From positions 1 through 46,183 of the forward strand of contig CANFQA010000019.1 in the NCBI GenBank assembly GCA_947449015.1: a DNA stretch of 46,183 bases. The letters are read 5' to 3'. The number at the start of each line of letters is the position of its first letter. Position 1 is the first letter of the stretch. This DNA comes from Microthrixaceae bacterium (GTDB lineage Bacteria > Actinomycetota > Acidimicrobiia > Acidimicrobiales > Acidimicrobilacustridaceae). Of the stretch, positions 1-46,183 are shown in pieces. The notes beneath the pieces are model-generated. The model was not told the DNA's origin and ran no database searches. It saw only the letters and a program-made list of their open reading frames with translations. The position numbers and the translations under genes are program-made.

Positions 1-166
1 CTTGGCCGTGCGCTTTGCAGCGGTCTTCTTGGCGGGTGCCTTCTTGGCCGTGCGCTTTGCAGCGGTCTTCTTGGCGGGTGCCTTCTTGGCCGTGCGCTTT
101 GCAGCGGTCTTCTTGGCGGGTGCCTTCTTGGCCGTGCGCTTTGCAGCGGTCTTCTTGGCGGGTGCC
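1..166. repeat. Four near-complete 42-bp tandem repeats encoding AKKAPAKKTAAKRT
   Basis: Bases 1-40 (missing the first two), 41-82, 83-124 and 125-166 are identical 42-base units, followed by a shorter degenerate unit from 167. The array is in frame with the minus-strand NYN-S1 gene. Each unit adds 14 residues with six Lys/Arg. Perfect identity at third codon positions indicates recent expansion or homogenisation, and the array continues off the left edge. Confidence 0.97.
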
Positions 167-1311
167 TTCTTGGCGGTCTTGCGAACCGCAGCCTTCTTTA
201 CAGCCATCTTCGCCTCCTCGGCGTTTCCATGGGGTTGTTCATTGGTACCAACAACAACATCAACATGAATGGAAGTGTCTCGCGCAGCACCCGTTGATGC
301 AGATGAGTGCCGTGCAGAGGAAACGCTAGTCACATCTGGTGCGCGAAGTGTGGAATTCGTGTTCGAACGAGGTCGAGCGCTACCTGTCGACGTCGATGTC
401 GGCGTTGGTTGTGAGACGAGTGCAAGATCGATTCCTCGGCGCGGAGTGTCGATTGAGTAGACCGCGAACGTGTGCTCTTCGCCGAGCTTGAGAACGTCGC
501 GTGCTGTGCGAGGCGCCGGATTTCCCAGCAATTTCAAGGGGGAATAGCACCTGGCGTTTCCCACGCGCACGTAGACGCCGTGCGAGGAGAACGATTCGAT
601 GGTGCCTGACAAAGAACTTCCAATTGGATGAGCGGCGACGAACTCGAGGAAGTGCAGCGGCTCATTCAGTGGTTCGAGCGCTCGACGAGATTTTTGCTGA
701 TTCGTGCCGCGATCCTCGGAATTCGACTTCGGATCGTTCGCAGCTGTTCGTTTGTTCGCAGAACTGGACCGATCATTCTTCGATCGTTCGCGTCGCTGCT
801 GCGGTGTCTTCGTGCCGTCGGTGCTCGCAGTTGCTGCGGGTTGTGCGCGATCTTTCGAGCGCGCGTCGCGTGTTGTTCGTCGACTTACCGGACCGCGCAC
901 CGGAGTACGTAGCGCGAACACCCAGCCAACTCCCGGCACCGGCTTTCCGCCGATGAGTCGACCTTCTTCGAAGACCCACGGGCGGACGGCATGTAGCTCT
1001 TGGAAGGAGTCATTCGACAGCACAGTGGCGCCGACCTTCTCGGCGACCTGCAGGATGAAGGCATCGCCGCGGCCGATGGTGCCGGCAGGTGGGGTGACCA
1101 GTTCGCCGGCCAGAAGCGCGGCTTCGTATTCGGCGCGCTCGGACTGATCGATGCGGTTCGGGAATGTTGCATCAACGACGACAGTGATGGCGTCGACCTG
1201 ATGCTCCTCCATGAAGGAGGTGACTGCGTCATCAAGCTGGCGCAGGCTCGGTGTGGTGCGGCCCTCGGTGGCGATGTTGGAGCCATCGACGACCACATGG
1301 GATCGGATCAT
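1..1311 (-). CDS. NYN-domain ribonuclease with S1 domain and Lys/Ala repeat tail (C-terminus off window)
   Basis: I translated the minus strand from ATG at 1311 and checked every in-frame codon: there is no stop down to base 1, giving at least 437 residues. Residues 1-140 form a Zc3h12a-like NYN (PIN-fold) domain with acidic residues D9 (VVVDGSN), D47 (VVVDAT), D83 (GRGDAF) and D101 (SNDSF), the expected metal-site positions. Residues 140-214 are a polar Arg/Lys/Ser/Thr linker. Residues 215-305 resemble an S1-type RNA-binding domain (ESFSSHGVYVRVG, then RRGIDLAL). From about residue 369 the chain is a basic tail of 14-residue units AKKAPAKKTAAKRT. The family suggests an RNA endonuclease or RNA-processing factor; the target is unknown. 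A strong GAGGAGG before an internal ATG at 207 could allow a separate short Lys-rich product, but the continuous frame favours one protein. The 171 bases up to the divergent peptidase gene must hold both promoters. Confidence 0.8.
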   Translation of the reverse strand, partial: MIRSHVVVDGSNIATEGRTTPSLRQLDDAVTSFMEEHQVDAITVVVDATFPNRIDQSERAEYEAALLAGELVTPPAGTIGRGDAFILQVAEKVGATVLSNDSFQELHAVRPWVFEEGRLIGGKPVPGVGWVFALRTPVRGPVSRRTTRDARSKDRAQPAATASTDGTKTPQQRRERSKNDRSSSANKRTAANDPKSNSEDRGTNQQKSRRALEPLNEPLHFLEFVAAHPIGSSLSGTIESFSSHGVYVRVGNARCYSPLKLLGNPAPRTARDVLKLGEEHTFAVYSIDTPRRGIDLALVSQPTPTSTSTGSARPRSNTNSTLRAPDVTSVSSARHSSASTGAARDTSIHVDVVVGTNEQPHGNAEEAKMAVKKAAVRKTAKKAPAKKTAAKRTAKKAPAKKTAAKRTAKKAPAKKTAAKRTAKKAPAKKTAAKRTAK

Positions 1312-1482
1312 TGGGGGATGTAGTTCACTTCCGTTGCGGACCGCCGGACAGTTCCGGCGTGGGGCTGGGTTCGCTCGCATCCTGGGCCGAGGTTGCGAAC
1401 CCGACTACGGGTCGCTGCTCGACGTCACGGCTGCAGGGCGGATCCAAGCCACTCTGACAACCGAGAGCCTACGCTGCTCGCC

Positions 1483-2835
1483 ATGGCTGACGACATTCAG
1501 AGTCGTGAACAAGAGTGCACAGAGGTCCTTCAGGGACTCATACGCAATGCCTGTGTGAACGACGGATCAGTGACTTCCGGGGGCGAGACCCGCAGCGTCG
1601 ACCTCCTTCGCACCTATCTCGAGGGCTCAGGGCTCGATATTGAGACCTATGAGGCCGCTCCGGGCCGCAGCAGTCTGGTGGCACGCATCGAAGGAACCGA
1701 TCCTGATGCCCCCACCCTGCTGCTTATGGGCCACACCGATGTTGTCCCGGTCAACCCTGAGCACTGGCGCCACGATCCCTTTGGCGCCGAGCTCATCGAC
1801 GGCGAGATCTGGGGTCGGGGAGCTGTCGACATGCTCAATCTCACGGCCTCAATGGCGGTGGCCACCAAGCGGCTCGCCCGCTCCGGTTTTGCTCCGCGCG
1901 GCACGCTCATCTATCTGGCGGTTGCCGACGAGGAAGCCCACGGCGACTACGGCGCCGCGCACCTCATGGCCCATCAGCGCGAGGCCGTGAGCGCTGACTA
2001 CGTCATTACCGAGTCCGGCGGCATCCCCCTGCCCAGTCCCAGCGGTCTCAAACTTCCGGTGATTGTGGGTGAGAAGGGTGTGTTCAACATGCGACTCACA
2101 GTTCGCGGCACCGCCGGCCATGGTTCGCAGCCCTATCGCACCGACAATGCACTTGTGACTGCTGCAGAGGTGGTCCGACGTATCGACGCGTTCGAGCCGG
2201 CCACAAAGATCCATGAAGTCTGGAAGCGATTCATCGGCGCCATGGGCTACCCCGATGAGATCACTCAGCCGCTGCTGTCGGTCGATGCGCTTGACGCAAT
2301 GTTGGGCCAGCTCCCCATCGGCATGGGCCGCCAGTTCCATGCCTGCACCCACAACACCTATGCGCCAACGATGATGCAGGCGGGCACGAAGATCAACGTG
2401 ATCCCCGATCACGTCTCACTGGAGATCGACATCCGAACCCTCCCCGGTGAAGGGACCGACGAGGTCATGGCCGAGCTGCGTCTCGCCCTTGGTGATCTCG
2501 CCGACCGTGTGGAGTTCCACCCGGGCGCATATGACCCGTCGAGCGCGTCGCCGATTGACACGCCGCTGTGGGACACGCTTTCGCGCGTTACCCAGCGCTG
2601 GTATCCGGGCTCCGAGACAGTGCCGTTCCTGACTGTGGGCGCCACCGATTCACGGTTCTTCCGTCGGGCGAATCGCACTGCCTATGGATTCGGGCTGTTC
2701 AGCCAGAACATGACCTTCGAGGATTATGGCGCGATGTTCCACGGCGACGACGAGCGGATCGACACTGCGTCGCTCGGACTTTCGACCGAGCTCTGGGAAG
2801 TTGTGGCCGACGACCTACTTGCTGGTCGGGCCTGA
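1483..2835 (+). CDS. M20/M28-family zinc peptidase or deacylase (ArgE/DapE-like)
   Basis: A 450-residue cytosolic metallohydrolase of the M20 family, which cleaves N-acyl amino acids or small peptides using two metal ions. Visible motifs: GHTDVVPV (H84, D86), GRGAVD (D116, bridging Asp), ADEEAHGDYG (E150 general base, E151 metal ligand), the HGS of the dimerisation lid region, and a C-terminal FHGDDE supplying the last His. ATG 1483 is chosen because the upstream extension of the frame is Arg-rich and shows no family similarity. Length matches the long actinobacterial M20 enzymes. It converges on kgd with only five bases between the stops. Substrate is not predictable from sequence. Confidence 0.88.
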   Translation: MADDIQSREQECTEVLQGLIRNACVNDGSVTSGGETRSVDLLRTYLEGSGLDIETYEAAPGRSSLVARIEGTDPDAPTLLLMGHTDVVPVNPEHWRHDPFGAELIDGEIWGRGAVDMLNLTASMAVATKRLARSGFAPRGTLIYLAVADEEAHGDYGAAHLMAHQREAVSADYVITESGGIPLPSPSGLKLPVIVGEKGVFNMRLTVRGTAGHGSQPYRTDNALVTAAEVVRRIDAFEPATKIHEVWKRFIGAMGYPDEITQPLLSVDALDAMLGQLPIGMGRQFHACTHNTYAPTMMQAGTKINVIPDHVSLEIDIRTLPGEGTDEVMAELRLALGDLADRVEFHPGAYDPSSASPIDTPLWDTLSRVTQRWYPGSETVPFLTVGATDSRFFRRANRTAYGFGLFSQNMTFEDYGAMFHGDDERIDTASLGLSTELWEVVADDLLAGRA

Positions 2836-2840
2836 TCCGA

Positions 2841-5800
2841 TCAGATATCGCCGAGTGCGCTTTCCATAAGATCGTGCAACTCGGCCTTATGGATCGACAA
2901 GTTGCCGGTCGCGGGACTGGCTGATTCCTGACGACTCACCCGACGAATGTGGTGGGTGTTCTCGTGAGCCTCATAGAGACGGCCCTTGATGTGGTTCCAA
3001 GCGCCCATGTTCTCGGGTTCTTCCTGGAGCCACACGATCTCATCCGCGTTGGAGTACTTGTCGAGAATGGCGGCGACATCGTCGTAGGGCCACGGGTACA
3101 GCTGCTCGACCCGCACGACAGCAACGGGAGTCTGACGTAGATCGCGCTCGGCCAGAGCTTCGACGCCAATCTTGCCCGAGGCGAACACCACGCGGCGCAC
3201 CTCTGAGGGATCGGTCACACCGGGATCGTCGAGTACCTCCATGAAGGAACCAACGATGAGTTCAGAGACCGGTGAGCGCGAGGACTTCGCCCGCAGTCCC
3301 GACTTGGGGGTGAATACGACAAGCGGCTTGCGGATCTCTCGGCGCACCTGACGACGCAGCAGATGGAAGAACTGCGCAGCAGTCGTGGCATTGCAGACCT
3401 GAATGTTGTCGCCGGCCGAAAGCGTGAGGAACCGTTCGATACGGGCTGAGGAGTGCTCGGGCCCCTGACCCTCGTAGCCGTGCGGAAGCAGCATGACCAG
3501 ACCTGAGGTCTGACCCCACTTGTCCTCGGCGGCAACGATGAACTGATCGATGATGACCTGAGCGCCGTTCATGAAGTCGCCGAACTGGCCCTCCCACAGC
3601 ACCAAGGCGTCTTTGTTATCCACCGAGTACCCGTACTCAAAACCAAGTGCGGCGAACTCCGACAGCAATGAGTCGTAGATCCAGAACTTGGCGCCATCAC
3701 GAGCGGTGCTCTCAAGCGGGACGATGTCCTTGCCGGTTTCGTAATCGACAAGCGCGGCATGGCGATGCGAGAACGTTCCTCGACGAGAATCCTCGCCAGT
3801 GAGCCGCACCGATGTGCCCTCGTAGAGCAGCGAGCCAATGGCGAACGCCTCTCCCAGTGCCCAGTCGACCTCGCCATCAGCGGTGTACATCGAGTGGCGG
3901 CCTTCGAACTGCTTGGCCAGCTTGGGATGAACAGTGAAGCCTTCGGGGACGAACTCGAGATGTTCGAACACTGCATCAAGGGTCTCGCGGGGAACGCCAG
4001 TGTCAACATGGGCTCGCACGCCTTGGTAATGACGCTCGGGGGCGGACTCAAGCGGCGGAGGTGCGTCGTGAGAACGGGTTTCATCGAGGGCGGCCTGCAG
4101 GCGATTTTGGAAATCATCGAGTGCGGCCTCGGCCTCTTCGAGTGAGATATCGCCCTTGCGCACAAGAGTCTCGGTGTAGAGCTTGCGGACCGATCGACGA
4201 GCTTCGATGCGCTTGTACATCAGCGGCTGGGTGTAGCTCGGATCATCGCCTTCGTTGTGACCGTGGCGCCGGTAGCAAACCATGTCGATGACAACGTCTT
4301 TGTGGAACTGCTGGCGATAGGCGAACGCAAGGCGGGCCACACGAACGACGGCTTCGGGATCATCGCCGTTGACGTGGAAGATCGGTGCCTGGATCATCTT
4401 GGCCACATCGGTCGGGTACTCCGAGGAGCGGGCCTCTGTGGGGTTGGTGGTGAAACCAAGTTGGTTGTTGATGATGACGTGAATGGTTCCGCCGACTCGG
4501 TAGCCACGGATGTCTGAGAGGTTGAGGGTTTCGGCAACCACACCCTGACCAGCGAATGCAGCATCGCCATGGAGGAGAACCGAAAGCACCGGATAGTTGC
4601 CCGGAGGTTCGATGCGGTCCATCTTGGCGCGGGCCATGCCCACCACCACTGGGTCGACAGCTTCGAGATGCGAAGGATTGGCGGCGAGTTCGACGTGCAC
4701 GGTGTTGCCTGCAGGGCTGACGAACGTGCCGGTCTGGCCAAGGTGGTACTTCACATCGCCGGAACCCTGGATGGATTCTGGATCGATGTTGCCCTCGAAC
4801 TCAGTGAACAGTTGCTCATGGCTCTTGCCCACGATGTTGACCAGCACGTTGAGACGACCGCGATGGGCCATGCCAATAACTGCCGAATGCATGGAGGAAT
4901 CGGCGGCTTCGCTGAGCACGGTGTCGAGCAACGGAATTGCGGATTCCGCGCCCTCGATACCGAATCGCTTCTGGCCGAGGTACTTGGTGGCTAGGAACTT
5001 CTCAAGCGCTTCAGCAGCGTTGAGTCGATCGAGAATATGGCGCTTCTCTTCAGCAGTGAGCGAGACGGTGACGCCTTCGACCTGCTGCTGGATCCAACGC
5101 TTTTCGACCGGATCCTGAATGTGCATGTATTCGATGCCAATCGTGCGGCAGTAGGCATCGCGCAGCACGTCGAGGATCTCATCGAGCTTCATGTGCTTGC
5201 GGCCGGCGATACCGCCAGTGAGAAACACGCGATCGAGATCCCAGATCGTGAGCCCGTAGGAAGCAGGGTCAAGTTCGGGATGGAGGTAGGGCTCTTCTGC
5301 CTCGAGTGGATCGAGATCTGAGATGAGGTGACCACGGACGCGGTGCATGTTGATGAGCGTCTGCACCTGCATCTGCTTCTCGAGCAGTGCTTCCTCACGC
5401 CCAAAGGCATTGGTGTCGCGGCCCCATTCGACCGCTTCATAGGGCACGCCGAGCGAGCGGAACACATGCTCGTAGAACTCGTGCTCACCCATAAGCAGTT
5501 CGTGAACCCGTTTGAGGAACAGTCCGGACTCCGCGCCCTGAATGATGCGGTGGTCGTAGGTGGAGGTGATGGTCATGACTTTCGACAGACCAAGACCGGC
5601 AATAGTTGCTGGATCGGCACCCTGATAGGCGGCCGGGTAATCGAGCGAACCGACGCCGACGATGACGCCTTGGCCAGGCATGAGGCGCGGGACTGATTGC
5701 ACCGTTCCGATGGTTCCGGGGTTGGTGAGGCTCACGGTCACGCCGGCGAAATCGTCGGGGGTGAGCTTGTTCGAGCGGACCTTACGAATGACCTCTTCGT

Positions 5801-6431
5801 AAGCGTCAAGGAATCCGGCGAAGTCGAGGGTGTCAGCGGCCTTGATGCACGGCACTAAGAGCGATCGCGAGCCATCGGACTTCTCCTGGTCGACAGCGAG
5901 ACCGAAATTGAGGTGTTCGTGTCGGACGACATATGGCTTGCCGTCGGCCCCCTCCTGATAGGCGGAGTTCATGACCGGAATTTCTTCGACGATGGCGCGA
6001 ACGATGGCGTAGCCGATGATGTGAGTGAAACTCACCTTGCCGCTGCGCGACCTGGTCAGGAAGTTATTGATGGTTTTGCGATTGACCTCAAGCAGCTTGG
6101 CCGGCACTTCACGGAAGCTGGTGGCGGTGGGAACCGTGAGGCTGGACTCCATGTTGGTGACAATGCGGGCAGCAGCTCCGCGCAGTGGAGTGCCATTCTC
6201 GGGGGTTTCGGCGGGCGATGCTGCGGGCGCCGTTGATGGCGCACTGGCCGCTGCGCTGGGTGCGGACGAGGTCGTTGCTGCGGCACGCGGTGCTGCAGTC
6301 GGCCGATAGCCATGGAAGAACTCCTTCCAGCTATCGCTCACCGAGTTTGGGTCGATGCGGTACTGCTCGAACATTTCGTCAACGAGCCACGCATTGGGGC
6401 CCGTGATCTGGGGGGAGGAATCGTCAGCCAC
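2841..6431 (-). CDS. kgd: Multifunctional 2-oxoglutarate decarboxylase/dehydrogenase E1-E2 (Kgd)
   Basis: An 1196-residue TCA-cycle enzyme of the actinobacterial type, in which a succinyltransferase (E2) catalytic domain is fused in front of the thiamine-diphosphate E1 decarboxylase. Residues 1-43 are the conserved N-terminal segment (NAWLVDEMFEQY), 44-80 an Ala/Pro/Ser linker, about 85-330 the E2 domain with catalytic His294 in STYDHRIIQG, and the rest the E1 region with family signatures such as GMAHRGRLNVL and RRHGHNEGDDP. No lipoyl domain is present, as known for this family, which borrows lipoylated partners. Start is GTG 6431. It is divergent from the exonuclease III gene across 74 bases. 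In mycobacteria the homologue is controlled by GarA; nothing here shows that. Confidence 0.97.
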   Translation of the reverse strand: MADDSSPQITGPNAWLVDEMFEQYRIDPNSVSDSWKEFFHGYRPTAAPRAAATTSSAPSAAASAPSTAPAASPAETPENGTPLRGAAARIVTNMESSLTVPTATSFREVPAKLLEVNRKTINNFLTRSRSGKVSFTHIIGYAIVRAIVEEIPVMNSAYQEGADGKPYVVRHEHLNFGLAVDQEKSDGSRSLLVPCIKAADTLDFAGFLDAYEEVIRKVRSNKLTPDDFAGVTVSLTNPGTIGTVQSVPRLMPGQGVIVGVGSLDYPAAYQGADPATIAGLGLSKVMTITSTYDHRIIQGAESGLFLKRVHELLMGEHEFYEHVFRSLGVPYEAVEWGRDTNAFGREEALLEKQMQVQTLINMHRVRGHLISDLDPLEAEEPYLHPELDPASYGLTIWDLDRVFLTGGIAGRKHMKLDEILDVLRDAYCRTIGIEYMHIQDPVEKRWIQQQVEGVTVSLTAEEKRHILDRLNAAEALEKFLATKYLGQKRFGIEGAESAIPLLDTVLSEAADSSMHSAVIGMAHRGRLNVLVNIVGKSHEQLFTEFEGNIDPESIQGSGDVKYHLGQTGTFVSPAGNTVHVELAANPSHLEAVDPVVVGMARAKMDRIEPPGNYPVLSVLLHGDAAFAGQGVVAETLNLSDIRGYRVGGTIHVIINNQLGFTTNPTEARSSEYPTDVAKMIQAPIFHVNGDDPEAVVRVARLAFAYRQQFHKDVVIDMVCYRRHGHNEGDDPSYTQPLMYKRIEARRSVRKLYTETLVRKGDISLEEAEAALDDFQNRLQAALDETRSHDAPPPLESAPERHYQGVRAHVDTGVPRETLDAVFEHLEFVPEGFTVHPKLAKQFEGRHSMYTADGEVDWALGEAFAIGSLLYEGTSVRLTGEDSRRGTFSHRHAALVDYETGKDIVPLESTARDGAKFWIYDSLLSEFAALGFEYGYSVDNKDALVLWEGQFGDFMNGAQVIIDQFIVAAEDKWGQTSGLVMLLPHGYEGQGPEHSSARIERFLTLSAGDNIQVCNATTAAQFFHLLRRQVRREIRKPLVVFTPKSGLRAKSSRSPVSELIVGSFMEVLDDPGVTDPSEVRRVVFASGKIGVEALAERDLRQTPVAVVRVEQLYPWPYDDVAAILDKYSNADEIVWLQEEPENMGAWNHIKGRLYEAHENTHHIRRVSRQESASPATGNLSIHKAELHDLMESALGDI

Positions 6432-6505
6432 GAGGAGTCAGCCTACCGGTGTGCCGGACTGCTCTGGAGACTCCGGACCGACCACGGCCGATAGATTCCT
6501 TGATC

Positions 6506-7282
6506 ATGCTCAGACTGGCGACGTGGAATGTGAATTCGCTCAAGGCCCGGCTCCCGCGGGTTACCGAGTGGGTGGTCGAGATGGCTCCCGATGTGCTCTG
6601 CATGCAGGAGACCAAGATGAAGCAGGAGGTCTTCCCGACCGAGGTCTTTGCTGATCTGGGCTACGAGAGCGCGCATTTCGGCCAGGGCCAGTGGAACGGG
6701 GTAGCCATCATCTCGAAGGTTGGACTCACCGATGTGGTGGCCGGCTGGGAGGACGACGGTCCTGATGATCCCGAGGCTCGGTTGTTGTGGGCCACCTGTG
6801 GCGGTGTTCGTGTGGCCAGCGCCTATGTGCCGAACGGCCGGGCGCTCGACAACGACCACTACACCTACAAGCTGGCCTGGATGGCCCGTCTGCGGGAGGC
6901 GCTTGACCGTCGTGAGGACCCGGCCTCGGCAGTGGCGGTCTGCGGTGACTACAACATTGCCCCGGAGGATCGCGACGTCTGGAGCGTGGAGGCCTTCGCC
7001 GGAGCCACTCACGTGAGCGAACCCGAGCGTGCATCGCTTCGATCGCTTGAGGCATGGGGGCTGGTCGATGTGTACCGAACGTTCCACGATGAGGACAAGG
7101 TGTTCTCCTGGTGGGACTACCGGGGCGGCGACTTCCATCAGGGTCGGGGCATGCGAATCGATCTCATCATGGGCACCGCTGCAGTGGTCGAGCGGGCGCA
7201 GGACTCGATGATTGATCGCAATGCCCGCAAGGGTCAGCAGCCGAGCGACCATGCGCCGGTCATCGTGGACCTGGCTGACTGA
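6506..7282 (+). CDS. xthA: Exonuclease III (AP endonuclease)
   Basis: A 258-residue Mg-dependent AP endonuclease/3'-exonuclease for base excision repair. Family motifs in order: ATWNVNS (N8, N10 region), MQETK (E35), GDYNIAPEDRDVW (catalytic Asp/Asn), RIDLIMG and SDHAPV (Asp-His pair near the C-terminus). Length fits the 255-270 residue family. ATG 6506 is chosen because the protein starts directly with the first beta strand MLRLATWN; the in-frame extension upstream is not conserved in character. The stop overlaps the ATG of the thioesterase gene by one base, so the two are probably co-transcribed. Confidence 0.95.
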   Translation: MLRLATWNVNSLKARLPRVTEWVVEMAPDVLCMQETKMKQEVFPTEVFADLGYESAHFGQGQWNGVAIISKVGLTDVVAGWEDDGPDDPEARLLWATCGGVRVASAYVPNGRALDNDHYTYKLAWMARLREALDRREDPASAVAVCGDYNIAPEDRDVWSVEAFAGATHVSEPERASLRSLEAWGLVDVYRTFHDEDKVFSWWDYRGGDFHQGRGMRIDLIMGTAAVVERAQDSMIDRNARKGQQPSDHAPVIVDLAD

Positions 7283-8088
7283 TGCCTGATGGATCGGCAG
7301 GAGCCGAAGGAGCTGCTGGAACTGCTGGAGCCAATGGCCCGGATGGAGTGACAAAGTCGTCGTTTGACGATGGCGATGTGTTTGGCGACGGAAATGTGTT
7401 CGGCGTGGGGTCGAGTGCGCACGCGTTCGGTCCAGAGGCGATGCACGAGGTCACACCCGAGGAGTGGGCTGCGCGTCGAACCGCCGATGCGGTACGCCGA
7501 TTGATTCTGCGATTGTCGGCGACCTCGGCATCGATTGATGAGCTCGACGCGATCGCGTCCGCAGTGGATGCGGTCACCGCCACCGTTACGGAAGGCTCGC
7601 TCGATGACGGGATCGTGGCGGGTGATTTCTCGGTCATCAGTGCCACAGCAATTCGCCAGTCGCATCGATTGCGCGAGCGCAGTCCGTTCATCGGGATGGC
7701 GAATCCGGTTTCACCACCGATGCATGTGGTCTTTGCCGGGGATGCGATCGAGGCAACAGCGACCCTCGGTTCGCTGTACGAAGGTCCTCCCGGTTGTGTG
7801 CACGGGGGATTTGTCGCCGCCCTGTTTGATGAAGTGTTGGGCGCAGCGCAGGTGTACTCGGGACGCGCTGGCATGACCGGCCGATTGACCGTGCACTACC
7901 GCAGCCCCACGCCATTGAATGAACAGCTGCGTCTTGCTGCTCGATTGGTGAAGGTGGAGGGTCGCAAGATCTTCTGCACCGCCACGCTCCATGCCGGTGA
8001 ACGGTTATGCGCCGAAGCCGAAGGGCTCTTCGTCACCATCGATCTCGAACGCGTGCGGGCCATGCTGGATGCCCAGCCGGAGAACTAA
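7282..8088 (+). CDS. PaaI-like hotdog thioesterase with Gly-rich N-terminal extension
   Basis: A hotdog-fold acyl-CoA thioesterase. The C-terminal 140 residues carry the PaaI/4HBT signature GPPGCVHGGFVAALFDEVLG, followed by MTGRLTVHYRSPTP, typical of hydrolases that release CoA from short or aromatic acyl-CoA. The first 50 residues are low-complexity Gly/Ala/Asp sequence; translation might instead begin at ATG 7441 (MHEVTPEEW), which would remove it. I kept ATG 7282 because TGATG overlap with xthA suggests translational coupling. Converges on the helicase gene with 30 bases between. Confidence 0.82.
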   Translation: MPDGSAGAEGAAGTAGANGPDGVTKSSFDDGDVFGDGNVFGVGSSAHAFGPEAMHEVTPEEWAARRTADAVRRLILRLSATSASIDELDAIASAVDAVTATVTEGSLDDGIVAGDFSVISATAIRQSHRLRERSPFIGMANPVSPPMHVVFAGDAIEATATLGSLYEGPPGCVHGGFVAALFDEVLGAAQVYSGRAGMTGRLTVHYRSPTPLNEQLRLAARLVKVEGRKIFCTATLHAGERLCAEAEGLFVTIDLERVRAMLDAQPEN

Positions 8089-8118
8089 CCAACGGGCATA
8101 CGGTCGTGCTCGTGATGA

Positions 8119-10230
8119 TCAGTCGGTGTTTCCGCCGTTGATGATTGCAAGTAGTTCGGGCCCGAACCGGGCGACCTTGACCTCGCCGAACCCGTGAACT
8201 GACAGCAATTCATGTGCGGTGGCGGGACGACGATCGGCAATCTCGATGAGGGTGCGATCGTTGCAGATGACAAACGCGGGGGTGGATGCAGCGCGTGCAC
8301 GGGTGAGACGCCAGGCGCGCAATGCCTCGAGTAGGACACGACCTTGTTCGTCGAGATCAGATGCGCCCCCAATGCCACTGCTGCTTGCGGTGCTCTTGCG
8401 ACGCGGCGCGCCCCGTCCGGCGCTGCGAGCAGCGCGTCGGGAGTCGGTGCTGGGAGATTGGGCAAGGACTTCGCCGTGACCGACAGCCTCGGGTGAGAGT
8501 CCAGCCTTCATGGCAGCACATGCTGCTGACACGGTGTCGAGATAGGGCGATGGCTCGCGGTTCATATCGCGAGAGCCATAGCGACGCTTCTCGGCCCAAC
8601 TGCACAGCAGCTCACGCTCAGCGCGTGTGACTGCCACATAGAACAGGCGGAGCTCTTCTTCAAGAGCTTCGTCGGTTCGTGCGTGAACGATGGGTGCGAG
8701 ACCGACCTCGAGACCAGCCACATGCACGATTGGCCATTCCAGGCCCTTGGCGGCGTGGAATGTGCACAGTTCGACGGCATCGCCGTTTCGGTCGGGTTGG
8801 TCGGCGCGAGTGGTGCTGGCTAACCAGGAGATGAATCCGACAACGGTGGGGCCGGACTCGACGGCGAGATAGTCGCGACCCATCTGCACGAGAGCATCGA
8901 CGTTGGCTTGGCGTTCGGCGGCACGATCGCCTTCGACCTTGGCATTGTCAAGGGCATCGTCAACTGAGGCGGTGAGATCGGCAAGCGCATCAGACAGCGT
9001 GCCCCCGGCGTTGCGCAACTGGGCGAGCGCGGCTTTGATCTCAGGCTGTTCAAGCAATGGTGCGGCGCCGCGCACCTTGAACGGGATGCGAGCGGCGCTG
9101 AGTGCTTCCTCAATTGCCGGCACCTGCGCGTTGGTGCGCACAAGAATTGCTTGTGAGGACCAGCGTGCGCCGGGGCCATGGTGATCGCGCACCGAGCGGG
9201 CGATGCCAGCAGCTTCGGAGCGATCGTCGGTGTAGGGGGTGACGCGAGGGATTGGTCCGTCGGGTCGTGTGGGGTGGAGCAATCCGTCGCGATCGACGGC
9301 GCGTCCGCCGGTGGCGAGCAGGGCGTTGGACACCCCGAGAATCTGTGGCGCGGAACGGAAGTTGTCGGTGAGTCGGATGATTTGCGCGGTTGGGAAGCGG
9401 GTGGGGAACTGTCGCAGCAGATTGGGATCCGCTCCGTTCCAGCTGTAAATGGCCTGATTGGGATCGCCGACAACACAAAGATCGAGGCGGTCGCCGCGCC
9501 ATGCGTCAAGCAGGGCCTGCTGCAACGGGTTGACGTCCTGAAACTCATCGACGAACAGATGCTGGAAGCGCCAGCGTTGGGTTTCGGCGAACTCGGGATC
9601 GGCGAGGAGGTCGCGTTGACACACGCGCAGGAGATCATCGAAGTCGACCAAGCGCTGCTCGCGTCGCTTTTCTTCGTAACGGGCATAGACGTCCGCGATG
9701 ATCGACGGTGAGGCCGGTGGTCGACGGCCAGCGCGCTCGGCTGCCTCTGCGTAGCGATCGGGATCAATCATGCGGGCTTTGGCCCATTCGATCTCGGCGA
9801 TGACGTCGATCGGTGGGAGATCGGCGATGGCGCGAGACGCTCCTGACATCACACGAGCCACGAAGGAGAATTTGCGATCAAGCAGGGTGGGTGGGGTGAT
9901 GCCTCGCTCCTCCCACCGACTTCGCAGCTGTGCGTACGCAACCGAGTGGAAGGTGCCGGCAGCGACGCTGTCACGCAGGCCCAGTGAGCGAAGTCGCTGA
10001 CTGAGTTCGCCGGCGGCCTTGCGGGTGAAGGTGAGGGTGAGCACATGGCGGGGGTCGAGATCTCCGGTGGCAGCGCGCCAAGCCACCCGCCGTGTGAGCA
10101 CGCTGGTCTTGCCTGATCCTGCCCCGGCGAGGATGCACAAAGGTGAAGCCGTGGCGGTGACGGCCTCGCGCTGCGCGGGGGTCAGGCCATGGAGCAGATC
10201 ATCGGGGTTCACAGCGAAGACCGTACTCAT
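8119..10230 (-). CDS. UvrD2-like superfamily 1 DNA helicase with C-terminal HRDC-like domain
   Basis: A 703-residue ATP-dependent 3'-5' DNA helicase for repair. Motifs in order: Q motif LTPAQREAV, Walker A LAGAGSGKT (K41), TFTRKAAGEL, GTFHSVAY, Walker B VDEFQDVNPLQ, GDPNQAIYSWNGAD, LTDNFRS, CTFHAAKGLEWPIV and LFYVAVTRAER. The last 80 residues look HRDC-like (LRAWRLTRARAASTPAFVICNDRTL), the layout of mycobacterial UvrD2. ATG 10230 (MSTVFAVNPDD) is preferred over the GTG/ATG 19 codons upstream, which would overlap the divergent gene's control region. The gene is a single unbroken reading frame. Confidence 0.93.
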   Translation of the reverse strand: MSTVFAVNPDDLLHGLTPAQREAVTATASPLCILAGAGSGKTSVLTRRVAWRAATGDLDPRHVLTLTFTRKAAGELSQRLRSLGLRDSVAAGTFHSVAYAQLRSRWEERGITPPTLLDRKFSFVARVMSGASRAIADLPPIDVIAEIEWAKARMIDPDRYAEAAERAGRRPPASPSIIADVYARYEEKRREQRLVDFDDLLRVCQRDLLADPEFAETQRWRFQHLFVDEFQDVNPLQQALLDAWRGDRLDLCVVGDPNQAIYSWNGADPNLLRQFPTRFPTAQIIRLTDNFRSAPQILGVSNALLATGGRAVDRDGLLHPTRPDGPIPRVTPYTDDRSEAAGIARSVRDHHGPGARWSSQAILVRTNAQVPAIEEALSAARIPFKVRGAAPLLEQPEIKAALAQLRNAGGTLSDALADLTASVDDALDNAKVEGDRAAERQANVDALVQMGRDYLAVESGPTVVGFISWLASTTRADQPDRNGDAVELCTFHAAKGLEWPIVHVAGLEVGLAPIVHARTDEALEEELRLFYVAVTRAERELLCSWAEKRRYGSRDMNREPSPYLDTVSAACAAMKAGLSPEAVGHGEVLAQSPSTDSRRAARSAGRGAPRRKSTASSSGIGGASDLDEQGRVLLEALRAWRLTRARAASTPAFVICNDRTLIEIADRRPATAHELLSVHGFGEVKVARFGPELLAIINGGNTD

Positions 10231-10265
10231 CACCGATGACACCCGCTCCGGAGGTACCGTTTGCC

Positions 10266-10898
10266 ATGCCCTATCCCCAGGATGCAATGCATGCTTCCGA
10301 GGAACTCATCCTCGATCTCCATCCGCATTGGTGGTTCTTCGCCAAGTCCGCTGCTGTGCTCGTGGTGGTCTTCGTGCTGTCGCTTGTGGCGCAGTTCGGA
10401 AACTGGCCCGATGTCCTCAAGGTGATCGCCGGCATTGGTCTTTTCGTGACGCTCATGTGGTTTGTGCAGCGCTTCATCGCGTGGAAGAGCACCCATTTCG
10501 TGCTTACCTCCGATCGGGTCATCTTCCGCAGCGGCATCATCGCCAAGCGCGGCATCGAGATTCCACTCGAGCGGATCAACACGATCTTTTTCCATCAGCG
10601 CATCTTCGAACGCATGCTCGGACTCGGGGATCTCGACATCGAGTCCGCATCCAAGGACGGCGCGCAGCGTTTCGATGACATCAAGAATCCAAGCGCCGTG
10701 CAAAACGAGATCTATCAGCAGATGGAACGCAACGCGAACAAGCAGGCCGATCGCATTTCCTCAGGCATCAACCGGACTGGCGGCGGTGGTGATTCCATCC
10801 CGGATCAGATCGCCAAGTTGAGTGCGCTTCGCGATCAGGGTGTGCTCACTGAGGCGGAGTTCCAGACCAAGAAGGCAGAACTCCTCGGCCGTATGTGA
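10266..10898 (+). CDS. Bacterial PH-domain membrane protein with SHOCT tail
   Basis: A 210-residue inner-membrane protein. After a short N-terminus come two adjacent membrane segments (about residues 26-48 and 56-74), then a bPH2-type pleckstrin-like domain beginning THFVLTSDRVIFRSGIIAKRG, and at the C-terminus a SHOCT motif (IAKLSALRDQGVLTEAEFQTKKAELL). Families of this build are membrane-associated and of unknown biochemical role. ATG 10266 has GGAGG at 10250-10254 ahead of it; an upstream in-frame ATG at 10236 is less likely. Divergent from the helicase gene across 35 bases and convergent with galK. Confidence 0.85.
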   Translation: MPYPQDAMHASEELILDLHPHWWFFAKSAAVLVVVFVLSLVAQFGNWPDVLKVIAGIGLFVTLMWFVQRFIAWKSTHFVLTSDRVIFRSGIIAKRGIEIPLERINTIFFHQRIFERMLGLGDLDIESASKDGAQRFDDIKNPSAVQNEIYQQMERNANKQADRISSGINRTGGGGDSIPDQIAKLSALRDQGVLTEAEFQTKKAELLGRM

Positions 10899-10917
10899 GC
10901 ATGGCGTGGACAAGCGC

Positions 10918-11949
10918 TTAGTCAGTAATCAGCTCCACTGACGCGGGACCAGAGGCCCGTACCTTCCATCCACGCCCGGTAAATGATGTTGGGTCGTGAA
11001 TTGCCCCCGGCCGGGTGAGAGCCACGACGCACCCACCGAACCCGGCGCCGGTGACCCGCGCCCCATGGACGCCATCGATGGCAATGAGTTGCTCGACCAG
11101 GGCATCAACCACCGGAGTCGACACCTCGAAGTCATCACGGAGGCTGGCGTGGCTCTCGACCATCAGTCGACCGAAGGTTTCGATGGTGTTTGACCGAAGT
11201 GCGGCGACGGCGTCACGCACACGTTGACATTCGGTGATGACGTGGCGGGCTCGACGCCTGATCACAGGATCCTCGATCCGATCGAGTGCGTTGGGGTCAC
11301 AGTCGGCGAGAGGACCGAGGAGTGCGGTGGCGCGTTCGCAGGCAGTGCGGCGTTCGCCATAGGCCGACCCGGCGAGCGTGCGTTCAACGCCGGAGTGAAT
11401 GATCACGATCTCAATGTCGCCGGGGAGCTCGATCGGTTCGATGCTGGTAGTGGCGAAATCGATGAGCAGCGCGTGTCCTTCGCGACCGAACGCGCTCGAC
11501 AGCTGATCAAGGAGGCCGCATGGGACGCCAACGGCGGCCAGTTCGCAACGCTGCCCCAATCGGGCTAACTCGAGAGTTGAACCATCGAACCCCAATGCCA
11601 GCGCAGTCGCGAGTTCCAGTGATGCGCTCGAGGAGAGCCCTGCACCAAGGGGGAGTGTGGAGGAGATCGTCCCGGTGAAACCCTCTCTGCAGTCCATCTC
11701 ACGGGCCACTGCGGCGATATAGCGCGACCACGAGGGCTCGATGGTGCCAATCTGCTGGTTCACAGGAACATCGAGGTGCATCCTCGACCCCAACTGTTCT
11801 GACTGCAGTTCGATGACGCCAGTTGAGGCGGAGCCAGTGATGGTGGTTCCGAGATCGATGGCCACCGGGAGCGCGAGTCCGCCGACGTAGTCGGTGTGAT
11901 CGCCGATGAGGTTGACCCGACCGGGAGCGTGGGCCCGCAGTTGTGTCAC
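10918..11949 (-). CDS. galK: Galactokinase
   Basis: A 343-residue GHMP kinase that phosphorylates alpha-D-galactose at C1 in the Leloir pathway. Signature 1 GRVNLIGDHTDY at residues 10-21, the ATP-binding LPLGAGLSSSASLE, the catalytic-Asp segment CGLLDQLSS and C-terminal GARVTGAGFGGC are all present. Signature 1 has Asp where most galactokinases have Glu (GEHTDY). It is on the short side for the family. GTG 11949 overlaps the galT stop by four bases (GTGA), so the two are translationally coupled. Confidence 0.93.
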   Translation of the reverse strand: MTQLRAHAPGRVNLIGDHTDYVGGLALPVAIDLGTTITGSASTGVIELQSEQLGSRMHLDVPVNQQIGTIEPSWSRYIAAVAREMDCREGFTGTISSTLPLGAGLSSSASLELATALALGFDGSTLELARLGQRCELAAVGVPCGLLDQLSSAFGREGHALLIDFATTSIEPIELPGDIEIVIIHSGVERTLAGSAYGERRTACERATALLGPLADCDPNALDRIEDPVIRRRARHVITECQRVRDAVAALRSNTIETFGRLMVESHASLRDDFEVSTPVVDALVEQLIAIDGVHGARVTGAGFGGCVVALTRPGAIHDPTSFTGRGWKVRASGPASVELITD

Positions 11950-12857
11950 GGGAGCGCCGAGCGCAGTGCTGCTGCTGCGGTAACAGGGTCAATGGGGTTG
12001 AACAGCACGCCGCTTCCGAGTTCGCCGGCCGCCATGAATCGAGGCGTTCCTGCGGCGCGCAGCAGTGGCGCGATGTGAATATGCAGTCGCGCGCCGGGCC
12101 AGGTACCGCCGTCGAACGGTCGCTGGTGTATCCAGAACATGTACGGCATAGGTGCAGAAAAAAGTGCATCCAGCCGAGCGACAAGGTCGATAAGTGCGAC
12201 AGCGAGGTCATCTCGTTCATCGGGTGATGATGAAGGCAGATCGGCAATTTCGCGACTCGGCGCGATCAGCAGTTCATAGGGCCAGCCTGCGGCGGCCGGC
12301 ACCCAGGCCGACCAGTGAGAACGCTCGAGCACGATTCGTTCGCGATGCAGCGCGACATCAAAGGTTGTGGCTGCATCGGGGTTGTCGAGTTCGGTTGAGG
12401 CAGCCGGTGGAATCGCGTCGAACGCGTAGATCTGGCCGTGCGGATGACCGATGGTGGCTCCTACTTCGGGGCCGCGGTTCTCGAAGATCAGGACATAGTC
12501 AACGTCAGTTCGGGCCCCGAGCGCTGCTGATCGCTCGGCCCAGAGGTCAATGAGTCGGCGTGCCTGCGGTGGATCCAGTTGACCGAGATCGGCGTCGTGG
12601 ACCGGCGAGTACAGGATGATCTCGGCGCGGTCCTCGGGCATCGGCGGCCAGCGGTTGGGGAAGGCCAGAACCTCATAAGGCTCTGGAGCTTCGAGCCCGC
12701 CGGGACAGAACGGGCATATGCCCTCAGGGAGATTGGGGCGACTCTGACGAGAGGGCACGATGCGAGCCGGAATTCCCGAAAGCGGGTCGAGACGCGACCG
12801 GTTCTGGACCGGTGCAGGTGTCGGCGACTCGTCGGTGCTGGGATCTCCCTGGGCCAC
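11946..12857 (-). CDS. galT: Galactose-1-phosphate uridylyltransferase
   Basis: A 303-residue HIT-superfamily nucleotidyltransferase that exchanges UMP between UDP-glucose and galactose-1-phosphate. The active-site His is in GATIGHPHGQIYAF, and CPFCPGG near residue 50 supplies part of the zinc site. A second histidine-rich strand (LHIHIAPL) follows near the C-terminus. The first 25 residues are polar and may be disordered; start is GTG 12857. First gene of a galT-galK unit; no galE or galactose transporter is visible nearby, so those functions must be encoded elsewhere. Confidence 0.93.
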   Translation of the reverse strand: MAQGDPSTDESPTPAPVQNRSRLDPLSGIPARIVPSRQSRPNLPEGICPFCPGGLEAPEPYEVLAFPNRWPPMPEDRAEIILYSPVHDADLGQLDPPQARRLIDLWAERSAALGARTDVDYVLIFENRGPEVGATIGHPHGQIYAFDAIPPAASTELDNPDAATTFDVALHRERIVLERSHWSAWVPAAAGWPYELLIAPSREIADLPSSSPDERDDLAVALIDLVARLDALFSAPMPYMFWIHQRPFDGGTWPGARLHIHIAPLLRAAGTPRFMAAGELGSGVLFNPIDPVTAAAALRSALP

Positions 12858-12918
12858 GCCCTGAGACGGTACTCGTCATCGTTTGACCAATTCCCGACCG
12901 ACAGGAAGGATGCTGCGC

Positions 12919-13791
12919 ATGCGTGCGCAATCAAACGGGATCGAGATCGAGTACGAGACCTTCGGTGACCCTGCTGATGTCCCGCTGCTGCTGGTTGCAG
13001 GCAACGGCGCACAGTTGGTGTGGTGGCATGTCGAGTTCTGTCAGGGCCTTGCTGATCGCGGGTTCTATGTGATTCGTTTCGACAATCGTGACTGTGGGCG
13101 CTCGAGTTGGATCGAGACCGACATCGACGTCATGGAGGCTGCAGCCAGCTTCATGCAGGGACTGCATGTTGAAATTCCGTACACGCTTGGTGAGATGGCA
13201 GCCGACGCATGGGGCCTCTGTGATGCACTTGGTCTCGTCAGCGTCCATCTCTTCGGCGAGTCCATGGGCGGGATGATCGTCCAGCAGATGGCTATCGACG
13301 CGCCCGAGCGAGTTCGTTCACTCGTCTCAGCGTTTTCGACAACCGGGGATCCCGATGTCGGCCAACCCACTCCCGAAGCGCTCGCTTCACTGCTCACCGA
13401 AGCCGCCGAAGGGCGACAGGGATACATCGATCAATGCGTGACCGTTGGCATGTCTTGGGCCGGTTCGGAATTCGGCGATCCTGATCAGATCGCTGAGCGG
13501 GCCGCACTCAGCTACGACCGGGGAATTGCGCCACAGGGCGGTTCCAATCAACTGCTTGCAATCTTGACGGCGCCCTCACGTACCGAGCAACTGCGCAAAC
13601 TCGACATTCCCTCGCTCGTCATCCACGGCGATATCGACCCGCTCATCCCCATCAGTGGCGGTGAGCGAACCGCTGAGGCTCTTCGAGGGTCCGAGTTCCT
13701 CCGACTCGAGGGATACGGCCATGACTTTCCGCCTTCATCCTGGGCGACCGTCATCCATCATGTGACTGCACTGGCGGTACGAGCAGGATGA
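12919..13791 (+). CDS. Alpha/beta hydrolase
   Basis: A 290-residue serine hydrolase. The oxyanion/cap start (LLVAGNGAQLVWW), FDNRDCGRSSW, nucleophile elbow GESMGGM, acid HGDIDPLIP and catalytic His in GYGHDFP are in the expected order and spacing. Closest in style to proteins annotated as haloalkane/haloperoxidase-like or aclacinomycin methylesterase-like hydrolases, so the substrate is open. ATG 12919 has GGAAGG nine bases before it; ATG 12910 is an alternative. The next gene starts eight bases after its stop, so they are probably co-transcribed. Confidence 0.87.
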   Translation: MRAQSNGIEIEYETFGDPADVPLLLVAGNGAQLVWWHVEFCQGLADRGFYVIRFDNRDCGRSSWIETDIDVMEAAASFMQGLHVEIPYTLGEMAADAWGLCDALGLVSVHLFGESMGGMIVQQMAIDAPERVRSLVSAFSTTGDPDVGQPTPEALASLLTEAAEGRQGYIDQCVTVGMSWAGSEFGDPDQIAERAALSYDRGIAPQGGSNQLLAILTAPSRTEQLRKLDIPSLVIHGDIDPLIPISGGERTAEALRGSEFLRLEGYGHDFPPSSWATVIHHVTALAVRAG

Positions 13792-13798
13792 TGGCGTG

Positions 13799-14575
13799 AT
13801 GATTGATCAGGCTGTGATCCACCAGCGTTTCGAGGATGCCGCCGCTGCCTATGCAACTGCTGCTCCTTTTCCCCATGCAGTCTTCGATGATCTTCTCCCG
13901 GCTGAACTGCTGCAGGCTGTTCTCGCAGAGTTTCCCGACGCGCCGTCGATGTCCACTCAGTTCCAGTCCGCGCATGAGTTCAAGTCAGCGGAGAACAACT
14001 GGAACCGTTTCGGTCCTGCTGCCCGGGAGTTCGTGGGCGAGCTGAATTCCGGCCCGTTCCTTGCCAGCCTCTCCGCACTCACCGGGATCGACCGGCTCAT
14101 TGCCGATGCCGGCCTCGTGGGTGGTGGCATGCATCAGATCGTGACCGGCGGCAAGCTCGATGTTCACGCCGACTTCACCCACCATCCGAACGGCCTCGAT
14201 CGTCGCCTCAACGTGCTCGTGTACCTCAATGAGGGTTGGGATCCGCAATGGGGTGGTCAGCTGCAGTTGTGGGAGCGCGATCGAAGCGCATGCTCCAAGC
14301 AGATCGACCCCATCTTCGGGAGGGTTGTGATCTTCTCGACATTGGCCGACTCGTTCCACGGGCATCCCGAACCGCTGCGAACTCCCGACGGTGTCACTCG
14401 GCGATCGATGGCCTTCTACTACTACTCGAACGGTCGACCCGAGGCGGTCAAACCTCGTAGCACCCGATGGATCGACGATGATCGGCCACAGAGGCTGCGC
14501 AGTCGTATCGCCGGAGTGGTTCCGGCCTCGGTCAAGCGGGTTCTGTCAACTTCGATCAAGTCTCTGGCGCACTGA
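13799..14575 (+). CDS. Fe(II)/2-oxoglutarate-dependent oxygenase (prolyl-4-hydroxylase-like)
   Basis: A 258-residue double-stranded-beta-helix dioxygenase. The iron triad is visible as H123-x-D125 in LDVHADF and a distal His at 187/189 in DSFHGHPEP, with R202 in a suitable position to bind 2-oxoglutarate. The segment from [10 protein letters not shown] to MAFYYYS is the family core. Such enzymes hydroxylate protein prolines, sugars or small molecules; the target is not predictable. GTG 13796 directly precedes ATG 13799 and could be used instead. It follows the alpha/beta hydrolase closely. Confidence 0.85.
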
Positions 14576-14630
14576 TCGACGCTCGGGGCAGGTGGAATAC
14601 GCTTGCCTAGTTCTGATCGAAGGAGATCCC

Positions 14631-15779
14631 ATGGGACCACTTGCTGGAGTACGTGTCGTTGAGATCGCCGGTATCGGGCCGGGCCCGTTCGCCGCGATGA
14701 TGCTGGCCGACATGGGAGCCGACGTCATCCGTGTGGATCGCGCCGGTCAGGTCTACGGCGGCGATCCCGCCACACCGCCCAAGGACGTCATGAATCGCGG
14801 TCGACGCTCCATTGGTGTTGATCTCAAGAACCCGGCCGGTATCGAGACCGTGCTGTCGCTTGTCGAAAACGCCGATGCGCTCATCGAGGGCTTCCGTCCG
14901 GGTGTCACCGAACGTCTTGGTATCGGGCCGGAGGCGTGTCTCGCCCGGAATCCGAAGCTCGTCTACGGCCGCATGACCGGTTGGGGTCAGACCGGTCCCA
15001 TGGCGCAGATGGCCGGCCATGACATGAACTACATCGCTATTGGCGGTGCGCTCGGCGCCATTGGTCGTCCCGATGAGCGTCCGCAACCGCCTCTCAATCT
15101 TGTTGGTGACTTCGGTGGTGGCGGGATGTTGCTGGCATTCGGTATTGCCTGCGGCATCATCGAAGCGCGCACCTCCGGCAAGGGACAGGTTGTCGACGCC
15201 GCCATGGTTGATGGCACTGCGGTGCTCACCACGTTCATGCACGGGTTCATGGCCATGGGACTCTGGACCGACGAGCGCGGCGTGAACATGCTCGACACCG
15301 GTGCGCACTACTACGAGGTCTACGAGTGCGCCGACGGCAAGTACCTCTCGGTAGGCGCCATCGAACCGCAGTTCTATGCCGAACTGCTCCAGAAGACCGG
15401 TCTCGCCGGCGACGAAGAGTTCGCCCGTCAGAACGATCGCTCCATGTGGCCGCATCTCAAAGAGCGCCTGGCTGCGGTAATCATCGCCAAGACCCGTGAC
15501 GAATGGGCCGAAATCTTCGACGGGTCCGATGCGTGTGTTGCGCCGATCCTGTCGCTGGGTGAGGCCCCGAAGCATCCCCATATGGTGGCCCGCAATGCGT
15601 TTGTTGATGTTGGTGGTGTGGTGCAACCTGCACCCGCACCGCGTTTCTCCCGCACCACTGAAGGTATTCAGCGCCCGCCGTCGCATCCCGGTCAGCACAC
15701 CGATGAGGTGCTCGCCGAATGGGGTGTCGCCGATGGCGAACGACTCGCTGCACTTCGTGCCAATGGAGCGATCGCCTGA
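14631..15779 (+). CDS. mcr: Alpha-methylacyl-CoA racemase (CoA-transferase family III)
   Basis: A 382-residue enzyme that interconverts R and S 2-methylacyl-CoA, needed before beta-oxidation of methyl-branched chains such as sterol and isoprenoid side chains. The N-terminus [22 protein letters not shown] matches the family, the catalytic pair is H130 (AGHDMNY) and D160 (VGDFGGGGM), and [19 protein letters not shown] is the racemase-specific segment that separates it from formyl-CoA transferases. ATG 14631 has AAGGAG eight bases before it. The stop overlaps the PIG-L start by one base. Confidence 0.92.
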
Positions 15780-16663
15780 TGGCCACGCTCGTGTGTTTCC
15801 ACGCTCATCCCGACGATGAGGCCATCGCCACCGGTGGCACCATGACGCTTGCGGCGGCTGCCGGACATCGCGTCGTGCTCGTCACCGCGACCCGCGGCGA
15901 GCAGGGCGAACCCCAGCCCGGTGTTCTTGCCGAGGGCGAGCCGTTGTGGGAGCGCCGAGTTGTTGAGACGCATCAGGCTGCCGAACTCATGGGGCTCGAG
16001 CGTGTGGAGTTCCTGGGGTATGAGGACAGCGGCATGATCGGCGAGCCCGCGAATGACAATCCGCTTTGCTTCTGGCAGGCCGATGTTGAAGAGGCATCGC
16101 AGCGACTCGCCAAACTGCTTATCGAGGTCGATGCAGACGTGCTCACCATTTACGACTCCCATGGGGGCTACGGGCATCCCGATCACATCCAGGTGCATCG
16201 GGTGGGTCGGCGTGCCGCCGAGATCGCCGGCGTTGAACGGGTGTATCAGTCCACGATGAACCGTGATCGCATCCTGCGACAGATGAAGGAAAACGCGCAT
16301 CTCTTCGAAGATGACGGGCCCGCTGTCGAAGGCCCGTCAGCGGAGGCCGTGGTTGAATCGGAGATCGAGGGTGAGATCGAAGGCGAGACCGCTGAGCAGA
16401 TGAGACGCCGGGCTGAGGCCGCGGAGCGCGGCGAGTTCGGTTCCCCCGAGGCGCTCATCACCCATGCTGTCGACGTGTCGGCTGCTATCGACACCAAGCG
16501 AGCGGCCATGGCTGCTCACCGCTCCCAGATCGGTCCGGACTCATTCTTTTTCAAGATGCCGCCAGAGGTCTTCACTGCTGCGTTCGGCACTGAGTGGTTC
16601 ATTGAACTCGACGGCGTTCGTGAGACGGATGCGCCGTTTCTGGAATCAATCCTGACCGACTGA
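15779..16663 (+). CDS. PIG-L (LmbE) N-deacetylase, mycothiol-conjugate-amidase-like
   Basis: A 294-residue zinc hydrolase. The N-terminal AHPDDE (H10, D13) and the later HGGYGHPDHIQVH provide the metal site of PIG-L deacetylases. Length and the C-terminal FFFKMPPEVF segment resemble actinobacterial Mca/MshB, which act on mycothiol conjugates or its precursor. A Glu-rich charged stretch (about residues 182-215) is inserted relative to compact members. It starts at ATG 15779 overlapping the racemase stop, so the two are coupled. Mca versus MshB cannot be settled here. Confidence 0.85.
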   Translation: MATLVCFHAHPDDEAIATGGTMTLAAAAGHRVVLVTATRGEQGEPQPGVLAEGEPLWERRVVETHQAAELMGLERVEFLGYEDSGMIGEPANDNPLCFWQADVEEASQRLAKLLIEVDADVLTIYDSHGGYGHPDHIQVHRVGRRAAEIAGVERVYQSTMNRDRILRQMKENAHLFEDDGPAVEGPSAEAVVESEIEGEIEGETAEQMRRRAEAAERGEFGSPEALITHAVDVSAAIDTKRAAMAAHRSQIGPDSFFFKMPPEVFTAAFGTEWFIELDGVRETDAPFLESILTD

Positions 16664-16669
16664 AGATCG

Positions 16670-16691
16670 CCGACCGCACCTTCGCGGTCGG
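16670..16691. terminator. Perfect 8-bp hairpin after the PIG-L gene
   Basis: Stem 16670-16677 pairs perfectly with 16684-16691 around a six-base loop, six bases after the stop codon. There is no U-tract, so it may be a weak or actinobacterial-type terminator. It isolates the racemase operon from the catabolic operon downstream. Confidence 0.6.
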
Positions 16692-16693
16692 TC

Positions 16694-16710
16694 GGTTAAC
16701 ATCGTTAAGT
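16694..16710. promoter_or_regulatory. Putative shared operator, site 1 (P450 operon)
   Basis: Core TTAAC-ATC-GTTAA at 16696-16708, 68 bases before the amidohydrolase ATG. It is a near-perfect inverted repeat and matches four other promoter sites in this window (24241, 27552, 33300, 37972). Confidence 0.7.
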
Positions 16711-16776
16711 CGGCGGGGGTTCCGGCATCACCCGCGGGTAGTTCTGGGCGGGTGAACGATCTCTAGGAGAGGGTCG

Positions 16777-18108
16777 ATGTCGCCAGCTGAACAGGTGCTC
16801 CTCACCGGCGGATCGGTGATCGACGGAACCGGCGCTGTTGTTCGCCCGAGTACCGATGTCCTGTTCGAGGTTGATCGCATCGTTGCTGTCGGCCCGCAGG
16901 CCACCGTTTCGGCTGCCCCTAGCGCCACAATCGTCGATGTCACGGGCTGCACGGTGATGCCGGGCCTGATCGACTCCCATTGTCACATCACCTTCGGCGA
17001 ACCAGCCAGCAACGATGAGTTGTTCTTCCATCGGCCGCAGTCCACGGCGATGCTCGTGGCTGCTTTCAACGTCCAGAAGCTACTTCTTGCCGGTGTCACC
17101 GGATTCCTCGATGCCGACTGCATCTTCGATCTGGGTCCGGCTCTGCGCGACGGGATCGAAGCCGGCATCGTTGAGGGACCGCGCATGGTTTCGGGACTGA
17201 ACGCCCTTCTTACTGCGGCCGGTGGCACAGCGGGTCGGTTGATCCCCGACGCCGGGCATCTCGGATACGCCCACGTCATGGGTAGCCGCGACGAAATAGT
17301 TCGCACCACACGCCAGCAGATCAAGTACGGCGCCGACTGGATCAAGATCCATGTCACAGGTTCAGTGCCGAACTCGAATGGCGAACTCACGGTGTGGTCG
17401 CTCGACGAACTGCGTGCTGTCACCGACACCGCACACGCGCTCGGAACGCCGGCGATCGCGCACTGTCGTAGCGCCGAATCCACCCGACTCGCTGCGCTCG
17501 CTGGCGTCGATCTCATCCTTCATGCGTCATTTCTCGATGACGCGGCGGTTGAGGCTGTGGTCGAAGCCGGCTGTGCCGTTGCTCCGACATTCACGTTTCT
17601 GGCAAATCTCGCCGATCATGGTCACCGGGTCGGTTCATCCACCGCTCAGGTCGATCTGTTCCGCGGTGAGATCGAAGCCACGGCGGCCATGCTGCGTGTT
17701 GCGTTCGATGCGGGCGTGCCCATTTTGTGTGGATCCGAGAGTGGATTCGCTCTCACTCCCTATGGGCACTGGCATGCGAGAGAGATGGAGTTGTTGGTCG
17801 ATGCGATGGGTCTCACGCCGCTCGAAGCAATTTCCTGCGCCACGCGAAATGGGGCCATAGCCCTGCGTCGACCGCTCGACTCCATCGGGGTCATCGCCCC
17901 TGACGCCGTCGCTGATCTCCTCGTGGTTGAAGGCGACCCGTCCAGTGATGTCACCCTGCTCGGCGATCGTCGCCGATTCCGACATGTGTTCTCCCGAGGT
18001 CGTGCTGTCGACCTGGATCGTCCATGGCCCGAGCGCCAACCGCTTGCCGGCGAGAAGGTCGGGCAATGGGCGACGCAACCGCTTACCTGGGACATGGTCA
18101 ATCCATGA
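16777..18108 (+). CDS. Amidohydrolase (imidazolonepropionase-like), first gene of the P450 operon
   Basis: A 443-residue metal-dependent TIM-barrel hydrolase. HCH at residues 68-70, the Lys ligand K190 (DWIKIHV), H229 (AIAHC) and H249 (LILHAS) are in place. Where most relatives have GTDSG with a catalytic Asp, this protein has GSESG (residues 319-323), so E321 occupies that position. The family cleaves amides, lactams or ring C-N/C-O bonds. ATG 16777 has AGGAGAGGG before it. It begins a run of five genes with four-base stop/start overlaps plus one closely spaced gene, and a copy of the shared palindrome lies upstream. Confidence 0.85.
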   Translation: MSPAEQVLLTGGSVIDGTGAVVRPSTDVLFEVDRIVAVGPQATVSAAPSATIVDVTGCTVMPGLIDSHCHITFGEPASNDELFFHRPQSTAMLVAAFNVQKLLLAGVTGFLDADCIFDLGPALRDGIEAGIVEGPRMVSGLNALLTAAGGTAGRLIPDAGHLGYAHVMGSRDEIVRTTRQQIKYGADWIKIHVTGSVPNSNGELTVWSLDELRAVTDTAHALGTPAIAHCRSAESTRLAALAGVDLILHASFLDDAAVEAVVEAGCAVAPTFTFLANLADHGHRVGSSTAQVDLFRGEIEATAAMLRVAFDAGVPILCGSESGFALTPYGHWHAREMELLVDAMGLTPLEAISCATRNGAIALRRPLDSIGVIAPDAVADLLVVEGDPSSDVTLLGDRRRFRHVFSRGRAVDLDRPWPERQPLAGEKVGQWATQPLTWDMVNP

Positions 18109-18929
18109 ATTCGCGTTCGGTCATTGTTACCGGTGCGGGAAACGGGTTGGGTGCCGAGATAGCCCGTTTCGCGAGTGAGGCCGGGTGGATCGTTGGTGTT
18201 CTTGATCGCGATCTTGATGCAGCATCGCGTGTCGCCGCATCGCTCGGGGAGGACGCAATTGCCCTCGAAGCCGACATCACCAACGAGGTAGATATTGAGG
18301 CCGCGTTCGACGAGTTTGCGGCGCGCAGCGGTCGTCCGGCGCCCGACGGCATCGTGTGTAACGCCGGCATCGTCCGATTCGGTCCGCTTCTGGATCTCGA
18401 AGCGAGCGACTGGCGATCGGTGGTTGATGTCAATCTCACCGGCACGTTCCTCACGGCCCGCGCCTACGCCCGCTGTGTGATCGGCGCCAAGCAGTCTGGA
18501 GCGATCGTCACTGTCACCTCGATGAATGGGGTGGCTGCCGGACCCAACGCTGGCGCCTACGGCGCCACGAAGGCTGGCATCGCGCGGCTCACCACACAGA
18601 TGGCGCTCGAATGGGGCCCCCTCGGCATTCGGGCGAATGCCGTTGCCCCCGGACTCATCGATGCCGGCATGTCAGAGCCCATCTACGCCGATCCCGAAAT
18701 TCGTCGGTTGCGCTCTGAACGAGTGCCCGTGGGTCGACTCGGAACCGGTGCCGATGTTGCATCAGTGGTTCTGTTCCTGCTCTCCGATGACGCGGCCTAT
18801 GTCAATGGCACAGAGCTTCTGGTCGACGGCGGCGTCACCGGTTCGGTGATCAGCACGCTGCCGCGCCCGCAGTCAGTCGATTCGGTGGGGTTGGGTGAGC
18901 AACCACCCCGAACCGGCGGCGGGCGATGA
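18105..18929 (+). CDS. Short-chain dehydrogenase/reductase (classical SDR)
   Basis: A 274-residue NAD(P)-dependent oxidoreductase. It has TGAGNGLG at the N-terminus, NAG in the fourth strand, catalytic Ser in VTSMNG and YGATK (YxxxK), plus LLVDGG near the end. An Asp after beta-2 (VLDRD) suggests NAD preference. The C-terminal 25 residues after the SDR fold are Pro-rich and extra. ATG 18105 overlaps the amidohydrolase stop (ATGA). In context it probably oxidises an alcohol made by the P450 of the same operon (inference). Confidence 0.92.
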   Translation: MNSRSVIVTGAGNGLGAEIARFASEAGWIVGVLDRDLDAASRVAASLGEDAIALEADITNEVDIEAAFDEFAARSGRPAPDGIVCNAGIVRFGPLLDLEASDWRSVVDVNLTGTFLTARAYARCVIGAKQSGAIVTVTSMNGVAAGPNAGAYGATKAGIARLTTQMALEWGPLGIRANAVAPGLIDAGMSEPIYADPEIRRLRSERVPVGRLGTGADVASVVLFLLSDDAAYVNGTELLVDGGVTGSVISTLPRPQSVDSVGLGEQPPRTGGGR

Positions 18930-19672
18930 CGCGGAATCTGCTTCTCATCGGTGGTCCCGGGCATGAGTTTGATGACATTGCTGAGGCGCTGGATGGACTG
19001 TTCGTCTCGGTCGGGATCGAGACGACGGTGGTCACCCATCCTGACGACATGATGGACAAGCTCAGGTCCGGTGACGACGACTACGACCTACTCACTGTGC
19101 ACGCGCTTCATTGGGGCATGGACGCAGAGCGCTACGCGCATCTTCGCGAGGATCACGCCTACTTCCTGAGCAGGGTTGATGCTGGAGGGATTCGTGATTT
19201 TGTCGAGCGTGGGGGCGGACTGCTCGCGCTGCATACGGCGGTGATCTGTTTCGATGCTGAACCGATCTGGCACGAACTGTGCGGTGCGGCTTGGCACTGG
19301 GAGCGATCCACTCATCCTGAAGTTGCCAAGTCCGAGGTTGTAATCACGGAGCAGGGGCGGGCTCATCCAATCACCGCTGGCGTCGAGGACTTCACGATTG
19401 TCGACGAGGTCTATGGGTTCCTCGATGAGAGTGCAGATCTGGAGCCACTTCTCGTCGGTTCGCATGGCGGGCGCACCCATCCGCTGCTCTGGGCCCGCAG
19501 TCAGGGATCAGGTCGTGTCGTTACCGATCTACTCGGCCATGAGGTCAGGTCGATCGACCACCCGGTGCATGGGTCGATCCTCCAGCAAGCAGCGGTCTGG
19601 GCCGCTGGAGGACGCGCCAACGCCGTCGGAACCAGCGGGAACAATCGAACCATCGGGAAGGCAGAAGGATGA
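18926..19672 (+). CDS. ThuA-like domain protein
   Basis: A 248-residue protein of the ThuA (trehalose utilisation)/glutamine-amidotransferase-like fold. Signature segments are FVERGGGLLALHTAVICF, a central HP.I..G.EDF region, DEVYGF, and LWARSQGSGRVVTDLLGH near the end. Members often accompany secondary-metabolite and sugar-derivative degradation genes but have no settled reaction. Overlaps both neighbours by ATGA, so it is an integral part of the operon rather than a passenger. Confidence 0.8.
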   Translation: MTRNLLLIGGPGHEFDDIAEALDGLFVSVGIETTVVTHPDDMMDKLRSGDDDYDLLTVHALHWGMDAERYAHLREDHAYFLSRVDAGGIRDFVERGGGLLALHTAVICFDAEPIWHELCGAAWHWERSTHPEVAKSEVVITEQGRAHPITAGVEDFTIVDEVYGFLDESADLEPLLVGSHGGRTHPLLWARSQGSGRVVTDLLGHEVRSIDHPVHGSILQQAAVWAAGGRANAVGTSGNNRTIGKAEG

Positions 19673-20880
19673 CCGAACCTACCGAGGTGACGATCTCCAC
19701 CTATGAGGAGGCACGAGAGGCCTTCCGGCAGAAGCACCTGCGTCAGGCGCTCTACGACGCCGGAGATGTGGTCATGGCCGATGTACTCGTCAATTTGCAT
19801 GGAGATGAACATCGGGCGCGTCGCCGTCTCGAGAACCGGCTCTTCCGACGAGACTCACAGATGCTCTATGAGCGGGAACTCTTTCCACCGATCGTGGCCG
19901 AGACACTGGCTCCGCATATTGCAGCAGGTGGCGCAGAACTCGTGACACTCAGTCACCAGATGATGATGAATCTGGCGGCGTTCACCTCGGGTGTTGACCG
20001 TCCTCTGGGAACGCCGGAGGAAACCTTTCGGCTCTACTCGTATCTGATGCTGTTCATCGAGGGGGCCACGCTGGCGCACTACACCGGCGACCGCGAGGCC
20101 AAACGGGCTGAGGTCGCTGCAGCACTTGCAGCGTTCGATGTCGAATTCCTCCAGCCCTCAATTCGTCGGCGTGAGGACGCGATTGCTCGGTGTGAAAGTG
20201 AGGAGATCGGCGAGGACGAACTACCGCGCGATGTGCTGACTGTCTTGCTGCGCAACCGTGATGACCTTGAGCTTCCCGATGAGGTGGTGCTGCGCGAGAC
20301 CTGCTTCTATCTGCTCGCCGGCGCGCATACTTCGGCGACGGCTTTCGTGCGCACGCTCGATGTCCTCTTCGAGATGGCGATCACCTCCCCCGAAGATGCC
20401 GAGCGGGCCCGCCATGACATGGGTTTCCTCCAGCGCTGCGTGCACGAGACCATCCGACTCCAGCCTTCGAGTCCGGTGGCGATGAGGTGGGCACTCGAGG
20501 AGATCGAACTCTCGGGGGGACGGCGGATCGCTTCCGGCGACAAAGTCGTGATTGACCTCATGTCCGCCAATCGAGATACCGCTGCCTTTGGGGAAAGTGC
20601 CGATCTGCACGATCCCCATCGGCAACTGGCGGCCGGCGTTGCACCCTGGGGTCTCAGCTTCGGACTCGGAATGCATGCCTGCATCGGGCAGGAACTCGCC
20701 GCGGGAACGGATGCGATCGGCGATGTCGATGTGCAGGATCAGCTCTACGGGCTTGTGCCCGTGGCAGTGCAGGCTGTGCTCGCCGCTGGCATTCATCCCG
20801 ATCCTGCTGACCCCGCCCGACGCGATCCGGCATCGGAACGTGGGTACTGGGCGAAGTATCCGGTGGTGTTCGGCAGGTGA
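19669..20880 (+). CDS. Cytochrome P450
   Basis: A 403-residue soluble haem monooxygenase. The I-helix oxygen-binding motif AGAHT is at 217-221, the K-helix E260-x-x-R263 in HETIRLQP, and the haem-binding loop FGLGMHACIG ends with C338. Length is typical of bacterial class I P450s. No ferredoxin or ferredoxin reductase gene is visible nearby, so electron donors must come from elsewhere in the genome. Overlaps the ThuA-like gene (ATGA) and the ligase gene (GTGA). The family assignment is firm, the subfamily is not. Confidence 0.95.
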   Translation: MTEPTEVTISTYEEAREAFRQKHLRQALYDAGDVVMADVLVNLHGDEHRARRRLENRLFRRDSQMLYERELFPPIVAETLAPHIAAGGAELVTLSHQMMMNLAAFTSGVDRPLGTPEETFRLYSYLMLFIEGATLAHYTGDREAKRAEVAAALAAFDVEFLQPSIRRREDAIARCESEEIGEDELPRDVLTVLLRNRDDLELPDEVVLRETCFYLLAGAHTSATAFVRTLDVLFEMAITSPEDAERARHDMGFLQRCVHETIRLQPSSPVAMRWALEEIELSGGRRIASGDKVVIDLMSANRDTAAFGESADLHDPHRQLAAGVAPWGLSFGLGMHACIGQELAAGTDAIGDVDVQDQLYGLVPVAVQAVLAAGIHPDPADPARRDPASERGYWAKYPVVFGR

Positions 20881-22781
20881 CGCAGCCGGTGTGGTTTCCT
20901 GACGCCGCGACAAAGGAAAGGTCGCGAACTGCAGCGTTCATGGCCGTGTACGACATCGAGGACTACCCGTCCCTGGTCGACCGATCGATCCGTGAACCAG
21001 AGTGGTTCTGGGATGCCGTCATTGATTTTCTGGGGATCGGTTTCCAACGCCGTTACTCCCGTGTCGCCGATGACAGCGATGGAATGGCCTGGACACGATG
21101 GTTCGACGATGGCGCCGTCAATCTCTCGGCGGTCTGTCTCGATCGCTGGGCTGATGATCCTGCCCATGCACACCGGGTGGCACTTCTTGGCGAACATGAG
21201 GACGGAAGCGTGGTGGAGTCCACCTTCGCCGAGCTGCGCGATGAAGTTTCCCGGCTCGCCGGTGCATTGGCCCAGCGCGGTGTGCGGCCCGGTGATCGGG
21301 TCGCATTGCTGCTCGGTCTTGATGATGCCGTGCGAGTGTTCCTTGCCATTGCTCGACTTGGTGCCGTTGCGGTGCCGATCTTCTCGGGCTTCGGTGCGGG
21401 CGCAGTGCAGGTTCGTCTGGTTGATGGCGGGTGCACGGTTCTGGTCACGACTCCGACCACGACGCGACGGGGTCGCCAGGTGGCAGTACGAGCGGTTGCT
21501 GATCAGGCAGCGGCGGAGGCCCGTGAGCTCGGTGTCAACTGCGAGGTGGTTGATGTCGATGAGCTGCGCTCGAGTCAAGCTGCACCGGTTGATCCGGTCA
21601 TCACTCCCGCCGAGACACCTGTGTTGCTCGCGTACACCTCCGGCACCACCGGCCGCCCGAAGGGTGCGGTGCATGTTCACGGTGGGCTGACCGTGAAACT
21701 GGCGCAGGAGGGCGCGTTCCAAGCCGACCTGCGCCCGGGGGATCGGGCCTGTTGGTTGACCGATATGGGCTGGATCATGGGTCCGTGGATCATGGTTGCC
21801 GCATTGGCCAACGGCGCCACGCTGGTCACCTACGACGGAGCGCCGGACTGGCCCGATGCCGGCCGGGTGTGGTCACTAGTGGAACGGCACGCACTCACGT
21901 TTCTCGGAGTGTCTCCGACGCTCATTCGTGCGCTCGCCGGTGCGGGTGATCACTATCTCGAGGGCGCCCAGCTTGATTCGTTGATCGCGTTCGGATCCAC
22001 GGGTGAACCCTGGAACGCAGCGGAATGGTGGTGGCTGTTCGACACCGTAGGTGGCGGCTCGCGTCCCATCATCAACATCTCGGGCGGCACCGAGATCGGC
22101 GCATGTCTGCTGTCGGTGAACCTTCTGCAGGGCTGCGTTCCGTGTTCGGTGGGTGGACCGGCGCTCGGGGTCGCCGTCGATGTCGTCGATGATGCTGGCC
22201 AATCGCTGCGGGGGACAGGTGACGTGGGAGAACTCGTGGTTCGCAGTGCATGGCCCGGGATGACCCGCGGTGTCTGGGGTGACAACACTCGTTATCTCGA
22301 GACCTATTGGTCGCGATACCCGGGTATCTGGTGGCATGGCGACTGGGCGGAGGTTGACGACGACGGGTTCTGGTTCTTGCATGGCCGAAGCGATGACACT
22401 CTGAACATCGCTGGCAAGCGGATCGGCCCGGCTGAGATTGAATCCGCTGCCACTGCGGTTGATGGTGTCGTGATGGCTGCTGCTGTTGGACTTCCTCATC
22501 CGGTGAAGGGTGAGGTCATCGGCCTGTGGTGTGTCGCCGCCACGCAGACCATTCACCATGACGAACTTGCGAGACTCATTGTGTCATCGGTGGAAGCGAC
22601 CTTCGGTCCGGCGTTCCGTCCAGCGCATCTCGTCTTCGTGTCGGCTCTGCCGCAGACCCGTTCGGGCAAGATCGTGCGCAGAGCGGTACGCGCTCGTGCC
22701 ATTGGTGTGGATGCCGGTGATCTCTCGACCCTGGAGGATCCTGCGGCCCTTGACGCCATCGTTGCGGTGACCTTCGAATGA
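20877..22781 (+). CDS. Acetyl-CoA-synthetase-like acyl-CoA ligase
   Basis: A 634-residue ANL-superfamily ligase of the acetyl/propionyl/acetoacetyl-CoA synthetase branch, judged by the WFWDAVIDFL N-terminal segment and length. Adenylation motifs: AYTSGTTGRPKG, SGGTEIG, KRIGPAEIE and the catalytic Lys in TRSGKIVRR. It should activate a carboxylic acid to its CoA ester through an acyl-AMP. Start is GTG 20877 overlapping the P450 stop. In this operon it may activate an acid product rather than acetate (inference). Confidence 0.92.
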   Translation: MTQPVWFPDAATKERSRTAAFMAVYDIEDYPSLVDRSIREPEWFWDAVIDFLGIGFQRRYSRVADDSDGMAWTRWFDDGAVNLSAVCLDRWADDPAHAHRVALLGEHEDGSVVESTFAELRDEVSRLAGALAQRGVRPGDRVALLLGLDDAVRVFLAIARLGAVAVPIFSGFGAGAVQVRLVDGGCTVLVTTPTTTRRGRQVAVRAVADQAAAEARELGVNCEVVDVDELRSSQAAPVDPVITPAETPVLLAYTSGTTGRPKGAVHVHGGLTVKLAQEGAFQADLRPGDRACWLTDMGWIMGPWIMVAALANGATLVTYDGAPDWPDAGRVWSLVERHALTFLGVSPTLIRALAGAGDHYLEGAQLDSLIAFGSTGEPWNAAEWWWLFDTVGGGSRPIINISGGTEIGACLLSVNLLQGCVPCSVGGPALGVAVDVVDDAGQSLRGTGDVGELVVRSAWPGMTRGVWGDNTRYLETYWSRYPGIWWHGDWAEVDDDGFWFLHGRSDDTLNIAGKRIGPAEIESAATAVDGVVMAAAVGLPHPVKGEVIGLWCVAATQTIHHDELARLIVSSVEATFGPAFRPAHLVFVSALPQTRSGKIVRRAVRARAIGVDAGDLSTLEDPAALDAIVAVTFE

Positions 22782-22791
22782 GGAGAGTTCG

Positions 22792-23796
22792 ATGATCGAT
22801 ATCCATGCCCATGTCGTGTTGGAATCCGTGCTCGGCGCAGCCGGTGAACTCGGCCCCGAACTCGACGACGGCGATGCGGCCACCGGTCGGCCCTCGTGTT
22901 TCCGGGTGGGGAGCTACAACCTCATCGGAGTTCGCTATCGCGGGAGTGCATTCATGGACCTCGATCTGCGGATCGAAGCGATGGACGCCGCCGGCATTGA
23001 CCTGCAGGTTCTTTCACCCAATCCACTCACGTACTTCTCTCATGTCGATGCTGAATGGGCCGACCGGTTCTGTCGTCGCCACAACGATGAACTCGCCTCG
23101 CTGGTCGCCGGTGCTCCTGATCGCGTGAGGGGTTTCGCACAAGTACCGATGCAGGATCCGACGCGGGCATGTGCCGAGCTGGTTCGGTCGGTTCGAGAAC
23201 TCGGGTTGGTGGCTCCGTACCTCGGCACCGATCTCGGCCGCCCACTCGACGATCCTTCCTTTGACGAGTTCTGGGCGACATGTGTGGAGCTCGACGTTCC
23301 GGTGTTCTTCCACCCAGCGCCTGATGGCATCGATCGTCCTCGCCGGGACGAACGACTGGAGCGCTTCGATGGTGATTTGTGGCTCGGATTCCTCTACGAG
23401 GAGAGCATTGCGGTGACGTCGCTGGTGTTGGGCGGTGTGCTCGATCGGCACCCCGCGCTTGATGTGTGTGTCAGTCACGGTGGCGGCGCCACGTCATGGC
23501 TGGCCGAACGTATGGAGCACGCAGCGCGCACTCGCCCATGGGGAACCGAAGCGCTGGCTGAACCCGGTGCGGTCGAGCAGCGACTCCGGAGGATCTGGTG
23601 GGATGCCCATGTCGGCGGACCGCGTGCGCTGGCAGCACTTCTTGCGGCGTTCGGGTCAGAGCGACTGGTTGCCGGCACCAACATGGCGGGTTGGGATCAG
23701 TCTCGTGATCCCTCCTGGGGCGATGCCGCACTTGTTTCGATCATGGATGCCAATGCTCGACGGCTCCTGCGACTGGATCGCTCTGGTCGTCTCTAA
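22792..23796 (+). CDS. ACMSD-type amidohydrolase/decarboxylase
   Basis: A 334-residue member of amidohydrolase family 2, related to aminocarboxymuconate semialdehyde decarboxylase and vanillate-type nonoxidative decarboxylases. Metal ligands H5 and H7 (DIHAHV), His in VFFHPAP and His in VSHGGGATSW are present. The usual C-terminal GTDYP Asp is replaced: the sequence reads GTNMAGWD, so either Asn stands in or the later Asp serves. ATG 22792 has AGGAG before it, ten bases after the ligase stop. Last gene of the operon. Confidence 0.85.
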   Translation: MIDIHAHVVLESVLGAAGELGPELDDGDAATGRPSCFRVGSYNLIGVRYRGSAFMDLDLRIEAMDAAGIDLQVLSPNPLTYFSHVDAEWADRFCRRHNDELASLVAGAPDRVRGFAQVPMQDPTRACAELVRSVRELGLVAPYLGTDLGRPLDDPSFDEFWATCVELDVPVFFHPAPDGIDRPRRDERLERFDGDLWLGFLYEESIAVTSLVLGGVLDRHPALDVCVSHGGGATSWLAERMEHAARTRPWGTEALAEPGAVEQRLRRIWWDAHVGGPRALAALLAAFGSERLVAGTNMAGWDQSRDPSWGDAALVSIMDANARRLLRLDRSGRL

Positions 23797-23816
23797 GGTC
23801 GACGACGAACGCGGCT

Positions 23817-24116
23817 TCAGTCCCGCAGTTCGTACTGCACCGCACTGCGGATCTCGATGAAAGGAGCGATGAGTTCGGCGATGACGCGCTGATGCTGCGG
23901 GTGATCGCGGTACACGAGGAAACCTTCGACATCATCGAAATCGGCGACCACCACGAAGTCGAAGTTCCCCTCATTCACGCCGATGTCGGAGCCGAAGTGG
24001 TAGCTGCGGATCGTGGGAACGACACCGGGAAGTTCACCGAGCGCGTTTTCGACGGCGACGCGTTGGTCGTCGGTCCAGTTCGGGGTCCAGCGGAACATCA
24101 CGGTGTGTCGAATCAT
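23817..24116 (-). CDS. Dabb (stress-responsive alpha/beta barrel) domain protein
   Basis: A 99-residue single-domain dimeric alpha+beta barrel protein. It starts with the family signature MIRHTVMFRW and has the central DFVVVADFDDVEGFLVYRDHPQHQ. Dabb proteins are found as small cyclases, in aromatic degradation clusters and as stress proteins. Convergent with the P450 operon (20 bases) and divergent from the first cleavage oxygenase, so its promoter lies in the same 173-base gap as operator site 2. Confidence 0.9.
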   Translation of the reverse strand: MIRHTVMFRWTPNWTDDQRVAVENALGELPGVVPTIRSYHFGSDIGVNEGNFDFVVVADFDDVEGFLVYRDHPQHQRVIAELIAPFIEIRSAVQYELRD

Positions 24117-24209
24117 CGCGCCAAGGTAGTGGGTGTGCGAGTGGCCTCGCGCTGGTCAGGGCCAACCCAACTTGGCAGGATGACGAGGCCTCTCATCGCT
24201 CGATGTCGA

Positions 24210-24238
24210 CTGACAGCCAGAGGTTCTTCCGATACGGT
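24210..24238 (+). promoter_or_regulatory. Promoter of the first carotenoid-oxygenase gene
   Basis: CTGACA at 24210-24215 and TACGGT at 24233-24238, separated by 17 bases, form a sigma-70-like promoter. The putative operator begins immediately after the -10 hexamer and would cover the transcription start, the arrangement expected for repression. Confidence 0.55.
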
Positions 24239-24255
24239 GGTGAACACCGTTAACC
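24239..24255. promoter_or_regulatory. Putative shared operator, site 2 (first carotenoid oxygenase)
   Basis: GG-TGAAC-ACC-GTTAA-CC, core 24241-24253, the most symmetric of the five copies, 36 bases before ATG 24290. Confidence 0.72.
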
Positions 24256-24289
24256 GGTGCTGGGCGCCGGATCAGGGCAGGAGGGGACC

Positions 24290-26011
24290 ATGCCGACGCC
24301 GCGCAGTCTGACCACGGCACCGCACGCCGATTTCGAACTCGAGGTGGTGTCGGGCACCTGGCCCGCTGATATCAGTGGTGAGATGGTGCTCTCGAGCCCC
24401 CAGCACTGCACACCAATGGAGTACGGGATCTTCGAATGGGGCGCCACTTGTCGTCTGGCTCTCGAACCGGGCACTCGAGGCGCATCCGCCGGTCGGTTCG
24501 CCTGGCAGTCGCGCTCGATCCAATCCCCTGGCAAACGACTCTGGGATCGACTGCCGGATCAGTTCACCACCAGCGGTACTGGGTATCAGTCGGTGCTTGG
24601 TCCGGCGAACGCCTCCAACACCGCGCCGCTGCCCTGGGGCGGACGGTTGTTCACCACATGGGACGCCGGTCGCCCCATCGAGATCCATCCCGGGACGCTC
24701 GAGTTCGTTGCTGAGGTCGGCCATCGTGACAGTTGGGGCGGTAACTCGCTCTCGATGCCGGGCGTGATGCCCTTCCTGCTCTCGTCGGCTCATCCCGTTG
24801 TTGATCCCGATCGCGACTGCATGTGGAGCGTGAAGCTCGACTTCGTGTTCGAGCCCAGCTTCGGCATGCGACCCGCAGTGGTGCGTTACGACGCCGCCGA
24901 CGGCACGCAGGTGCGCTACTGGCCGCTCGATGGCGTGGTCTTCGGTGGATCGACGCATACGGTCAGTCAGACCCGCGACTGGCTGATCCTCGCCGATTCC
25001 GGCAACTTCAAACCTGATCCGGCCGAGATGTTCGGTGGAGAGCGCGAACTCACCATCGATGACGAGGTGCCGGTGTGGCTCATTCGTAAGGATCAGCTCG
25101 AGGGACTTCCCACTGGTTCTCCGGTGGCCCCCGTCACCATCATGATGTCGCCACCGACGGGTCATTTCTACGGGCGCTGGGACGACTCCGATGGCATTTC
25201 GGTCGTCTGGGAGGGCATGGACCTCATGGACCTCGCGCTGTACCTCAAGCCCGGTGATCTCGACGTGAACGGCAACCCCATCGATCCCGCCGCAGTTGGT
25301 CTCTACAACATGGCGATGGCTCCCGAGAGCATCGTCGAGGTCCTGTTCGATCCCACGACCGGCCGAGCTATCGAGCGCGGCGTGTATCGCGAGGAATGGA
25401 ACTTCAATCTTCAACTCTCGGCGATGGACTGGTCCACCGAGGGGATGTCGAAACCCACGCTCCATCATGTGACCTACCAGGGCTGCCGGCCGGGCAACAT
25501 CTCACAACGGGCGGCGAGGCTCTATGAGGGACGTATCGATCTCGATCAACTTCGTGAGGAAACACCCGGTTCACTGGCCACCTTCGAGCGCGGTTCGATG
25601 GCGTTGAAGGCGCGCTGGGAGTACTCCGATCTCAGCGATCACATCACCTCGCCCACGTTCGCCCCGCGTGACTGCGGCACGAACGCCGCGCACAGCGCCT
25701 ATGCCGGTGGAGAACCCGGGGGCCACGATGGCTATGTGGTGCTGCCGGTGCTGTCCGATGATGGTTTCCGCGTTGAGTTGTTCGACGCCGCCGCCATCGG
25801 CAGCGGCCCGATAGCGGTGCTCAAGGGAACGAACCGGGAATGCGTGCCACTGCTGCTGCATTCCGCATGGATGCCGGCCTATGACGACCTGGTCGATGCC
25901 GAACGGCTCCGGTTCTCCGATGAACTTTCCGATGAGGTCATGGCCAGTGTGCCCGAGGAGCTCCATGGCGCCATCCGGGATGTGGCCCGCGAATGCGACG
26001 AGCTGTTCTGA
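24290..26011 (+). CDS. Carotenoid/stilbene cleavage oxygenase family protein, long form
   Basis: A 573-residue member of the carotenoid oxygenase (RPE65/CCD/lignostilbene dioxygenase) family, non-haem iron enzymes that cleave C=C bonds of carotenoids, apocarotenoids or stilbenoids. Candidate iron-binding His residues are H168 (SSAHPVVD), H223 (STHTVSQT), H292 (TGHFYGRW) and H524 (LLLHSAWMP). It is about 90 residues longer than the second copy and only distantly similar to it. ATG 24290 follows AGGAGGGG; the preceding 11 codons are probably not translated. It has its own promoter and operator site 2. Confidence 0.85.
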   Translation: MPTPRSLTTAPHADFELEVVSGTWPADISGEMVLSSPQHCTPMEYGIFEWGATCRLALEPGTRGASAGRFAWQSRSIQSPGKRLWDRLPDQFTTSGTGYQSVLGPANASNTAPLPWGGRLFTTWDAGRPIEIHPGTLEFVAEVGHRDSWGGNSLSMPGVMPFLLSSAHPVVDPDRDCMWSVKLDFVFEPSFGMRPAVVRYDAADGTQVRYWPLDGVVFGGSTHTVSQTRDWLILADSGNFKPDPAEMFGGERELTIDDEVPVWLIRKDQLEGLPTGSPVAPVTIMMSPPTGHFYGRWDDSDGISVVWEGMDLMDLALYLKPGDLDVNGNPIDPAAVGLYNMAMAPESIVEVLFDPTTGRAIERGVYREEWNFNLQLSAMDWSTEGMSKPTLHHVTYQGCRPGNISQRAARLYEGRIDLDQLREETPGSLATFERGSMALKARWEYSDLSDHITSPTFAPRDCGTNAAHSAYAGGEPGGHDGYVVLPVLSDDGFRVELFDAAAIGSGPIAVLKGTNRECVPLLLHSAWMPAYDDLVDAERLRFSDELSDEVMASVPEELHGAIRDVARECDELF

Positions 26012-26042
26012 ACCTCTGCAGTTGACAGGCGTGCACTGAGCC

Positions 26043-26074
26043 TCGGTCGCTGCTCTCTGCTGATCAGCGACCGA
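26043..26074. terminator. Bidirectional hairpin between the two convergent cleavage oxygenases
   Basis: A 10-bp perfect stem (26043-26052 with 26065-26074) and a 12-base loop in the 66-base gap between convergent stops. No strong U-tract on either side. Confidence 0.65.
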
Positions 26075-26077
26075 CGT

Positions 26078-27499
26078 TCAGGCCGCGAACCAGTTGGCGT
26101 GAAAGCCGAACGGCATGCGCTGGGGCAGATGCACCCGAGCTATCGGGCCCGATGCCACATCGCGAGCGTCGAGCACGCAAATGTCGGTTGAGTCAGTTGC
26201 CGAGTCATAGACCGCGTTGATCAGCCAGCCGTCATTCTCGGCGCTGCCATCGGGATCGGGCGCGAACACGCTCTCGCCCACATGTCCGCTTGCGCCGGAG
26301 TTCCAAACCTCGCGAGCGCCGGTGACATCGTCGTAGGCGACGATGCTGTCGAAGTCGCCCAGGCGACGCTCGGGGTTCACGGCAGCAGCCATGTAGTGAT
26401 GGCGGGTGCGCAGTCCGGTGAAATCGTCGTTGACACGGGCGAAATCGCCACCGAGATCATCGAACTGCTCCCAACCGGCAGTGCCGGCGGCGAGATCAAC
26501 CCAGAATTTCGTGGGATAGGGCGGCACGTTGCGGTCGGCGGTTTCCTCAGTGCCCTCAAGCCCGAAGTCGGGTCGGGCAAAACGGGTGCCTGAGAATTCG
26601 ACGCGGTCCCCATCGGCCCAGCCATTCCAGAAGTGCTGGACGTGACCGGGGTCGATCTCGAACCAGCGAATTTCATCGGCGTTTCCATAACGGGGGAGCA
26701 CGCCGATGCGGGTGCCGTTGTCACGCTTCCAGCTCACCAGTGAGCCTTTGCCCAGGTTCTCGAGGTCGAACACCAGCGGTGAGTCGAGGAACACGGCATG
26801 GTGCTCGGTGATCACGAAGTCATGCATCATCACCGGGGCGGGAATATCGAGCGCGACCTGATGAACGAGTTCGCCCGCAGCGTTGACGACGTAGTAGCGG
26901 ATGACCGGTTCGAACACTGAGTAGGCGAAGAAGAACATCTCGCCGGTGCGTGCATCGAGTCGTGGATGAGCGGTCATTGCGCCGCGCAGCTTGCCGTTGA
27001 AGTTGAACTCACCGATGGTGTCGAGTTCGGGGGTGACTTCGGTGGGCAGACCACCTTCCCAGAGCGCGAGGTGGCGTCCTGCGTGGCGGATGATGTGGGT
27101 GTTGGCGGGGTTCTTGACCGGACCGGCATCGCCGACCAGCGATGCATCGGGCATGTTCATGACATCGCTGAGGCCCGGGTACACCGCTCGGCCCAGGTCG
27201 ACTTCGGCGCGCAGGCCCCGGGAGCGGATCCAACGGTTGCGATATGAGGCTCGACCCTCGTCGAACACGACACGGTGCAGCATGCCGTCGCCATCGAACA
27301 TGTGATAGCGACCGATTGGATCGAACATCGGGTTGGGACCATTGCGCACGAATGAACCACGGAGACCCTCGGGGAGTTGGCCGGTGATGCGCAACTCGGC
27401 AATGTCGCTCTCGGTGCCAACCGGGAACAGGTTGCCGACGAGGTCGGGTTGATCATCGGTGGCGAGGACAGCGCCGGTGTAGAGATCGGTCTGGCTCAT
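26078..27499 (-). CDS. Carotenoid/stilbene cleavage oxygenase, typical form
   Basis: A 473-residue non-haem iron dioxygenase with the canonical family pattern: GSFVRNGPNP near the N-terminus, iron ligands H178 (TAHPRLD), H226 (MMHDFVIT), H289 (HVQHFWN) and H467 (FGFHANW). Length matches bacterial apocarotenoid and lignostilbene dioxygenases. ATG 27499 is chosen because GGAGGAACC precedes it and the protein begins like relatives there; the longer upstream frame is low complexity. It is divergent from the atypical SDR gene, sharing operator site 3. Confidence 0.93.
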   Translation of the reverse strand: MSQTDLYTGAVLATDDQPDLVGNLFPVGTESDIAELRITGQLPEGLRGSFVRNGPNPMFDPIGRYHMFDGDGMLHRVVFDEGRASYRNRWIRSRGLRAEVDLGRAVYPGLSDVMNMPDASLVGDAGPVKNPANTHIIRHAGRHLALWEGGLPTEVTPELDTIGEFNFNGKLRGAMTAHPRLDARTGEMFFFAYSVFEPVIRYYVVNAAGELVHQVALDIPAPVMMHDFVITEHHAVFLDSPLVFDLENLGKGSLVSWKRDNGTRIGVLPRYGNADEIRWFEIDPGHVQHFWNGWADGDRVEFSGTRFARPDFGLEGTEETADRNVPPYPTKFWVDLAAGTAGWEQFDDLGGDFARVNDDFTGLRTRHHYMAAAVNPERRLGDFDSIVAYDDVTGAREVWNSGASGHVGESVFAPDPDGSAENDGWLINAVYDSATDSTDICVLDARDVASGPIARVHLPQRMPFGFHANWFAA

Positions 27500-27549
27500 G
27501 GTTCCTCCATGGGGACTGCGGGCGTGGACGCCTTGCCCGAACAGGAGGA

Positions 27550-27566
27550 GGTTAACAGCGTTCAGT
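27550..27566. promoter_or_regulatory. Putative shared operator, site 3 (second carotenoid oxygenase / SDR)
   Basis: Core at 27552-27564; read on the minus strand it is TGAAC-GCT-GTTAA followed by CC. It lies 53 bases before the oxygenase ATG (27499) and 62 before the divergent SDR ATG (27627), so it could act on both. Confidence 0.7.
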
Positions 27567-27626
27567 GTCACTTCGCCTGCGGCCCATCGGAGGCGCGAAG
27601 GGGGGATTTGGGGTAGACACCTGCCC

Positions 27627-28373
27627 ATGGATCTGGGACTTCGAAACCGACGAGCGGCCGTGGCGGCGGCAACCGCCGGCCTCGGCTTTGCCGCCGCGAA
27701 GGCACTGATCGACGAGGGTGTGCAGGTGGCCATCTGTGGTCGCGATCCCGAGCGTCTGGAGCATGCCGCAGCTTTGCTCGGCCCTGGTGTGGTCGCTCTG
27801 CGCGCTGATGTCAGCAACACCGACGGCGCCACTGCGTTCGTGACCGAGGCCATGGAACGACTCGGCGGTCTGGACATCCTCGTGGCCAATGCCGGTGGGC
27901 CTCCCGGGGGAATGGCCAGTTCAACTCCCCTTGATGACTATCGCTCGGCGATCGAACTGAACCTGCTCTCCACCATCGCCATGTGTCTCGCTGCCGTGCC
28001 GTCGATGCGCGAGCAACGGTGGGGTCGCATCCTCGCCATCACCTCCATCGGAGCGCGTCAACCCATTCCATTCCTGGCGGCCTCGGTCACTGCCCGAACG
28101 GGCGTCACCGGGTTCCTCAAGACGCTCGCCACTGAGATCGCCGCCGATGGGGTCACGGTGAATTCCATCCAGCCGGGAAGTCATCTCACTGATCGCCTCC
28201 GAAGCCTGCACGCTGATCAACTTGATGCGCTCAGTGCGGACATCCCGGTCGGCTTCGTCGGTGATCCGACCGACTTCGGAGCGGCGGCGGCGTTCCTCTG
28301 CAGTGAGCAGGCGCGTTTCATCACCGGCACGTCGCTGCTCGTCGATGGTGGAGCTGCTCGCGGTCTGATCTAG
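27627..28373 (+). CDS. Atypical SDR lacking the YxxxK catalytic pair
   Basis: A 248-residue SDR-fold protein. The fold is clear (NAGG, LLVDGG, AITSIGARQPIP) but the cofactor loop reads AAATAGLG instead of TGxxxGIG, and where YxxxK is expected the sequence is LAASVTARTG, with neither Tyr nor Lys. A subfamily of FabG-like SDRs shares the S-x-x-x-QPIP pattern and this substitution, so it is probably functional with altered chemistry rather than a pseudogene. ATG 27627 begins the beta-1 strand. It meets livF head-on with six bases between stops. Confidence 0.85.
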   Translation: MDLGLRNRRAAVAAATAGLGFAAAKALIDEGVQVAICGRDPERLEHAAALLGPGVVALRADVSNTDGATAFVTEAMERLGGLDILVANAGGPPGGMASSTPLDDYRSAIELNLLSTIAMCLAAVPSMREQRWGRILAITSIGARQPIPFLAASVTARTGVTGFLKTLATEIAADGVTVNSIQPGSHLTDRLRSLHADQLDALSADIPVGFVGDPTDFGAAAAFLCSEQARFITGTSLLVDGGAARGLI

Positions 28374-28379
28374 CCGGGG

Positions 28380-29114
28380 TCACTCGTCGCCGAGATAGCC
28401 CGATTCGAGCAACTCGGGGCGCTGTTTCAGATCGGCCGCGGGGCCGTCGAACAAGATCCGTCCCTGACGCAGGAGCGCAGCCCGGTCGGCGATGTCGAGC
28501 ACCAGTTGCACATGTTGTTCAACCACGAGGATCCCGGTGCCGGTCTCGCTGGCAATGGTGCGCAGCACGGAGAGCAACTGCTCAACGATCATCGGTGCGA
28601 GACCCAGGCTGAGTTCGTCGACCAGCAGAAGTTGTGGCTTGCTCAACATGGCTCGGGCCATCGCCAGCATCTGCTGCTCGCCGCCCGAGAGTAGGCCGGC
28701 TCGCCGATTGAGGACAGCGGTGAGTTGGGGGAACCACGCCAGCACCTGTTCGATCGAGACGCTGTCACCCTTGCGGGGCTGACCGAGTCGGAGGTTCTCC
28801 ATGCCTGTGAGGTCGAAGAACAGGCCACGATCCTCCGGCACATGAGCGATGCCGCGTCGGGCGCGTCGCCATACCTCAGCAGTGGGTGTGCGCCGTCGTG
28901 GCGGACTGGTCGTTCCGAGCAGCGTGATCGCGCCCGACATGAGAGGAACCAGACCGGAGATGGTGAGCAGCGTGGTGCTCTTGCCGGCACCATTGGAGCC
29001 GATCAGCGTGACGATCTCGCCGCGAGCGACAACGAGATCAACGTCGTGCACCACGGCGGTGCCGTCGTATCCCGCGCTGACGCCCTCGAGGCGGAGCAGT
29101 TCTTCAGCGCTCAT
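28380..29114 (-). CDS. livF: Branched-chain-amino-acid-type ABC transporter ATPase
   Basis: A 244-residue ATPase of the HAAT importer family. Walker A GSNGAGKST, Q-loop region GIAHVPEDRGLF, signature LSGGEQQMLA and Walker B LLLVDELSLGL are intact; the AHVPEDR form is typical of LivF. ATG 29114 has GGGGGAG seven bases ahead; ATG 29120 is too close to it. Last gene of the importer operon, overlapping livG by 11 bases. Confidence 0.93.
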   Translation of the reverse strand: MSAEELLRLEGVSAGYDGTAVVHDVDLVVARGEIVTLIGSNGAGKSTTLLTISGLVPLMSGAITLLGTTSPPRRRTPTAEVWRRARRGIAHVPEDRGLFFDLTGMENLRLGQPRKGDSVSIEQVLAWFPQLTAVLNRRAGLLSGGEQQMLAMARAMLSKPQLLLVDELSLGLAPMIVEQLLSVLRTIASETGTGILVVEQHVQLVLDIADRAALLRQGRILFDGPAADLKQRPELLESGYLGDE

Positions 29115-29874
29115 CGGCATGCTCCCCCGGTGCGGGTGGGCGACCGAGATACGCCGCGATCACCTTTGGATTGCGACGGACCTGATCGGGTGCACCGCTG
29201 GCCACGACCTTGCCGAAGTCGAGGACATGCACGGTGTCGCACACGTTCATGATGAGCGACATGTCGTGATCGACGACCAGCACGCTGGTTCCGATCGATG
29301 GCAGCTTGCGCAGAGTGGCAGCGAGTTCTGCGGTTTCGGTGGGATCGAGTCCGGCGGCGGGCTCATCGAGAAGGACAAGACGCGGCGAGGAGGCCAGCGC
29401 CCGTCCGAGGGCCACCATATGGCGTTGACCGTTGGACAATTCGGTGGGGAGTCGGTCGGCCACGGACCACAGGTCGAGGAGATCGAGCACGCGATGCGCG
29501 TGCGAGAGGTCGTGGGACTTCGGCCAGAGCGCATCGGTGATCGTGGCCCACAGCGAAGGTGACTGTGTGCTGACGGCGAGATTGTCGAGCACGGTCATGT
29601 CATCGAACAGTTCGAGCGACTGGAATGTGCGCACGAGACCAGCGCGCGATCGCTGATGGCCCGCAGCGCGCGTGATGTCGTGACCATCGAAGGTGATCTG
29701 CCCATTGGTCGCTCTGGTGAAGCCGGTGACGGTGTCGATGAACGTGGTCTTGCCGGCGCCGTTGGGTCCGATCAGACCGACGATCTGTCCCTCATCGACG
29801 CGGAGTCGCACGCCATCGAGGGCCAGCAGTACGCCGTGTTTCACGCTGAGATTGTCGACGTCGAGGAGACTCAT
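29104..29874 (-). CDS. livG: Branched-chain-amino-acid-type ABC transporter ATPase
   Basis: A 256-residue ATPase paired with LivF. Walker A GPNGAGKTT, LVRTFQSLELF (LivG-type Q loop) and Walker B LVLLDEPAAGLDP are present. The ABC signature reads LSNGQRHMVAL, with Asn in place of the first Gly of LSGGQ, a mild departure. Overlaps the permease gene by four bases. Drives uptake of whatever the lipoprotein encoded upstream binds. Confidence 0.93.
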   Translation of the reverse strand: MSLLDVDNLSVKHGVLLALDGVRLRVDEGQIVGLIGPNGAGKTTFIDTVTGFTRATNGQITFDGHDITRAAGHQRSRAGLVRTFQSLELFDDMTVLDNLAVSTQSPSLWATITDALWPKSHDLSHAHRVLDLLDLWSVADRLPTELSNGQRHMVALGRALASSPRLVLLDEPAAGLDPTETAELAATLRKLPSIGTSVLVVDHDMSLIMNVCDTVHVLDFGKVVASGAPDQVRRNPKVIAAYLGRPPAPGEHADER

Positions 29875-31895
29875 GCTTCACCATCTGCGCTGAGCACTAC
29901 AGCCGCGGGCGTGAGGTCCATGGCCGGCGTGGGTCCAGGAGTTGACCGTGTGAAGCGTGACCGCACGAGCCCGGTGATGCCTTCGGGCACCCAGATGGCG
30001 GCGATGATGAGCGCCAGACCGCTGATGGCGAAGACCGATTTCGAGGAGTCCGAACCGCTGGTTTCGTTGATGGTGGTGACGAGGATCCCGGATTGGGCAA
30101 GCACGCCGGCCAGCAGCGCTCCGCCGATGCTCGAGACGCCCGCGAGGTAGGTCATGGCCACAGCCACGAGTGAGCCGATGACGACGAAGGAGGTGGGCGA
30201 GAGCGTGGTGACCGAGAACGCCATGAGTACACCGCAGAGCCCTGCGAGGAACGATGACACGGCGAATGCCCCGAGCTTGGCCCGGGTGACATCGATGCCG
30301 GCCGCCGCCGCAGCGCGTTCGTTGGCCCGCACCGCGAGCCAACGCAGACCGTTTCGGTTGCGTCGGAGGTTGGCCACGGCAAGGCAGGCAACGGTGAGGA
30401 TGGCCAGACAGAGGAACCCGAACGCTGGTCGGAAATTGTCGTCACCCGTGGCGCCGATACCAACATCGATGCCGAAGAAGTACGGACGCGGCGCCGCTGA
30501 TCCAGCTTGCCCGTTGGAGAGAGCGGTGCTGGCGAGCACGAGTCCTTCGATGGCCACGGCCAACGCGAGTGTGGCGATGGCCAGGCTCATGCCGCGCACC
30601 CTGGTTGCGGGCCAGCCGACGAGCACGCCGATGCCGGTGGCGATCAGCGACGCCAGCACGAGAGCGATGGGGAACGGAACATGGTGCTCGGTGAGTCGGA
30701 TGGCTGCGAAGCCCGCGACGCCGGCGAAGGCCAACTGCGCGAGCGAGATCTGTCCGCTGTAGCCGGTGAGCACCACGACCGACAGCGCGAGCAGTGCGAA
30801 CACCATCGACACGATGAGTGCATGGCGGTACCCGGCTCCGACGGTGACGAGGGCGACTGACACGATGCCGATGAGCAGAATCGTCCACATCAGGACATGG
30901 CGCGGACGCGGCGAGGGTGGAAGTCGTCGCGAGGCGATTGCCGAACGATCTGGCAGTGCATCGCCGTTACGGATCAGCACCACGATGATCACGATGGCCG
31001 GAAGAAGTTGTTGGAGACCGGTGGTGGGGAGCCAGTCGGGGATGAGATGGGTCTCAGGTCGCACCGCCCACCCGAGCAGGAGTGATTGCGCCATGCCGAT
31101 GGCGAGTCCGGCGATCGTTGCCAGTGCGAACGAGTGGAGGCTGGCGATCATTGCGGCGGCCAGTGCGGGAATGACGAGCAGTGAGGTCGTGGGACTCAAC
31201 CCGGCGATGGGTTCAATGAGGATGACCGCAAGTCCGGCGAGCACCGAGGCAATGGCCCAGCACACACCGGCAAGTCGGTCCGGGGCGATGCCGAGCAGCA
31301 GGGCGCCCTTCTCATTGCCCTCCGCTGCACGGGTGGCGAGTCCGAACCGGGTGAAGCGGAACAATGCAGTGAGCGCGGCGGCCACCAGAATCGCGAATGC
31401 CGCGAGGATCAGTCGGTTCTCGGTGACCGCTGTGCCGAAGATCCGAACAGCCGAGTCGGGCAACACCGAGCGATGGGCCACGACCGCAGCACCGCTCACG
31501 GGGAATCGCAGACGCACGATCTCTTGGAGATAGAGCATGAGTCCGAGGGCGGCCACAACACGGGCCAGCGCCGAGGAGCGACGCAATGGTCGGAACACCA
31601 ACAGATGCACCAGTACCCCGAGCAATGCGCCGAGGATGACTGCGAACACCAGCGCGGTGAACAACGTAGGTCGCGGCATCAGATGCACTCGTGCCGGCAG
31701 ACCGATGATCGGCAGCACCCAGTCGCCGGTTTCGCGGAACTCGAAGTAGGCGAACGCCACGTACACACCCATGGCAGCGTGCGCGAAGTTCACGACCCCC
31801 GATGAGCGATGGGTCAGGATCAGGCCGAGGGCGAGCGAGGCGATGACCGCCCCACCGCCGAGTCCGGCGAGCAGATATCCGATGTAGGTGCTGAT
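29871..31895 (-). CDS. Fused LivH-LivM permease, apparent ATC start
   Basis: One reading frame encodes both permease halves of a branched-chain-amino-acid-type importer: a LivH-like half (about residues 1-315) and a LivM-like half (about 330-650), 674 residues if started at ATC 31895, with many hydrophobic segments. The first membrane helix (STYIGYLLAGLGGGAVIAS, then LALGLILTHRSSGVVNFAHA) is clearly LivH, yet between the upstream in-frame stop and GTG 31793 there is no ATG, GTG or TTG. GTG 31793 falls after that helix. ATC 31895 sits five bases after GGAGG, so it is the best start; an assembly error or CTG start are alternatives. Confidence 0.85.
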   Translation of the reverse strand: MSTYIGYLLAGLGGGAVIASLALGLILTHRSSGVVNFAHAAMGVYVAFAYFEFRETGDWVLPIIGLPARVHLMPRPTLFTALVFAVILGALLGVLVHLLVFRPLRRSSALARVVAALGLMLYLQEIVRLRFPVSGAAVVAHRSVLPDSAVRIFGTAVTENRLILAAFAILVAAALTALFRFTRFGLATRAAEGNEKGALLLGIAPDRLAGVCWAIASVLAGLAVILIEPIAGLSPTTSLLVIPALAAAMIASLHSFALATIAGLAIGMAQSLLLGWAVRPETHLIPDWLPTTGLQQLLPAIVIIVVLIRNGDALPDRSAIASRRLPPSPRPRHVLMWTILLIGIVSVALVTVGAGYRHALIVSMVFALLALSVVVLTGYSGQISLAQLAFAGVAGFAAIRLTEHHVPFPIALVLASLIATGIGVLVGWPATRVRGMSLAIATLALAVAIEGLVLASTALSNGQAGSAAPRPYFFGIDVGIGATGDDNFRPAFGFLCLAILTVACLAVANLRRNRNGLRWLAVRANERAAAAAGIDVTRAKLGAFAVSSFLAGLCGVLMAFSVTTLSPTSFVVIGSLVAVAMTYLAGVSSIGGALLAGVLAQSGILVTTINETSGSDSSKSVFAISGLALIIAAIWVPEGITGLVRSRFTRSTPGPTPAMDLTPAAVVLSADGEA

Positions 31896-31917
31896 GGGAT
31901 CCTCCCGGGCCTCGGGA

Positions 31918-33228
31918 TCAGCCCTTGTAAATCGCGCCGACGTCGATCCAGTCGGTGATCTGGCTCAGTTTGCGGTTGTCGATCTGGGCGAGGATCTGCT
32001 GCGGGGAGCACACGGCGGGAAGACCCACGAACTGCTTGTGGTTGCAGGTGTAGGGATGTCCGGCGAAGCTCGGAGCGTCGACGGTTGCTTCAAGGGCGGC
32101 GGTGATTGATGCGGGAGTGATATCGCCGTTGATCTGATTGAGGATCGCATAGAGGTTCATGAGCGCTCGGAAGGTCACCGTGCCGGCACCCACAGGGTCG
32201 AGGCCGTTGCCGTACTTGTTGATCACGCCGGAATAGAGCAGGTTGTCGCCAACCGGTGGCTCGCCAATGATCGGACCTTCGACGTTGAAGTAGGCACCGT
32301 TGGTCTTCGTGGCGTCGACCTGATTGATGATCCCGGGGGCAGCGCATGCGCCGACGTAGAACGAAGCGACTTTGATGCCGAGAGCAGAGATGCCGTCGAA
32401 GCCACCCTTACAACCGGTATCGGCGGCCATGAGGAAGATTGCATCGGGAGTGCTTGACGCCGCAGCATTGATGGCTGGGCTGAGATCAGTGGACATCACC
32501 GGATACGGGACCATCTGCACCGAGACGCCCTTGTCCTCGAGGACCTTCTTGCCCATCTCCGCTCCCGCCGCGATTGAACCGAACTCGCCATAGACGATGG
32601 AGACCTTCTTGGCATGCAGGTTCTCGGACGCGTACCAAGCAAAGGCAACTGCGGCCGCCTGGCTGCCACCGCTCCATTGGAACGAGTTGGGGGAACTGAA
32701 CGACTGCGTACTCACCGGGATACCACCGACATAGGGGATCTTGTTATCGGCGAGGGTGTCGATCCCGTTCCCGAAGACGTCGATGCCGCCGAGCACGGCG
32801 GGGAACTTCTGCTGCACGAACTTCTGGGCGCAGTTGGTCGATCCCTCGGCGGAAAACTCCGTGTTGCAGACCTCAAGGGTGAGCGGTCGGCCCTTCACGC
32901 CGCCCATCTCCTTGTTGATGAACTCGATACCGGCCTTCACAGCCAGGCTCAGTTCGGGGAACGAACCCGCGACAGTGTTGTCCTGGTTGATCATGCCGAG
33001 GTTGATCGGCTCGCCGGTGGCCACGGTGGGCTTGTCGGGTGTGTACGGGGCGAGCACGGACTGCCGGGCGCAGTCGAGCAGCGCAGTGGCCTCGCAACTC
33101 TTGGCGAGTGTGGTCGACGAACTGTCCTGGCTGGTGCTCTCGCTGCACGCGGCAACGGACAGGATCATGACGGCGGCGGTGACGACCGCCGCCACCGTTG
33201 ACAAGGTGCGGCTCATGCTGCGGCTCAT
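31918..33228 (-). CDS. ABC transporter substrate-binding lipoprotein (HAAT family)
   Basis: A 436-residue periplasmic-binding-fold lipoprotein. Residues 1-27 are a signal peptide ending LSVAAC with lipidated C28, followed by a Ser/Thr linker. The mature part has the LivJ/type-1 periplasmic fold and several extra Cys that could form disulfides (CEATALLDC, CNTEFS, TGCKGG, YTCNHK, AVCSP). Such proteins in soil and freshwater actinobacteria bind amino acids, amides or aromatic acids. ATG 33228 has GGGGGAAG before it; the longer frame upstream is Arg/Gly-rich and rejected. First gene of the importer operon; operator site 4 lies 71 bases upstream. Confidence 0.9.
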   Translation of the reverse strand: MSRSMSRTLSTVAAVVTAAVMILSVAACSESTSQDSSSTTLAKSCEATALLDCARQSVLAPYTPDKPTVATGEPINLGMINQDNTVAGSFPELSLAVKAGIEFINKEMGGVKGRPLTLEVCNTEFSAEGSTNCAQKFVQQKFPAVLGGIDVFGNGIDTLADNKIPYVGGIPVSTQSFSSPNSFQWSGGSQAAAVAFAWYASENLHAKKVSIVYGEFGSIAAGAEMGKKVLEDKGVSVQMVPYPVMSTDLSPAINAAASSTPDAIFLMAADTGCKGGFDGISALGIKVASFYVGACAAPGIINQVDATKTNGAYFNVEGPIIGEPPVGDNLLYSGVINKYGNGLDPVGAGTVTFRALMNLYAILNQINGDITPASITAALEATVDAPSFAGHPYTCNHKQFVGLPAVCSPQQILAQIDNRKLSQITDWIDVGAIYKG

Positions 33229-33297
33229 GGTGTTTCTTCCCCCTGGTTGCGGTGCGCATCCCCTGCGGCGACCACCCAAAGGGGCAGAGCCGCTGGC

Positions 33298-33314
33298 ACC
33301 TAACACTGTTTACC
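33298..33314. promoter_or_regulatory. Putative shared operator, site 4 (importer operon)
   Basis: Core CTAAC-ACT-GTTTA at 33300-33312 followed by CC, in the 179-base gap between the TetR gene and the binding-protein gene. Confidence 0.68.
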
Positions 33315-33407
33315 TCAGTCGCGACCACTGATGCGTGAGGTTCCGCGCCCGACGGCCCGGCGTCTCAGCGTTCAGTTCGCTGTGTGGCGTGGATCCAGGG
33401 CTCGGGT

Positions 33408-34010
33408 TCAGCCCCGATACCCGTAACCAGCGAGCAGACGATCGGTCATCTCATTGATCATCGCGTCTTCGAACTCCGTCGGAAGGTCGAAGCCCAGTTG
33501 CAGCACCGTGGCCACACCGTGAGCGCCGCTCCAGAGCATGAGCGCGACCATCTGGGGATCATCGGCCACGATGCTGCCGGCGGCGATGGCGTCCTCGATA
33601 GCACCGGAGGCGGTGGAGAAGGCCATCGTCGTGGAGGGAGCCACCGATTCGGCCGGTAGCCCTGAATCGGGCAGTGCCGGCGGGGCGAGCAACATCACCT
33701 GGAACAGCTCGGGATTCTCGCGGGCATAGGTGATGTAGGCACGGCTGTGGGCCCGGATGCGATCGATCGGGTCGGCATCATCGACGTCAGTGAATCGGGA
33801 CGCGAGACGCTCTATCTCGGCCTCGGCGATGGCGCTGAGCAGATCCTGTTTGCTGTGGACGTAGCCGTAGAGCGCCGGTGCGGTGACGCCAAGTTGCCTG
33901 GCGAGACGCCGCAGCGACAACGCCTCGAGTCCACCGGCCACGATCATCTCGCGGGCCGCGTCGATGATCGCTCGGCGTTGAAGTGCGGGACGATCAGCGG
34001 GGGAGGCCAC
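33408..34010 (-). CDS. TetR-family transcriptional regulator
   Basis: A 200-residue regulator with an N-terminal helix-turn-helix (residues 12-56: AIIDAAREMI through LSLRRLARQLGVTAPALYGYVHSKQDLL) and a TetR_C/WHG-type ligand domain. Start is GTG 34010. It lies directly upstream of, and in the same direction as, the importer operon, and is divergent from the acyl-CoA ligase. It is the only regulator gene inside the island and therefore the first candidate to bind the shared palindrome (inference); its own upstream gap has no evident copy of that site. Confidence 0.92.
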   Translation of the reverse strand: MASPADRPALQRRAIIDAAREMIVAGGLEALSLRRLARQLGVTAPALYGYVHSKQDLLSAIAEAEIERLASRFTDVDDADPIDRIRAHSRAYITYARENPELFQVMLLAPPALPDSGLPAESVAPSTTMAFSTASGAIEDAIAAGSIVADDPQMVALMLWSGAHGVATVLQLGFDLPTEFEDAMINEMTDRLLAGYGYRG

Positions 34011-34162
34011 ATCCGGACACTACCGGTCGTAATCGGCGACCCGTGGGCGACGGAAGTCGGGCGGGCCCGCCGCGCTGTTGCTACGTTGCCCGTCATGCCC
34101 CGCATCCGTCGTCACGCGATCCGTACCCACCGACCCATGGGCTTCGAACTGGCGGTGCGGCC

Positions 34163-35734
34163 ATGACCGCTGTTCTCGGGCCGATCGTCGCCGAACGTGG
34201 TGATGAACCGGCGATCATCGACGACCGTGGCACGACATCGTGGGTCGAGCTCGATTCGCGGGTGACCCGCCTGGTGCACGCATTGCGCGCCCGTGGCTTG
34301 GTCGTGGGCGACACCGTGGTCACCATGCTCGGCAATCAGTCCGAGTTCATCGAAGCATCGCTTGCATGCGCGCACGCTGGTTGGCTGCTAGTTCCGGTCA
34401 ACTGGCATCTCGTGGCTCGCGAGGTCGCGTACGTGATTGATGATGCGTCGGCGGCAGCAGTCATCACCGATGAGCGATGGTTGCCTGTGGTGCTCGACGC
34501 ATTGGCGCTGGCCGAAGCGTCGTCGCTCCGGGCCCGACTGGTGATCGATGCCCCCATTCTTCCGGATGGTTTCGAGTCCTATGAGGACGCACTTGCGGGT
34601 AGTCATGACGGTGAGATCGACGATGCCCAGCGCGGCGGTCCGATGTTCTACACATCGGGCACGACTGGATTTCCGAAGGGCGTGCGCTCCACACTCAGCA
34701 CGGTCGGTGGACCGCCGGAGATGCTCACGCTTATCGCACACTCGATGGCCCCCATGATCGGCGTTACTCCGGGTGGTCGCGAGGTCCAGTTGGTATGCGG
34801 TCCGATCTACCACTCGGCCCAATGGGTGTTCGGCGCCGGCGCGCTGTGCTGCGGGGCCACAGTTGTTATGCAACATCGATTCGACGCGGCGGAAGTTCTC
34901 GCGCTCATCGATCGTCATCAGGTCACCAGCATGCACCTTGTGCCCACGCAGATGGTGCGGATGCTTGAACTACCCGCGGAGGTTCGCGAGAACTTCAGCG
35001 GAGCCTCACTTACCCGTATCGTCCATGGCGCAGCACCGTGTCCGCCGTCGGTGAAACGTCGGATGATCGACTGGCTTGGCCCGGTGGTGGCCGAGTACTA
35101 CGGCGGCACCGAGGGCGGGTTCCTTTCCATGATCGAGTCCGAGGACTGGCTTACCCGGCCCGGCAGCGTGGGACGACCGCTCGAGATCATGGAAATCGCA
35201 ATCTTCGATGAGGAGGGCGCGTCGCTTCCGACGAACCAACCCGGCCAGATCTGGTTCCGCAGCCTCATGGGTTCCAAGTTCGAGTATCACAACGCTCCGG
35301 AGAAGACCGCGGCGGCCCACCGGGGCGAGGGGTACGCAACGCTCGGCGATGTCGGCTTCTTCGATGACGACGGCTATCTCTACCTGAGCGACCGCAAGAT
35401 CGACATGATCGTCTCCGGCGGCGTGAACATCTACCCGGCAGAGATCGAGGGAGTGCTTGTTGAGCATTCTGACATCATCGATGCTGCCGTCTTCGGAGTA
35501 CCGAACACCGAGATGGGGGAGTCGGTGCACGCGGCGCTCACACTGCGTTCCGGTGTTGAGTGGTCGTCGGAGTTCGAGAGTCAACTCATGGTCTTCTGTC
35601 GTGAACGACTTGCCGGATTCAAGGTGCCCCGGAGCTTCGAGACACACGAGGAACTGCCACGCAGCGCGGCCGGCAAGCTCACCAAGCGCGACCTACGCGA
35701 CCCGTGGTGGGTGGATGTCGATCGCTCGATCTGA
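34163..35734 (+). CDS. Fatty-acid/aromatic acyl-CoA ligase (ANL superfamily)
   Basis: A 523-residue AMP-binding ligase. Motifs: FYTSGTTGFPKGV (P-loop), EYYGGTEGG, GDVGFFDDDGYLYLSDRKIDMI, GGVNIYPAEIE and the catalytic Lys in PRSAAGKLTKR. This form is usual for FadD-like and 4-chlorobenzoate/bile-acid CoA ligases. ATG 34163 is chosen because similarity begins there (MTAVLGPIVAERGDEPAI). Divergent from the TetR gene across 152 bases in which I see no copy of the shared operator. Probably activates a substrate or intermediate acid of the island's pathway. Confidence 0.93.
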   Translation: MTAVLGPIVAERGDEPAIIDDRGTTSWVELDSRVTRLVHALRARGLVVGDTVVTMLGNQSEFIEASLACAHAGWLLVPVNWHLVAREVAYVIDDASAAAVITDERWLPVVLDALALAEASSLRARLVIDAPILPDGFESYEDALAGSHDGEIDDAQRGGPMFYTSGTTGFPKGVRSTLSTVGGPPEMLTLIAHSMAPMIGVTPGGREVQLVCGPIYHSAQWVFGAGALCCGATVVMQHRFDAAEVLALIDRHQVTSMHLVPTQMVRMLELPAEVRENFSGASLTRIVHGAAPCPPSVKRRMIDWLGPVVAEYYGGTEGGFLSMIESEDWLTRPGSVGRPLEIMEIAIFDEEGASLPTNQPGQIWFRSLMGSKFEYHNAPEKTAAAHRGEGYATLGDVGFFDDDGYLYLSDRKIDMIVSGGVNIYPAEIEGVLVEHSDIIDAAVFGVPNTEMGESVHAALTLRSGVEWSSEFESQLMVFCRERLAGFKVPRSFETHEELPRSAAGKLTKRDLRDPWWVDVDRSI

Positions 35735-35748
35735 TCGGCGTTCCGACG

Positions 35749-35773
35749 TGTTGGTCAGATTGCCAGACCAACA
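35749..35773. terminator. 8-bp hairpin between convergent genes
   Basis: TGTTGGTC at 35749-35756 pairs with GACCAACA at 35766-35773 around a nine-base loop in the 60-base gap between the acyl-CoA ligase and the lipoprotein gene. Likely bidirectional terminator, no U-tract. Confidence 0.6.
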
Positions 35774-35794
35774 GGCCACCACGTTGGGGCTGGT

Positions 35795-36661
35795 TTACCA
35801 GTCGACCTTGGGGTTCGGTGGGAAGAGGTCAGCGCGTTGTGCAGCAAGCGTTTCGCAGTTCAGGCCGGCATCGACCCGCTGCCAGATCGCCGGATTCCGC
35901 GAGGTGTCGTCGATCTGCTTCCACTGGCCGGCGGCCATGAAGATCGGATCGCTCGCACCGACCACCAACTGCTCCGAGTTGTCAGTGACGAATCCGGTGA
36001 ACCGGTCATCGGTCTGCTGGGTGAGGGTGTAGGCGAAGATCTCGCGGCGGGCGATGTACACCTCACCTTTGAGTGTGTCGCTGATCTTCACTGTCGAGGT
36101 CACGCCGGGGTGGCCGTCGCCGTCGGCGTCGAAGATGCGTGGATCATTCGTATCGGTGGGCAGTACTTCATTGGCCGGATCGGCGAGCTTGATCCCGATT
36201 GCGGTCGGAGTGGCGGGGCGCACGATGTGGAACTTGCCGTCGACCTTGGTGACCTCGACCGGCGTGGCGATGGGCTTGATCGCCTGCGTGGCCGCATCGG
36301 AGATCGAAACCTCGAGCTTCTGATCGGTCGGGGTGTCGGCATGACAGAAGGTCATCTGGTTCCACATCTGCCCGTCACGGATCGAGAGATCGGAGAATCC
36401 GGTGCTGATGATGAGGGTCTTCATCGTCGGGTCCTGATAGGCGACGACATCGAAGTGGGCGTAACGCCCGACCAGTTGGTCGGCCCCGGCCGGCAGCGTG
36501 TCGGAAGCCGAGGAACTGCTCGACCCGCAGCCGCCGAGCGCGAGCACGCTCATGCTCGCGAGGAGAAGCGCCGTTGCGCCGAGTGTGCGTGACCGGCGAC
36601 GACGTGGTGTGTGTGCCAGTGACGTAAATGGAGGCGATGTCGCTGCGGTGGCGTTGTTCAT
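35795..36661 (-). CDS. Putative lipoprotein of unknown function in the Rieske operon
   Basis: A 288-residue secreted protein I do not recognise. An Arg-rich n-region (RRRRSR) precedes a hydrophobic stretch ending LALGGC (lipobox) and a Ser-rich linker. The mature part includes DPRIFDADGDGHPGV, an EF-hand-like Asp-rich loop that may bind Ca, followed by beta-rich sequence ending DLFPPNPKVDW. ATG 36661 follows GGAG; an ATG overlapping the Rieske stop (36682) is an alternative. It is the next gene after the Rieske oxygenase on the same strand and so probably shares its mRNA. Confidence 0.7.
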   Translation of the reverse strand: MNNATAATSPPFTSLAHTPRRRRSRTLGATALLLASMSVLALGGCGSSSSSASDTLPAGADQLVGRYAHFDVVAYQDPTMKTLIISTGFSDLSIRDGQMWNQMTFCHADTPTDQKLEVSISDAATQAIKPIATPVEVTKVDGKFHIVRPATPTAIGIKLADPANEVLPTDTNDPRIFDADGDGHPGVTSTVKISDTLKGEVYIARREIFAYTLTQQTDDRFTGFVTDNSEQLVVGASDPIFMAAGQWKQIDDTSRNPAIWQRVDAGLNCETLAAQRADLFPPNPKVDW

Positions 36662-36681
36662 GGCTGACTCCGTTCGTGACA

Positions 36682-37896
36682 TCACGCGGGCTCGACGAAT
36701 CGGTCGAGGGCGTCGGAGACAGCAGTACCGGACGGCAGACGCTCAGATCCGATAGCGAGATCGACAGCCCGTTGGAAATGGTGGATCAGTCGCTCATGCC
36801 AACCGATCTGGAACGGACGAGCACCCGGCGAGGAGATCGAGGCCTGGATCGGTGCCATGTTGGCGGTGTCCTGGGCCATGACTGTGTCGAACAGGGCTAG
36901 TCGTTCGAGATGTTCCCGGGGCACTTCATCACCGGCCCACGCCGGCGCGTACCAGCGCAGTTCGAGATCAGTCGTGGTGTCGCTCGTGGGCCACATGCAC
37001 AGGAACGTGAATGCGCCGGTGTCCATGGGCACGACCAGGTTGGGGAAGATGCCGTACGAGGTTGATGTCTGGCGCCACAGCAGTGGAACCGCTGGGTTGT
37101 CGTTCTCCTCGGACACGAGCGGCATATCGCGGAACATGTCGTGCTTCTCGACCGAGAGTCGGCTGTGGCCGTTGGGCAGCATCGAAACGGTGACCGACTG
37201 GTCGTTGTAGAGCAGCGCTGCGTTATCGGGATGCACCGTGCGCACGTGGTACACCTCGAGGAACGCGTCGACCATGAGTTTCCAGTTGCATTCGAGGTGG
37301 TGCACCTGCGTGCCCACGGCTCGCATGGCTCGACCATTGATCTCGCTCATCTGGTCGGCGAGTGGACCGAGAAACTCCACCAGCGGTTGTGCGTCGAGGT
37401 CCTCGTTGATGAACACCCAGCCGTCCCACACCTCACAGCGCACCGGCACGAGCGCGAGGGCGTCCTTGTCGAGTTCGGTGAAGCTGCGCGAATCGGGAAC
37501 GGCACGCAGACTGCCGTCGAGTCCGTAGGACCAGGAGTGGTACTGGCAGGTGAGACGTCGGGCAGTACCGCATTCATCGCGAGTGACCGGGGCGCCTCGA
37601 TGGCGACAGGAGTTGTAGAACGCGCGCAGTACGTCATCCTCGCCGCGCACCACCACGATGGCCGCGCCTGATCGGGTCATCTGGCGATAGGCGCCGGGCT
37701 CGGCCCATTCCGATTCATGGCCGACGAACAGCCAGGTGCGCGCGAACAACCGCTCCTTTTCAAGTTCGTAGAAGGCCGGGTCGGTGTAGCGCTCAGTGGG
37801 AATGAGCGGCACCACAACAGCTTCGGCTGGCGGTGCAGTGCGCGCCTTCTCCGTCTCGATACGTTCCCTGATGGTGGATTCGAGCGTTGCGTCCAT
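36682..37896 (-). CDS. Rieske ring-hydroxylating oxygenase, large subunit
   Basis: A 404-residue non-haem iron oxygenase. The Rieske [2Fe-2S] cluster ligands are C97-x-H99 (CRHRG) and C117-x-x-H120 (CQYHSW). The catalytic domain has the bridging Asp and facial ligands in NWKLMVDAFLEVYHVRTVH (N204, D210, H217, H222) and a downstream AQDTANM Asp. No small subunit, ferredoxin or reductase gene is adjacent, as in single-component-type alpha3 Rieske enzymes that borrow reductases. ATG 37896. Operator site 5 is 76 bases upstream. Confidence 0.93.
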   Translation of the reverse strand: MDATLESTIRERIETEKARTAPPAEAVVVPLIPTERYTDPAFYELEKERLFARTWLFVGHESEWAEPGAYRQMTRSGAAIVVVRGEDDVLRAFYNSCRHRGAPVTRDECGTARRLTCQYHSWSYGLDGSLRAVPDSRSFTELDKDALALVPVRCEVWDGWVFINEDLDAQPLVEFLGPLADQMSEINGRAMRAVGTQVHHLECNWKLMVDAFLEVYHVRTVHPDNAALLYNDQSVTVSMLPNGHSRLSVEKHDMFRDMPLVSEENDNPAVPLLWRQTSTSYGIFPNLVVPMDTGAFTFLCMWPTSDTTTDLELRWYAPAWAGDEVPREHLERLALFDTVMAQDTANMAPIQASISSPGARPFQIGWHERLIHHFQRAVDLAIGSERLPSGTAVSDALDRFVEPA

Positions 37897-37969
37897 GGTC
37901 CCCCTCGACCCGGTTCACGGGTCGGATCCGTGTGAAGCGGGGGATCACCCGATCAGTGCCACCCCAACG

Positions 37970-37986
37970 ACTGAACACCGTAAACC
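37970..37986. promoter_or_regulatory. Putative shared operator, site 5 (Rieske oxygenase)
   Basis: Core TGAAC-ACC-GTAAA at 37972-37984 followed by CC. Its left half plus spacer (TGAACACC) is identical to site 2. It lies in the 187-base gap between the Rieske gene and the divergent MurC-like gene. Confidence 0.7.
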
Positions 37987-38083
37987 AATTGCGGCGTCAG
38001 CCGCTGTGCCGCTGGATTCGACGCTCCATATCGGAAGCGATGCATCGCGTCGGGACGCTGCACCTCCCGGCGGGCCGGGGTTG

Positions 38084-39478
38084 ATGTGCGATGCTCCAAC
38101 CGTGCCTCTGCGCGATGACATGTTCGTCCCCCCGGTGAATCCACTCCCGCCACTCGATGGCCTCCCGCTCCACATGGTCGGGATCCGTGGCCGTGGACTC
38201 CTGCCGCTCGCCATCGTTGCCCGCCACCTCGGCGCGCAGGTCGATGGATGCGATCTCTACGGCGATATCGCCCACCCAGAGCTGGTCAGTGCAGAGATCA
38301 CTGTGGCTGCGGGTCACGCGCTGGAACACGTCGATGGTCATCACATCGTCACGAGTTCGGCGGTCCCCCGGGAACTTCCCGAAGTCGCAGCCGCGCTCGC
38401 CACCGGTCGATTGCATCATCGAGCAGATCTCTTGGGCGCAGTCATGGCGGCTCGAGTTTCGGTGGGTGTCACCGGGTCTCATGGAAAGGGCACCGTGGCT
38501 GCGCTGATCGCCGCAGCTCTGCTCCGACATGGAGATGATCCGCTGGCCGTCATCGGCGCCCCGGTGAGAGAGTTTGGTGGGAGTGTCCGACTGGGTGACG
38601 GACCAATGGTTGCTGAAGTCGATGATTCAGACGGTTCGTTGGCCCGTATCTCCGCTCATGTAGCGATAGTGACGAACTCGTGGTTCGATCATCCGCTCTT
38701 CGGTCGGAGCCTGACAGAGAATCGCCGGGATATTTCGCTGTTCCTCGAGAACACTCCTGTCGACGGGCACGTCATCGTTGGACGTCAGAAGGAACTGCGA
38801 CAGATGGCTCGCCGCGCTCGGGCAATGGTGTTGGCCCTCGGACGCGATTTCGGTGGGGAGACCCAGAGCGTGAGCAGGTCAGGTGGGGTCGTCTCCGTGA
38901 TTGATCCCGACGGGTCTCGTTTCGATGTCGAGGTCAACGTTGTTGCGGGAAACTTGGCTGACGATGTCGCCATGGCATTCATGGGGCTTCGGGCGATTGG
39001 CCTCAGCGGGGAGCAGGCGGCGGTTTCACTCAGCGCTCTTTCGGGGATACGTCGTCGAGTCGAGTTCATCGGTGAGGCATCGGGGGTGTGTGTCTACGAC
39101 GACCTGGGCAAGCATCCAGAGTCGCTCTCCGCAGTGCTGCAGGAAATTCGGAAACGAACATCGGGTCGGCTGCACGTGGTGTTCGAGCCATTCCTGCACA
39201 CGGATCTGCTCCGTTGGCGCGCCCGCTGGATCGAAGTGCTTGCCCAGGCTGACTCTGTAATCGTCCTGCCCGTCGAACTGCGGCAGACATTCCCAGTTCC
39301 TCGCATGGCCCCACTGGACTGGGCGGCTCCGCTCGCCGAGCGGCTCATCAACGCCGAGACCCGCCTCGAGGCTGCTGATGTGGTGAGTCAGATCGCCAGA
39401 TCAGGCGACAGTGTGCTGATCGCAGGCTGCGTCGATGACCTCGACGAAGTGGCGCCATGGGTGCTCGAGCGGCTCTGA
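38084..39478 (+). CDS. Divergent MurC-type Mur ligase paralogue
   Basis: A 464-residue three-domain Mur-ligase-fold protein. The N-terminal Rossmann start HMVGIRGRGLLPLAIVARHL mirrors MurC, the P-loop is GVTGSHGKGT (K135), EVDDSDGSLARIS matches the MurC EADESDGS motif, and the C-terminal domain has GIRRRVEFIGE. Key MurC positions differ: DDYAHHP is DDLGKHP and FQPHRYSR is FEPFLHTD. It should form an ATP-dependent amide bond, but probably not UDP-MurNAc plus L-Ala. No other peptidoglycan gene is near. ATG 38084 is uncertain; GTG 38102 and ATG 38120 are possible. Confidence 0.75.
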   Translation: MCDAPTVPLRDDMFVPPVNPLPPLDGLPLHMVGIRGRGLLPLAIVARHLGAQVDGCDLYGDIAHPELVSAEITVAAGHALEHVDGHHIVTSSAVPRELPEVAAALATGRLHHRADLLGAVMAARVSVGVTGSHGKGTVAALIAAALLRHGDDPLAVIGAPVREFGGSVRLGDGPMVAEVDDSDGSLARISAHVAIVTNSWFDHPLFGRSLTENRRDISLFLENTPVDGHVIVGRQKELRQMARRARAMVLALGRDFGGETQSVSRSGGVVSVIDPDGSRFDVEVNVVAGNLADDVAMAFMGLRAIGLSGEQAAVSLSALSGIRRRVEFIGEASGVCVYDDLGKHPESLSAVLQEIRKRTSGRLHVVFEPFLHTDLLRWRARWIEVLAQADSVIVLPVELRQTFPVPRMAPLDWAAPLAERLINAETRLEAADVVSQIARSGDSVLIAGCVDDLDEVAPWVLERL

Positions 39479-39498
39479 ACCGCCCGAGCACCGGAGAA

Positions 39499-39579
39499 TC
39501 AGGCGCGGGGTGAGACCGGCGGTGAAAGGCGCGGTGACACCGGCGGTGAGACGCGGGGCGGGGTAGTGGGGATTGCCAT
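39499..39579 (-). CDS. Small Pro/Ser-rich ORF (26 residues) with strong ribosome binding site
   Basis: ATG 39579 is preceded by AAAGGAG at five bases, one of the best ribosome binding sites in the window. The 26-residue product contains two near-identical units, RVSPPVSP and RLSPPVSP, and has no membrane segment. It begins 58 bases after the glycosyltransferase stop on the same strand, and is the only candidate gene in the 159-base gap. I do not recognise it; it could be a microprotein, a leader peptide, or chance. Confidence 0.4.
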   Translation of the reverse strand: MAIPTTPPRVSPPVSPRLSPPVSPRA

Positions 39580-39637
39580 GATGCTCCTTTTGGGTGGTTG
39601 ACGAAGACTGACGGTAGTCGTCGGGTGCCCACCTGTG

Positions 39638-40843
39638 TCAGCTTTTTCGAAGCGAATCCACGGCGTTACGCAATGCAATGACGATCGCAATGGCGCGAAG
39701 CGCCGGCCGGGAGGTCTCGAGTCGGAACCAGAACCCAGAGCGAGATCGATCACCACCACTCCTCGCCGCGGTGGGGCCCGAACCCGAACTGTGACCCAAA
39801 CGATCAAGCTCTCGTTGGAGTGCCCAGTTCTCGGCCCGAAGGTCGGCGTTCGAGCGACGCAGCGTCTGCAGCCCCAACGATTGTGACCAGTTCTCGTCGA
39901 TCAGCGCTGACAACCGTGGGCTCACCGCCTCGATCGGCAGCGTTCCGATGACGGAGCGATAGATCCCGACAAGAGCGCTGGCATGATCCTGTGCGGCGTG
40001 CTGGTGCGCAGCCAGGATCCTCGCCTGGCGTCCGAAATCGGGCGAATACATGGCCAGCAATGCATCGAGATCGGTGAGGGAATCATTGGGGTTCCCGGTG
40101 CCGAAACCATCACGTTCGATCCTCTCCCAGGAGTCCTCGGTTATCCAGCCGGCACACACGGTCTGATCGATCAGCAGGGTGGGTCGTGCCATGGCCATTG
40201 CCTCGAGAGCAGATCGACCGGAAGCAAGAACCATGTCGGCGGCGGCCATCTCCAACCGTGGGTCGGCGGACTCGCCTCGCAGCGTTCGCAATTCGATCCC
40301 GGCGCGATCGCATGCTTCTCGGATCGATTCCAACCGACCGGCGATCTTGCGTGAAACGAGGAGGGCCGATTCCGGGCGCTCCGCCGGTTCTCGACGGTTG
40401 CCATCGAAGAAGCCCATCTCCACCGGTTGACGGAGCCGATGGATGGGTGTCCGAGCTGCAATCGCCATGGAGCGCAGTCGGGTCTCTACCCGGTCGTTGA
40501 GAGCGACAAGGGCGGCCGGTGAGAGCTCGGGGCTGGGGTCCTCCATCGGGATGAACCATGAATGAGATACGAAGACGAGAGGCACCGACGGCAGGGCCGC
40601 GCGAACTGCAGCGACGGCGTTTGAATGTTGACCGTGGATGACATCGATACCCGTTGGAAGTCGTGACGGGTCGTCATGGACCTCGAAGCCGAGATTCCGA
40701 AGATTCGCCGCGACCTCACCGAGTCCGGGTGCGAAGGCGATGACCTCGTGTCCGAGGCGCCGGAGCGCGACCATGACGGTTTCAACGTAGCTCTCCGAAC
40801 CCCCTCGCACATCGAGTCGATTGTTGGTGAGGAGGATCCGCAC
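39638..40843 (-). CDS. Glycosyltransferase-like protein (GT4/GT-B N-terminal type)
   Basis: A 401-residue protein. The N-terminus (RILLTNNRLDVRGGSESYVETV) has the RGGSE loop typical of GT-B glycosyltransferases, and ADMVLASGRSALEAMAMARPTLL resembles the nucleotide-sugar-binding C-terminal half. About 100 residues of Arg/Ser-rich, partly coiled sequence follow, including LRRSNADLRAENWALQRELD. Start is probably GTG 40843. It is 25 bases downstream of the ABC-2 permease gene, so it may modify or work with the exported molecule, perhaps a cell-surface glycan (inference). Confidence 0.7.
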   Translation of the reverse strand: MRILLTNNRLDVRGGSESYVETVMVALRRLGHEVIAFAPGLGEVAANLRNLGFEVHDDPSRLPTGIDVIHGQHSNAVAAVRAALPSVPLVFVSHSWFIPMEDPSPELSPAALVALNDRVETRLRSMAIAARTPIHRLRQPVEMGFFDGNRREPAERPESALLVSRKIAGRLESIREACDRAGIELRTLRGESADPRLEMAAADMVLASGRSALEAMAMARPTLLIDQTVCAGWITEDSWERIERDGFGTGNPNDSLTDLDALLAMYSPDFGRQARILAAHQHAAQDHASALVGIYRSVIGTLPIEAVSPRLSALIDENWSQSLGLQTLRRSNADLRAENWALQRELDRLGHSSGSGPTAARSGGDRSRSGFWFRLETSRPALRAIAIVIALRNAVDSLRKS

Positions 40844-40868
40844 GAGCCGGTCTTCGATGCCGGCCGAA

Positions 40869-41708
40869 CTAGGCGATAACGCGTTTGCGGAAGTTGCGCA
40901 GCGCGATGACGGTGAACAGCACGGTGAGCAGCACCAGCATCGGATAGATGGCCCACAACGACATGGTGGGGGCGTTGGTCAACGCCGCCCGGAACCCTTC
41001 GGTGACGTACACAAGCGGGTTGGCCAGCACCCCGATCTGCAACCACTTGATGGGAGCGAGTGCCGCCCACGGGTAGTAGATGCAACCGAGGAACGTGATT
41101 GGCAGCACCACGACACCGAACAGCATGGGAATCGTGCGGGGGTTGAACACGGTGCCGAACATCAGCCCGAGTGCGCCGCACATGATGCAGGCCAGCGGGG
41201 TGAGGGTGAGCAACAGCAACCAGTGAATGTTCAGATGCACTGGCGTGGCCGGCACGAACAGGGCGATGGGGAACACGATGATCGCCGAGAACAAGCTCTG
41301 CAGTGCGCCCGAGACGATCTTCTCGATGGCCACCAGTTCGATGGGCAGCGGGGCGAGCACGCGGTCTTCGATTTCACGGGTGATGCCAAACTCGGTGACC
41401 AAAGGAAGAGCCACCGACTGCACGCCCTGGAACAGCACGGCGAGACCGACGACGCCGGCGACGAGCAGGGTCGAGAAGCTCGAGGCCGCTGCGCCGCTGC
41501 CACCAACTCCTTGGCCGATCTTGGGGAACACATAGGCGAATACGAACACCAGCAGCAGAGGCTGGAGCAGTGTGCGGGGCAGGAATTCGCGCAGGTTGAG
41601 GCGAAGCACATGGAGGTCGCGTGCCAACAGTGCGCCGAACGCGGTGATTGCTGCAGAACGGGCCGAGGCATCGTCGACGGGAGCTGCGGCCTGATCGATG
41701 GTGGTCAT
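40869..41708 (-). CDS. ABC-2 type transporter permease
   Basis: A 279-residue permease with six predicted membrane helices. The N-terminal LLARDLHVLRLNLREFLPRTLLQPLLLVFVFAYVF and the later NPLVYVTEGFRAAL are characteristic of the DrrB/NodJ exporter branch. Overlaps the ATPase gene by four bases (ATGA). Together they form a minimal exporter for a drug, lipid or glycan. Confidence 0.92.
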   Translation of the reverse strand: MTTIDQAAAPVDDASARSAAITAFGALLARDLHVLRLNLREFLPRTLLQPLLLVFVFAYVFPKIGQGVGGSGAAASSFSTLLVAGVVGLAVLFQGVQSVALPLVTEFGITREIEDRVLAPLPIELVAIEKIVSGALQSLFSAIIVFPIALFVPATPVHLNIHWLLLLTLTPLACIMCGALGLMFGTVFNPRTIPMLFGVVVLPITFLGCIYYPWAALAPIKWLQIGVLANPLVYVTEGFRAALTNAPTMSLWAIYPMLVLLTVLFTVIALRNFRKRVIA

Positions 41709-42709
41709 TCGCGCAGGTCCTTTCCGGTGAGGTTGATGAAGACAGTTTCGAGGCTGGGTTCCTCGAGACGAAGATCAGTGACGACGACGCCGGCCTCTTC
41801 AGCCTGAGCGACAACTGCGGGAAGCACGCCGCGCGCACCCTGCACTTCGAGGATCACGCTGTTGGAGTTGCTGGCCACGCTGGTGGCACCGGCGATGTTG
41901 TTCATGAGGCGGGCGCCGAACGCATCGAGGTCAGCAGCGCCACCAGAGGTGGAGCCACCGGTACTGATGGTGACGATGGTGTCGGCGCCGACCGAGCGCT
42001 TGAGTTGCTCGGGCGTGTCGAGGGCCAACATGCGTCCGTGATCGATGATGGCGAGGCGACTGCAGAGTTGGTCGGCTTCTTCCATGTAATGCGTGGTGAG
42101 CAGGATGGTCTGACCATCGCCATGAAGTTCGCCGAGGATCTCCCACAGTGCAATGCGGCTCTGTGGGTCAAGGCCAGCCGTGGGTTCATCGAGGAACAGG
42201 ATTGACGGGCGATGCATGACCGCCCGGGCCACCATGAGTCGCTGAGCCATGCCGCCTGACAGTGCCAACACGGGGGCCTTGGATCGCTCGGAAAGGCGGA
42301 ACTGCTCGAGCAGACGGGTGGACTCAGCCTTGGAATCTCGTGAGGACATTCCGAAAAAACGACCGTGGTAGTAGAGGTTCTCCCACACGGTAAGTGAACG
42401 ATCCAACGTGTTGGTTTGTGGCACGACACCAATCAACTTCTTGGCCCGGGCGGGGTGAGCGACGACATCGATGCCGCCCACCAATGCCCGACCGGCAGTA
42501 GGCATCACGCGGGTGGTGAGCATTCCGGCCGTGGTGCTCTTGCCGGCACCGTTCGGTCCGAGCAGTCCGAAGATCTCGCCGCGGCGCACCGACAGGTCGA
42601 GCCCATCGACGGCGAGCACGTCACCGGGGTAGACCTTGGTGAGGCCCTCGGTGCGGATCACCTCATCGCCGTGCGCATCGGTGTTGATGGGCGGAGCAGT
42701 TGCTGTCAT
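41705..42709 (-). CDS. ABC-2 exporter ATPase (DrrA/NodI-like)
   Basis: A 334-residue ATPase. Walker A GLLGPNGAGKST, Q-loop GVVPQTNTLD, signature LSGGMAQRLMVAR, Walker B ILFLDEPTAGLDP and the H-loop TTHYMEEADQL are complete. The C-terminal 90 residues (EPSLETVFINLTGKDLRE) match the DrrA-type extension. ATG 42709 overlaps the preceding small gene's stop and has GAGGAAG before it. Energises the ABC-2 permease encoded downstream. Confidence 0.94.
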   Translation of the reverse strand: MTATAPPINTDAHGDEVIRTEGLTKVYPGDVLAVDGLDLSVRRGEIFGLLGPNGAGKSTTAGMLTTRVMPTAGRALVGGIDVVAHPARAKKLIGVVPQTNTLDRSLTVWENLYYHGRFFGMSSRDSKAESTRLLEQFRLSERSKAPVLALSGGMAQRLMVARAVMHRPSILFLDEPTAGLDPQSRIALWEILGELHGDGQTILLTTHYMEEADQLCSRLAIIDHGRMLALDTPEQLKRSVGADTIVTISTGGSTSGGAADLDAFGARLMNNIAGATSVASNSNSVILEVQGARGVLPAVVAQAEEAGVVVTDLRLEEPSLETVFINLTGKDLRE

Positions 42710-43017
42710 GGTTCTTCCTCAAGATCGTCAGCGGGCAGGAGGCCGAGAAGTGATCCGCCACCGCGGAACACATGGCGCTGCTCGTCTGAGCGTACGACGA
42801 ATGCGTCTCCTCGGAAGATTCGACCGTCGAGGAGCTCAGTCATGACCAAGTGCACCGGGCGCTGGACGAGCGTTTCGCCGGGCAGCGTGGTCGCCACCAC
42901 CTCCCAGTCGAGAGCGGGCACATCGGGACGCCGCACCACCATGAGGCTGGCGGTGAGTAGATGCAGGGGCTCGTTGTCCACCTCAAGCGTGGCGAGGGTG
43001 TAACTGGCATGGCGCAT
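42706..43017 (-). CDS. Small conserved-looking protein of unknown function
   Basis: A 103-residue protein I do not recognise. No signal peptide or membrane segment; it is beta-rich and acidic at the C-terminus (ADDLEEEP). The stop overlaps the exporter ATPase start by four bases, which argues that it is a real gene and an accessory of the exporter operon. Confidence 0.65.
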   Translation of the reverse strand: MRHASYTLATLEVDNEPLHLLTASLMVVRRPDVPALDWEVVATTLPGETLVQRPVHLVMTELLDGRIFRGDAFVVRSDEQRHVFRGGGSLLGLLPADDLEEEP

Positions 43018-43092
43018 GATTCGGTTCCGGTCGGTGGAGGAGATCGTGTTCTTACTGTGGGAGATCCGTCGCCGGTAGTCAGGCGTCAGTAG

Positions 43093-44019
43093 TCAGGCGC
43101 CGTCGGCCAAGGTGAGAATCTCGACGCCGTCAGCGGTGACCAGCACCGTGTGTTCAAACTGTGCGGTACGGCTGCCATCAGCGGTGACCGCAGTCCAGTC
43201 ATCGGACCAGATGCGGTGTTGTCCTGTGCCCATGGAAATCATCGGCTCGATCGTGAAGATCATTCCGGTTTCCATAATCGCGGTGAACCGCGGTTCGAAG
43301 TAATGGGGGATCTGGAGATCAGTGTGGAACTGCTCGCCAATGCCATGTCCCACGAACGCGCGCACAACCTCGTAGTGATTGGCCGTGGCGTGGTCTTCGA
43401 TGGCACGACCAATATCGGAGAAGGGTCGGCCGGGCTTTACCGCGGCAATGCCGCGGGCCAGACATTCGCGGGTGACTTCCACGAGCCGACGTGATGCTTC
43501 ATCGACATCGCCGACGAGATAGGTGGCGTTGGTATCGCCGTGCACACCGTTGAGAAAGATTGTGACGTCGAGGTTGACGATGTCGCCGTCGCGCAATGCA
43601 CGGTCGTCGGGGATGCCATGGCAGATCACTTCGTTGACCGAGGTGCACAGTGATTTGGGATAGCCGCGGTAGTTGAGCGTGCTCGGATAGCCGCCACGAT
43701 CGAGATAGGCCTGATGCACGATGGCGTCGATGGCATCGGTGGTGACCCCAGGGGCGATGGCGGCGGCGCCGATATCAAGTACCTCGGCTGCCGCCCGGCA
43801 GGCCCCGCGCATGCGCTCGATGACCTCGGGGGATTTCACCCGTGACTCGGGGCGCCGCACCGGATCTCCGGTCTCGGCGTAGTCGGGTCGGCCGATCTCG
43901 GCGGGCACCGTTCGCCACGGGCTGAGATTGCCCGGCTCGAGTTGATGTTCGCGCGAACGATGACAGCGCTTGTACTTAGTGCCGCTGCCGCACCAGCAGG
44001 GATCGTTGGCCTTCAACAT
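43093..44019 (-). CDS. map: Type I methionine aminopeptidase with N-terminal SEC-C zinc motif
   Basis: A 308-residue dimetal aminopeptidase that removes initiator Met. Active-site residues appear in ICHGIP (His), NLDVTIF and HGDTNAT (two Asp), FVGHGIGEQFH (His), FTIEPM and QFEHTV (two Glu). Residues 6-22 form a SEC-C motif DPCWCGSGTKYKRCHR (C8, C10, C19, H20), a zinc hook also found at the end of SecA and thought to aid ribosome or protein contact. ATG 44019 starts immediately before the motif. Confidence 0.95.
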   Translation of the reverse strand: MLKANDPCWCGSGTKYKRCHRSREHQLEPGNLSPWRTVPAEIGRPDYAETGDPVRRPESRVKSPEVIERMRGACRAAAEVLDIGAAAIAPGVTTDAIDAIVHQAYLDRGGYPSTLNYRGYPKSLCTSVNEVICHGIPDDRALRDGDIVNLDVTIFLNGVHGDTNATYLVGDVDEASRRLVEVTRECLARGIAAVKPGRPFSDIGRAIEDHATANHYEVVRAFVGHGIGEQFHTDLQIPHYFEPRFTAIMETGMIFTIEPMISMGTGQHRIWSDDWTAVTADGSRTAQFEHTVLVTADGVEILTLADGA

Positions 44020-44084
44020 GATGGTCGGAGTCTACGAGAGCATCGGACTGGCGCGGTCGTGGCAGGGCGGCAACGATTCACCTC

Positions 44085-44489
44085 ATGTCGATCATCCGTA
44101 TCAATGCCATCACTGTGCCGGCTGAGGCCGGCGACGAGCTCGCCCATCGCTTTGCCGCCCGTGCTGGCGCTGTGGATGGGCAGGACGGCTTCGAGGGTTT
44201 CGAACTGCTCAAGCCCACCGATGGTCGCGATCAGTGGCTGGTCATCACCCGCTGGCGTGATGAGGATGCCTTCAATGCATGGGTTGGATCGCCGGCGTTC
44301 GCCGACGGCCACCGCGGCACCGCTGGTGCAAATGGAGCACAGGGCGGTCATCCAGGTGGAGCGCAGGGAGGTCATCCGGGCGGTCATCCCGGTGGTCATC
44401 CCGGCGCCGAGGGTGCGCAACCTCCGATGAGCGTGGCCAGCGAAATCTGGTCCTATGAGCCCGTCGTCAGCGCCGAACCGAAACACTGA
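44085..44489 (+). CDS. ABM-domain protein (IsdG/MhuD-like) with His-Pro-Gly-Gly insertion
   Basis: A 134-residue protein of the antibiotic-biosynthesis-monooxygenase/haem-degrading fold. RWRDEDAFNAWVGSPAFADGHR is the family signature and SEIWSYEP the final strand. Between them, residues 77-112 are an inserted low-complexity segment with four His-Pro-Gly units (His 89, 97, 101, 105) in place of a short loop. The insertion could bind metal or haem. Relatives include MhuD-type haem oxygenases and small quinol monooxygenases; which it is cannot be told. Divergent from map. Confidence 0.8.
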   Translation: MSIIRINAITVPAEAGDELAHRFAARAGAVDGQDGFEGFELLKPTDGRDQWLVITRWRDEDAFNAWVGSPAFADGHRGTAGANGAQGGHPGGAQGGHPGGHPGGHPGAEGAQPPMSVASEIWSYEPVVSAEPKH

Positions 44490-44493
44490 TCAC

Positions 44494-44859
44494 GTGTTAC
44501 TCGAGCTTCACCAGTCCTGGGCCTGGTTCGTCATCTTCAGCAATGCCATCGCCGGTTTCTGGGCGTTGGCGGCCAATCGATGGGTAGCGCTACGAACCCG
44601 CGCCCTGTGGTGGTTCATCGTGGCGGCTGAACTCACGATCTTCGTGCAGGTGGGTCTCGGTGTGGGCATGGTTGCTGGCCAGGGTCTCGCCGCTCCCAAG
44701 TTCCACATGTTTTACGGCTTCGTCGCCATCATCGCGGTTGGTTTGATCTACAGCTACCGGCAGCAGATGGAGAAGCATAAGTACATGCTCTACGGACTCG
44801 GCAGTCTGTTCATCATGGGCTTGGCCATTCGCGCCATGCTCGTGGCCACCCGGGTCTGA
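44494..44859 (+). CDS. Small membrane protein, four predicted helices
   Basis: A 121-residue integral membrane protein beginning at GTG 44494 (LLELHQSWAWFVI), five bases after the ABM gene stop. Helices are roughly at residues 9-30, 36-58, 64-84 and 95-115; His residues occur in LHQSWAW and FHMFYGF. An in-frame ATG at 44455 would overlap the ABM gene and add a polar extension, so it is less likely. The His near helix ends might bind haem, but that is speculation. Same direction as, and probably co-transcribed with, the ABM gene. Confidence 0.7.
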   Translation: MLLELHQSWAWFVIFSNAIAGFWALAANRWVALRTRALWWFIVAAELTIFVQVGLGVGMVAGQGLAAPKFHMFYGFVAIIAVGLIYSYRQQMEKHKYMLYGLGSLFIMGLAIRAMLVATRV

Positions 44860-44886
44860 CCGAACGACAACTCCCCGCACGCGAGA

Positions 44887-44910
44887 AGGGCGGGACCGAA
44901 GCCCCGCCCT
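44887..44910. terminator. GC-rich hairpin between convergent genes
   Basis: AGGGCGGG (44887-44894) pairs with CCCGCCCT (44903-44910), eight-base loop, in the gap between the membrane protein and pckG. Likely bidirectional terminator. Confidence 0.75.
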
Positions 44911-44937
44911 CGATCAGTTCATGTCACCTGCGATGGT

Positions 44938-46183
44938 TCAGACGCTGAGGCGCTTCTCGAGTTCGCGCAGTTCGTCACGAAGCTCGGCGGGAAGTTGCGT
45001 GCCGATCGAGTCGTAATGGGCTTCGATCTGCGGAAGCTCAGCGGCCCAGGCGGCGTTGTCGACTGACAGCAATGTGGCCATGGTGGCCTCGTCGATGTTC
45101 AGGCCGCTCACGTCGAGAGCACCAGCCGCGGGCACCCGACCAATGGCGGTGTCGACGGCATCGGCAGTTCCCTCGAGGCGATCAACGATCCACTTGAGCA
45201 CGCGAGAGTTGTCGCCGAAGCCGGGCCACAGGAACTTGCCTTCATCGCTCTTGCGGAACCAGTTGACCCAGAACAACTTGGGCAGATTGGCGGCGTCGGT
45301 GGCCTCACCGATCTCCAGCCAATGCTTGAAGTAGTCGCCCATGTTGTACCCACAGAACGGCAGCATGGCGAAGGGATCGAAGCGCAGTTCGCCAACCACA
45401 CCGGCAGCAGCAGCGGTCTTCTCGGAGCTCATGATCGAGCCGAGGAACACACCCTGGCGCCAGTCATAGGCCTCGGTCACCAGCGGAACGTTGGTGGCGC
45501 GACGACCGCCGAACAGAATGGCCGAGATCGGCACGCCGGCCGGGTCCTGCCATTCGGGGGCGATGGACGGGCACTGGGCAGCCGGAGCAGTGAAGCGGGC
45601 GTTGGGATGGGCGGCGGGCGTGCCGGAATCGGGAGTCCAGTCCTGACCCTTCCAGTCGATGAGATGCGCCGGCAGCTCGTCAGTGAGATCCTCCCACCAG
45701 ATGTCGCCATCGTCGGTCAGCGCACAGTTGGTGAAGATGGAGTTGCCATCAACCGAATGCAGCGCATTGAGGTTGGACGACGCCGAGGTGCCCGGCGCCA
45801 CACCGAAGAAACCGGCCTCGGGGTTGATGGCGTAGAGACGACCATCGGCACCGAACTTCATCCAGGCGATGTCGTCACCGACGGTCTCGACCTTCCAGCC
45901 CGGCAGGGCGGGGATGAGCATGGCCATGTTGGTCTTGCCACAGGCCGACGGGAACGCCGCGGCCACGTACTTCTTGACGCCCTCAGGCGAGGTGAGCCCG
46001 AGGATGAGCATGTGCTCGGCCATCCAGCCGTTGTCTCGGGCCATGGTCGACGCGATGCGAAGGGCGAAGCACTTCTTGCCAAGCAGTGCATTGCCGCCGT
46101 AGCCCGAGCCGTAGGACCAGATCTCGCGGGTCTCGGGGAAGTGCACGATGTACTTGTTCTCGGCATCACAGGGCCACGGCACA
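44938..46183 (-). CDS. pckG: Phosphoenolpyruvate carboxykinase (GTP), N-terminus off window
   Basis: The C-terminal 414 or so residues of the GTP-dependent enzyme that converts oxaloacetate to PEP, about two thirds of the roughly 600-residue family length. Seen here: MAEHMLIL, the kinase loop [39 protein letters not shown] and the guanine/PEP-binding region [12 protein letters not shown]-like segment [16 protein letters not shown]. The frame is open to the right edge. With kgd at the other end of the window it belongs to central carbon metabolism; no shared operon is implied. Confidence 0.96.

Follow-up and report, generated by a model that had tools for sequence, protein, structure and literature searches.

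KstR, a TetR-family regulator of mycobacterial cholesterol catabolism, has a palindromic AAC/GTT operator that stands before many dispersed catabolic genes (PMC1995591). BioQ, another member of the TetR family, serves the biotin genes of Actinobacteria and has the predicted operator TGAAC-N3-GTTCA (PMC3398298). The DNA analysed here, a stretch of 46,183 nucleotides (the window), carries five copies of a 17-bp palindrome, approximately GGTKAACRNYGTTMACC once put in one orientation (Table 1). The resemblance to KstR, as the available part of that report describes it, lies in the AAC/GTT half-sites and their recurrence before many dispersed catabolic genes, whereas the KstR operator, TnnAACnnGTTnnA, has a spacer of two bases (PMC1995591) and all five window sites have three. 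The TetR protein of the window scores 33.6 bits against the NCBIfam KstR model NF033703 (cut-off 280). KstR was rejected on spacer length and model score, as the first-pass annotation had foreseen in proposing a different regulator, and no sterol gene set was recognised in the cluster. BioQ is closer in architecture, because the half-site and spacer of its predicted operator, in the portion of the source available, equal those found here. The exact word TGAAC-N3-GTTCA occurs in none of the five sites on either strand; core and spacer agree and the outer bases vary. Judged by the comparisons below, the five palindromes are very likely operators of a single TetR-family repressor, most likely the one encoded in the window, which would control a regulon for import and oxidation.

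All five copies lie where the annotation had placed them, align without gaps when CC is placed on the right, and share a nearly invariant core, AAC-N3-GTT. They stand 34-73 nt from the start codon when counted from the edges of the 17-mer, or about 36-75 nt when the core of 13 bases is taken as reference, in keeping with the spacing reported earlier, and TGAACACC is indeed common to sites 2 and 5. A matrix built from the five sites finds no further place scoring at least 12 within the window. The consensus first given, TNAAC-N3-GTNNA, fits four of the sites and misses site 4, which starts with CTAAC. Taken literally it is no specific marker, with 190 matches in the genome (89 + 101) versus 43 + 52 for the reversed pattern, and the genome scan suggested as a refutation test would have gone against the consensus as written. 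A refined pattern, TKAACNNYGTWMACC, has five matches at four places in the 2.38-Mb genome, all inside the window, against about 0.5 predicted by base composition and none for the reversed pattern; site 4 is not among these matches. This pattern was fitted to the window sites, and the real test therefore lies in other genomes.

Table 1. Candidate operators and clustered genes in the window, with the basis of each assignment.
Feature	Position	Strand	Sequence or basis	Remarks
Candidate operator 1	16694-16710	-	+ strand GGTTAACATCGTTAAGT; CC-right ACTTAACGATGTTAACC	In front of AmHyd1-SDR-ThuA-P450-CoA ligase-AmHyd2
Amidohydrolase AmHyd1	16777-18108	+	Pfam Amidohydro_1	First gene of putative operon 1; site 66 nt upstream
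SDR oxidoreductase	18024-18929	+	Pfam	True start probably downstream of ORF start
ThuA-like protein	18926-19672	+	Pfam	
Cytochrome P450	19669-20880	+	Pfam; PDB sequence search	
Acetyl-CoA-synthetase-like CoA ligase	20877-22781	+	Pfam	NCBIfam models listed all below cut-off
Amidohydro_2 protein AmHyd2	22792-23796	+	Pfam; PDB sequence search	Nearest solved relatives are ACMSD decarboxylases
Candidate operator 2	24239-24255	+	+ strand GGTGAACACCGTTAACC	In front of RPE65a
RPE65a, divergent RPE65/carotenoid-oxygenase-family enzyme	24290-26011	+	Pfam	
RPE65b, carotenoid-oxygenase-family enzyme	26078-27499	-	Pfam	Best solved match is carotenoid 9,10-dioxygenase
Candidate operator 3	27550-27566	-	+ strand GGTTAACAGCGTTCAGT; CC-right ACTGAACGCTGTTAACC	Between divergent RPE65b and SDR2
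SDR2	27627-28373 (ORF 27498-28373)	+	Pfam	Divergent from RPE65b; start picked by eye
ABC ATPase, LivF-like	28380-29120	-	Pfam	Branched-chain-amino-acid type importer
ABC ATPase, LivG-like	29104-29874	-	Pfam	
Importer permease	29871-31793	-	Pfam	Two BPD_transp_2 stretches in one ORF
Importer substrate-binding protein	31918-33228	-	Pfam	Peripla_BP_6
Candidate operator 4	33298-33314	+	ACCTAACACTGTTTACC	In front of importer genes
TetR-family regulator, proposed repressor	33408-34010	-	Pfam TetR_N + TetR_C_33; co-occurrence	Model pLDDT 89
Putative lipoprotein	35795-36685	-	No Pfam match	Behind Rieske gene
Rieske oxygenase alpha subunit	36682-37896	-	Pfam; PDB sequence search	Nearest solved relative is carnitine monooxygenase
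Candidate operator 5	37970-37986	+	ACTGAACACCGTAAACC	In front of Rieske gene; Mur-ligase-like gene on other side

CoA activation had also been ascribed to the regulon; this stands for the ligase behind site 1 and not for a second ligase ORF (33983-35734), which has no site before it. With the substrate-binding protein of the importer as query, a search of solved structures had no match at E<=1e-8. Homologues of the lipoprotein are present in five other aligned regulon loci; its sequence has no PDB match below E 0.2, and its structure model (mean pLDDT 69) none below E 0.001. Both carotenoid-oxygenase-type proteins belong to the RPE65/carotenoid oxygenase family by PF03055 (68.3 bits for RPE65a, 416.6 for RPE65b). 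Histidines 168, 223, 292 and 524 of RPE65a, which we take to be the iron ligands, are invariant in all 14 aligned sequences, and the same four columns are invariant with RPE65b; RPE65a has no PDB match at E<=0.001. The best NCBIfam model for RPE65b is NF052295, 8'-apo-carotenoid 13,14-cleaving dioxygenase, which is presumably mycobacterial, and the score of 294 bits falls below the model cut-off of 675. Mtb Rv0653c is, we assume, a TetR protein adjoining a CCO gene.

In bacterial catabolism, RPE65-family oxygenases act in the lignostilbene pathways of Sphingobium SYK-6 and Novosphingobium (PMC12997858), a catabolic setting like that proposed for this cluster. The phenol of the substrate is held by Tyr-101 and Lys-134 of lignostilbene dioxygenase, according to the accessible text of the source (PMC8191317). 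In a pairwise alignment, Phe-59, Tyr-101 and Lys-134 of that enzyme correspond to Phe-68, Leu-110 and Trp-147 of RPE65b, and RPE65a has Trp in the Lys-134 column. Lignostilbene-type chemistry is disfavoured, because Tyr-101/Lys-134 are absent.

The proposed repressor belongs to the TetR family, with both PF00440 (46.3 bits) and PF13305 (49.3 bits) over the cut-off. Its model is all-helical, and Foldseek matches are mostly generic TetR-family structures, the best being an RHA1 protein of unknown function. Close orthologues (88-100%) exist in three of 21 genomes of the genus, while 17 others have distant matches only, and exactly the same three genomes have at least three matches to the refined pattern. 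The single matches in six other genus genomes fall within ORFs or in hairpins that separate converging ORFs. Across the window and two sister species, sites 1, 3, 4 and 5 are kept in all three genomes, while the flanking bases drift: site 1 with changes, the 17-mer of site 4 identically, and site 5 with the 15-mer TGAACACCGTAAACC identical throughout. Site 2 has a weaker copy in G018, the one sister contig that covers it; the contig of the other sister, G007, does not reach it. AmHyd1 is 86-93% identical in these two genomes.

Across the class, the matrix from the five window sites alone gives a score of at least 16 at 18 of 31 TetR loci, and only one such match occurs in 537 kb of resampled sequence. 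All 16 TetR loci with an RPE65-family gene have a site of this strength, and none of the 13 loci without such a site, judged on stretches of 3-20 kb, has an RPE65-family gene. The genomes of some of these 13 loci have a site elsewhere; the strict pattern found none in G054, G119 and G357, and the sole match in G030 is weak and at no window homologue. Motif-bearing TetR proteins do not form one clade, with 7 changes on the tree versus 16.1 for shuffled labels; the tree took in 15 of 24 phylum-search rows, passed by a crude stop-codon filter. A set of 24 weaker relatives of TetR, of which 20 come from other classes of the phylum and four from the class, has no motif or RPE65 gene within up to 1.5 kb on each side.

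RPE65a provides a further measure, since TetR (98 bits or more, with at most 8 candidates scored per genome in one search and 3 in another) was found in 16 of the 17 genomes with this enzyme. Of 22 other regions upstream of RPE65a, 19 have a site of at least 16, and the remaining three reach 14.6, -3.7 and -1.9; column-permuted matrices give a mean of 0.04 and a maximum of 6 such regions, none of 300 reaching 19, and none of 109 coding windows has a site. Three marginal matches (29-32% identity) were left out of the 22: L251, with no upstream score above 10, L258, with a best score of 15.1, and L259, with one of 17.9. For five of the 23 RPE65a genes, the window's own included, the region tested lies upstream of a preceding TetR gene assumed to share its operon. 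The counts include near relatives that are not independent (G035/G075, G202/G367, G265/G385 and G114/G246/G308).

Scans by pattern only yielded 68 places in 20 genomes versus 30 for the reversed pattern. Among 20 stretches fetched after being picked by eye on their letters from the 68 places, 16 are at homologues of window genes; 12 further stretches, mostly weaker, gave none. The other four fetched sites are at no homologue of a window gene, and two of them score high (24.1 and 21.9), so either further genes may take part or not every strong site belongs to this system. Overall, the enrichment of the loose pattern is modest, and three genomes (G397, G062 and G271) had fewer places for it than for its reverse.

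The association extends to another phylum. At E<=1e-25, a relative of the TetR protein of the alphaproteobacterial locus L055 is present in four of 337 alphaproteobacterial genomes, that of L055 included, and each of the four loci has two or more sites that score no less than 16.9; the two at L055 are among the best three in its genome. These sites adjoin a largely different catabolic cluster, so that the TetR protein is common to the two groups and the enzymes mostly are not. The palindrome thus precedes several transcription units and is conserved before orthologous genes together with its presumed regulator, in two sister species, at homologues across the class and in Alphaproteobacteria. 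The idea of one regulator for one catabolic regulon, and of the TetR protein as its likely regulator, is supported by the specific refined scan, by this conservation and by the co-occurrence of TetR with the motif.

In the mechanism that we propose, a TetR dimer would bind the 17-bp palindrome close to the promoters that serve the importer, the two RPE65-family oxygenases, the SDR, the Rieske oxygenase and a probable six-gene P450 operon. It would repress these targets until a small molecule binds its C-terminal domain and the DNA is released. This inducer would probably be either the substrate that is imported or a CoA-activated product of it.

That the regulator is instead an activator, or that the sites serve activation at some promoters, is unlikely. 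No sigma-70-type promoter was found in the part scanned (16600-28000), which accommodates such a role, while the precedent of TetR-type repressors in the family, in the parts of the sources available, argues for repression (PMC1995591, PMC3920632). Promoter geometry points the same way only feebly. The left half-site can be read as a -35 element in six relatives, with TANNNT following after 16-17 bp; in two, TAAACT at the right half-site stands behind TTGACC. The argument is weak because only 8 and 6 of 74 pairs fit these models, the first of which gave 0-20 with shifted controls. The 74 pairs include SDR2 rows from a query one base out of frame; in the other comparisons such rows were disregarded.

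Somewhat less probable again is that the palindromes are real operators of one regulator that is another factor encoded in the genome and not the neighbouring TetR protein. The TetR gene, in the window and in this genus, has no site in front of it, unlike many TetR repressors, and G095 has a good site before RPE65a with no TetR protein detected; six TetR genomes have sites away from TetR and none of at least 16 beside it. Nine of the 31 TetR loci of relatives do carry a site in front of TetR. Against another factor speak the coincidence of close TetR orthologues and sites in the same three genus genomes, the association across the class, and the four alphaproteobacterial loci, which share TetR and sites while their enzymes largely differ.

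Biotin operators of the BioQ type are a very improbable reading of the sites, even though their core equals that of the predicted BioQ site (PMC3398298, as far as the available text goes). BioQ targets biotin genes, whereas the window sites precede oxygenase and other catabolic genes and an importer; no biotin gene was recognised at the five sites, and bioB lies on another contig (C32) with no site in the 3.9 kb around it (best score 9.8). On these target genes BioQ was rejected. No BioQ model is among the NCBIfam matches listed for the window proteins; PDB chains 5yej and 5yek, met in this analysis, we take to be BioQ. Elsewhere the genome does have perfect copies of TGAAC-N3-GTTCA that lack the CC flank, for example at C1:44361. 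Structural elements (terminators, RNA hairpins) or chance repeats can hardly be entertained. Similar hairpins with TTGCTG...CAGCAA-like flanks do occur between converging ORFs in sister species, but the window sites lie upstream of start codons, are conserved, and have scores well beyond those of resampled sequence, coding windows and permuted matrices.

A single TetR-family repressor acting on the five palindromes thus remains the preferred reading, and the same switch very probably guards similar import-and-breakdown genes in distant relatives. It is possible, although as a whole doubtful, that a single TetR lineage and its 17-bp operator (in some cases doubled to 31 bp, with the two palindromes exactly 14 bp apart) form a transferable catabolic switch, which has come to control different sets of import and oxidation genes in Acidimicrobiia and in Alphaproteobacteria. 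On this reading, Acidimicrobiia would have the first regulon dedicated to uptake and oxidation of apocarotenoid-like compounds, or of other non-phenolic polyenes or terpenoids, from the environment. No description of the operator or gene combination was recognised in the open-licence literature, judged mostly by search listings; what is new is this regulon, the kind of system, a TetR-operator regulon, being already known. Acidimicrobiia are reported to be abundant in aquatic habitats and hardly cultivated (PMC5962788), and their carbon sources are therefore mostly guessed. The conserved operator brings together, as one candidate pathway under one inducer, the two oxygenases, the P450 operon, the Rieske oxygenase, the importer and the lipoprotein, so that the substrate could be identified by screening ligands against one small protein. 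The operator can also serve, as the scans by pattern only showed, to search unannotated genomes for more genes of the pathway.

Five 17-bp palindromes had been proposed to mark promoter regions in the window, and all five were confirmed at their positions, each 34-73 nt from the start of the gene downstream. The consensus offered by the first-pass annotation is too loose to serve as a specific marker, giving 190 matches in the genome that carries the window (2.38 Mb, 86 contigs) versus 95 for the reversed pattern. A refined pattern, TKAACNNYGTWMACC, finds five matches at four places in this genome, every one inside the window; about 0.5 are expected by chance from base composition. Because the refined pattern was fitted to the sites themselves, other genomes were used as the main test.

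Probable operators and related features in the window and in other fetched loci (L numbers); sites 1-5 are written with CC on the right, and the genes behind them are named from Pfam
Feature	Position	Sequence	Genes or occurrence
Site 1	16694-16710	ACTTAACGATGTTAACC	AmHyd1 (amidohydrolase, 16777-18108), first in P450 operon
Site 2	24239-24255	GGTGAACACCGTTAACC	RPE65a (24290-26011, +)
Site 3	27550-27566	ACTGAACGCTGTTAACC	RPE65b (26078-27499, -) and divergent SDR2 (27627-28373)
Site 4	33298-33314	ACCTAACACTGTTTACC	importer binding protein
Site 5	37970-37986	ACTGAACACCGTAAACC	Rieske oxygenase
TetR-family regulator	33408-34010 (-)		proposed repressor
CoA ligase	33983-35734		divergent from tetR
Putative lipoprotein	35795-36685		
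Double operators, 14-bp spacing	L147:6805, L154:6668, L224:1500, L232:1486, L264:1660, L265:11581		both phyla
Operator with more distant TetR relative	L125:7357-10237, L224:1500		
Site before putative luciferase-like gene	L230:1500		genome G343
Site from pattern-only scan	L147, L154		RPE65a facing Rieske-AmHyd1-SDR-ThuA-P450
Site from pattern-only scan	L151, L153, L156, L160, L165		importers
Site from pattern-only scan	L148-L150, L155, L158, L161		RPE65b relatives
Site from pattern-only scan	L157		RPE65a facing Rieske
Site from pattern-only scan	L164		RPE65b and RPE65a
Site from pattern-only scan	L163		RPE65a, RPE65b and Rieske, each preceded by its own site

Among 21 genomes of the genus, TetR orthologues of at least 88% identity are found in three, the window's own and the sister species G007 and G018; 17 further genomes have distant TetR matches only. 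By TetR protein, two close relatives (MAGs) stand at 95% and 87%. The three genomes with a close TetR contain five, three and four refined-pattern matches, respectively. The remaining 18 contain none (12 genomes) or one (6 genomes), and these lone matches either fall inside ORFs or belong to hairpins separating converging ORFs. The cluster is syntenic in G018, and G007 has it in fragments. The predicted conservation in front of orthologous genes was borne out: sites 1, 3, 4 and 5 are kept in all three aligned genomes while adjoining bases differ, site 4 being letter-identical and site 5 identical over a 15-base core. The counterpart of site 2 in G018 is GGTGAACGCCGTTCAGC; the G007 contig does not reach this site. 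A conserved hairpin between converging ORFs in sister species (L037, L038, L040, L041; the L041 version is TTGCTGATGAACGGTGTTCACCAGCAA) resembles the operator and is probably a hairpin element such as a terminator.

In the window's class, taken to be Acidimicrobiia (which includes the Microthrixaceae), TetR relatives at E<=1e-12 occur in 96 of 395 genomes, scoring at least 98 bits in 26 of them. The matrix built from the five window sites was used to scan 31 loci, namely 30 regions around the better TetR relatives and L055, from an alphaproteobacterial MAG, whose TetR is 40% identical to that of the window. Matches scoring at least 16 were found in 18 of the 31. An RPE65-family gene is present in 16 of these 18, versus none of the 13 regions without a match; the usual neighbors are RPE65a, RPE65b and a binding protein-permease-ATPase importer. 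Conversely, RPE65a is matched in 18 of 395 class genomes (17 after dropping the marginal G275), and 16 of the 17 also possess TetR. Outside the window, the upstream regions of 19 of 22 RPE65a genes score at least 16, where for five genes the region scored was that upstream of the TetR gene, taken as head of the same operon; L237 (14.6), L244 and L257 fall below. On the same regions, 300 column-permuted palindromic matrices gave a mean of 0.04 and never more than 6. None of 109 coding windows gave a match, and resampled sequence gave one of at least 16 in 537 kb.

A scan of 20 genomes by pattern alone found 68 places, versus 30 for the reversed pattern. Twenty stretches were fetched around places whose letters looked promising; homologues of window genes (38-83% identity) stand at 16 of them, often on a contig other than that of TetR. 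No window-gene homologue adjoins the site in L152, L159, L162 and L166, two of which score high (24.1 and 21.9), nor at any of 12 further fetched places.

In 74 oriented site-gene pairs, which were selected by the matrix so that base counts are descriptive, bases 6-7 (AC) and 11-12 (GT) are invariant, A occupies base 5 in 66 and T base 13 in 67. The majority-letter operator is GGTGAACAGTGTTAACC. Close pairs of sites (within 100 bp) are rare, numbering eight in the loci examined; six are spaced by exactly 14 bp with three bases in common, an arrangement suggestive of a composite operator that two dimers would occupy. The predicted BioQ operator agrees with the window sites in half-site and spacer, though its exact word stands at none of the five, and BioQ differs in target genes; the bioB region of the window's genome contains no site. 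KstR, already considered unlikely in the first-pass annotation on account of its spacer, fits in neither operator spacer nor model score. No description of this regulon was recognized in the open-licence papers searched.

Relatives of the L055 TetR at E<=1e-25 occur in 4 of 337 genomes of its class, its own included; the other three TetRs (L264, L265, L266) are 38-45% identical to it. All four loci carry sites scoring at least 16 (two in L055, four in L264, four in L265, two in L266). Their pooled gene content comprises CoA ligase, alpha/beta hydrolase, TetR, P450, enoyl-CoA hydratase, luciferase-like and PaaA-like proteins, SDR and MFS transporter; none of the four yielded an RPE65-family gene. 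A search of the whole L055 genome modeled on its sites gave three matches, one perfect and two with a single mismatch; two of the three are the cluster's own sites. By contrast, the flanks of 24 weaker TetR relatives, examined over at most 1.5 kb per side, contain no site; 20 of these relatives come from other classes of the window's phylum and four from the window's class. Thus the operator seems tied to the regulator more than to the enzymes.

The CoA ligase gene divergent from tetR has no operator in this genus, and its L055 homologue (42% identity) adjoins one. The gene behind the L230 site presumably encodes a luciferase-like monooxygenase; the alphaproteobacterial cluster has a luciferase-like gene as well. 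In L125 and L224 the same operator accompanies TetR relatives of about 30% identity and a gene for what we take to be an MMPL-type membrane protein, perhaps a sister regulon.

Among solved structures, RPE65b best matches carotenoid 9,10-dioxygenase (252 bits), followed by 9-cis-epoxycarotenoid dioxygenase (199) and 5j53 (198), which we take to be NOV1. Its top NCBIfam model, 8'-apo-carotenoid 13,14-cleaving dioxygenase, scores under the cut-off. For RPE65a, sequence search found no solved relative at E<=0.001. In lignostilbene dioxygenases the phenol is held by Tyr-101 and Lys-134 (PMC8191317), whereas these positions are Leu and Trp in RPE65b. Given these residues and the carotenoid-type best matches, a non-phenolic polyene or terpenoid is tentatively favored as a possible substrate. 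The putative lipoprotein has LALGGCGSSS near its start and no Pfam match; in five other loci its homologues (45-84% identity) lie next to a gene for Rieske, RPE65a or RPE65b.

No site precedes tetR in the three aligned genomes of the window's genus. Nine of the 31 TetR loci have a site no more than 100 bp ahead of the TetR match, suggesting that TetR may regulate itself in these relatives. A TetR dimer would keep the regulon off until released by an imported or partly processed compound, and through the scattered operators import, cleavage, hydroxylation and CoA activation could then increase in concert.
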